This document shows, piece by piece, positions 1 through 64,000 of a DNA stretch of 64,000 nt. The stretch is taken from assembly GCA_963920765.1 (NCBI GenBank), contig OY987247.1, forward strand, positions 17,704,471 through 17,768,470. Direction: 5' to 3'. The notes below the pieces were generated by a model that searched no databases, was not told the origin of the DNA, and saw only the letters and a program-made list of their open reading frames with translations. Made by a program: the position numbers and the translations under genes. Position 1 is the first letter of the stretch. Every line of letters begins with the position of its first letter. The DNA is from Ulota crispa. Its lineage: Eukaryota > Streptophyta > Bryopsida > Orthotrichales > Orthotrichaceae.

Positions 1-1144
1 TGACACCCCTAATGCCTCACTTAAAAGCATCTCCAATGCCACATATAAAACACTTTTGCACACACCAAAATGCACCAAAATGGATGAAAACCAACCCCTT
101 TGTAGAAAAAGTTGCTAAAGTTAAATTGTCATATTTGTAAATAGAGTCCGCAATACAATATTCATTAGTTTGGGGAAAAAGAAACATTTTGGGACTTTTG
201 GATTTATGGTTTTCAGAGATTTTGGTGACTTGGGGCATCCCTAATGCAGCCGTAAGAGAGGCATGCAAAAGCTTGTGCAGTGCTTTAAACTGGACTTGAG
301 CAAAAACATGGGCTCCAATCCAGCAGTTAAACCATACTGCATTTTTCAGGGCTCTCCACATAAGAGCCCCTAATTTGCAAATTTTCACTATTTGGAAAGT
401 CTTGCATACCACTCCAGCTCTAACTCTGACGCAATTTCAGGGAATTTCAGATACTGCTGACATGAATCAGCCACACATAAGGACTTGAATTTGACATAAA
501 CTAATAAAAAAAATTTGATTAGTGAGTGTCATAACTTGCTTGCATTGGAGGCTATTGAATTGAGAAATGACCTTGCTCTGTATTTGACTCCAAGTCAAAC
601 CGTTCATAGGGCTGATATCCCAGCTAGATTGGGAATGCCCTTAGAATGAATTGCATGATGATTTCTTCAAGACCTTACATCAATGACAAAATATCTTGAC
701 AGATCTATCAAAAATCTCACAAAAAAACATCAAATTACTCTCACAATAAATCATCAAATTACTCTCACAATAAATCATCAAATTACTCTCACAATAAATC
801 ATCAAATTACTCTCACAAATGCTTAATTTAATATTCTCAAAAGACATTTTGGGAAAGAAATTTTCCCAAATTAAAAAATTTTGTAATCCGCCCTTCAAAC
901 CACCCTTCAAGACAAGGTCTACGTGAATTCCTTACTTGTCTTCATGGAATTCCTTTTGGCATTCAAAATGAGATGACTCTTAATCGGTCCACTACATGCT
1001 TGCAAAATGGATATAATGAGGGTGGTTGGGTCCTTTAAAAATGAAGGTAGGATGAGCATGTACTATGATGTGCCATGTAACAAATTATATTGGGAATGCT
1101 TTACTAGCTGCAATTATGTAATTTGCATGCAAACACACGTTGTA
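1..1144. other. Intergenic, AT-rich, no gene; dispersed repeat fragments
   Basis: No coding exon structure is visible. Near 24-38 and 232-252 there are copies of the plant dispersed-repeat motif GCATCTCCAATG / GCATCCCTAATGCAGCCGTA. The same wording recurs at about 6,793-6,815 together with GGCTCCAATG and AAGAGCCCC segments, so 1-420 is probably an old copy of that repeat. The open frame on the minus strand across 17-412 is not gene-like: it has low-complexity composition and no recognisable domain. Confidence 0.4.
729..820. repeat. 24-bp tandem repeat, about four copies
   Basis: The unit ATCAAATTACTCTCACAATA plus AATC starts at 729, 753, 777 and 801 with almost no divergence between copies; the last is partial. 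It gives a spurious 8-residue periodic open frame on the minus strand. The near-identity of the copies points to recent expansion. No function is suggested. Confidence 0.9.
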
Positions 1145-2075
1145 TTAACCCCTAAAGACCTAAAGACCCAAGGAACCCACTTTGGGCTTTATGAGAACTC
1201 GGGCAGGCTCTGTTGACTTCATAATTCAGAATTTTTTTATGAAATTTTTAGGATAGATGCTACTCATCATAATCTACATGTGGAGCTTCATTTCATGTCA
1301 TTTAGATAAGTATTGCAAAAGTTATAAGGTTTTCTCAATTTCAATGTCTAACTGGGCAGCAAAAAATGTATTCTAATTTTTTTTAATTTTTTATATTATA
1401 GAATAGTATAGATTCATACCTACTCAAAAAAAAAAATGAATCACTCAATTCCAAATAATTAGGTAAGAGTTACAAGGAGTTTACTTTTCCGAGCAATGAA
1501 GGTAGGAAGAGGGTAGAAAAAACATATAAAGTTATCTTTTACTCTCAATTTTGAAAAATTACAAATGAAAATGAAAAATATAGTTACTAATTGTCTGTTA
1601 GAACATTTTCACCATTGGTATTAACAATTTTCAAATTCTTCCAAAACTTATTAGCATATTAGTTATATCTTTCATTTATCAATACCTTTCACTTTACAAT
1701 TTTTGTAAAAATGAATCCAACTTTTTTTTTTGTTAAATTTTTTTATATATGCTTTCAACCCATTTTCTGACATATTGCAAAAACTGCACAAGAAATACAA
1801 CATATGTATTTTTTTCTTAAAAAATTGAAAATCAAAACTTCACCTTTTGGAAGGATTAGAAAAACTTACATTTTGAAAATTAGGCACATTGATCTTGCAA
1901 TTGGTGGGGATGTTCATTCTGAAATTTTGGGACAATGTGGTTGAGCAAGTCAACTAAAAGAGCCTACGATTGAATTTGTTAAAAAGTAAGTTTTAATGAA
2001 GATTTTACCTGGTTTGGGGACTAATATTTTGAAGTAGTTTTGGACCTCTAAACACAAAAGAATTTTAGGGGTTAA
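1145..2075. mobile_element. TTAA-bounded non-autonomous element, copy A (931 bp)
   Basis: The left end reads TTAACCCCTAAAGACC and the right end, read inward, TTAACCCCTAAA. TTAA at both outer edges is what a piggyBac-type TTAA duplication would give. Inside the left end a short hairpin forms from CCCAA (about 1,167) and TTGGG (about 1,182). The segment GAGAACTCGGGCAGG at about 1,194-1,208 recurs, inverted, near the right end of copy C, and the AAGTTAT...GGGCAGC core near 1,317-1,357 is shared with copies B and C. There is no transposase frame. Family membership is seen in the sequence; the superfamily assignment is inference. Confidence 0.65.
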
Positions 2076-2623
2076 CAAACATAATTTACAAGAAGCTTGT
2101 ATGCTGCACATAGGTGTTAGTGGGGCCAAGGTGGAAATGTTTAAAATTTTCACCTAGCCAGAAAATGTACTAGTTTGGAAACCTGCCACTTGGAGAACAA
2201 ATCTTAGAATTTTGGATTCATGTTTGAATTTACAGATCTTGCTTTAGCCTAAAACGCGGAGGGAGACAAAATTGACCAATTACAAAATATGGGCATACAG
2301 TGTTGATTTTCACTTCTTTTTTGGTAAAAACTCAAGCTTTTCCACTTTAGCTCCACGAACACGCATATGTAGTATCCCACCACCAGGGTGAACTCACCCC
2401 TTTGTTGCCTTTCACTTGGATGAATGGATTGGGACTTGGGTTTTTGCAAATTTATGCTTGTGGGGACACAATGAAAAAGATTGACTTTCTTACAAACAGC
2501 AATAAAAGTAAGAACATACTCCTATTTTGAAGTAGGTTGATTTTGATTCCTTATTAAGGCCCAACACTAAACCAGCATTCTTGAATCTAAATTTGAAATC
2601 AAATTTTTGTTCAATCTTTTGCT

Positions 2624-3563
2624 TTAACCCCTAAAGGCCTGTTGTCCCTTTGGGGACTGTTTGGAGTTTGGTCATGTATTTATGAGTAAACTACTTTATG
2701 TAATTTTCTGAGACTTTTATGGGAGATGGGGAATTCAAAGATCTATTTGGACATCAAATTTTTTCTTCATTCCAACATTTATTGAAGAAGTTATGCATGG
2801 TTTTCTGAAATTTTGGGGAGAGCTGCCCATCCGGGCAGCCCAAAAACTTCTTTAAAAATTAATTTTTTTCAAAATTGAAAATTGAAATTGGTTCTTTAGA
2901 TTTTTTTTATAGGTGAGAAGCTTTGAATCATTCAATTTCAATCAATGACATGAAAGTTATAAGAATTTTTGTTTGCGGGCAATTATGGATTCCCTACTCT
3001 AAAATAAACTTTGAAGTCCTTTATTTTACTCAATTTTCAATATTTTAGAAAAAAAACTAAACCAAAGGAAGTAGATTGTTTAATACAACATTATCACCGT
3101 TGGGATTTGCATTTTTCATTTCAATAATTAGATTCTTAACAATCTAGTGTTTTGACCCATTCTCTACTTCTTTTTACTTATTGATTTTTCTCATGTGCTA
3201 CATAGTTCCAATTGATTTGAAAATTCTCCCACACATACCTAACTTGGTCTTCTACATGGGAAAAAAAACCTCAACTTTGCATAGAGCAAATTTTTTGATA
3301 TAGGAGTGGTCAACGGTTTCTGAAATTTTCAAGTAGTATGAAAAAAAACTTTTTCCTTCGCTTTGCATGTAAATATCTCACTCCTTTTCATTTGAAAAAA
3401 GCTCAAATTTTTTTCCCAAATACCTCATACTGTCTAGAGCAAGATCTTAAGATTGTAAGGTTGGATTTCAAAAATAAAAACAAAAAAACAATTCCTTTCA
3501 TCCCAAAAATGGCAGTTTTCGTTGTTTTTCACATAAAAAATGGCCTGGGCCTTTAGGGGTTAA
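2624..3563. mobile_element. TTAA-bounded non-autonomous element, copy B (940 bp)
   Basis: The ends are TTAACCCCTAAAGGCC on the left and, read inward from the right, TTAACCCCTAAAGGCCC, with TTAA at each outer edge. A small hairpin (GTCCC, loop TTTG, GGGAC) follows the left end at about 2,643-2,656. The interior carries the AAGTTATGCATGGTTTTC and GGGCAGC core shared with copies A and C. The only frames are short and AT-rich, so no transposase is encoded. Confidence 0.7.
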
Positions 3564-4023
3564 GTTTCTAATCTGTCACATTTTGTGGCATGTGTGGCAT
3601 GTGAACTTGTGAAGATCTGGAGCATTTCCACCCTGGCCCCACAAACTCATAATGCACTAGACCGAGCACCGGACCCATTTATCCAGGTAGGGGGAGCAAC
3701 GAAGGGGTCACCCGGCCCTTTATCCCAAATTCCCAACTCCCAAGCCATCACAAGACAATCCACAAAAGAATGTCAGTAAGGATTTTGCCCAATGTCAGTA
3801 TCCATACCGTTTTCAGGAACATTTATGCTTGGCAGAAGACGTGCAAACTCACAGTCCCAGTTAATAAAACTAATAAAATAGACATGAACCATGGAACATG
3901 AGAGCACCATTGTTCTCTGCATTTCAACAGAACAGATGAGACCGTGAGAGACCATCCAAATGAAGGAACTGCATAACATAACTAACATGCATATTCATGG
4001 AATTAAAGCTACCCCAAGTAAGT

Positions 4024-4988
4024 TTAACCCCTAAAGGACCAAGGGTGTTTTTTGAGAAAAGATCTCAAAAACTGTCAACTTTTAGTGCATTGTCCAAAAT
4101 TGAAATTAAAAATCTTTTTTCTCAATTCCAACCATACAAAAGTGTGCAAAACATATAAAATAATATGTGCAAAAAAATTCAGTCCATTTGACCTCGTGGA
4201 TTGTAAAATTATAATGTTTGAAGTGAGAAAAACTACTTTTCTTTATTCTTGCAAAACAAGGTCAGCAGGCTTTGACCCTTCCTATATTAAAATTTTTGCT
4301 TTAAACAAATTTGAGCTTTTTGACCATTCACAAGCTTATGATGTTAGGTTCACTCACAAAAAAAATAAGATTCAAAAATACAATCTAGCTTGTTCAAAAT
4401 CATCCTCCAATGCAAGGAGGTTTAGTGAATTGGCAATACATTAGTCATTCTTTCATGATTTCTTGTGCAATGAGGAAGTTATTTATTTGAAATCTGAATG
4501 GTGAAAAATTAGAGACAAACATTTGAAACATACAAATTTCTTTTTGAAGAGCTTTGGATTTATAGATTGAAAGATAACAGGGCTTGAAGTTAGAGGATTT
4601 TTTTTTTCTTGAAACTACCCAAACATAGTTAACAAAGTTTGACTCCCTTCAAAATGTGATGTGAGAGCTCTATTTTTTTTTATTTATTTTTACAATTGTA
4701 CACCATGTTTTTTTAGTAACATACTTGCCAAATTTCAAAAGTTGATGAAAGTTTTAGCATAAGATTCTCCAAAGATGCCCAAATTGCCCAAGCTGCCCAA
4801 TTTCTTTTGGGCAACATAACTTTTAAACCAAGCATCCGATTGAGGAAAAAATTACATTTCCACTTAGGGAATACTTATCCGCACCTTGTGTAACAATTTT
4901 GAAGACATCCAATAAAAATTAACTCCATAGGACCCTACCCGAGTTCTCAAGTGACTATTCAACAGCCACTTGGTCCTTAAGGGGTTAA
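4024..4988. mobile_element. TTAA-bounded non-autonomous element, copy C (965 bp)
   Basis: The left end is TTAACCCCTAAAGGACCAAG; the right end read inward is TTAACCCCTTAAGGACCAAG. The terminal inverted repeat is about 20 bp with one change and TTAA forms both edges. This is the best-preserved pair of ends in the window. A 9-bp stem with one mismatch (CAAGTGGCT / AGTCACTTG, about 4,944-4,969) sits just inside the right end. The interior shares the TTGGGCAGC/AAGTTAT core with copies A and B in the opposite orientation. A 130-codon open frame at 4,052-4,444 has no recognisable domain and is probably chance. Confidence 0.75.
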
Positions 4989-5381
4989 GCCTAACCTAAA
5001 AAAAAGGACCGGTATACCTAAAATAACAATGAAGAATTAGTATCACAACGTTTGGACAGTTCAGAACGTTATATTAGAGTGACTCTATGGCATGTAGTAA
5101 GTATAGATTTTCATGTAATTCAGGATTCTGTTTGTAAAATGTAGGGAGATATCTTAATATTAAGGGACATTGAGTTGTTGACATTTTGTAGATTTACAGA
5201 AATTTTGCATATAATATATGCAAAACATCCAAAGATCTCCTAATGTTATACATATGGATTATAGATTTTGTGTAGTTTGAAATTAGTTATATAAGCAATT
5301 TATATGTTTCTAATGCACGTGTATAGTCTGAAATCCTCAACTTTGTCTTCACATTCCTGTTAACACCAAAAAGTTTAGGGG

Positions 5382-6295
5382 TTAATCCTTTAAGGACCGC
5401 GCGACCATATTTTGGTCGCTAGGAGTGGTTTTTGGCATGTAGGCTGAAATTGCTCAATAATTTGGAATTTGGTCTTGAAGTACGCATGTGATCACAAGAA
5501 TTTTGCATCCATTTAAAAAAATAACAATGCAATTGGGTATGTGAGTTGACAAATAATGATGTTTATACGGCATGGCTTCAAAATACATATCCATTTTTTG
5601 TCAAAGATGGATCAAAGCAACAGCACAATGCATCAAGTATGCAAGAAGAACGTCAAGTTTCAATTGCACAATTCGAAAAAAATTCAAACTGCTTAATAAA
5701 TATGCTTGTATTGATTTCCTATATGGTAGTAGTATAATTGTAGTATTTGAAGATCTACTAAAATGGTGTTGTCAATTCGGCTTTAAAATACGTCATCTTA
5801 CATTTAAGGCCAACTCTTGATTGCTTTCACCAATCGGATTTTCCATGACAATTATCAAATTTCTTGTAGAATTGTTTTAGGGTAGTAAAGAAAATGAGAA
5901 TTTTTACCCTTTTTGTCCACTTAGCTACACCTTGTGATTGCTATTTTTGTCTATTTTGTGTGAAACTAATATTGTTGAAAAGGTGGGAAACCTTGCTTTT
6001 TAGAAATGTAAGGCTCTTTTCAATCAAAGCCTGCATGAAGTGGTAACATTCAAATCCACACAAGCATGAAACACTAAAGATTTTCCACATACGGCTCACT
6101 CCATCATTATAATGTTTCACTTCCAATGGTAAATCTAGTTAAAATTTTGGTGCTTTGAAGTGAACAAGGTGTACTTCCCATTTGTACGGTTGGATTATTA
6201 AAAATAGGTCCATATTTGAGTTAATTGCACATCTAAGCTTACAGCCCCTGTTTTTAATGGATTTTGTGAAAATGGGTGTGGTCTTAAAGGATTAA
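5382..6295. mobile_element. TTAA-bounded non-autonomous element, copy D (914 bp)
   Basis: The left end is TTAATCCTTTAAGGACC and the right end read inward is TTAATCCTTTAAGACC, bounded by TTAA. A clean hairpin GCGACCA - TATTT - TGGTCGC occupies 5,401-5,419, directly after the terminal repeat. The TTAA at 5,382 is also the right edge of a TTTAGGGGTTAA terminus, so another element end abuts or overlaps here. The interior differs from copies A-C and contains only small frames without known domains. Confidence 0.65.
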
Positions 6296-6647
6296 TAAAG
6301 TGGGAATTCAATCATTTGGATGAAAATTGCATGGACTATGAAGTCCTTAGAGTTATCACTTTATAAGTGAAAGTAGAGCCATTTACACTTTGTCGCATGC
6401 TCCAACTTTACACATCCCATCTTAGTTTCAGATTCCAACTTTTTTGCGTTTTAAAGGGTAAAGATTTCATTTATATGTTTTAAAACCAAACCTTTTATAC
6501 TAACAAAACACTTGGGACTTGATTCCCAAGCTGGAATTATATGTTTTTTACATTTAATTCTAAAGAGCAAAGCCCCCACATCTTTTGTGGCATAATTTTC
6601 TAAAGCCTTGTTGTGTTATGTAGGCAAAGGTGGACTTGAAACCAGGG

Positions 6648-6790
6648 ATAAGGTAAGAGGCTCTAATTTTGTGTAGGCTCTAAAATAGTGCACCTTCTTA
6701 AATGTATTCAATTTGTACATGTTGTATTTTATAGCCTTTTAACAATGTATATATCAAATACATTTGAGAAGGTGCACCATTTTAGAGCCC
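6648..6790. mobile_element. Short foldback MITE with GGCTCTAAAATGGTGCACC arms
   Basis: The left arm at 6,676-6,709 (GGCTCTAAAATAGTGCACC then TTCTTAAATGTATTC) pairs with the right arm at 6,757-6,789 (AAATACATTTGAGAAGG then TGCACCATTTTAGAGCC) around an AT-rich loop. The outer left end carries TAAGGTAAGAGGCTC with a partial duplication of the arm start. The same arms occur in the nested foldback inside MCM6 intron 1 (37,964-38,158), so this is a dispersed family. There is no coding capacity. Confidence 0.7.
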
Positions 6791-6950
6791 TAAGAGCATC
6801 CCCAATGTAGCCGTAACAAGGCACTAATTTTTTTTTACCAATTGTTATGCCCAGTTTGAGTGAAAATGAAGGCTCCAATGTAGCAAGTACTTGCAAATAT
6901 AATTTTCAAGGCTCCCCCATGCAAGAGCCCCTCCCCTCCATGACTTAGGG
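6791..6950. repeat. Dispersed AGAGCATCCCCAATG repeat copy
   Basis: AGAGCATCCCCAATGTAGCCG opens the segment and CATGCAAGAGCCCC closes it, with GGCTCCAATGTAGC inside. Related wording is present at 24-370. The copy directly abuts the foldback element ending at 6,790. It is probably an old non-autonomous transposon fragment of a kind common in plants; the termini are not certain. Confidence 0.4.
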
Positions 6951-7692
6951 TCTGAGACAAAGTCTGAACTGTCCTTCTGTTGTCACAAAAAGAAAAATTT
7001 ATTCTAAGCGTAGTTGAGGTCTACAAATGGCATTCGAATGGATACAAAAATACATAAGAATTTGCACTTGAAGTTCTTGTCTTAATTTCCGTGTCTTTGT
7101 ATTCAACATTATATTTTCACGTTAAAGTATTGTCAATATATGTTTAGGGAATATTTTGGTAGCACAGAAGCATTCAACCCTTAGAAACTAGACATTCAAA
7201 TCTAAAAATGTATGAAATGAACTAAACATGTTCCATGCATACAGAAACTTATTTTAATCCATCCACATGTTGTTATCAAATTCCTGTGTTTAGCAGTTTA
7301 CATTTTTTTTGTAATATATCTCTAAGTCCTCCCTTTGCAATTATTCTATATTTCAAGGAGTACAAGTTTGTTCCACCTTAAAATTAACAATTTTAGTTCA
7401 TGAATGAACCGAGGAATGACCCATCAGAAAAAAACAAAAACAAAATTATGTTTGGAATCATTTTTGCAAATCACCACAATTCAAATTTAACAACATAAAT
7501 GTTAAAAAAAAAGAGGCTTATGAAAAATGGCTAATTTTCAGTTCATAATTTTTTTTTAAAGAAGGAATCTTTGAATTCCTCATTTCGATATTCATTGATA
7601 AATAGCGGTGAGTGCATTGATAGATTTGTGTATACAAATATGACATACGGATCATTTTTGTAACTTTTGTTTGAAAGTAGTCATTTAATTAT

Positions 7693-8097
7693 GGGAATTG
7701 ATATGTGTACACCGGGGGTTGATATTTGCACACCCCTTGGAGATATATTGTAGATTCTACCATTAAAAGTCTGAATTTGAGAATTTTGAATTTAGATTTG
7801 GATTTAGAGACCATGGCTTACTCTAGAACCATTATAAAAAGTTGTAATTAAATAACACTTAATGAAAAAGCTTAGTTAGTGGAAAAAGTGTTACTTTTAT
7901 TTTTGTTTGTAAAAAAGATAAACTTTTTCATTGGTTGTTATTCAATTGCAAACTTTTTTATGATTCTAGTGTAAACCATGGTCTCCAAATCCAAATTTAA
8001 ATTCAAAATCTCAAATTCAGATTTTTGACTGTAGAAATCTACAATTTATCTCCGGGGGTGTGCAAATATCAACCCCGGTGTGCACATATCAATTCCC
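7693..8097. mobile_element. hAT-like MITE, GGGAATTGATATG family, copy 1 (405 bp)
   Basis: Long terminal inverted repeats start GGGAATTGATATGTG and end CACATATCAATTCCC and extend inward for well over 100 bp, including GGTTGATATTTGCACACCCC and an AGAGACCATGG / CCATGGTCTC pair. The element is flanked by a perfect 8-bp duplication TTAATTAT (7,685-7,692 and 8,098-8,105). Eight-base duplications are typical of hAT transposition. Sister copies lie at 53,818-54,225 and, truncated, at 27,006-27,155. Confidence 0.85.
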
Positions 8098-8105
8098 TTA
8101 ATTAT

Positions 8106-9978
8106 TCACAAAGGGAAAGGAGAATTTGGGAATATAATGATATGTACGACCCTCCCCCGCTCCCCCAATGAAGGGCCTTGCAGGCTGGATCAAGCGTTTG
8201 GATGTGGGGACACTTGTAGATTTACTACAGAATTGCACTTCATGCAACATTATTCCAGGAGCTTAAATTCTGGTCATTTAAACCCAGCCTCACGCAAACA
8301 TCATCAAAACAGAGCACATGTATGGTGATTTGGTGAGTTGTCAACATGCATCGGGAGTAAGGAGTAATGACTGCACCTTTTAACTCCTTTATGGAACCCA
8401 GCTATCATTGTAGCAACAACTCAGAAACGGAGAAAAAGAAAAGGAAAACATGAAAAGAAACTACTGTAGATAACTTGCAGTGATAACTTAGCTTGAAAAA
8501 AATTGAAAGCTCTTGTGAAGTACGAGCACCCATATCGTCCCTTCTTGCAATTATTCCCCTTAGATGCATTCATAATTGCACTTGACTTAATCCGAATATT
8601 TAAAAATGTGAGAGGTGAGTTATAGAGTGCAACTAAAAAGAATGGTTTGATGCTGATTCTCCAACAAAAATTGGAACTACAATGTATATATGTTTTCATT
8701 TTAAAATTAAGAATATTGTTTGGGGATATGGTAGATATTTAATCGTTTCGTTTATTAAGAAATAAGAGTGGATTGCCAAATATTCCCACTCTTAAAAAAA
8801 AATCTCTTTTGAGTAAATGATTGCTTTGATCAATGAAATGCTGGGATTGGTAAGATGAGAAAAACTTCTTTCATTGTTAGTGGATGAAGTGTTAGTTTTT
8901 TTGGTTTCTTCTTCTTTTTGGTCTTATACACTTCATGTAGGTGTGAACAACCCAAATGAAGTATGGAATACCAACAACCTGAATAGGCACCAATCTTTGA
9001 TCTTATGTTTGATATTGTTATAATCAAATATATTCGTGTATACAAACAATATCTCTTATCATGACTTCATGGTTTAATTTGTCATTTTTCATGACAAGGC
9101 TATATTTCCACTTTCTTTAGTCCATTTTATTTAACTAAATAGAGTTTTGATAATTTGATCACATTTTCTAAATGCATTCGTAGTACAAGTGGTGAATACC
9201 ATGACCATCAACTCTGTAAGAAAAGAGCAAAAATTACTAATACTTTCAAACAAGAATTCCAAAATTAGCTCAAAATTCCTAAAATTTGGTAGAAATTGTC
9301 AAAAACTCAAATATTAGCACATGGATTTTAATGTATGTATGCCTCCCAATTCAAGCACACCTAGCAAAGCTTGACATTTGTGCCATATTTAGCATTCTAC
9401 CGATGATCAAATTTATTTACTTGTTAAGCAAAGGTATCCTTGTTCAAACAGACTAACTTATCACCAAAATTACTGCTATTTTTTGTTGATGCTATTTTTT
9501 ATTTTTTAATTGGAAATTATCACAACATAGTACTACCTTGGCTAGCAAGGATTTTAATACATCATCAGTAGTGTCATTCTTGTAGATTAGTGTTCAAAGC
9601 ACAACTATAATAATCAAGACTTGTCAAGGGGATGTTCATTCCATGTCCTAAGGTACAAGATTCACAAGTCTTGGAACTTGAGACATTTTTTTGACCAACA
9701 AGAGTTTGAGAACTCAATGTAACGTGGGGCTTGAAAGCCAGGCCACACTAACAAAAAAAAAAAACATTCCAAAAGGACACTTAGGTATAAGACAAGTGGC
9801 AGTACTTACAACTTCAAACCAACAGTTCCTAACTTTTACCCTTGAACGGTGAAGATGTTATTTTTAATGCGGACTTTGACAAAGACAAGATGAACCCAAC
9901 TTTCAAAAAATGCAAAGTATCTTCTATTGTCATTGTCTACTCGTTGAACTACGCACCTATCTCTGCTTGTAAAATAAA
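8106..9978. other. Intergenic, nothing recognised
   Basis: AT-rich sequence between two MITEs. Short open frames on both strands, for example on the minus strand at 8,421-8,699, show no domain, no splice-linked continuation and no codon bias. No RNA gene or repeat was recognised. Confidence 0.5.
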
Positions 9979-10404
9979 GGGAAAACTTTATGGATACCTC
10001 TGAAGTCTGCCACATTTGTATAGATACGCCTGGTTTTTCAAAAATTGCATAAATACCATTGGACCACAATTTGCAGGCATTTATTTTATTGTGCATGTCA
10101 CTTCCTTCTCTCTTGTGTGTTAATGTCGTGAGGCAAATGGAGATTTCCCAAATAGATTATGTAAATCTGAAAGACAAGGGGACTAAAAAATGCCAAGTCT
10201 CATTTCCTTTCTCTCTTATGAGCTAGTTGCTTATTTTCTGTTCTATTACATACCTTGCTTTAGTATTGGTCATGAAATAAGTAGCATGCACAACAAAAAC
10301 AAACACCCAAAAATTATGGTCCAAGTATATTTGTGCTATTTTTGAAAAACCATGGGTAATTATACAAATATGGCAAACCTTAGGGGTGTCCTTAAATTTT
10401 TCTC
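9979..10404. mobile_element. Mutator-like foldback MITE, diverged copy (about 426 bp)
   Basis: The left arm GGGAAAACTTTATGGATACC then CTCTGAAGTCTGCC pairs with a right arm that ends near 10,404 and includes TGGTCCAAGTATATTTGTGC and GGCAAACCTTAGGGGTGTCC. The central spacer (TTCTATTACATACCTTGC and so on) is shared with the copy at 24,469. The flanks TAAAATAAA and CAAAATAAA match at 8 of 9 positions, consistent with a 9-bp target duplication. This is an older member of the family at 21,120, 32,840 and 37,843. Confidence 0.7.
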
Positions 10405-11284
10405 CAAAATAAAACATTGCATGGAACCTTGAGCACAATAATTGCTCCCCATTATCTCAAATTATCTTCACTGGTGTGTCAAACATGCTCAAAGTGAATA
10501 AAATTGAGGGCCCTCTCAAATCCCTCTCAAGACACTTTGTCCTATCATTTCTAGCAAGGGCCCTTTAAGACATTATTCATTCTAAGTTTAGTGAACTCTA
10601 TCCTCTATTTTCCTTGATAAGTGGTCAAATGATTATTTATAAGGCGTGTTGAAGTGCAAGGCCACCTTTTTGAAGTGCATGGGCGGAGATCAAGGAGCTT
10701 AAAGCCCAAGGTTTTTGTTTTGGGTTTTTGTCAAGGTAGAGCAACTTGCACCCTAGAACGCCCGCACATAAGGAAAGATAGGCTAATATTAGAGTGAATG
10801 AATGATATAAGCACAATTCATCCAACAAGTTTACTAACATAAGCTACTTTCATCTAAAAGTTGGCAAACCGGATTTCTGCGTGAGGAGGGAGTTGGCATT
10901 TTCATTCAAACATTTACCAATTTTTTTTAGTGTAACGATCACCAACTTTAGTTTGAGGTAAGGTTTAGGCAAAAAATTGCCAAGAAAAAAACCCGTGCTA
11001 AAGCCCTTCAAATATATAGATGGAAACCTTTGAACGCACGAGGACCGGTGGAGATGCTCTCAAGAACACATTTCACTTTGTTGTCCATTCTAAACCATAG
11101 TCCAAAGAGTTTTTTTTAGCTTAAATAGCCAATATCCTACACTCTCTTGGGCCAACTGGTTGTCTAGAGTATACTTTTGGCTAAGCCGATAGAAATAAAG
11201 AACATTATCTTTTTTCTTCTTAAATGGTTGGTTTTTTTCCTAAACTTTTAAATTTAGTTGGGCAATTCTCAAAATTAACTACAA
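10405..11284. other. Intergenic, nothing recognised
   Basis: AT-rich non-coding DNA. The only notable motif is GGAGATGCTCTCAAG near 11,049, the complement of the dispersed AGAGCATCTCC motif, marking the edge of another old repeat copy. No gene-like frame was seen. Confidence 0.4.
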
Positions 11285-11579
11285 TACACCAAATAGTGGA
11301 TTTAGGTTGCCTCAACAATTAGGTTGCCTTACCTTGGAAAGTTACCTCATGACCCACCACTTGCCTACTTGGAAAAGCATGCAATTCTTTATAAACTTAG
11401 ATTTCACTTGATTTACAACTTGAATATTGCTAGTCTGTCTTTCTACAACTTTTAGTAGTTGCCAAATCTTTTAAAAATTGTTTATTACAATAATTATAAC
11501 TAAAATTTACAATAGTATTTAAATAGTGTGAAATGTCAAGAAATTAGTATGGGGCAACCTAAATGCACTATTTGGTGTA
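11285..11579. mobile_element. Short MITE with TACACCAAATAGTG termini
   Basis: Left end TACACCAAATAGTGGATTTA then GGTTGCC (11,285-11,311); right end GGCAACCTAAATGCACTATT then TGGTGTA (11,553-11,579). The two match as inverted repeats of about 27 bp with a single substitution. The interior is AT-rich and non-coding. It lies a little upstream of the GC-rich promoter region of the EDR2-like gene. No clear target duplication could be fixed. Confidence 0.65.
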
Positions 11580-11689
11580 GCTAGCTAGCAACTAAATGCC
11601 GGTACTCCACGTACAGTAATCTAAACGGGTTGCTCCTTTGACTACAGCATACGAGGCATAATCGACCAAAAAGGCTTTGAGAATGGAAT

Positions 11690-13113
11690 GGTAATTGAAG
11701 TATGGGGCGTGGAGGGGCGAAGCATGTGTCAACCGCCCCTTATGTTGAATGGCGTGGACGGGATGGACCGAGGCCCAGAAGGGGGGGTTACTAAATTGAG
11801 CCGTCTTGGGGGGGACAACGGAAGTCCCCAACGGAAGCCCCTGTTCAAACCGGGAAACGTGGCAACCGAGGCCACAACTCCACAAAGGCAAGCGAGAGGG
11901 AGCGGAGGTCCGGAGATGCAGCTCCCGAGAGCCTCGCCCCCGCGTCCCCGCCCCGTCCCCCGGCAGCCTGCGCCTCAGAATCTGCCCTCCAATCGCACCT
12001 GCTCCTCCTCCACTCCCACACTCGCACACTCCCAGTCCGTCCTGCAACTGACGCCGAAATCATAGCAACGCCGGCACCTCGGTGCACTTTTCCCGTCAAA
12101 TCCTTTGTCAAATTGCCAAACATTCCTCTAGTAGCTGGAATCACATCATCAGATCATCAGGTCATCAGATCATCAGACCCACCTCGCAACCCATCACTTG
12201 GCTTTGTTGTTGTTGCTGCTGGGTCCCTCCACTCGCACTCCTACTCGCACTCCTTGTCACACTGTTTGTCAGGTACCGGGTGTGTTGTGCAGGCAAAGCT
12301 TTGGCCCCGCCCTTCCTGCTCTTTTTCCCCGCAACTTAGCTGTCCGTTCATCGCACCGCCAGAAGTAGTCGCCTGGCAGGCAGGCTGGCGCCGCAGCCGA
12401 CAAACGGCTCTTACGCAATCACAAGCGTCCGGTCGCACCGATGCGCTTGTGAGAGAGCGAGAGAGAGAAGAGTTCCACTGGAACTGGCACTCCTCAACGA
12501 ATCTGCTGTGGTGCAGATTGGGGAGGTACTTTTTCTCCATTCCCCTGTACAAATACACTAGATCTGTTTTTCCGAAATTGGCTCGGAACGGAACCCGAAT
12601 TCTTGAATCGTGAGGCTTTCTAAAAACGTTTTAGGAGAGACGTGTGGTTTCACCGTCTTTGTCGCGTAGGAAGGCAACTAGGGGTGTATGCCATGGTGGC
12701 TTGACTTCGACACAATTGTGGGCAACGATTTCGTTATTGATGATGATGGTGTAGTGATTCATCACAAGATTCCCCTCGCATTCTCGTATTGTTTTGTGCC
12801 GATTCCGTAGTCTTCGTGCAGTAATTGTGATGATGGTCGGTGTTTTTCTTCTTCAGCGACGATTTTGAAAAACAGGGGAGGCTGTATGAGAGATAAATCC
12901 GGAGCCGGCGAACAGTGAGTTCGTTGCGGTTTGGTTGTGTGTCTGAGCGATCTGGTTTCTTACGAAGGTCTGTCTGTCTCTCTTTCTGGTTCACAGGATG
13001 AGAGTGTAAAACCATGGCGAGGCGCTCTTGGTTTGTGAAATTCGAGCTTTAGTGAGGGAGCTTTAGGGAGGGTGGTGGCTGTTGTGGACGTGGGGGAAGA
13101 GCGTGGGCAGGGG
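11690..13113 (+). promoter_or_regulatory. GC-rich promoter and 5' leader region of the EDR2-like gene
   Basis: Base composition shifts sharply from AT-rich intergenic DNA to GC-rich sequence with many CpG, with (CT)n/(GA)n stretches near 12,450-12,470. Open frames on both strands at 11,592-12,144 reflect this composition rather than coding. A possible leader intron has a donor GAG|GTACTT near 12,525 and an acceptor TTTTTCTTCTTCAG at about 12,843-12,856. The start codon chosen for the gene is ATG 13,114; a second in-frame ATG follows at 13,123. The transcription start cannot be placed from sequence alone. Confidence 0.45.
12146..12178. repeat. Short ATCATCAG tandem array
   Basis: Variants of ATCATCAG / GTCATCAG occur four times in a row within the GC-rich leader region. 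It is a simple microsatellite-like array and probably neutral. Confidence 0.7.
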
Positions 13114-16100
13114 ATGGAAAGCATGGAAGGATGGCTGTATTTGATCGAGTCCAACAGGTTGATGATGACCAACCCTCGCAAACGCTACTTCGTCATCTGC
13201 GGCAACTGGGCGTGTTTCTGGAAGGACAAACCTGCAAAACGAGAGGAGGTACACACACACACACACTCTCTCTCTCTCTCTCTCTTCCTGCTAACCCTAT
13301 GGATTTTCTTTCAACTTTTCTTTTAGCTTTGAAATCCTCGGACACTGCAAACAGATGTGGAAGTCGGCACAACGGCCATTAGTTTGTTGTTACTCCCGAG
13401 AATTCGGTAGGTCAAAGTTTATGGGCAAGATTTGAAGGGCGTGGTGTTGGTAGGCTTCAGCTGTGAAGATGCTTGGGTATTGCCGTACCCTTGTATGTGA
13501 TAGGTTTGTTTTCTGAAAGAGAGAGAGAGAGAGTATATGGTGGTCTTTAGTTAAACTAGTAATGGGAATGAAATATAAATCTATTGCGAGTTAATCTGTG
13601 AGTATTGGTACCAGTTTCTGAACGAAAACAGCCTTGGGGCATGGAGTAACCAAATTCAGTACCTCCAATTAGCGAATGCCCTTCTTTGGCAGTTGGGGGT
13701 GGGCTTTTAGATGGAGATGTCCTTAAAACTACACCCTGATGGAATTTCAGTAATCATTGAGCTTGACGGACTTGCTTGGTTTATGAGGTTTGCTGTTTAA
13801 TTCTTAGTGAACCAAGCGCTTTTGTTACTGAGAGGAAGGTTGACTTAGGAGGTCTGCTTGAGCAGCGTCAATCCTATTTACTTCTGTGTTGCATGTGTCT
13901 CCACTTCCCTATAAAAAGATGAAGAAGAAGGAAAGAAACCACAAAGAAAAGAGTAGAAATGTGGAGGGAAAATTAACCATGACTGGAAGCTTTATAGTAG
14001 GGAAATTTTTAGAGTTGTGATGAATGGAGTCGATTTATGTATTTTTGGTGGTGTTTTTCTTATGCAGGCTCCAATCAAGAGTGGCACCATAGACCCTTAC
14101 ACGAGAGTGACCGATCATGGGCGAGAGAACATCCATGGCCGGACTCTGTTTGTGTTCAGCATCTACGACTCTTACAACCACGAAGACAAGCTCAAGTTTG
14201 GAGCACGGAGCTCTGAAGAGGCAGCCAAATGGATGGAAGCATTTAAAGAAGCGGCTGAGCAGGTGGTTCCCCCTTTGCACACAGAATCTCAACCTCCCTC
14301 CTCTAAAAAAATAAAAAATAAAACGTCACTACCAAGTTCACAGTTCAGTTTACAATTGGGATTTTGATGATAAAGAGTTTTTCAACTGAGTGCAGGCACA
14401 TCTTCCAGGAAAGGATAGGCCCTTTGTTCCAGCTGGTGGGCGACGCAGATACCCTTTCAGGTATGGTGATATTCACATAATCTCTTTCAACCTGAAGACG
14501 ATTAGAATCAGTAGTCTCGCAACCGAATGTTAATTTTTACTACTTCTCAGAAAGGTCACCAAAACGTGCAACTACTGTAGGCACTAGTGATCACGAAGAA
14601 GTTTATGTCTTTACTACAGAGTAACGGACGTACGTCAGAAGATCATAAGAAATTACGCATTTTGGGACCCATAGTAATAGCTTTGAATTTGGTGGTCTTG
14701 GCTGCTGAGCAAGTATACTTGTCAAATGTTCTGTTTATGATGATTTTAAATGTGGTGAACTGTCAGGCTTTCGGGGAGAAGAGGGAGTGGGCTTGTCAGA
14801 GAGCAGTCTGGGGGTTCTGGTCTTGCCAACAACCATCCCTTTCGAGAAGACTCAACAACTCTTGCAGGTGGTTCTCGAATTTTCCAAGCGCAACAGTATA
14901 TACATGAGTCCATTCTTTGCAACGTAACCTCAGTGGAGTTTAGTTATATACAAATAGCAAGCACTTGTTGAATCGAGAGTGGCATGTTATTTCTCATAAT
15001 ATGGGGTTGCCTTAGTGTTATGGTGTCCTCTTTAGACTCTTGATTGAACATGATTCAATCATTAAGGTTGTATTTTCATGTTCCACAGTCTATGAAATTT
15101 TTTAACCCAAAGACTTCCTCTCTTAGTCCTTGTGTGACACCTCGTGGAATACCCTCTTTTATACTCGTTTACCCCTTTTATTTATTACTTAATTTTTCGT
15201 CTGTTTGCTGCTTGTGCCAGATTTACCAGGGTGGATTGGGTCATTACTTCCAAAGGACGCATCGCCAGATGTGATAGCGGATTCGCCATGGCAGATTTTC
15301 GGCTGCAGAAATGGTAAACAACCCTTAGTGTGTGTAATAAGGCTTGCTTCAGCTTTAGTCATGTGCTGTTGTATGGCTGGATTTTGGATCTCAAACGTGA
15401 TTTCAAAATTAGTTCAAGTTCCAAGAAACACTGTTAAATTTGCTAAAAGAAATATCAAATTCAGCACCCTAGTATTCAAATTTTGAGTTTATGTTGAAAG
15501 AGTTTTGGTAGAGGTTTTGCTAAGTTTACGTACACGTATGAATACCGCTCATGATACCTTTTTTTGTGTGTGTTTTTAGGATTGCGATTATTCAGGGAAA
15601 CCACTGATCACCATGGACTTAAGAGTATGGTAAGACCCTTGAGTCTCTGTAGCTTAGTAAATTGCTGGTTCGCTCTGATAAGTGTGCAGTTTTCATACCC
15701 ATTATATTGAGAAGCACTCAAGATGTACGTGGGGAATATGTTAATGTCTGTGTTTGATCATTTATTACACCTTTGAATGATTTAATGGTTGGATTTATTG
15801 ATTTGTTTGTTTATTTCCATGTTTTAGATACGTGGAGAGGACCCACCTGCGTTGATGGCCGTGGGAGTGGTGCATGCCACCTGTGAGTCCGTATTTGAAA
15901 CTGTCATGGCCTTGGGTTCCTCACGGGCTGAGTAAGGCTCTCTCTTCTTTACCCTCCTCCTGAAACGTAAAAAATCTACACTTATTGTACCTTGTTTAGT
16001 GCGTTTAACATAAAATTGCAAGAAAACAATTACTTGTAATATGTTGAAATTAGTGCTGGTTGAAACATTTACTGCACTGTATTAATTTTCTTAAAGTTCA

Positions 16101-19100
16101 GTTAGTGCTTGGCAAATCCGTAAACTGGTTGCAGTCTACAGTTGCTGAGGTAGTATTTGGCAAATCTGTAACCTCTCTAGTCTTTTAGTTCCACAAATTA
16201 AAATTCTTCTCTTAGCAAATTTGTAACATTTTTAAATTGGCAATGGTTCTAATATTGCTCCTTCTCTCTTTTAGGATATGTGAGTGCAGTTTATAGAAAG
16301 TTGGACCCTTAAGAATCACAAGTCTTGTAGAGCAAGTTGAGTACTATATTAAAGTTTTTTGACTGTAAGATCAGATTATTCGTTTGTTTTAATGTATCTA
16401 TATGACTTGGTAATGGTTTAGCCGATTGTCAATTATTATTGCCAGTGTTGAATTTGGTTTCCGGTGATCTTGCGCCTTTCAGGTGGGATTTCTGTTATTT
16501 GAAGGGGAGAGTCATAGAGCATATTGACGGCCATTCAGACATCGTCCACAAGCAGTTCCACGAATATTGGCTTCCTTGGTACGAGATTGATCTACCTTAA
16601 ATTTATTTCCTTTTTAGGAAACACTTCTCTACTTGCAAATTATGACTGTATTGCACGTCTAGTCAAAACTTGCCATTGTGCTCCTCAAGAAAAGTCTAAA
16701 TTATTTAGTTCAATCCAGTATGTGTACATTTGAGTCTAGCAATTTTCATGTTCAATTTCCTGGGTAGATTTTGTTATTGTTCTTATTGAAAGAAACGCAG
16801 GCGCATGAAACCAAGGGACCTCCTTGTGCATCGCTACTGGCGACGTGAAGATGATGGCTCTTATGGTTAGTATTCATAAAATTTCTATATAAATTACCCT
16901 TTCTTTGTTTGTCCTCTTGAGAGGAGATTGTTTGCTATTCTAGTCTCACAATTGATAACATTAAACAATGCTTTGAAAATTGTGCGTTATTGTAGATTCG
17001 GATGACATAGTAGTAGTTAACAATCATCAAAGATACACAATGGACGGACTATGGAGAGTGTACAGGTGGAATGAGAAAGTAAGAAGTGTACATAGCTTTG
17101 TTGCATTTCTAACAAACTGCCTGTGTGTGTTTTCTTTTCTATTTAGTAATCCTCTACACGTCGGTGAATCATGAGAAATGCCCTCCACGGAAGAAGTTTG
17201 TGCGCGCCTGGCTCAAAAGTAAGCAATCTCCTCACTCGGATACACTAGCCATACCTTGAAGGTTGTTCTTAACTCAGGCTTTTGATCGTCCCATTCCCGT
17301 TATTCTGCAAGTCTTGTCTAATTTTCCAGCAAACTCTACCGTGGTTCACAATTTCCTACATTAAATTTAGAGGCGTGCAAGTGTAGGTGGTGGCTACGTT
17401 ATATCTCCGCTGCCGCCACAGGGCGGGTATCCACACCGCTGCACGGTGAAGCACATTCTTACCGTGGATTGGAAGCACTGGAGTAGCTGCTGGAGCCCCT
17501 GCACAGACAAAGATATCACTCTCAAAGTTCTCGAGAGAGTGGCAGGTATTTCTCTACATTTTCACTATTTCTGCTCCAGCCTCTATTACATCAATGAACA
17601 AGCGTTCAGTTTCATGACAGAGCTTTTGCTCTCAGCTTTGAAGTAACTGAAATTGATAATACGTCTTTTCATATTCGGTATGCCTTGTGGGAATAGTATC
17701 AACGCTCACTTTAGATTTTGCACGAGGAAACGAGTATGGTTTCTGAGGTTTTGTGGTACATTCAGAGGCTTGTTACTTGATGGACTGAACGTGGATTCAT
17801 GGATTTTCTCTTTCAATGTTACAAAAAACATGATTTGGTGTGTGTAATGCACCATTTTTCTCGTGTCTAAACATGGAGATTCACACAACAGAATGGTTTG
17901 GGTTTACTGTAAGGAAGTGGTGGAGTAGTAATGGAGTTGGATGAATGGCGTGGGGGCAGCGTTGAGAGAGTTTTGCACGGTGAAGCCGGCGAACTACATG
18001 CCGAGCTCCATGGGAGGCCCAGACCTGCGACGGCTCAAGGTGGGCGGAGGGTGTCCGCTGGTGGTGGCGAAGAAGGACAGCCTAGCGCCGGTGCTGCTAA
18101 ACGGCGACACCACAGCGCTCCTGGCGGAAGACAAGGCAGCAGCAGCGGCGGCAGTGGGGCAGAGCATGTTTCGGCAGTTGGCCGAGGACGAGTTCTTTGA
18201 TGTTCCCGAGGACTCAGCCTGGGACTTGGAGCTGGAGCCTGATGGGCAGCAGCACATAGACCTGGAGGGAACTTCTGACGAAGACCAGGTATTCTTTCCA
18301 TCCTGCCCCCTACTCTCTCTCTTTTTCTCCTTCCTTCCTTTATGTTTTAAAGTTTTTACCTCTCTGTCCCTCTCTCAAGGACGAGGGGGTAATCTTAATA
18401 TAAAACAAAGTGGAAATGTGTGTTGTACTTTGTAATGGAAGAGTAGTTGAGTGGTGATTGTCAGATGTAAGTTGTGAATTATAACTCTTTGGATATTGTG
18501 TGTGTTTAAGAATCTCCCATTGCACTTACTAGTATTTATCAATACATTTTGCAATAGCTGATTCAATCTTTTTTCAAAGAGTTAGTCGTGAGTGAATGTT
18601 AGTTATCTTTTGCACAAGAAATTTTTGGTATTGAGCTTAAAATGTGTACTTATGGTCAATTACAATTCTTCATTTAGCTCGTTTGTTTGTTGAGGTTAAA
18701 ATTTTAAGCGGCACTTTTTGAACTAGTTAAGGATACTTTTTGAATTGAAACATGTCTATGATGAGATGTTTTGGTGATCTATGCCATTCAAACTTTAGAA
18801 AATCATCATAGGACTCTAAGAACATTTGGACGTACGGGAAAAGAAGAAAAGGTTGTTGAATGTTTAGGACATGTTTACATTCATTCTAATTTGCACTCTT
18901 GCTAAGTAATGGATTACGAAATTGTTCTTTTCTTTTTTAAACTCTTTACAAATATCTCTCTTTATGATGTTTAGCCCTAAGGGCCTAAGCAGTCAACGTG
19001 GTTGCTTACACATCTATAGGAATCGAAATTCTTCATTTCGGAGCTTCTATTGACCAATTGTAAGAAGAAATTATGCCTTGTAGTTTTGGATAGTCACTAG

Positions 19101-22100
19101 GGAAAAATCACGTTACGTTTCCTAAGATTTGTTCTTTCAAACGATGGTCAACTGTATCTGACAAGAGTTGTTTTTTTTCGACCTTTTGTTGAAAAATTGT
19201 TGAAAGACATCCTAGGAACCATAAACAAGAGGTGGTTTTGTACTTGTGAATAGAGATTTTTTCTGTGGATTTTTTGTAGTCCTTTTATTTCAGTATAAGC
19301 TTACTAAGCTTTTTTTTAGTCTAGTCAGTTTAGGGGTTAGTTCGTTTCGGTGAAGAAACATGCCAAATGTCATGTGAGATATTGAATTCTTCTGAATCGT
19401 GATTCTTCTCATCTTTTCCTGATAACTTTGTTTTTCCACCTTTCCTGCTCTACTACAGAACGGAGGCACTCCCAAGTTGTCAGCAGCTGCCAATATTGTG
19501 AAGCGCTTCCAAGGGATTACAGGTTTGTTTACTCTACCTCCCCAAAATATTCAATACATGGCAAATGCTCCGTGTTTTCCAATTTGGTTAGAATGTACAT
19601 TTTGATAAACTTCTGTGTTTCACTTTAACCCCTGAGCGCCCGATCGACAGTATACTGTCGATCAAAAAGCTGGGTCAACTCAATTTTGATTGCACGTCCG
19701 GTGAAACGACTTCCAATCAAGCCCAGCATGATAGAGACTCTTTCCACTAACAATTCATATGGTCGGATCTTGTGGATCGTATTTTTCAGTCCACAGGAGC
19801 ACTTTGATTGCACACAAGTTAGGCTTCTTTCGTTTCAACTCTGGGCGCTCAAAGTCCTTCGTGAGATTGAATACTCGCTTGTCCTAGAGTGTGGCATCTA
19901 CAATTCGTTCTAGCTGACTTGGGTTTGTTGTTTATTCAAGTTGCAGCTACCTTTGTTCATTGTCAATATGCAAAACCAAAGTTATTCAAGTTGTTGTGCA
20001 CTGGGGAACTGAGCCTCTCGGTGGCCAAATAATGAAGATTTATTTATTTATTTTTTGTACCACATCATTAGTTGTTAGTTTTTTGTATTGCGCCGTTTTC
20101 ATATGTTTGAGTGGTGGACGTATTTTTTTTTCCAGCTCAAAAGCGGACGCATCAGGACAGTGGTGTCCAAGATGACATCGACTTGCTGGCGAAGGTAGGA
20201 ACTCTGCCTAAAAGCTCCAGCAACAGTTGCACTGCCAGCACCACGCATTCAGCAGAGGCGAGCACCTTCTTGATTCGAGGCAAACGCTATCTCCAGGACC
20301 GGAAAAAGGTAGCTTTTTTTAAAAACAAAATAAATAGTTTTTCTTCTTTGCTTTTGTAACGTTCAAATACATTTGTGATATTGGCCGTAGTTTTTGTTCT
20401 TGATGTTAACTTTTTGGTCATATTATTGCAGCTACATCAAATTCGCTTTTGGCCGCTTTTGTTTCTTCCTTATTTTCTTATTTCAGCTAGAAAACCCTCA
20501 AATAATACATCAATTGTGCACCAAATTCAGTAAAGCTAGAGAGGGTGGACAACCGTCCACTCCCTTTTCTAATAAGAGATCTTTTTTGCGCAGTTTTTGT
20601 TTGATAGTAATTTAGGCTTAATACACACTAGTCAAACATTGTACACACTTTCAACGAACCTGCAATGACTCATGGTAGATGTTTAAGGGGTTGGTTATTG
20701 TTATTTATTTCGAAAATGTTTACTTTTTGGGTTACAGTGAGACTCATGTGATTATGTTGGGCTCCTGGAAACAGGTGGTGGCAGAAGATCCTGTAATGCA
20801 ATTTGTTGCAGCCGACTGGTTGAAGTCCAACAAGAGAGAAGACAACCTTGCAGCGCGACCCTCAAATCCAGTTCAGCTATTTTTGGCTAATCAGGTACAT
20901 TGCAAAATCTCTAATGCTCATGTTTTTTAGTACAAGGATTACGCAAGCAAATCAAATTCTTTTTGGTTGAGAGTCTTTGTATCGAAGTATCTCACACACA
21001 AGTGTTATTGACACAGAGGAAGAAAGGAGGAGTGGAAGATGTGTTTTTCTTTGTCATCAACATTCAAGTAAGCCCTACTTTAATCATCTTAGACTGCGTT
21101 GGTAGTATTATGTCTTTTAGGGAAAATTTCATGGATACCCCTGAAGTTTGTAATAATTTCATAGATACCCCTGCTTTTTCAGATACCCTTGGACCAAAAC
21201 TTTCAAGCGTTTTTTTGTCGAGCATGCCACTTCCCTTCTTCCTTTGTGCGCACACATAACAAGAAAGAAGTAGTGTGTGCAGAAAGGGAGAGGGGAAGTG
21301 GCATGCACAAGAAAAACACGCTTGAAAATTTTGGTCCAAGGGTATCTGTGAAACTCCTGAAAAAGCAGGGGTATCTATCTATGAAAATATTGCAAACTTC
21401 AGGGGAATCCATGAAATCTTCCCTATATTTTATTTATGTTAAGGGGATTAATTCTCCGGTGCTATGAATTGTTATTAGTGGAATTTTATTGCTGATTTCA
21501 ATTCCATGATTGTGGTGGGGTTTTTCAGGTTCCAGGGTCCACAACACACTCTTTAGCTCTGTATTACATGATCTCGCAGCCGCTGTCAGACTTCCCGTTG
21601 CTTCAAAATTTTGTACATGGAGATGACCGGTACCGCAATGCGGGCTTCAAGCTCATTCCACACATTGCAAAGGGCTCCTGGATTGTGAAGCAAAGCGTGG
21701 GCAAGACGGCTTGTTTGATTGGAGAAGCTCTGGAGATCACGTACCACACTGACAAGCATTACATTGAGGTTAGTCACACACGCACCATTTGACAATTGAG
21801 ATAATCCACCACACCATACCACACCCCTTTTTATGGTACCAAACTTGAAGCTCCTAAGATTGAAAAAAGTTCGAAGTTTGATTGTCTTTTATTTTTGTAT
21901 GTATTTTGTTTAGACATTGGATGTGTTACGAATTTTTGAAGTAATAAGGCTTATTCACTCGCTAGCACAGAGTACCCTAGAAACTTAAGTGTTGATCTAT
22001 GAAGTATCTCATGGAAGCATCTCTGATTGTGATGGAACTTAATAGCACCTTCTCTTTTTTAAGAGGCGCTTGGTTTGAATGAGTAGGAGCATAATTGGGT

Positions 22101-23236
22101 GACCTTTCATTGCAAATAGGTTCTTTACCTTATATTTTCTTCCTACTTTTTTCAACTATCTTCTTGGTTTAGTTATATGGCTGTTTAGAATTTTTGCACG
22201 TAGTTTTTATTAGTAAAATTTCATAAAGATATTAGTCTGCACGAGATTCAAATTTTTAAATTCTATTGCTTTATAAAGGTATAACAGTAACAAGTGGTGT
22301 GCGTGTGCACTTGTTTTTCTGCAGTTGGATGTGGACATTGGCTCATCCTCAGTAGCAAAGGGCGTAGTAAATCTGGTGTTGGGTTACTTGAGCACACTTG
22401 TCATCGAGCTGGCTTTCCTCATCCAGGTAAAAAATTTCTCACTTTTTTAAGTTTTTCACTTCACTTTCACCCGTTCCTGCGGGGTTGGTTTTTTTTATTT
22501 GTGTCCCACAAAGATGGGAACCTTGCTAGTGAGGCAGTATCCAACCACTTTAATTAAACCTCACTCTCTAAAAATATGGACGAGAGATATAACATCCTTT
22601 AGCGAGAAATATTATTCAGCAATGATAGTGGGGGTGTCTTTGGAGTTCATGCCAAAAACAAATGGGTACCTTTATTCAGTTTAAACGGAGAAAAATCAAC
22701 CACTGATGGAAATCATTCGCGTTGATTACAATGCTATTTCTAAATGTAGAGATACTGGTTTCACTTGTTCCTACGTGACATTCCAAAATGTCTTCTCCAA
22801 TGCACGGTGATGTCTAATTTACAACCTCTAAAAACTGCTAAACACTTCACTTGTTTCTTTGTTTTAAGAAAGCTTTGATATCATGCATGAGACCAAATCT
22901 CTTGTAGTATGTTATGCATGTTGTTTTCAGAGTATTTTTATGTACGCTAGTGTTGGAAGCTCTGACAGACATTGCAATAGGTTTATTTTTATTTCTATAT
23001 TTATGAATAAAAGCACATTTTGAAGTTCAATTTTAACAATGTTTATGAATTGTCTATATGTTTTGATTTTTCTTACCCAATTTTTTTAATGTAAAAGTTT
23101 TTGTGGAGGAGTCTCACATCTTGGGTTGCGTCTGTGCCAGGCTAATACTGAAGAGGAGCTACCAGAGTATCTGCTGGGCACATGCAGGCTGGTAAACCTG
23201 GACATTGCAAAAGCCATTCCTGCACGTCCAGAATAA
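13114..23236 (+). CDS. EDR2L: EDR2-like protein (PH-START-DUF1336), 19 exons, 769 aa
   Basis: Exons: 13114-13248, 14068-14262, 14396-14460, 14767-14867, 15221-15313, 15580-15629, 15828-15931, 16483-16578, 16801-16865, 17147-17218, 17387-17545, 17960-18288, 19459-19522, 20136-20308, 20775-20894, 21017-21067, 21529-21768, 22325-22426, 23141-23236. All introns are GT-AG and phases join without a stop. A PH domain (residues about 1-110, opening MESMEGWLYLIESN) is followed by a START lipid-binding domain (about 190-400) and a C-terminal DUF1336 (about 550-765), which contains TFLIRGKRYL, VPGSTTHSLALYYM and LDVDIGSSSVAKGVV and ends near ELPEYLLGTCRL. This is the architecture of ENHANCED DISEASE RESISTANCE 2 and its plant paralogues, lipid-binding proteins that restrain defence-associated cell death; the 769-residue length fits the family. 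Exon 12 encodes an acidic, alanine-rich linker absent from the core domains. Introns 13 and 16 carry mobile elements. Which EDR2-like paralogue it is cannot be decided here. Confidence 0.93.
13251..13284. repeat. (AC)n(CT)n microsatellite at the start of intron 1
   Basis: AC repeats run directly into CT repeats immediately downstream of the exon 1 donor (exon ends 13,248). A (GA)n tract also occurs in the same intron near 13,518-13,533. Both are simple repeats. Confidence 0.9.
19625..19855. mobile_element. TTAA-family element, copy E, in EDR2-like intron 13
   Basis: The left end TTAACCCCTGAGCGCCC is followed at 19,642-19,663 by a perfect 22-nt palindrome whose half-site is GATCGACAGTA. A degenerate right end is suggested by GGGCGCTC at about 19,845, the complement of GAGCGCCC, although TTAA is no longer present there. 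The element lies between exon 13 (ends 19,522) and exon 14 (starts 20,136), so it is transcribed with the gene and removed by splicing. The left boundary is well supported; the right boundary is uncertain. Confidence 0.5.
21120..21423. mobile_element. Mutator-like foldback MITE in EDR2-like intron 16 (304 bp)
   Basis: The element is nearly one long inverted repeat. Its left arm starts GGGAAAATTTCATGGATACC and contains three ATACCC blocks (GGATACCCCTG, AGATACCCCTG, AGATACCCTTGGACC). The right arm mirrors this and ends GAAATCTTCCC. The outer flanks TGTCTTTTA and TATATTTTA match at 7 of 9 positions, as for a decayed 9-bp duplication. It sits between exon 16 (ends 21,067) and exon 17 (starts 21,529). 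The nascent transcript would carry a hairpin of roughly 150 bp. There is no coding capacity; minus- and plus-strand frames across it are artefacts of the repeat. Confidence 0.85.
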
Positions 23237-23710
23237 TGAAAAGGGGGCGGCACTTCCCAAACAGGGAAACCCATTGAAGAATTTAGGGTTTCAAAACCCG
23301 TTTTCCCAACCAACTTAGGATTTCAAACCTGTTTTCCTAATTCAGGGTTCCAAAATTGTATTCCTATGGACGAAAAGTAGAGAGAAAGACCTAGAGAGAA
23401 TTAGAGAGAAGTGAAACGGAGGAAGAGGTAGAGAAACGATTCTTTGGAGTTTTCGTTAAAAGGAGACTCTAGAAACCGATTCAATTTTTGTGTAGCTGAC
23501 AATTCAAATGGCCATTATTATTTTTTATTTTAGGTTGAATTGCCTTGTAGATAATGGTAACTGAAATACATCAACATTCATATACTCTGAAGCTTGCAGT
23601 CATCATTCAACATGACTCGGACCTTGGCCCTGACCCTGGCCCAGAAAAAGAAATTATGGGCTTGGATGATGTGGAGTCATGTAAGGTGGAAGGCACCCAT
23701 ACCCGATAAC
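23237..23710 (+). other. 3' flank of the EDR2-like gene
   Basis: This follows the TAA stop at 23,234-23,236 and probably includes the 3' untranslated region. It contains a repeated phrase, TTTCAAAACCCG / TTTCAAACCTG with TTTTCCCAACC / TTTTCCTAATT, near 23,289-23,342, and purine-rich GAGAGAA runs near 23,380-23,430. No terminator-type signal can be assigned with confidence. Confidence 0.4.
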
Positions 23711-23938
23711 TTAACTCCTGAACGGCCCATCGGCCATTTCTGGCCGTACGGCCATATATACAGCCATATTTGAGCTGCTTTGATGGCTTTCCAAAAAAAA
23801 TTATGCACTCATCATTGTACAACCCTTCAATATGTATGATTGTAACACTTAATTTTTAGCTAATTCAAACTTTTGAATATTAATTGCAACCGTATTTGGT
23901 ACCGTATCTCTAGAGCCCAAGGGCCCTTTAGGGGTTAA
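23711..23938. mobile_element. TTAA-bounded element, copy F (228 bp)
   Basis: The left end is TTAACTCCTGAACGGCCC and the right end read inward is TTAACCCCTAAAGGGCCC, with TTAA at both outer edges. Immediately inside the left end lies a hairpin, CGGCCA - TTTC - TGGCCG, at about 23,731-23,746, followed by GGCCGTACGGCC. This short copy keeps both ends and little else, which makes the family boundaries easy to read. Confidence 0.7.
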
Positions 23939-24468
23939 GCAATTTTGCAATAAACCACAAAAAGTTTGAGGCAACAAACACCTTTCCCATGTAGGAAGAT
24001 AAGAATTATTGGAATTGCAAATTGTTTAAATTTATATTTGCTAAACTGTAGTTATTGTGAATTTTGGGAGTCAAAAAGTGCTTTGGACCCATTGCCAACC
24101 CCTAACTCATGCAATTATGATGATAGTCAAACTACTTTCTACTCATTATTTTCTATTTCATTTTGGGACATGGTGTGACTTAAGTGGTCCCAACCTTGAA
24201 AAGGACAAAAGAACACATTCCAAAGCACCTATCCTTGCTGAGATTGAAAATGGTACACCCTATGGGTTGGGTATGGGGCGTTGTTGGCTACGGGTGCTTC
24301 CGCCTTAATGTTTTTCAGATGGTCATGGAGATTTGAAATTATGTTGTTTTCTATTTCATGGCTTGTTACTCTAGGGAACTAGCAAGTGTGCTGTAACTTG
24401 AGTTCAAAAAGTCGCTGGTTGCTAGGTGTTGTCTTCTCATGTAGACCTAGATTGGTTTGGGAAATTTT

Positions 24469-24707
24469 TATGGAAACCCTTGAAGTTTGTTATATTTGTA
24501 TAGATACCCTTGGTTTTTCAGAAATTGCACAAATACTCTTGGATCATAATTATCAGGCGTTTGTTCTATTGTGCATGCCACTCCCTTCTCCCTTGTGCGC
24601 ATGCTGTTTTGTTTATGTTCTATTACATTCCTTGCTTTAACATTGGTCATGAAGGGCAAGGAAGTAACGTGCATAACAAAACAAATGCTTGAAAATTATG
24701 GTCCAAG
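24469..24707. mobile_element. Mutator-like foldback MITE, truncated copy
   Basis: The left arm begins GGGAAATTTTTATGGAAACC and runs through ATACCCTTGGTTTTTCAG and the spacer TTCTATTACATTCCTTGC shared with the copy at 9,979. The right arm stops at ATTATGGTCCAAG, so the terminal part of that arm has been lost. It is therefore a defective member of the same family. Confidence 0.7.
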
Positions 24708-24808
24708 CAAAACAAGTGGCAACCTGGCAGGCCAAGGAGAGAATCAATTAACCCTTAGAGGTGGTGATAGTGGAAATAATCCCTTTTAGTACCATGTAAA
24801 TCACTAGC

Positions 24809-25208
24809 TTAACCCTTAAAGGACCGCTAGGTGGTTGTGGCCTGCCCACACTATAGGTTCAAGAGTACTTTTACTGTAGGTTCAACATTGTTTTGGTTGA
24901 TGAGCACCAATAGTATTGCTTCTAAAAGTTTCAAAAGTCAATCATGCATGCCGACCTCATGAAATTGCAATAAGGACAGCTTGGGACCCAACACCATGAT
25001 TTTGAATTTTCTCACAATTTGAGTTACCTAAAAATATGAACATATTTGATAAGATGATTTTTTCCCTTCTATGATGGATCATGTGTTTACGGTCACTTTG
25101 GAAAAAAAACAGATGAAAAACGATTTTTTTTTTTTTTTTACAGAATTTTTTTTCAGGGCCAACGGACGATAAAGGACGATAATCGTCCTCATGGGCGTTT
25201 AGGGGTTA
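24809..25208. mobile_element. TTAA-bounded element, copy G (400 bp)
   Basis: The left end is TTAACCCTTAAAGGACC and the right end read inward is TTAACCCCTAAACGCCC, with TTAA at both edges. A near-perfect hairpin, GGACGAT - A - ATCGTCC, occupies 25,174-25,188 just inside the right end. The interior includes a poly-T run near 25,127-25,139 and no open frame of note. Confidence 0.7.
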
Positions 25209-25494
25209 AGAAAATCCAAGAGCACTCACTGGAAGTCAAACTATTATGCAAGACCTCCCCTTTCAATCTTCACACAGAATTCAAAGGATAAACATTTGCA
25301 CTTTCAGTTTGTTCTCCACAAAGAGATTCTCTATCATTCTCAGTCATAACATGAATGCGGCATTGGGTAAGCACCTATTTAATTTTAAAGTATTAGTGTC
25401 CATGTATGACTGACATGTGCATTTGTTATCATGTGAAAAATGAAGAAAGAATTCCATACCAATTGACTACTGTACAATACTATATTGATTTGAT

Positions 25495-25650
25495 ACTCCC
25501 ACCGTCCCACGTAAGTTGCATTCTAAATCATGCCAGTGATGCCACTGCTGTAGACACTCAAATAGACACACTAAGTTACTGTACAATAAAGTACTCTACT
25601 CTAAAAAGCAACCATGTTTTAAATGCAACTCCCATCTAGGAATAGGTGAC
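25495..25650. repeat. Degenerate Stowaway-like fragment
   Basis: TACTCCCACCGTCCCACG near 25,494 resembles the Stowaway terminus TACTCCCTCCGTCCC, and AAATGCAACTCCCATC near 25,620 is a weak inverted counterpart of the adjacent AAGTTGCATT. The phrase TGTCAATGATGAGTTAGGT at about 25,676-25,694 also occurs, slightly changed, inside the nested foldback in MCM6 intron 1. The boundaries are not reliable. Confidence 0.35.
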
Positions 25651-25746
25651 ATTTTGGTCGAAGTATCTATTACTGTCAATGATGAGTTAGGTAGACTAAA
25701 GTGATTGCTCTAAAAGCAAACTATCTTACAATACCGTATTGCCATT

Positions 25747-26000
25747 AACGCGTTATTCATTAAATTGGGAAAAATGGAGGTACCATTTTGTACTCCACCT
25801 TAATTCCAAAAAGTCACCTTAAATCAGATTCAAAGGTATTAGTTTAGTTTGAGCCACTAAGATTTGTTCCCTCGCAAATTCCTCCTCTCAAGGGAGGACA
25901 CGTGTACCAAAAAAATGTTGAGCTCGATTTGAGGAGCCCTCCTAAAACCTTCAAAAGTCCCAAAATGTAAGTTTTTTCCCAATTTAACAAATAACGCGTT
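25747..26000. mobile_element. MITE with AACGCGTTATT ends (254 bp)
   Basis: The left end reads AACGCGTTATTCATTAAATT then GGGAAAAA. The right end reads TTTTTTCCCAATTTAACAAA then TAACGCGTT. Together they form terminal inverted repeats of nearly 30 bp. A 25-nt stretch at 25,779-25,803 is present exactly, inverted, at 52,266-52,290, and related TTAATTGGGAAAA foldbacks occur at 54,276 and 57,556. Non-coding. Confidence 0.7.
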
Positions 26001-27005
26001 CATTGTTGTTAAAGCTACAAAACCATGGCTCTATTCCTACTCCGTGTCTCCGTTGCTATTTCACACTTGTCCCTACGTCAACTGCCTAGTCTACTTTATT
26101 CTTCACGTAGGGAGGCTGACCACACTTGCTGCACCATCCTCCCGGGCTTCTAGACAGCCCATCGTTTCTCCCAAACACTAGTGAGCTTCTCCTACTCGTC
26201 TACTCCTTCCCCTCCACATTTGTTTTGCATCCATTTGTGGCAATTCTTGAGCTACGGCATCTCAGAAGTGCCGTCCAATGAGCTTATTATGCACACATGG
26301 AGGATTAGATGGGATGAGAAGACAAAACCACCTACTTTCATTCATGTGACGTTTTTGCCGGTGGAGTATTGCTGTGCTGTGTCATTTTGTGGCTGGAGAG
26401 TGTTTTGCAAGCAAGAGAGATGTGTTAGGGACGTTACTTTCGGAACATTTGGTTTTCTTTTACTTTAAACTTTAGAATATCTTCTATTTTATATTTATTT
26501 TATTTTAAATTAGAGTATATAATTATATATGGAAGTCAAGCTGAAGTGTTATTTAGACTCAACAACACATCTCTTGGAGCCTCTTTTGTTATTTGTTCCT
26601 CATCTCTAAATCTCAATTCATATCTAGTCATTGTCAAGTATCTTTGTATTTCTGTGTCCCCGACAAGACAACCCCAGGTGCTCTTGGATCCTCACGGCAG
26701 TAAGGTATGTGCACTTACAATGCATTCAAGTGTTCAAGTGTGAGTCTCAACACGGTTCCTTGCGTTAGATTGCTTTAGATTTGGTGGGTAAATTTTGTTA
26801 AATATGATTAGGATTTATACAATCTATATGTTCAACATACTTGTTATATTATAGAATACTAAATGTTATCTATCATTATACTTATGTATATTAATGATTA
26901 TTTATTATATATATAGATATTATTAATAAATTAATATATATAATAATGTAACAAATAATTTAAATATAATAACATTTATAAATTCATAAAGTTATATATA
27001 AAATA
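26001..27005. other. Intergenic, nothing recognised
   Basis: The frame at 26,181-26,468 on the plus strand has no domain and no splice continuation. From about 26,800 to 27,000 the sequence is an AT-only stretch of TATA/TTAA-like low complexity. No gene is supported. Confidence 0.5.
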
Positions 27006-27155
27006 TGGAAATTGATATGTGCACACCGAGGGGTTGATATTTGCACACCCCCTCCGGTTACATTATAGATTTCTATCATCAAAAAGTTGAATTTGAGAAA
27101 TTTGAATCTAGATTTGGACTTAGAGGCCATGATTTTGTTTAGAACCATAAAAAAT
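27006..27155. mobile_element. Truncated GGGAATTGATATG-family MITE (left part)
   Basis: GGAAATTGATATGTGCACACC then GAGGGGTTGATATTTGCACA matches the termini of the copies at 7,693 and 53,818 and continues through AGATTTGGACTTAGAGGCCATG. The homology stops near 27,150 and no right end is found, so this copy is broken. Confidence 0.7.
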
Positions 27156-27249
27156 GTTGCATGCTTGTTTGCCTTGCGGAAGCTTGATTTGCTATACCTT
27201 CTTCTATGTCGTGAATGCATCAATTTATTTCTTATTTTTGTTTTTTGTT

Positions 27250-28680
27250 GCAGAGACCTAGACTTAGGGTTGTTGGGGAGCAAGTGATGCTATGGAATCA
27301 ATTGGGAGCACGAGACCTATCTTGAGGAGTGATGAAAAGTATTTGAATTTCATTGACTCTCTTGAAAAGGTGAGTTATGAGCTTTTTGCGGATAGAATTG
27401 GCCCTGACAATGTCAAGTTCATTTTGTAGAAATGTTTGTGGGCAAAAAATTTAACTGCTTCTTTGGTAAGGTCTTTAGTTCATTATTAGGTTGCTTTCTT
27501 GTAGAAGGTTGCATGTGTAAGGTTGTTTGTGTTGTGTTGTCTAAATACTGGTTAGAAAGTGGTATGTGTACATTGACAAGTTTTATATGTAATTGGAGTT
27601 TATGTAGGCCAAGGAAGGTGAGGGGCGAGCATCATTGTCAAATTTGCAAATAAAAGCTTTTTGGAGGGATTCTTACAAGGATTGGACTATCTATCAACAA
27701 TTTCAACCTTGGGTTCTTGTTGCTGGCGACGTTTTGGATAGCATGTAGTTGTGATTGACATATTTTTTGCACAAAGAGTCTGCCCAGGTGACTGTGAAAT
27801 GGCCCACATTTGAAAACGGTGTTGGACAAGTGTCATATGCAAAGTTAATTTGGCATTTTTTGTGTAAGGAGAAAGATAACAATTGAATGATAGATGCTTA
27901 CAAAAAGGATTGAGTCAAGTTTTGTTTGTACTACTCAGAAATAGGATACATTTGAGACCTACAGTCCAAGGGTTACGTTTTGGGTTCGGTTGATGAAACC
28001 ATGCAAGCGTTTGATATTCGAAAGGAGATGACCCAGTATAAAACTGTTTTGAAGCAAGACAAAAATGTGGCTGCTAATATTTTTTGTTTAGCTATACATC
28101 AAATACGATTGAGGGCCAGAGTTTGCAACCTAAAGTATGGGCCCTACTGGACACACCCGTTTCTGACTTGTCTATTGCCATGCAAGAAAACCTACTTCGG
28201 ATGATACAGAATCTCATGGTTAACCCCCCTCAAATCTTTCAAGATTTAAAGCTTTGTTTCAAAATGCAGTTACATTTTCTCTAGAACATCTTGGCAAACC
28301 ATCGAGGTTCTATATTATTACCTCAAGGCATTCATTTGTCTCAACATAATCTTCCTCCTCCACAATTTTTTAAGACACAAATGAAATGAGGTAATTCATT
28401 TCTATTGTTTTGTACTTTCATTGCTCTTTTCTTTTCTCCACAACTTGCCAAATATAATGTATGAATGATTTTTGCTAATTGTTGTTCTTCTATGTGGCAT
28501 TTCCAGATTCAAAACGACATTGAAGTGAGGAGGGTGTGTGTAACAAACTATTTTCCTTTAGGTAGCCCTAACAAAACCCATACTCTGGGAAGCTTGATTG
28601 TCAGTGTAGTGGTTATTAGCCTGTTTCATGAACCATCTCTTGCTGCTCGTTCATTCATTGATTGTCTCCAAACTTAGCTC
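27250..28680 (+). pseudogene. Decayed unidentified coding-like segment
   Basis: The stretch is less AT-biased than its surroundings and has several peptide-like fragments in shifting frames. One is SLEKVSYELFADRIGPDNVK (about 27,357-27,416), which is faintly like the IGxxNVVxVVTDN region of hAT/DUF659 transposases; another is WPTFENGVGQVSYAKLIW (about 27,801-27,854). In-frame stops interrupt every frame and no splice model rescues them. It could be a dead transposase or captured gene fragments. The transposase reading is weak and no function is claimed. Confidence 0.25.
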
Positions 28681-29964
28681 ATATAACCATTGTTGACACT
28701 ACATTCCAAATGGTTTTGTCCTTGTTTTTCAATTTGGATGCTTTACACATGTTTGAGATTTGAATATGATGGACATTGCTTTCTATGATCATATATGGTA
28801 TATGTGAAGGACTTCAGTCACGTGTGTTTTGTTAGCAATTCTTGTAATTTTGGAATTGATCGAGTGATCATGAGATTTTCGTTGTGAAATTTGGTGATAT
28901 TTTCCTTTGACCTCGATGGATCTCCGTGCATTTGATTTTTAAATTTTGACTGATCACCTGATTGAGAGGAGAGATGAATTTTGATGATTAATTTCCGTTT
29001 GTTGTTTGTTTTTTTGAAGTGCATTCGTGATGGCCACTTGACAATTGTAGGCGTGGTGCCTTGGTGTCTTCAACTAACAATGTATATAAAAACCTAGCTT
29101 CTTTTCCTTTAGTTCAAAGACACGCATATAGATACTGTTTTTGAAATAATGTCCAAAGAACGTACAATGTATTCTATGTATAATTAGTTTGTAACTGATA
29201 ACAATTTACTAGACAACAAGTAAGAAACTTATACTTTTTCAACCAAAATATCAAAAAGTACAAAAAATATATTCTGAAAATATATTATTAATTTTCTAAA
29301 CATTTCTAGATCTGTACTTAGTGCGTACTACTGTTGTAGTAATTTAAAAAATACATTGTGCATTTGATACTAAAAGTTGATAATATACAACAAGAACCAT
29401 GTTTACCGGTTTACATATGGTTGTAAACTAACAGTGCATTTGTAGATTTTCACACAAATATGTGTACAATTTGAAAAGCTTTCAAGACCTAGCAATTTAT
29501 CGTGCAAGAGTTACATAGTGAAAAGCTCATTTTTTCTAGACCGAGCTCGACACGAACGTCGTCACATTTACATGTTGGGTCACCGCCTCTTCAGTCCGGT
29601 CAATAAAGGGAACATAGATGTTTCAAATCACACACCCTCTCGGTAAAAGAAACACGTTTACTATTGTACATCGACCTCGAATGAGCGAAGGTTTATCAGA
29701 CGTACAGAAGTTCAACAGTAGTATGCTCTGAAACTAAAACCTTGTTGAACAACAGTCTTGACTAGAAGCGAGAACCAAAAGGACAACTACCAGGCTCTAA
29801 TATCCCATCATTTGTTTGTCCTAAAGTGAAACTGCTCCTGGAGATTGAGCTTAAACTCAGGCTGCACTCTTGCCTCCCCTCCGTTGAGAAGCTGAGGGAA
29901 CTCAGAGCAGTTGGTAAAACATATCGCAATTACTTGATAACCTACCCCTAATACCCTACTTGAT
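28681..29964. other. Intergenic between two converging genes; includes the MCM6 3' flank
   Basis: No coding exon, RNA gene or clear repeat was recognised. The part nearest 29,964 is the 3' untranslated side of the minus-strand MCM6 gene. The EDR2-like gene (plus) and MCM6 (minus) converge on this region. Confidence 0.45.
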
Positions 29965-38642
<8,678 letters not shown>

Positions 38643-38770
38643 TGCAACAACTTCGATTCGGCTTATTCAAGGTCCTAGAAAAGCTGCGTTAGCATCCAGT
38701 ATGGGAGATTGCGCGACATCCGAATCGCCTTCCTGTCTCGCCTAGGGATGCACTGCTTCAAAAAGGGCAG

Positions 38771-38881
38771 TGCACTGCACCCAAATACACTGCACTGCAC
38801 CCAAATACACTGCACTGCACCCAAAATACACTGCACTGCACCCAAATGGACTGCACCCAGAATGCACTGCACTGCACCCAG
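38771..38881. repeat. 20-bp tandem repeat upstream of MCM6
   Basis: The unit TGCACTGCACCCAAATACAC recurs at 38,771, 38,791 and 38,811, then as shortened and altered copies to 38,881. It lies 129-240 bases upstream of the MCM6 ATG, in the promoter or 5' leader. Frames through it on either strand are repeat artefacts. The repeated GTGCAGTGCA half could act as a cis-element array, but that is only inference. Confidence 0.9.
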
Positions 38882-38919
38882 TTCCTCATCGGAGACGACG
38901 ATGGGGCTAGTAGACCCTA

Positions 38920-38927
38920 ATTGGCGC
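38920..38927. promoter_or_regulatory. E2F-like site in the MCM6 promoter
   Basis: ATTGGCGC matches the E2F consensus WTTSSCSS exactly, and a second GC core, CTCCCGCC, follows at 38,933-38,940. MCM2-7 genes are established E2F targets activated at G1/S in plants and animals. The site is 278 bases upstream of the MCM6 start codon. Confidence 0.6.
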
Positions 38928-38961
38928 CATTTCTCCCGCCATTTTCTCACAAAAGTGGATG

Positions 38962-39033
38962 AATGTGGATGAGAGGCCTTATATGAATGTGGATGGATGA
39001 GAGGCCTTGTATGAATGTGGATGATAGCCTTAT
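38962..39033. repeat. GAATGTGGATGAGAGGCCTT tandem repeat
   Basis: Three imperfect copies of GAATGTGGATGAGAGGCCTT with a variable TATAT/TGTAT tail lie just upstream of the E2F-like site of MCM6. The copies differ by short insertions of GGAT. Confidence 0.75.
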
Positions 39034-39801
39034 GTAGGATATTAACTTTTATCACTTTTACCATTTGAGCATAGGTGGAGTGAAAATGTTAAGAATGCTA
39101 TTTTCCACATAGGGGAATCGAAACCAAGTATTTAACATGAAGAACTAACAAAATCTAAAATGTACCGATTGTGAGTTGCTCATCATTGAAGCTGTACATG
39201 TGCCTATTTCTTTCATACATGTAAATTAGCATAAAATGTTGGAAATAGCATGGGGATATTTTTTGAGAATATGTGTGAAGGAAATACAAATGAACCAAAG
39301 CTTTTCTTAAGTTGAAATAACTTACTTTTCTAACACATTAAACAAGTACTTGGTATCAAATACAGCAATCAGCATAGAAATGAAAAGATATTGCCTCTTC
39401 ATTTTGCAACTACTATTTGATACTAGCAATTTCGTATTAGCAATCCACTAGCAATTTTCTATTAGCAACCTAACAGCAATTTTCTTGTCTGTCAAGCAAG
39501 AGCAGGATTTTGTGTAAATAATGATGATATTAAAATATATCCAGCTGCTGTGGGTCAAATTTAGTGAGGCTATTACGTTGGCATTGGTGACAACAATTAG
39601 AAGACTTTCTGTGAAATTTATCAAATTGAATATCGTTATAGGCCTTTTTACTTGAATTTATTATAGAACAGTATAGGAGTTTTGATTTGTGCTCCAATTT
39701 ATAATTACAAGATTATAATTGCAATTTGTCCTCTCTCAAATCATTATGTATGAACAACTGTGTTTCATTTGAATGTCCTATCTAAATTGGTTGCAAATTA
39801 T
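39034..39801. other. Intergenic, AT-rich; small irregular repeat
   Basis: No gene was seen. Near 39,424-39,482 short variants of ACTAGCAATTTT and TATTAGCAA alternate four or five times as a degenerate minisatellite. The remainder is unremarkable AT-rich DNA between the MCM6 promoter and a TTAA element. Confidence 0.4.
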
Positions 39802-40217
39802 TTAACCCATTAAGGTCTAGTTGACCAGTTCTTGGTCGATTTTGAATTTTGAACTGATCGATTTTGACTGTTTTCAGTTTGTAGAGAGATGACATGGCAA
39901 AGGGGACAGGTCTATGGAATTGGAAAGTGAAGAGTTTAGGACAATAACCATGCCAATCTAAAGTGGCATGTAGCTAGAGGGTTGAAAAAACTAAAAGAGT
40001 ACCGGCTGAAAATACACCAATAAATGCAAAAAGATGGTCATAACAACTAAAGAGTGAGCATAATTCATGATGCATAACACTAAATGTTGCAAGATACTTC
40101 CATCTATATGGTCAAATCTGTGATAGACACTTGTATTCAATAACCCTAAAATGTCCCCCAAATGGAAATACAAAGGATTGCCCACCCCCAAAATCGACAC
40201 GGTTGTTAAAGGGTTAA
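39802..40217. mobile_element. TTAA-bounded element, copy H (416 bp)
   Basis: The left end is TTAACCCATTAAGGTC and the right end read inward is TTAACCCTTTAAC, with TTAA at both outer edges. A hairpin TTGACCA - GTTCT - TGGTCGA with one G:T pair follows the left terminal repeat at about 39,821-39,839. Both inner flanks contain TCGATTTTG, extending the inverted similarity. It encodes nothing recognisable. Confidence 0.7.
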
Positions 40218-40965
40218 ACAGCACGTTATTATTTTAGAACTATCACAAGACTAAGTTCTTATCTTTCTTCCTAGAGTTTCATCGATTATAGATTGCACTT
40301 CTAGTTTATACTTGCCTTTGTGAGATTCATCCTCTCTGTTGCCGAGTCATGGACAGTATACCAAAAAATTCGTATTTATTGTGGATACAGTCACAAAGAA
40401 GCTACATACCATCAAAAATCTATATATGTACAAAATAGCTTTGGGATTTGAAGACTTTGCAGCCCAAAATACATCTGTGGCCCAAGAATTTCAAACCCCC
40501 AGTAATAACAACTTTTGTAGTAAACAAACCACTAACACAAGGTCTGGTGTGCACAAAAGATTACAATAGTATTGCTGGAATCTTTAAAACTGGAATTACT
40601 GAACACATCCAAACTAGCTTCTAGGTACCATAACCACAGCATTTGCAGCTTCAAACGTCTCTCACACAAGACTGCAAATCATGCAACTTTAAAATTAACG
40701 CCAGCTCTGACAAATAATAGAACATGTAACCGCAAAAAAAATAACAACACATGCAATGGAAAAAAGGCCAAAATCAATGGTATCAACTAAACCTCCACTA
40801 TATATCACAATTGGTTTAGATCATATTTCCAAGCAGTAGCTGTAGTCACAATGTATGTAAGTTGACATCGAGAAGCCCTGAAGCTAGATTTATTTTACCA
40901 AAAAATACTTGTGTGTCATGAAATTTAAAGCTTCTAAATTATTGTTGAAACAACCGTGCAACGCC

Positions 40966-43900
40966 TCACAGCCGAGAAGCTCTCGACCTTTTCTCGGTAA
41001 TTTGTGACTGCACCAACACACAATCCCACACAAAAGAGGTCTCCACTTCAGTACTGAAGGCAAAAATCCTACTGAAAGTGTTACTGTCCGTCTCTATTAT
41101 GAAATATTTGAGAAGCACTAAAATTACAATGGCAAGCACAGATTGACTGTAGAAACAACAATATTGCTATATTATGGAGTAGTTGGATTCTATATGATTT
41201 GAAAAAAGGACAGGAACTTCGTTTAGGGTTTAAGGTTTAGGGTTTTAGGGTTTAGGAGGGGGTTTAGTACATACCAGTGAGTAGTTGCCATGAGCAGCCC
41301 TTTCCAAAGCAACAGAAGGCTTGTAAAATGGTAGTCCGAATTGAGAAGTCCAGTGCTTGAGCTTAGAATAGATGTGCTCCACTCCTATAGAATCACCCCA
41401 GAACACCACACCACCCCTGCAAAAGCCACGGCAAAAAACACGTTATTCTAACAAAATAGGACAGATAGAGGCTTTGATTGTATGTGTAGTCTGGTGAAAA
41501 TGGGAAAAATAAAGCAAGCCAGGACCATACCTATATGCTGGGAAACCCATGCCAAGGACCGAGGCAATGTCAAGGTCAGCAGAACGAACAACGACGTCTT
41601 CATCCAGCACTCGGCAAGCTTCGTTCACCACACCAAAAAAGATCATCTCTACTACCTCTTCATCCGAGATATGAACCACCTGGAGAGCCACAAAATAAAA
41701 TGAAAGGAAGAAAAACCAACTTGCATTAGAAGCTAAAAATAGAAAGTCTAACTTAGGAACAAATAGTACCTTTTAAAAGATATTTTCGTCACTCAAACCC
41801 ATAGGATGTGATTGCTTCTTTGTAAATGTACATTTTATCACCTTCATTGACCTTCCTAAAAGATATACTTCAACTTTTACAGATATGGAAGTGGCTGCAA
41901 TTGGCATTGGGCACTTAAGAGGCAAGCGGGATGTTGAGTTGATAAAGGATTACCTTGCCATCAGGGAGCAGGCGAGCGGCTTGACGAGTCTTTGCCAAGT
42001 AGCTGTCCAGCTCAGGTGCAGGCTGCTCAACTCTAGAGCCTTTAGGATAATTATAATACCCCTTTCCAGTTCGCTCACCTGCCAAAGTTTACAAAAAAAT
42101 TGTCAATTAGTATGTTCACACCCAATTCCTGACAAAGATTCTATACTCAAGATGTGGTAAAATCTTGTATAAATACAAAATGAGCAACCCAGAATTCGCC
42201 ATCATTCTCAGAACACTTAGATTCATCTGAAAAGAAACCCTTTAAGTTATTAATGGTAAGTTAAAGTCAATCTGTTAGATTGATATAAAGACAATGTCAA
42301 AGTTAATGTAAGTGTAACATGAACGGAGTTGAGTTGATGTTCGTGTTTTGTTCAATTGACATCAACTTTATATTTCATTAGCAACCATGGAGTCAACATT
42401 TACTCATCATAAGGATCATATGAAAATAAACGCCTATTAACTAACAATAAGAGCTTTTTCAAACTAAAGAGGGGGAGAGGGTTTAAGGTGGGGGTTTAAG
42501 GTGAGGGAGCGAAGTACCATAGCGATCGTCTTGCAGTAGCAAGTCGTTGAGGTTTGAGAGATGTACACGATCACCAAAATTCTCTTTGTAGATTGCTGAT
42601 GTGGCCTGACCAATCTGGATTCCTGTCAAGTCTGCCAACCTGAAGGGACCCATGGGCATGCCAAAAGCCTTGACGATGGCGTCTACTCGGTAGGGATGGA
42701 TCCCTAAGTGCACCAGTAAGTGCCCTGCTTGAAAGTAAGGGAAGAACACGCGGTTCACAGCAAAGCCTACGCAGCTCCTCACAACAACAGGCACTTTGTT
42801 GATAGTCTTGGCCAACGTCAGCATGTCCTGAATCGCTTGTTTCGAAGTGTTGCTCGTTCGCACTATTTCCAGAAGTGGCATCACATGTGCAGGGCTGTTG
42901 AAGAAGTAGTAGGCAAACTCCAGGTGTTAGTAAAAGCTGGTTTATTTCCAGAGTGCAAATTCTTCAAACATAATTCATCCCTAAATACAAGGATCCCTGA
43001 TTTTTATTATGCCATATTTTGAGACTACTGGAGAAAAAGAGAAAAGAAAGGTCCCATTTGGGCTTCTGAGAGCTTTTAGAGGTGAAGAATTGGCATGTAA
43101 ACCTGAAGAAATGAGCCCCAATAATTCGATCCTGTGACTTGGTTTTCTTGCCGATGAGTCCCAGATCGATCGTTGAAGTATTCGATGCCAGCAGGCAGGT
43201 CGGCTTACAGTATTTCTCCAGATCAGCGAAAATGTTTTGCTTTAACGAAACACTCTCGATTACTGCCTGTGAAAACAGTGCGGAGTGAGTTGTACATTTT
43301 CTTTTGTTTTTAGCAGATGACACAGAAAAAAGCAAAGAATGTCATGCTCTGTACAGGATGGAGAAATTTGTGAAATTGTAAGTACCTCGATAACCATGTC
43401 AACGTTCGAAAAGTCCGCATAATCTAAAGTTCCCTTCAAAAGACTCATCGCCTTTTGAACTTTCTCTGTGTTTGGTGTATTTCTTGCTAGACGGGCCTTA
43501 ATATTAGCTGTTGGCAAACAAACATCAAGGAATGAGAAGCTTGAAAAGAAAAACATTAAAAAATGGATTTTCTTACATCAACAACTAAATAGGTTTACAA
43601 GTGAAATGGAAAGAGAATGAAGGAATACTCACACACAGGGTAGAAAAAAAAGGGTAAATATTAAAAAAAAATCATGTGGCGTACATGGAAGGAAAGACAA
43701 GTGATACCTTCAATTCTCTTCAACCCGCCCTGAAGAAACTCCTCATTAACCTCCTTCAACACCACTGGAACGTTACTAAGAATGAGAGCCGTGGCAATTC
43801 CTGAACCCATCAAACCACCTCCTATGATCGCCACTGACTTCATTTGATGCGGTTTTAATCCGATATCCGTGACGCCTTGGAACTGCCCGCAAGAGCAACA

Positions 43901-46659
43901 ATGTTAGTTATTCCTTCAACAACAAAGCATTCGAAACTGCCACATGGTGGTCAAAAGTGACCCCTCTCCGCTCTCAGAATCATGAAAAAAACTTGGGCAA
44001 TCAATCAGCAGACCTTGAATGCAGACCGCTGGGCAAAAAATATGTGCATGAGCGATTTGGCGGTAGGACTTGCTACAAGCAAAGGAGATTCTTCTTCTTC
44101 CTGCATATGAAACCTTCACATATCAATTCTCTACTCATCTCATGTGAGCCATTTTGTCATATAAAATGACATTTTAGTAACATACTAATAGCTCATAACA
44201 CCAACCTTAATAATGTGTGAAGTTACTTTGAGATTGATTTCGTAGGATCGTATGAACATGACATTAGAATACTATCAATCTAACATTGGTTTAGCTTGTT
44301 GGTGTTTGGTTAAAAGTTAGAAGTTCAAACGAGTCTGACCTTCAGAGTGCCAGCCACGCCTCCATTTTTGATGCCCGTTTCAATACAGCCCAGCATAACA
44401 AAAGGGTGAGGCACGTTGCGATAAGCTTTCTGAGCTCGGGCTCGTGCTTGGGTAAGGAGTTTCGAAGATTCCTCTGGTGAGCCAATGCGGTCAGTTAACG
44501 AAAGTGACTTCCGCCAAGCTTGTTTCCCGGAAACGATGTCTAATGCAAATTTCCTTGCAGCTGGTATGAGCTGTCGGAGGGGCACCACTGCATCCACCAA
44601 GCCCACCTTGACGGCTTCTTCGGACAATATAGGCTTCGAGGTCTGCTCCATCACAACGCAAATAATGCTTCAGAATATTGTGTATTTATAAATGACTCCT
44701 GGAGATGGTTTTTGTATGCAAAAAATTATAGAGTTTGCTAGACTGACGTACCAGCATCATGTCTACAGCTTTAGCGAGTCCCACCAATCGAGGAAGCCGT
44801 GCAGTACCTACAAAACATAAAAAACATTTACCAGTTAGTAGGAGACTGAGTAAACATGCTATTGACCTCATACCCCAAGTTTTAGCAAGTTCTTACACAT
44901 GCTAAGCCTTGAACCTTCTACAGCGAAAATGGTCCAAGAGTCATGTATATCTTGTCTACCCTAAATAATCACAATAGCAATCAAGGAAAGTACATCCAAA
45001 AACCTTAAAAATCTCAGGGGTTTTTCTAGTGAGGCATTCAGTTTTGTTATGATAGGATGTGTTGAAAGGACGGGTGTAACTTACCACCAAAGCCAGGAAT
45101 GATGCCCAGTGTCAGCTCGGGCAAACCTAGTTGCGTCTTTGGAGCAGCAATGCGTGCATGGCAAGACTGCAAAACATTCACATAATTGATAAACCCTGTT
45201 AGACTAGGATAACTAAAAAAGTAAGAACCATCGAATCATGATGTGCAGGTAAAGACAAGAGCATTGAAAACGAGCAGTTTTCGTACCATAGCTACTTCCA
45301 AGCCACCACCAAGCGCAAACCCTTCAATTGCAGCTACTACTGGCTTTGGACCCCCTGTTTCAACTGACACATGAGAAGCTAGACAAAAAAAATCGTAGTT
45401 TCTAATACAGCTGAGCATCAGATCTAGGACATAATCCAAAACACCACAGCATCTAATTACCAACAGCCCCAATGAAGGTAACAGAATGTACCAAAAGAAA
45501 GAAGAAATCAGTGCTACATTTTTTAACAATAGAAACATGATTTGGAAGTTACAATGAGCAACTATTAAATTCCACGTGGACTTCTTTTCTTCTTTTTTTG
45601 GGGGGGAGGGGGTTAGAGACCTCAAACAGATGAAATAAATAGGGTCTACCTTCAATGATATCATTAAAAAGGGTTGAACCACGAACGTGGGCTGGATAAG
45701 TGGTGCCTGCTCCCTCTGCCATAAATGAACACAGCGCCTCATGTAAGAAAATCTCCTATGGGAAAACACACACACCAGCGAAATCATCTGCCAAAAAAAT
45801 AGAGTTTAAAAGGGATATGTGCTGAGTAAAGACAAACCTCGCTTGACACTGCGCAATGAACCAATGTCAGCCCCTCCACTGAACTTGCCATTAGCTCCTG
45901 CAGCAATAGGGATGAAACGAACTCAATAATGCTTGTAAAATATTTTAATGCCAAGTCAAACATTTCAATTAGGTTTAATACCAAAACGACAATGCAAGTG
46001 CTTACAATGGCTCTCAAAAACCACTTCATTCACCTCTGATAACAATAGCTTTCACGTTTGGATCCGCATGTGCCTGACAAAGCGATTCCTTCAGTTGAAA
46101 CACAACTGCCAAAAGACAAGACATTTATGTTCACAACTGTAAGTTGGGTTGCCTTCTAAAGCACTTCATCCACATAGTCATCAGTTGTAACATCGCAAGA
46201 AACGGCATCGTATGATAAATGTCTACTCTTCAGGCAAATGTAAGAAACTATCTGGAGTGGATATATGGAAAGCACTCGATTTTTTGAATGAAACTTTGCA
46301 GTTCTAACCACAAGATACACATGAACTGTCTTTTCATATAGATGGTTTAAGAACTGATAGGTTTAAGTCTAAATATTAAAACTTGGGGTGTGCAGTCAAT
46401 GCCATGTTCAGTACACTTAAAAAAACCTAAAACTAAAGTAGGGAAATGTAAATTGCTTGAAATTAAACTATGCCTTGCTCCTACATAGAAATGCAGAAAA
46501 GTAAGTCAAATAACGGAAGACGAGAAACATAGCTTTTCTGTAAGTTGAAGACTTACGAGAATCGGGTCCACTGTTGTCCAGAGAATTCACAGGAGGCTTG
46601 TTTAAAGTCAAGACAGCAACTCCATCCTCGCCGACCTCCATGATGACTACCTTTCCCAT
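40966..46659 (-). CDS. MFP2: Peroxisomal fatty acid beta-oxidation multifunctional protein, 17 coding exons, 733 aa
   Basis: Exons in transcript order: 46557-46659 (from ATG), 46034-46105, 45838-45897, 45650-45715, 45287-45363, 45085-45166, 44752-44807, 44340-44642, 44014-44100, 43708-43882, 43386-43507, 43103-43266, 42518-42894, 41954-42078, 41531-41679, 41275-41416, 40966-41007. Total 2,202 nt, all phases consistent. The enoyl-CoA hydratase half has GANGKFSGGADI (59-70), EGFALGGGLE (116-125) and LPELTLGIIPGFGG (about 140). The L-3-hydroxyacyl-CoA dehydrogenase half has the NAD-binding GGGLMGSG (323-330) and catalytic-His GAHFFSPAHVMPLLE (about 450). The C-terminus is SRL, a canonical PTS1. 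It matches plant MFP2/AIM1 in order and length; MFP2 is the closer guess because of the SRL end. It catalyses the hydration and second dehydrogenation steps of peroxisomal beta-oxidation. The catalytic residues appear intact. Confidence 0.95.
41221..41267. repeat. Interstitial telomere-like repeat in the last intron of the MFP gene
   Basis: GTTTAGGG occurs repeatedly with one-base shifts (TTTAGGG, TTTAAGG, TTTTAGGG) and matches the plant telomere unit TTTAGGG. It starts only a few bases past the exon 16 splice donor (41,274/41,275). In the gene's sense direction it reads as AAACCCTAA telo-box motifs and contributes the TAA stop that would end a retained-intron product. A related GGGTTTAAGGTGGGGG stretch lies beside exon 13 at 42,479-42,505. 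Confidence 0.8.
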
Positions 46660-47460
46660 GATGAAACTCCGGCCTTTATTTGACAACAACCTACACAAGC
46701 ATCAATTTCCACAGCTCAAAACACAACTCAAAATAAAACTAATCCCTAAAACAGGAAAAATTCATAGCATTATTATTTATTTATTTTTTCTTATCATACT
46801 ATGAAAAATATAACAGGACAATGCTTTATATCACCAGAATCAATGGAAAAATTGGTAAAAAACGTAAGAAAAATTCAATAAAAATAAGTATTCACATGAC
46901 CTACTCATAAGAGGAGACCGGATTGGGGTCTTTTAGGGGTTTAAAATGCTTAGCAAAGAATTTGCACAGAATTAAGCTCACGATTGCACGATTCGTGACT
47001 AATCACAGAATTCAAAGAAATTTGCATAAAACCTCGAAGAAAACCCTGATGACGACGACGAATCAACGTAAATTTTTAAAAGAAGGTCAGAAAGGAATGA
47101 GCGCAGACCTAGAGTTGCAAGTGCAAGATTCGTGTCGGTGAGCAAAATCAACCAAACTTCAAAAGAATGTGCTAAATCCTGTTTTGCATTTTGTTTCGAA
47201 GAAACAGAGTTGGGTCCGGTTTCTGATGGATGAAATTGCAAGATGAAGCGAAGAATAAACCCACCTGTGAAGCAAAAGTTCCACTTGGTAGGGTAAGGGA
47301 TTTCTTTGAGAAACTTGGAAGCTCGCAAACGAGGAAACCAAATTGAAATCGAATCGTACAGCTGAGCTGATGTTTGGTTTCACCGAAGAAAGAACAACTC
47401 CTTCACAATTCCTTCACAATTCCTCACAATTTTGCACAAGTTTTGCTGCAGGGACCAATT
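46660..47460 (-). promoter_or_regulatory. 5' leader of the multifunctional protein gene
   Basis: The coding exon extends upstream to an acceptor TTGTGTAG at about 46,691, so a leader intron is likely. A matching donor CACAG|GTGGGT lies near 47,275, implying a non-coding first exon upstream of it around 47,275-47,400. The transcription start is not visible. The plus strand holds no gene here. Confidence 0.5.
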
Positions 47461-48111
47461 GCTTCAGTGGATCTCTCATGCAACCCCGACGTGGCCGCTA
47501 GGATCTTCAGTAGTGGTAAGGTAGACACACCCCCTCCCCTTGGCCGACCATCCGTGTACCCAGGGTACACATTTAAGTTCTGAAATGTACGCTGCATGTA
47601 CATAAGGGCGGAATTGTGGAATTGTGGAGGCCATTTTAAATGGTCGGGTATGGGTGTGTCTACCTTAATTATGGCTGAGTTTCTGTTTTCTCAATCTTCA
47701 TGGAAACCTATGTGTCAAGCTGTCCGCGACAGGTCCGAGGCAATTCTATGAAAATTGAAAAAAATTTCTCATCTCTCAAGCATGGAGAAATGGCCTGAGA
47801 AATTTTTTTGTGTGAGAACACTTATCATTTACTTGCTTGTGAACTACTTTTAACCCTTGCTTTTTTTGCTCTTCCAATCGGTGACCGTGTTGCCTTCCTC
47901 TAAGTAAAACATTCTCCATCCTTTCATTCTTCATCCTCCATCACCCACAAAAGGGGTATCACACCTCCTTCCATGAAGAAATGCTTCCATTAACTCCTAC
48001 AATTGCTCAGCCATTTCTCAATCTTCATGAAAATCTCAATCTCACACCAATCGTGACTACCACTAGTGCCACCTAATTTTTGGACACGGAATGCACTGAT
48101 TGCGGCAAACA
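47461..48111. other. Intergenic, nothing recognised
   Basis: Moderately AT-rich sequence. A short inverted similarity exists between AAGGTAGACACACCCC (about 47,519) and GGGTGTGTCTACCTTA (about 47,652), suggesting a small old MITE of about 150 bp. No coding evidence. Confidence 0.4.
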
Positions 48112-48275
48112 CTGGTTGGGAACACAATGAGAACGTTATAGAACACGTTCGGGAATGTGATGGAACACGATGAGATTATGGTGAGAACATGTTAGGAACG
48201 TGGTTGAGAATAGGATGAGAATGTTGAGGTACACGACGAAACATGATGGGAACATGATGGGAACATTTTTGGAAC
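48112..48275. repeat. Imperfect GGAACAYGATGAGAAC tandem repeat
   Basis: Variants of GGAACACAATGAGAACG, GGAACACGATGAG, GGAACATGATG and similar follow each other with irregular spacing of about 16-30 bases. It is a decayed minisatellite with no evident function. Confidence 0.6.
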
Positions 48276-48648
48276 TGCCCGGAAGAGCAATTTCTTGTAC
48301 GGATTGCAAACTCTTCCCAATTATTCAAAGATTTTTGCAGGATTTGTAGGTTTGAATCATCAGATTTTTTCTGGACGTATAATAGTTGTTTATTTATGCT
48401 TCCTCGCCGTAATTGCTCTGAGGATGTTTTGACCCCTCACTTGCGGCAATTTTCACATTATGTCTTATATTTGGTAGATTAAAAGAAATGCTAATGTGGT
48501 AGCACTTTTTGGGAGTTTTGGTGTTTGGAAGTAGTGTTTGGGGAGAATTGACATTTATGGTAGTCTCAATCGGTTGGAATTGCAAAAAAAGTTAGATGAA
48601 TTTGAAACCAATCATATTTTTTCAAAACATATTAATTTTAGTATATTA

Positions 48649-49000
48649 TTCCTTCCGTCCCAAAATGATCTTGTTACACAAAATGTTATAGATTAAGTGT
48701 AAAAGAACCGATTTTTAATTTTTTGGACCTATGAATAGAATTTGATGTTCTCCTATTGATTTGAAATTTTGAGTTTCAAAGTAGTTTTCAAAGTGTTGTT
48801 TCAAAGTGCTTGAAAATTGAATTCTTAAGGCATTTTTGAAGAGCACTGGTGGCCACTCACTTGATGGCATGGGATTTGTTAGCATGCCCAGCTTTTGGAC
48901 TATGCGCAAGTGTCGCTAGCTCCCTTCCTCCTCCAACAAGACAATCACTTTGGGACACTAAATAAAGGTCAACACAAAGATCATTTTGGAATAGAGGGAG
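48649..49000. mobile_element. Stowaway-type MITE (352 bp)
   Basis: The left end TTCCTTCCGTCCCAAAATG then ATCTTG pairs with the right end, which read inward is CTCCCTCTATTCCAAAATG then ATCTTTG. TA dinucleotides lie outside each end (48,647-48,648 and 49,001-49,002). The CTCCCTCCGTCCC-type terminus with a TA duplication defines Stowaway elements of the Tc1/mariner superfamily. The interior has TTTCAAAGTAGTTTTCAAAG-like simple repeats and no open frame. Confidence 0.85.
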
Positions 49001-49070
49001 TACTATACAAGTATAAACTTTTTTTTGATAAAATCTGCAAAAAAATTGGTTGAAAATGGGAAATGTGGGT

Positions 49071-49224
49071 TTTGACTAATGAAGTCAAAATTTCTATTCA
49101 AATAGTATTGGGATGTGGGATTTTGACTAATGAAGTCAAAATTTCTATTCAAACAGTATTGGGATGTGGGATTTTGACTAATGAAGTCAAAATTTCCACT
49201 CAAACAGTATTGGGATGTGGGATT
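49071..49224. repeat. 51-bp tandem repeat, three copies
   Basis: TTTGACTAATGAAGTCAAAA starts at 49,071, 49,122 and 49,173 and is followed each time by TTTCTATTCAAACAGTATTG with minor changes. Each unit includes a small hairpin (TTTTGACT / AGTCAAAA). The copies are almost identical. The open minus-strand frame across them is periodic and not a gene. Confidence 0.92.
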
Positions 49225-49305
49225 TTGATTTGAAAATTAAGTCTAGTGGTATTGGTATAAGAAGTTTAGCGGTCATAGGAATCCAATGTATTAAGAAGCA
49301 AGGTC

Positions 49306-49400
49306 TTAACCCTTACACGCCAAAGGGGACAATTTTTGTCCCCGCAAATACATAGGACCCATGTACCCACGGTGGCCCTTGGAGCTTAAAAGTTAACAAG
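49306..49400. mobile_element. Left end of a TTAA-family element, copy I
   Basis: TTAACCCTTACACGCCAAAG is followed at 49,325-49,343 by a perfect hairpin GGGGACAA - TTT - TTGTCCCC. This is the same arrangement as the left ends of copies D, F and H. No convincing right end was found downstream, so the element's extent is unknown. Confidence 0.45.
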
Positions 49401-50359
49401 TTCTTTGCATAAAATATTTTAGAATACTTTTTAAGTTTTGTTTGCTCTTTTCAACCTTACAATATCAAGACTGTTGAGATTGGGACATATGACTTGGTAT
49501 CGATTTACTATCTAATGAATTTGAGCCCCTATAAAAAGAAAGCCCTTACAAATATATTACCATTTTTTTGATGAGTACTTTAAAATTCACTCATGCAAAG
49601 GATATAATTGAGCAACGATGTATGTTTTAGATGATTAAGGAATGTTGTGATGAGATTTTATGCACATCAAAGGATTTGTCCAAATTAAGATTTGGAAACT
49701 TTGGACATTTAGGTGTACGTTATCCTACGTTTGGAAATCATGCTGAAAGGTCCATTGTTTTTACTTTGCAACCAACATCAGTAAATGATCTTAATGCAAC
49801 TATTTTGACTCAAGATTTTATAACCATTCACTAATTTGGAAAAAAAACATAATTTTTGGACTTTTTAATTTTATTTGTTCGGTGATTATTTACTAAATAC
49901 TATTTAATGGACATAACATCTAAAATTCCCAAAATTGAGTTTTTGTCAAAATATTGAATATTTATTATTCATTCCTTCTTACTTTGTAACAAATGATTGG
50001 TTCACAATGATTGTAAATGTCCACAATGACTATTTGATGATTGACTTGATCATAATCATTGTGAATATTTGCAGTTATTGTGGATCATATTGTAAGTTGA
50101 AAGCAAATTCATCAATTAACCACCAAATCAAATGTTTTTAAAGAAAATTTTGATTTGGCATCAAAATTAATAATGATTTATAAATTCAACCTTTTCAAAA
50201 AAATTGTTATTATTTGGCAATCAACCAATTTTTTCTAACTAGTAGAATCAAGCCTTTTTTAAAGCACCTTCAATTTTCAAAAATGAGCCTTTAGTACAAA
50301 GTTTGCAATAGATTGAGCCTTCTTGAAATTAGCCTTGACCTTCCAAAGTTAGCTAAGTA

Positions 50360-50430
50360 CCCTTGATGGATGGATGATGGATGAATGATAGATGGATGAA
50401 TGATTAATGAATGAATTATTGATGGGTGAA
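50360..50430. repeat. ATGG/ATGA tetranucleotide-like repeat
   Basis: Runs of GATGGATG, GATGAATG and GATTAATGAATG form a degenerate tetranucleotide microsatellite directly upstream of the 27-bp minisatellite. Confidence 0.7.
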
Positions 50431-50535
50431 CTAACACACAATGAAATGTGAATTAGTGGACAAAGATAAAAGCCCTGAAAGTGGACATCTTTGGATTATG
50501 AATTTGTGCATTGGAGTTAGACAACTCCACTTGGA

Positions 50536-50800
50536 TGACAAAGGTACAAGATGTACACTTGAGGACAAGGGTATGGGATGTACCTTTGAGGATAAGTGTC
50601 TGGAATGCATCTTTGATGACAAGTGTACAAAATGTACAACTTGAGGACAAAGGCATGGGATGTACTTTTGATAACAAACGTACTAGATGCACCTTTGATG
50701 ACAAGTGTATGGGATGTACACTTGAAGGCAAAAGCATGAGATGTACAATGGATGATAACTTGATAACAAGTGTTAGGATGATAATTTGTTGACAAGTGTC
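50536..50800. repeat. 27-bp minisatellite, about nine or ten diverged copies
   Basis: The unit approximates GTACACTTGAGGACAAGGGT then ATGGGAT. Copies repeat CTTTGATGACAAGTGT and GGGATGTAC wording. The period is a multiple of three, so both strands show long repetitive open frames, with a recurring Cys-Thr-x-x-Asp-Lys pattern on the plus strand, but a one-base shift near 50,640 breaks the reading. It is most likely a non-coding minisatellite. Confidence 0.8.
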
Positions 50801-51672
50801 AAGATGATAATTAACTTGATGACAAGACAAAGAATTGGAACTTGGAGCTAGACAACTCCAAGTAAAAGATGAAATATGATATGAGTAATATTTAGAATAC
50901 TTCTACATATAACAAAACCTTAAGAAATGGTTGGAGATGATTATTCAAAATAGAAAGAATAAAAAAATAAAGTAATTCTATTTTTATGAAAATGATTGAT
51001 TGTATAAGATGGGGCTTGAAGGGTGAGGAGATTAATTCTTGTTGGAAGTTAATCTCTCTCTATGGTTGGATGGTTGAGCTCTTTGTTGTTTTTATAGTTT
51101 AATATTATTGATTGTTGTTTTACTTGAGTGTTTAGATGATTTAAGCTACGGATTGAGGAAGGTTTGTAACACTAAGCTTAATAACTTTTATAATATTTGG
51201 TATTTTAGTTTTTTTTGTTTTATTTGACATTGGGTGTTTTTGGAGAAGGATGTATAGATTAATTTGGCTAAATTTTGAGAAATTCTTTGATAGTGAATTT
51301 GCTCTCAACCTACAATAGTCATTTAGGATAAGATTTAGGACAAGTTTTCATTATTGTGCTAGTTATCAAATATAGGCTTATCGCTGACCATTTAATTCAC
51401 ATTTAATTGAAAATGGACTAACAATCTAAGATCCATATTAAATAATTAATAGCCTAAGAACTTCTTTGCTTTGCACAACATTTATAGATACATGTAAAAC
51501 ATCAAAAGACATGTTCAAATGAGAAAACATGCAAAAAATTGAAAAATCTTCAATGTTTAATGACATCAAAGGTCCGTATTTACATGAACAATCCACAAAC
51601 ATTTAATGTGTTGTTTGAGAACAAACAAATTAATACAATTGATGCTGTGTCGTTAACATCATATTAATTAAA

Positions 51673-52079
51673 GGGAATTACTACAACGACACCCTAAATT
51701 GCCAACAAGATACCCCCTTTGAGCATGAAGTTTGATAATTTAGTGCTATTTTTTATTTATTAAGTGGTTCATCGTTCATTCAATTACAACATTATCACCT
51801 CCTTGAAAGAAAAAATGTCAAATACAGAAAAAAAATGAAATATTATTGCACCAATACTATTTTTTGATATATTTTTGCTTTATGTAACTCAAAAGTCATA
51901 TTTTTAGTTTGAAATTTAAGCACACCTACATTTTTTTTAATATAGCCTTAGAATGATAAAGGTGAAACAAATCTTTTGATCCAAATAAAAAAACTAGCAA
52001 AATCCGCATTAAAAATCACATTTTCATGCTTAGAGGGGGTGTCTTGTTAGCAATTTAGGGTGTCGTTGTAGTAATTCCC
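51673..52079. mobile_element. hAT-like MITE with GGGAATTACTACAACG ends (407 bp)
   Basis: The left terminus GGGAATTACTACAACGACAC then CCTAAATTGCC is mirrored by GGCAATTTAGGGTGTCG (with one change) then TTGTAGTAATTCCC on the right, an inverted repeat of about 46 bp. A perfect 8-bp duplication TAATTAAA flanks it (51,665-51,672 and 52,080-52,087). It shares the GGGAATT start, length and duplication size with the element at 7,693 but not its interior. Confidence 0.88.
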
Positions 52080-52265
52080 TAATTAAATTGGAAAAAAGAG
52101 TACATTTTGGAACTTTCAATATTTTTGTCATTATGTAAAATTCAATATATAAAATAAAAAATGCAGTTTCTTGTACAATATTGAAGTCTCAATGATTGCC
52201 TACAAGAGTTAAAAAAAAAATTCAAGTTTGAGCTATAGCTATGCATACATTTATTGTATGTAAGA

Positions 52266-52330
52266 TTAAGGTGGAGTACAAAATGGTACCTTCATGTTTC
52301 CCAATTGATCTAATATGGTGTTCATTCCAA
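52266..52330. repeat. Fragment of the AACGCGTTATT MITE family
   Basis: A 25-nt segment (52,266-52,290) is an exact inverted copy of 25,779-25,803, and the next bases (TTTCCCAATTGATC) continue the homology. Only one end of the element is present. Confidence 0.65.
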
Positions 52331-53817
52331 TTCATATCCATGACGCAATCATGTAATTTATACATCTAAAATGACAATTCTATTAGATTAAGCCAACTAT
52401 TTTAATAAAAATTTATCAAATACTATTACATCTTATATATTTAAAAACGGCCTTTACAAAATCCACAACCAATTATTTTATAAAAACCATAGGAAGATCT
52501 CCTATTGAGGAGCCTATTAAAAACTTAAAATGTTTAAAAGTGACATATTTTCTAATACTTTTCTTTAAAATCCAAAGATTTCATGAAATTTTGCCTTAAT
52601 TTGTTTTAGAAAAGTGAAGATATTCTAACGTATCAGGTTGTCCAACTCTATTCCACAAAATCCATATCGTGATCCATATAGACACAAATATTCCATGGTA
52701 TTTAGTTAATTGCGGCACATTTCCTTCTCTTGGTAAAACAATCAAACTATATTAAATATTAGGAGATTTTCCTATAATTTGTGAAGTATGTCATTAAATT
52801 AATTAGTTGTAGCAAAAATAAATTGGTTGCAAAAGCACAAGACCAAATATTGTTCCTTTCTTAAAAATAAAATAAAATATAAGACAAGGTATATTGGAAT
52901 TTGTGGACATGGAAGTGAATCAACCTCATATAAATTTAAAAAATACAAAAACCTAGCAAGGAAGATAAATTAAAATTCTAAAAGATAATTTCTTGACTCT
53001 AGTTTTCTTCATCCTACTTTCCTATGTGCTTTTAAGTAGAGAGCTTCTCAATTTGCATTTAATTGTTCAAAAAAACGAAAAAACAAAAAGAAATCAACTA
53101 GGTTCAAATTTTTTAACTTAAATGAAAAGTAACTTCTACCCATGAAAACCTCTTAAAAAAGCTTCTCAAGGGAACACAATATCCATTGATTTGGGGAAAG
53201 CCCATTTTTTAGATTTTTGGATTTTATGTTTTTGAAAGATTTTTTAGCAATTGCTCTTTTGAAGACTTGAAGGCGTAAAAACATAAAAGTCTTAAAATCC
53301 GATTTTTCCCAAACTAATGATTACTGAGTTAGGAGCTTGTATTTATTTTAAGCCTGCTTTTTACATAATTTCACTATGTTTCCTGAGAATTGAGAAACTC
53401 CATCAAAGAAGATTTCATACACCTCTTATTTTAACTTTCTAATTAGTTGTATTGTACTCATAACATAAAATTTATTTATTTATTTCCATTATTCTTCTAA
53501 AACAAATTTGAATTTGAATTTTGTTTTTTATAACTTTTGTGCAATCTTAATCCATACTACATCAATCTATTTACTATGCAAACACTACACAAGAAAAGAG
53601 GGTATATATAATAACTTTGATTGAACAACAATAAAATATTACTTATTGATTTCAATTGTCTTGTTTTTACTTTTAAATTTTGATTGATTTATAAGATAAT
53701 AATTTCCTTAAGTGTTCAATTTATCCATTCTTTTGAATTGTAAAGCACAACAATGTTTGTGAATCAACAAAAAATAATAAAAATAAAAATATTAATAAAT
53801 CAATTAGAATAAAAAAA
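52331..53817. other. AT-rich intergenic DNA with a weak foldback
   Basis: No gene was seen. About 53,190-53,335 is a weak inverted repeat built from TTGGGGAAAGCCC / TTTTCCCAAAC and ATTTTTGGATTTTATG, related to the TTAATTGGGAAAA foldbacks at 54,276 and 25,747. The rest is AT-rich and featureless. Confidence 0.4.
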
Positions 53818-54225
53818 AGGAATTGATATGAGCACATTGGGGGGTTGGTATTTGCACACTGCCCTGGGAGGTAAATTATAGATTTCTACTGTCAAAAATC
53901 TAAATTTGAAAATTTTGAATTTAGATTTGGACTTAGAGACCATGGTTTCTCTACAATCATAAATAGGTTGCAATTGAACAACACCCAATGAAAATACTTA
54001 TCTGTGTTTACAAACAAAAGTAAAAGTAGCACTTTTTCCCCTAATTAAGCTTTTTCACTGGAGTTGTTCAATAACAACATTTTTTATGGTTCTAGAGTAA
54101 ACCATGGTCTCTAAATCCAAATCTGAATTCAAAATCTCAAATTCAGCTCTATGATGGTAGAAATCTATAATTTACCTCTTAGGGGGTGTGCAAATATCAA
54201 CCCCGGTGTGCACATATCAATTCCC
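53818..54225. mobile_element. hAT-like MITE, GGGAATTGATATG family, copy 3 (408 bp)
   Basis: The ends AGGAATTGATATGAGCAC and GTGCACATATCAATTCCC match those of the copy at 7,693, with one terminal base changed on the left. Flanks TAAAAAAA and TAAAAAAC match at 7 of 8 positions. Inner arms include AGAGACCATGG and CCATGGTCTCT. Size and structure equal the complete copy. Confidence 0.85.
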
Positions 54226-54275
54226 TAAAAAACCCAAAATTCTTGTCCCTAAAATAGTGAAATCAAATTAAACAA

Positions 54276-54426
54276 GTTATTCATTAATTGGGAAAACAAC
54301 ATTTTGGAACTTTTGGGTCTTTTATGTCCTTGAAAGAAAGAAAGAATATTCAGCAATCAAAAAAGTTAATCCCAAAAGTTCCAAAATTACAAATTTTCCC
54401 AAATTAATGAATATTGTGTTATTAGT
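54276..54426. mobile_element. Foldback MITE, TTCATTAATTGGGAAAA family
   Basis: GTTATTCATTAATTGGGAAA then ACAACATTTTGGAACTTTTG on the left pairs with CAAAAGTTCCAAAATTAC then AAATTTTCCCAAATTAATG on the right. The element is about 150 bp and almost wholly palindromic. The termini resemble those of the 25,747 element. Confidence 0.65.
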
Positions 54427-57400
54427 TATCACCCTCAAATTCAGAGTTATTCAATGACACATAGACTGTTGTGCACATTTTATAAATTCCATATTGTATC
54501 TCTAGATTGTTGAAGTAAAAAATAAATATTTACTCACTTAGTAATTGTGTTTTTAATCATACCACTAAAATCAAAGTGACCTTTGTAATATAACATTTTT
54601 AGTATTTGTGATATTGTATAAAAAGCAAGAGATAGTAGTTGAAGTTGCAGTGATATTAAAGAGGTCATAGTATTATTGCTTCTCTATGCTTCACACTTCA
54701 TTGCTTTTCAATATTTTGTAATTCTAAGGAACTTTGAACTTTCATGATTTTACTTTTGCCAAATAATTAAAATATTTATTTTATTGAAACAATTTTAAAT
54801 TTCACAACAATTCAAGTGTTTAAACCTTCAAGGAGTCTTTGAAATTTATAAATTTAATCTAATGGTGAATGTGTGGTGTAGTGGCGTAGCAAGCCCCAAC
54901 AGCTAGTACTCTCTAATTTTATCCATACTGGAGACTCATCATGTAATATATTCTAACGCCTTGAAAAATAAGTTTTGCACAAAGAAAAAGTGCTTTCAAA
55001 TCATATAAAACAATCTTAAAATCCCCAAATAATCAAACTTTGAAATGAGGATCTCAAAGTCTCAATATGAATCTAAAATCTTCTCAATCATCATTAGAGA
55101 TAAAAGCAACATCAAATAGAGTTGTTATTTGCAGTCTACAATTGTTCATGTCCAGTCCAAAACTATGATATTGGTACTAGTTGGTTAGGATTTTAAAAAT
55201 TTGTGGTCCTCTAAAATTGCAAGTATTATTCAAGTTTTGACTACCAAGAATATTGAAGCAGCTTAAGATTATTTTGCTTTCTTTCGCAGGTAGTTGCAAG
55301 AAAGACTAGCCAATTTTGTTGCAAAGAGCCATAGTACAGGCAGTACTAGGAAGTACTATGAGCTTTTGAAATAATTTTTTTTAAATAAAATAAAATATGG
55401 AAAATTTGTAAAGTATTCAAAGTAGCATAGTTGTGAAAATTCAGACATAGAAAAAGTTTATTCTAAAATTTATGCACAAAAATAGAGGGACAGAAATTAC
55501 CAATAAAAAGACAATTTCTCTTTTGCATTTTGGAAAATAGTAAAAAAATTCAAAAAATAAAATAAAAAATAATCCATTTTTTCTCTATTTTAGACACTTG
55601 AACTAATGAAATTACTTTTTTGGGAAAATTTGTTCTCTTTCTCCAATGCTTGACCAAAGAATGCCCTTTTTGAGAGCATGTGGAAGGTAGAGAATTCGCA
55701 ATTTCCTAAATTCCTTCTACCAATCCATGTAAAGCTCTATGTTGAACAACTTCCTTGATTTGTGGCACAAGATTTGCTTTTTTGGACCCAAAACAATACT
55801 AAAAACCCCCAAAATGGCCAAGGTAGACACCTATTTGTGGGCTTTTCAAAAATAGTAAAATAATTTTTAAAAAAACTGCAAAAATAATTGAAGGTCAATA
55901 ACTATGATATTTACCTACATCTGAAATTTTAACTCAAAAGAACCTTTTGAGCAAAAGTTACAAGCCAAAAAGCACCCACAATTGGTGAAGGGGACAAAAA
56001 ATAGTGCTAATGTTTCTTGCAATCACCCTTGCTCTTACAAGCAATGTTAGGTGAATATCAGATGATCAATTTAAATTAGCATATCCACTTGAATTAGTAA
56101 TTAAAGATTGAACCTAGTTGACAAGGTTAGTACGCGAAAGTAGATAGCATTTTTGGGGTGGCAACTCTTGTATAATGTGCAAGGGGGATAGTTTTAAGAA
56201 GGGTAAAAAGAGCTATATACTTCAAATTTAAGAAATTATTATAACCTCAAAAGAGCTTATAATTCCTTATAATAAAACTTTTATAAATAATAATGAAGTT
56301 TTAATACTGGGATTATTAGAATATGATTTTAGAAGAGTATTTCAGAAATAAGAAATTTTAATAATTTCAAAATTGAGCTAGATGGTCTAATTGATCCCCT
56401 TGTTTGAGAAATTCTTTGTATTACAAGTTCTTAAAATGACTTTTGAGAACCTAAATTTTTTATGATTAATATAAAAATAGTACCATTTGAATCCTCTCAA
56501 TGTCTTCTTTCTTATTATGTTCCTATAACCTACTTAATAAAATAGCTTGTTCCCTTCTTGTACATTAGAAGGGTTAAGAAAGCCCTTGTCTTTGTACTGC
56601 GAGTTGCCACCTTGAGATAGCATTGGTTTTAGTATATAAAATTTGTAATAAACTACAATTACATAATGAATTCTTTGCTAAAAATCTTAAAGTTCAAAAC
56701 CAAGAAAAACCAAGATTTGATACTAGTACTAAACATGGTATTATGTAAAGTTGATAGAGATAGTGGATTAACTAACATTGGTGACTTTAACTTTGCCAAT
56801 AGTGTGAATGACAAGTACCAAAAGTACTATACATTCTTGCAAAATAAAGTTGACAACATTTGCAAGTTAACCGTAAGTACCCTTTGGCCTTTGTGCACCT
56901 ACTTTGTAATTTTAAAAAATCACTTTTTACTACAAACAAGTGGAAACAAGCCTAGTTAATACTAGTTGTATGTACATCGAGGAGGTGGGAGTTAGGCAGT
57001 GTGAAGAGTAGAAGGAAGATTTTGTACTATAGATGCAAATTTTGCAACTCCAATGATGGTTGTGCCTGGAAAACAAGTGTGAGGGAATTCAAAGGTTGTT
57101 ACCAATTAGGATGTAGGATTGTAGGTTTGTGCAGAAGCTGAAACTAAGGCCACTTTGGACTTTGGAGGAGTTAGTGGCATGTGTTAATTAAATGAAATGA
57201 CCTGATTTTCCCACTGTTCTCATTTTTTATTCATAAAAATCTTATTTAGGAAAGGTGAAGATTAAACATTTAGGTCGGGCAACCCAAACGGGGCCAAAGT
57301 AAGGGCTACGACCACTTTATCAAGATTTACATAAACATTAAGAGGCTTCTGTTGCAAGGGTCCAATTGTGGTGGGCATATGTGAAGCTTCTGCACCTCCT

Positions 57401-57555
57401 TGACTCTTTGATCTAGATAAGGTCTGCATTGATATCTCAAGACTTACTCCAGAGTTATTCCAAGCCCACTACATTTATCTATGCAACTCATGAAGAATTT
57501 AACAGCACTGCTGAGGTTTCCCTCATCATTTCCATATAAAGTCATACTGTGAATT
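54427..57555. other. AT-rich intergenic DNA, nothing recognised
   Basis: Long low-complexity AT-rich stretch. Small frames such as 56,666-56,959 on the plus strand have no recognisable domain and no convincing exon partners. No RNA gene, satellite or element terminus could be fixed. Confidence 0.5.
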
Positions 57556-57667
57556 TGGGAAAAAACATTAATTTTGGGAGTTTGAGGTGACCACCTTAAA
57601 CCAAACTCTAGGTGTAAGGTGAGTACAACTTCGGAATCTGATTTTCCCAATGTAATGAATATGGCGT
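57556..57667. repeat. Short degenerate foldback, TTGGGAAAA family
   Basis: GGGAAAAAACATTAATTTTG on the left and TGATTTTCCCAATGTAATG then AATATGGCGTTAT on the right form imperfect inverted ends related to the element at 25,747. A GGTGACCACC palindrome lies between. Confidence 0.45.
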
Positions 57668-58261
57668 TATATATTTGTCTAGAGCAATTTCTACTGCTAC
57701 TTGGAGTGCAAGAAGAATTCCGACTGGTACTGGTAGCACATATGACATTTAATCAACTCATAAGTTATAACTGTACACCAAAAAGGCGAGATTTTTATTC
57801 AAATATTTACAAAAGAGAAGAAGAGATAGAGTTGCAGTATTGTTTTGGAAGCCCTAGAAGAAGTGGAGACGAGATCTACTTCGATACAGGGCTCAAAGGG
57901 GTCACATTGTCCATTTTTCAGTGGAGAACACGGCATAAGTCCCCCTTATGTTTGATGTATGATCAAAACAGCTTCATCATCGTGAGGAGGGTGTGAGCAC
58001 CCATCTCCTCACTGCTTCTTCTGCACATCACCAGGACATAACATTTTGTCACCATCAATACCTCGCTCACAATCAGCAGCTAATCAGTAACAGTTTCCTG
58101 AGCATTTGTATCAGCAGCTCAATATGAACATGAACCCCATGAAGCTACGCGATTTATACTGCAAACAGTTCAAACCAAAAAAACTAAATACATGAAGCTT
58201 GATTTGCCCGCAGTTGCATCTCAAAGTCTTGACATACTAACAAAGAGGTAGTGCATGACAC

Positions 58262-61200
58262 TCACCCAGAGCCAGCTTCGTATGATGGTTCCACCAAGTC
58301 TGCCGTTAATGGATCCTGTGGGACAAAGTTCAAATCCATGACCAGCCTACATACACGCACGTTCGCTGGTAATAAGTACCACCAACATATCGATGCATTG
58401 AAATGGCAGATTTTACAGGTTACTTAAACTCCTCCTTTCCTGAGTGACTTTCAAAGACTCTGTTCGTGTGTTCCCTGTATTCTAGCTGCGTGCATGTGAG
58501 ACACCCTCTTGAGTTTTAACAAGGTAGGAGCTATGCTACATTTGCGAGTGCAAGCAACTGGGCCAGTTGAGAGCAGTATTGGTGCTCACCTCCCACGCAT
58601 ATTCAGGTCCAGGACTTTGCGTTCATAACGGTCCTCCACAGCTGCCTTCGAAGAGCCATCAGTGACTAGTGACACTATACAAGCCAGCATCAGCATGTTC
58701 TTTCGCTGCTGCTCCTCAGCAGCTGCATCTCTGGCAGCACGGGCCAGGCGGAGGCTCTCCTTGGTTGACCTGCGATAAAATATAGACCTCAGACTCTCAG
58801 TGGGACTTTTAGAAATAGAACCATCTCACACCTGACTGCAGGGATGCCCAGAGTTCTTACCACAAGACAGAGAGCAGACTACGGTACGATTGCGTAGTTT
58901 AAAATTTTACAAGATCAGAAATTGACCTTTTTCAACGAAGGATGATTGTACGTGAATGCATGGTTGGTGAGGCGCGCCCCCTAGAGCACAGAGAGTTACT
59001 ACACTGAACTCGTGAGGTAGACCTTCTCTAAACGCTCTCTAATAGCAAGCTAACAAGTGGCAGCGAGCTCCACTTTTACTGATGTGAGATAGGGCACTAC
59101 CGTTCGGGTAAATTTTTCATATAGGAGTTGAACCTCACTGAGCAGGTTCGTCGGGCTAGTGTGGCTTGACAGCTTCACAACTTCCTCCTTTCCAAGTTGA
59201 GTAACGGAGTAACTGACAACTGTCGAGGTTGAGGAGCTGAGATCCTCTGCCCTTTCCTCGGGTTAGTGTAGTCAAGCACTCTAAACTCAAATGGAGAACC
59301 ATCTAATCTGGAAATAGCTGAAAATGAGGATGGTTGTTGCTGTGCATCATCAGTTTCAGATCCTTATCATATAGCCAAACATGTTCAGGGTTACCAGCAA
59401 TTACCTCTGGCTGGTCCTCTCCCAAGCAAGGCGCTTTCGACTGACTGTAATCGTCGGAGACGATGAATGGCTTTCAGTTGGCAATTTGCCTTTTGCTTTG
59501 GGCATTCCACCCTGGCTAAGTACTGGCCAAGCTCGTGGGCTCCTCTCTTGCTTGATATCAAGAGTGTCAGCTCGCGAGCCTGCAGGCTGCTGCTCAGCAA
59601 GACAAACTCGAGTGAGGCGCTTGGTCCGCTTGACAATGCCAACTTGGCCTTCGTCCTCCCAGGAGCTGTCCCAATTTTCCTCGGCCTGGGTGGCCGCCAC
59701 AGTGCTGACAACTGGTCTGTTCTTGTTAAGTCTGCAGGAGATGAACGTCACTGTGCGTTAGGGAGTGGATCATGACAGACACTTAGCTTTGAAAGCATTT
59801 TCAGAAGATGTCACACTTAGCAAGTACATCACTCCTAGTTGTTAGAATGGCGACGTCCAACGGCAACCATGCCAGATGCTGTTGCCAGTCAAACGGAAGT
59901 AGTTCATTGTGAGTGAGTTTCCTGGTGTCTCGATTCAGACTATGATGTTGAACATTGGAGTTAGAACAAACAGCTATCGAATTTGCACTTACTCAGCGAT
60001 ATTTGCAAGAATCTCGGCGTTAGTTCTGGGCTGCTTTGGGTAACGACCCTCAGAGTCAGTGCTGAGGTTTTTCTTAGTCCTGGTCCTCTCTTCCTCCAGG
60101 AATTTCCACAAACCTGCACATCCATGTTTCAAAGTCAACGTCAGTGGACCTCAGGCAAGTAAGTGGTTGATCAGAAGTACAATCAGGCCATTCTTTGGAT
60201 CTACACCGATCCAGCTTTCTCGAGCTCTTTGCCTTCGTCGGTCTCAGCTTTCAGTCATAGGGTTTTGGTGCTCCAATACAGGCTTTAACGAAGGTGGCGG
60301 GTGGCCACAGCATTTTCATAGAAATTACACAGCCATAGACACAGAGGCATCTCACATGGCGACGGTGCCTTTTTGTTGTAGCAGTTTCGGCTTTCCCCCA
60401 TGAGCAGTCTACGGAATTGGTCTGGCTCAAGCTTGTCTCTCTGCATTGCAAAAGGGTCACCTTCAACAACGTCAGCACCAGATATACACATCCATTTGTG
60501 TCCAGCTTGACGGTTTTTCAACTTTCCAACTCCAACACTGAATAAAATAAATACTTTTTATATCAATATCCACATGTACCAGCACATAGGTAGGCACTTG
60601 GGTCCCAACCCCCGTACCATGAGGCAGCATGGGGCCTCCTGATTGTTAACACAACCTGGACAGCTGTCACTACTGGAGGATACTTGAAGGACGTACCAGC
60701 TCTCTGTCTAGCTCGTAATCCGACTCATCGAAATTCAAGTGGAATTTGCCCTTGACGGAGTGGGGCTTGAACATGAGGGCTGCTCGGTCTTGTGCCCTGC
60801 AAGGATGAAGAGAGTCAGTGATCCTGGATCACAGGTGCCTGTACTCGTGATTTATGCGTCCCACTTTTTGCATGCACGGCACTTCTACGCTTACCACTCC
60901 AGACGATGTGTTCTAGAAATTTAGAGAAGCCAACACATATATTGACACGACAACTAAAGATCAAGGAATACAACTAAAGATCAAGGAATGCAAGTAATCA
61001 GTCTGAACTCCGAAATGACTACCTGGCTGCCAGATACTCCGTCGCATAGGTCCCTGCACAACCAGTTGCACAATCAGTTGCATACGGTTACCCTAAGCAA
61101 TCACCACAAATGTCAAGCAACCAGAAAACCCCGACTACTTTGCTAGCACTATCGCGCATCAATTACCGCATTTAAGTCTTTGAGGTGTATAGATTGATGA

Positions 61201-63369
61201 CAGGCCATACTAACTACTAATTGCTAGTAGACCTCGTGTACACCAGACTTGCACGAAGGGCGATGGCACGATCAGGGTACCCCGAAAGGGTCTGCAGGAC
61301 CTTCGCAAAGGTTTCCTTTTCTTGAGGAGTCTGGATTATTTTTGTTTAAGTAAAAGTTTGAACTTGCAAGTGATGAAACATTTTTCTTAAGCTTTCCTTA
61401 CGTTAAGACATTCATTTAGAAAGTGTTCCTTCCACCAATAGGACTTTCTTGATCTTTTTTCACACCATAAAAGTGATTAGAACCCAAATGTCTTGATCCA
61501 AACTTTTTTTGACTTGTAGTTTGTAATGGCTCCCTAAAATGAGTTATCAACATTTTAATAATTTTGACCATATGTGCACCTAGAAACAAGTATATGTGCA
61601 TGCTTTTGCCACTTTTAAAAAAAATGACAAATTTTTAATGTTCTTTATTGAACGTGGAAAAACTTGCACGAAAGGGTCCCTAAAAGAATTCATAACAACT
61701 AGTTTTAATAATGTATGGACTAATACACTTCAAATTCATGGACCATAGAAGCTTGCACAATTATAAATGCATTAACCTAATTCCTATTAAGCAAATTTGT
61801 TGTCCAGATGAGTCCTTTACTTCATTTTTATGAAATGAGACAGTTCCAGAACTTCTCACATAATCGCTCATTTAGACATGATAACATTCATCATTTACAA
61901 AAATGTATTTTTTTCTACTAATTTACAAGTATAAGCAACTTCTTACCAAAAACTAAACAGCAAAGCACTATCTAGTAAGACGTAATAAATAACAAATGGG
62001 TATGGCCAAATCGAAGTTAAAGGAGTCCTTTTTGGGTACCCTGATCATGCCATTGCCCCGAACAATGTAGGGCAGTGACACAGACTCACATCAGACAAGA
62101 AAGGAGTCATGAAAATGTGCTGCAGAGACCACTGGCAGAATGAAAGTTGAATGTAACCTTTCCACTTGGTCAGTTTTCCAACTTTCCTTATTGAAGACTT
62201 ACCAAAGTAGAGGCGACGTTTTCGGTCTCCCTTCTGGATCCTGGGATCACTGGAGCAGGCACGACACAAGCAAGGCACAGCTGTTAGTCCAGATCTTGTG
62301 CCTTGAGCTCCAAGTTGATTAAGATGTTTCAGAACTGGCATGTGCTTCTATTAGTTCTAGCTACATCTAACAAGAACAAGACCCGAGGCTTCCTTACGAT
62401 CTTAATAAATGGGCCACCTTCGTTTGCAGGGACAGCCATCTGGACACCAACAACCAATTCTGGGCTTGGCAAATCAAGATGCTGATATGGAAACACTGAA
62501 GTATTGCCCTTTAGTGACAGCACTCTCAAGCAGGATGTTTCTTTCTGACGATATTTGTATGATTGAGGTGCCTAATTGGCCATGCATCGATGCAGTGCCT
62601 TGGATGTTGAGATCCCGGCATGTTAAATTGAAGACTTCCTCACTATCAGATGGGTGATTAAAATCGATGCTATGTTCGTGGGTTATGTGCCTTGATCGAG
62701 ATTGGACAACCCGCACAGTTTTCGTGGTTTTACAAGACGATTACAAAGCCGTTACAATCACAAGCAGCATTACAAGCAAGAGTTATTCCTGAGTGTCACC
62801 TCTTACTGTAAAATTCAATGTATCACATGAGTTTTTAGAGTAGCCTCAGCGGCACTGTTCTAGACATTCTTCATTCATTACAACATGCTTTCACTGCTTC
62901 AACCAGACCTATGGCATAAAAATCCAAGACCATGATGAACGCCCAAACCAAATAGTCAACCACAGTGGTGTATGATGAGAAAAGTGCGATCATTGATTAC
63001 ACATACGGTTGTGCATGTGGCTGCTATTGCCACGAGATCCCAGAGACACGTCACTGCTGGGCAGCAAGTAGAGTAGGGCTGTCGGGGTGATATCTCTCTA
63101 GGATCCGTGAGAGCTATGCCACGTGAGGAGATTGGGACATAGGCTTGGTCTGTGAAAGGTGCAACTCACTTGAACCAGGTGCCCCATCTGCCAGTATACA
63201 GATACTCGTGGACATGTACGTATTTGTCTGACTTGGCGGAAGCCTGAGTAGCATTGCTCGAGCCCCCGTTTGCTGGCACACCGTTCGCTAACATACCGGA
63301 TCTCTCTTTTCGCTTACGCGGACAACCCTTGGGTTGGCTCCGTTTGGAGCTTGCACTTGCACCAGCCAT
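58262..63369 (-). CDS. Probable AP2-like transcriptional regulator with C-terminal EAR motif (5' exons unresolved)
   Basis: Well-supported 3' exons: 61233-61330, 61023-61053, 60697-60796, 60461-60537 (or to 60522), 59993-60113, 59405-59731, 58590-58769, 58262-58346. The first three read through PFRGTLIVPSPFVQVWC, GTYATEYLAARAQDRAALMF and LNFDESDYELD, which fits the end of an AP2 DNA-binding domain (YRGV...LGTfxTxEEAARAYDrAAlkf...NFpxSdYe). The protein ends LDLNMRGRLVMDLNFVPQDP and so on, carrying a DLNxxP EAR repression motif. An acidic ENWDSSWEDEG patch lies in the 59,405 exon. An N-terminal exon, 63,170-63,369 (MAGASASSKRSQPKGCPRKR, basic, NLS-like), and exons near 62,400 and 62,200 are probable, but their phases could not be joined, nor could the junction after 60,697 be made certain. 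The AP2 reading is inference from pattern, not a search. Confidence 0.5.
61331..62180. other. Probable long intron of the AP2-like gene, AT-rich
   Basis: No coding exon was identified between the exon ending at 61,330 and the putative exon near 62,190-62,227. The stretch is AT-rich, unlike the flanking exonic sequence, and has no obvious transposon ends. Confidence 0.35.
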
Positions 63370-64000
63370 GTTTGCTTGTCCTTCTTGTTGTATCTGAGCG
63401 ATCAAAACCCCAGCCCCGTCAGGAAGAGAATAGTTTTGAGAATATTAAGTAAGAATCCTAGATGTGAAGGACGTGCATTACACGGGAACTAATTCTCTAA
63501 CAAACACCAGCAGGGGTGCCATTATTCCTGGCGTCTGCAGCGAAGCTCAGTGGACTTAAACTTCCAAATATCGGCAATGGACAGAAGTCAAGCAAGTGGC
63601 ATCCCAAGAAAACGATGACATCGTGTAAAATGCCACCCACAGTCACGCAAACCCAGCAATCGCCCGGATTTGGCTAGAAACCAATGCTGCCAAGTTAGAA
63701 GCACCTAATGCTGCAACGGCAGCACCCTACTTGCTCAGCACAGTACACAATTTGGGAGCCATAGACGAAAAATACTCCCAACTTCTCCCTTACAGTTCTA
63801 ACTTCTAATCGTCTCAAGAAACAATCCCTCGTCTCAAAATAAATTTCGTCAAAGGCAAGAGTGAGCCAGATGAGGCATGGTTTTTTCAGAAGGCTCCATT
63901 CTACTTGATGGGCGGATTACGGAGCAAGGACCCAACACGACCAAATAACCACTAGCCGCCTCTCGGCTTCGGTTGTGTGGGGAATGTACTGAGATTTTCT

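Follow-up and report, generated by a model that had tools for sequence, protein, structure and literature searches.

TTAA-bounded elements with piggyBac-type ends at very high copy number in a probable land-plant genome

The window (the whole stretch of 64,000 nucleotides that was analysed) contains two neighbouring genes that are informative about the host. One is closest to MFP2 of Arabidopsis, with an E value of 1e-39 versus 2.3e-24 for the next best match, in a search of the PDB, which represents few organisms and thus gives weak guidance on the host; its neighbour has an EDR2_C domain and a weak match to a PH domain. Both genes support the plant host of the original prediction, and this host is probably a land plant. 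An alga or another eukaryote outside the land plants, for which piggyBac elements would be less of a surprise, is unlikely.

A search of the window with the element end TTAACCCYTAAAGGNC returned 24 matches with at most three mismatches, compared with a mean of 3.6 and a maximum of 9 in shuffled sequences. Five of the 24 are exact (at positions 2624, 3548, 4024, 23923 and 24809); the others differ at one to three positions and some of them surely match by chance. The exact 16-base end is present in 15,552 copies (7,808 + 7,744) in the 275 Mb genome, and its reversed control has no genomic match at all. The repeated termini with TTAA edges that had been described for this locus are thus real, but instead of eight elements and one lone end, there are seven elements with both ends and two lone ends.

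The seven two-ended elements are all non-autonomous and range from 228 to 965 bp. F3 (1145..2075, plus strand, 931 bp) has inverted ends with TTAA on both sides and a relative in L007 with 89% identity over 921 bp. F2 (2624..3563, plus strand, 940 bp) has two exact ends: a left end with a palindrome at 2624 and a right end at 3563. F1 (4024..4988, 965 bp) lies on the minus strand, with its palindromic left end at 4988 and its right end at 4024. F4 (5382..6295, plus strand, 914 bp) has the palindrome GCGACCATATTTTGGTCGC in its left end, and its right end shares 80-85% identity with ends in both L032 and L033; both of its tips read TCC, not CCC. The element 23711..23938 (plus strand) is short, with 228 bp. 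F5 (24809..25209, minus strand, 401 bp) was correctly predicted to be two-ended, but its true end is at 25209 and thus one base further than assumed; its palindromic left end is at 25209 and it has relatives in L005, L035 and L036. An additional end-like site is found at 24748, just outside F5. F6 (39802..40217, plus strand, 416 bp) has a relative in L034, and its tips are similar, as judged by eye only, to those of the transposase element L041. The two lone ends are both left ends on the plus strand: 19625..19664 has a visible palindrome that is not centred at bp 25 and 49306..49344 has the palindrome GGGGACAATTTTTGTCCCC. For neither of them was a convincing partner found.

Copies of F1 show that its ends are true element boundaries, as predicted. 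When the genome was searched with positions 4024-4988, 40 of 1,807 candidates were scored; these had identities between 85 and 100%, and 33 of the 40, including the window copy itself, match the full length from position 1 to 965; both tips of F1 must therefore be real. The F1 copies that are close to the one of the window differ from it by 10% on average, indicating that the spread of F1 is not recent.

Empty sites identify the target site. For L041, a transposase element of 5.6 kb, 12 of 14 paralogs fetched have a single TTAA in place of the element, and the same is true for 10 of 12 paralogs fetched for L059, a sister copy of F1. The third clear empty site, that of L003, differs: its paralogs have CCAA (10/11) or TCAA (1/11), never TTAA, and this is unexplained. 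In total, 31 joined-flank sites were tried; apart from these three, there was one poor site (L007, rejected as its single paralog is too diverged to be read) and one single weak match (L057), and no empty sites were found for the other 26 among the 40 candidates scored per search. As each genome search scored just 40 candidates, these missing empty sites mean little. Thus, L003 aside, the elements have the 4-bp TTAA target site duplication that is typical for piggyBac.

PIF/Harbinger and Tc1/mariner transposons supply common miniature elements of plants, and an empty site alone cannot separate a TTAA duplication from a TAA or TA duplication nested within a longer preferred target. The elements could accordingly be miniature elements of one of these two groups. 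The outer T of TTAA is nevertheless retained in 9,807 of 10,191 exact ends; the remaining 384 have another base and the listed exceptions are scattered over all three other bases, as mutation would give. This conserved outer T rules out the shorter duplications, including the TWA duplication of PIF/Harbinger, and, together with the piggyBac-type transposases encoded by the partner elements described below, makes an origin from either group extremely improbable.

The genome contains many such transposases. A profile search with PF13843 (DDE_Tnp_1_7), in which 116 of 528 candidates were scored, resulted in at least 120 matches with a best E value of 1e-73. The best PDB match of the transposase is moth piggyBac (6X67, E value 1.8e-17), and the catalytic residues D268, D346 and D447 are aligned. 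In a sample of 23 copies, 20 of them the best-scoring PF13843 matches, the catalytic DDD triad is complete in 15, and 8 have lost at least one catalytic D, nearly always to N. A cysteine-rich C-terminal motif, defined by a pattern that we wrote by hand, was present in an open frame at 5 of 20 loci, with no match at the other 15. Most scored copies hold stop codons and no fully intact transposase was identified among them. Fifteen transposase copies were inspected closely: seven lie within elements of 5.0-6.7 kb bearing TTAA-CCC-type ends (L029, L032, L038, L040, L041, L043 and L036, the latter with a mutated left TTAA), and at the remaining eight loci one end or none was recognised. This genome hence has piggyBac-like partners, identified by their homology to PF13843, whose ends are of the type seen in the window.

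The most direct connection between a window element and these partners is provided by F2. Its last ~350-370 bp, including the tip, match the 3' ends of L037 and L039 with 75-76% identity. Both loci carry a transposase, and their collinearity with each other extends from the upstream part across the transposase into the 3' region, which argues against separate insertions as the source of their F2-like 3' ends. F2 is therefore a non-autonomous derivative, with ~370 bp of 3' sequence and the tip in common with transposase-bearing elements. L042 also has an F2-like stretch, located upstream of its transposase; this is probably a separate copy. For F1, F3, F4 and F5, matches to transposase elements are short tip matches at most (27-29 bp for F1, which also has 69 bp with 75% identity in L031).

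Most window families thus have no long match to any transposase element, as would be the case if they belonged to another TTAA-targeting superfamily, namely Kolobok or Sola3, and had nothing but their ends in common with piggyBac elements of unrelated origin. A TTAA duplication is also made by Kolobok and Sola3, whose transposases are different. The transposase elements with TTAA-CCC ends found here contain PF13843 proteins, F2 has its ~370 bp in common with L037 and L039 and the palindrome of the left ends is placed as in piggyBac; all three observations speak against an assignment to Kolobok or Sola3, which we consider very unlikely.

This palindrome distinguishes the two ends of the elements. 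In left ends oriented by a transposase, at least four of six positions around a centre at bp 25 are paired in seven of eight cases (mean 0.69), whereas the right ends reach four of six pairs at bp 25 in only one of 13 cases, with a mean of 0.24 that resembles the background of 0.26. Two of the eight left ends, L036 (chosen for its likeness to L029) and L042 (chosen for its exact tip), were selected from output that also displayed the palindrome scores; without these two, five of six left ends qualify. Among all possible centres, bp 25 is the strongest over 56 non-redundant ends, a mixed set with a shuffle that likewise mixes left and right ends. The sequence of the palindrome varies between families. 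Its position coincides with the palindrome in the left end of moth piggyBac (bp 17-33, midpoint bp 25), which is bound by a dimer of the C-terminal domain (PMC7351741). New here is that a palindrome centred at this place is present in the left but not in the right end, with a sequence that differs from family to family. The moth right end has a second, inner palindrome; no centre stood out in 17 right ends from this genome. Of seven right ends tested for a half-site of the left end, with a script that can overstate half-site mismatches, just that of L041 contains it again.

Taken together, the window elements are, with high confidence, non-autonomous members of several lineages of the piggyBac superfamily that have multiplied in a nuclear genome, probably that of a land plant. 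This agrees with the original prediction of a non-autonomous piggyBac-like lineage, which gains support from the empty sites, the PF13843 partners and the 3' homology of F2. The transposases of the 5-7 kb partner elements would have moved the window elements by recognising their CCC-type tips, and the palindrome 25 bp inside the left end may bind the cysteine-rich C-terminal domain, serving as docking site for its dimer. The element would then be cut out, presumably leaving no scar, as in the scarless excision of piggyBac by way of hairpin intermediates, and inserted at TTAA with duplication of these four bases. In a broader reading, whose chances we judge to be about even, a land-plant lineage hosts a large and diverse piggyBac radiation. 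The left-end palindrome would stay at precisely one place in all its families, but with a sequence that is replaced from one family to the next. If true, this turnover would document in nature how the C-terminal domain and its binding site have evolved together; it might also be the reason why so many non-autonomous families can exist side by side without cross-mobilisation. A palindrome of fixed place and changing sequence also allows a direct test of how specifically the C-terminal domain binds.

The elements are a new member of a known superfamily with an unusual host and a very high copy number. Most of what is known about piggyBac-type transposons comes from animals, insects in particular. 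With 15,552 exact ends in a single genome that is probably from a plant, their natural host range would become wider, and plant-evolved transposases and ends that can be tested beside the moth element would follow. Within the sections seen, a review of land-plant transposons describes six TIR-order superfamilies of DNA transposons and leaves piggyBac unmentioned (PMC9033089), and of two 'piggybac' matches in PMC10619864, the one displayed is the word 'piggybacking'. No description of a native piggyBac from mosses or other land plants was found in the partial texts of the literature searched, which is no proof of absence: that such elements are rarely reported from land plants fits these texts, but cannot be proven from them.

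Among known systems, Lanisha is a moss transposon. It is a cut-and-paste DNA transposon like the elements described here, but we rejected identity, as Lanisha is EnSpm-like, a group mostly with CA..TG termini according to an excerpt of PMC12730594 (citing Maumus, McDaniel and Carey 2020). The piggyBac families of animals have, according to a study on animal genomes, TTAA target sites, tips with motifs such as CCCTT, CCCTC and CCCAT and a DDD transposase (PMC10813416); these features are as here, but all hosts are animals. The piggyBac of the moth Trichoplusia ni (6X67/6X68) has the TTAA duplication, the CCC tips, the three catalytic D, the cysteine-rich C-terminus and the left-end palindrome with its midpoint at bp 25 (PMC7351741) in common with the elements of this study. 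It differs in its size of about 2.5 kb, compared with 5.0-6.7 kb for the transposase elements found here, and in its inner right-end palindrome, and the palindromes found here are family-specific in sequence.

The terminal repeats with TTAA edges of the original prediction are present: within the window, TTAACCCYTAAAGGNC has 24 matches at up to three mismatches, compared with 3.6 expected, five of them exact, and the 275 Mb assembly contains 15,552 exact end matches, compared with zero for the reversed control. Seven window elements are two-ended, their inverted ends flanked by TTAA; position 19625, predicted as a further element, is a lone end like 49306. At two loci elsewhere in the genome, two adjoining ends have a single common TTAA (372-376 of L038, in reverse complement, and 122-126 of L043), as expected if an element had entered the TTAA beside another element. 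TTAA-CCC ends are absent from a repeat family present at five places in the window (9976-10405, 21117-21424, 24456-24707, 32831-33160 and 37813-38319), several copies of which have long, imperfect inverted arms. An inverted-repeat family with GGGGTTGATATTTGCACACCCC-like tips (7677-8113, 26994-27162 and 53811-54238) is also found near the transposase copies of loci L012 and L022, and there are short tandem arrays with units of ~24 bp (715-834), ~20 bp (38760-38892), ~51 bp (49067-49228) and ~27 bp (50530-50774). Among solved structures, one window gene is nearest to Arabidopsis MFP2 (E 1e-39, next 2.3e-24), another has an EDR2_C domain and a weak PH match, and an MCM gene, nearest to MCM6, lies between the two; these genes are consistent with a land-plant host.

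When compared with copies from elsewhere, the window elements fall into at least six families, here F1 to F6 (4024-4988, 2624-3563, 1145-2075, 5382-6295, 24809-25209 and 39802-40217, respectively). Internal relatedness is partial for some (L001 and the F2 copy L006 are 75% identical over 362 bp) and other pairs are alike only at the tips. The genome has 1,807 candidate copies of the F1 element, 40 of which were scored. Full-length alignment (965 bp) was seen in 33 of the 40, and, the window copy aside, all 39 have an identity of 85-93%. Among fifteen F1 copies, most of them chosen for being closest, pairwise divergence averages 9.9% (minimum 5.7%, maximum 15.2%), which indicates that the spread of F1 was not recent.

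When the joined flanks of 31 elements were queried against the genome, three gave clear paralogous empty sites, with 11 to 14 paralogs examined for each. A single TTAA, as sought, is found in 12 of 14 paralogs at the site of the 5.56 kb transposase element L041 (TTAT and TCAA in one each), and in 10 of 12 for the F1 copy L059 (TTGA in two). The site of the F1 copy L003 (C1:52018-52972) is CCAA in 10 of 11 paralogs and TCAA in one, still one 4-bp site; possibly, the target had mutated to TTAA before insertion, or TTAA targeting is relaxed. The L007 site gave one poor paralog, the L057 site one weak match, and for the remaining 26 there was no empty site among the candidates scored. TTAA is retained on both sides in 10 of 11 F1 copies examined. 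A target duplication of TAA or TA is countered by the outermost of the four bases outside the tip CCCCTAAAGGAC, which is T in 9,807 ends and another base in 384.

The piggyBac transposase domain PF13843 has at least 120 matches in the genome (best E 1e-73; 116 of 528 candidates scored). Fifteen transposase loci were enlarged to longer stretches: six (L029, L032, L038, L040, L041 and L043) are flanked by TTAA at both ends, L036 has two ends with the left TTAA mutated, and in the other eight no more than one end was recognised. The predicted transposase partner with like ends is thus found as PF13843 inside seven two-ended elements of 5.0-6.7 kb, with tips CCCCT, CCCTT, CCCTC (L041) and CCCCA plus CCCAT (L040); no intact gene was established among the copies found. 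In L031, one open stretch aligns with the structure of the moth (Trichoplusia ni) piggyBac transposase (6X67), the three catalytic aspartates included. All three are present in 15 of 23 copies, and where one is lost its replacement is nearly always N. The D-to-N change is seen in the decayed transposases of L010, L015, L016, L020, L021, L024 and L033 (L017 includes the sole D to E) and is what cytosine deamination would give. Five of 20 loci carry the cysteine-rich C-terminal motif in an open frame. At ~2650-4341 of L035, the transposase matches are stop-free and form two open pieces separated by 267 bp, possibly an intron.

The last ~350-370 bp of the F2 element 2624-3563, reaching the tip, are 75-76% identical to a stretch downstream of the transposase in L037 and L039; for its relative in L006 the values are 79% and 72%, respectively. 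The collinearity of L037 and L039 in three parts (upstream, transposase, 3' region) indicates that the common 3' end is part of the transposase element, and this orients the window element, with its palindromic left end at 2624 and its right end at 3563.

Tips, empty sites and PF13843 partners together bear out the reading as non-autonomous members of a plant piggyBac-like lineage: the superfamily is known, the host is unusual and the copy number is very high. One account of plant TIR transposons gives six superfamilies, with no mention of piggyBac in the excerpt (PMC9033089). Elsewhere, again in excerpt, PiggyBac is included among plant superfamilies after Wicker 2007 with no example in the text (PMC10794571), is described as having been isolated from plants as well as insects and fungi, no example from a plant being given (PMC10813416), and has zero entries in a sedge genome table (PMC11751304).

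Many ends have a palindrome after the tip, fixed in place and differing in sequence between families. Its best centre of all is bp 25, both for 52 ends (44 non-redundant) and for 56 non-redundant ends, left and right mixed; nine of these 56 have at least five of six positions paired there (shuffles: average 0.41, maximum 3). Palindromes at 19625, L006 and 2624 are visible but shifted, and score low. Of the ends sorted by transposase direction (8 left, 13 right), seven of the eight left ends, which are not fully independent since L029 and L036 are close relatives, pair at four or more of six positions (chance 0.046 each; the exception is L032), and the left-end mean is 0.69. Right ends have a mean of 0.24 versus a background of 0.26, and one of 13 reaches four of six. 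The inner right-end repeat of moth piggyBac was not found. The left-end geometry is clean and conserved. In moth piggyBac, according to the excerpted account (PMC7351741), the C-terminal domain binds as a dimer to a left-end palindrome at bp 17-33, the minor groove narrows around bp 25, and end asymmetry is required in cells. The palindrome described here, centred at bp 25 of the left end, occupies the same place, and we regard this match as the strongest mechanistic clue of the analysis.
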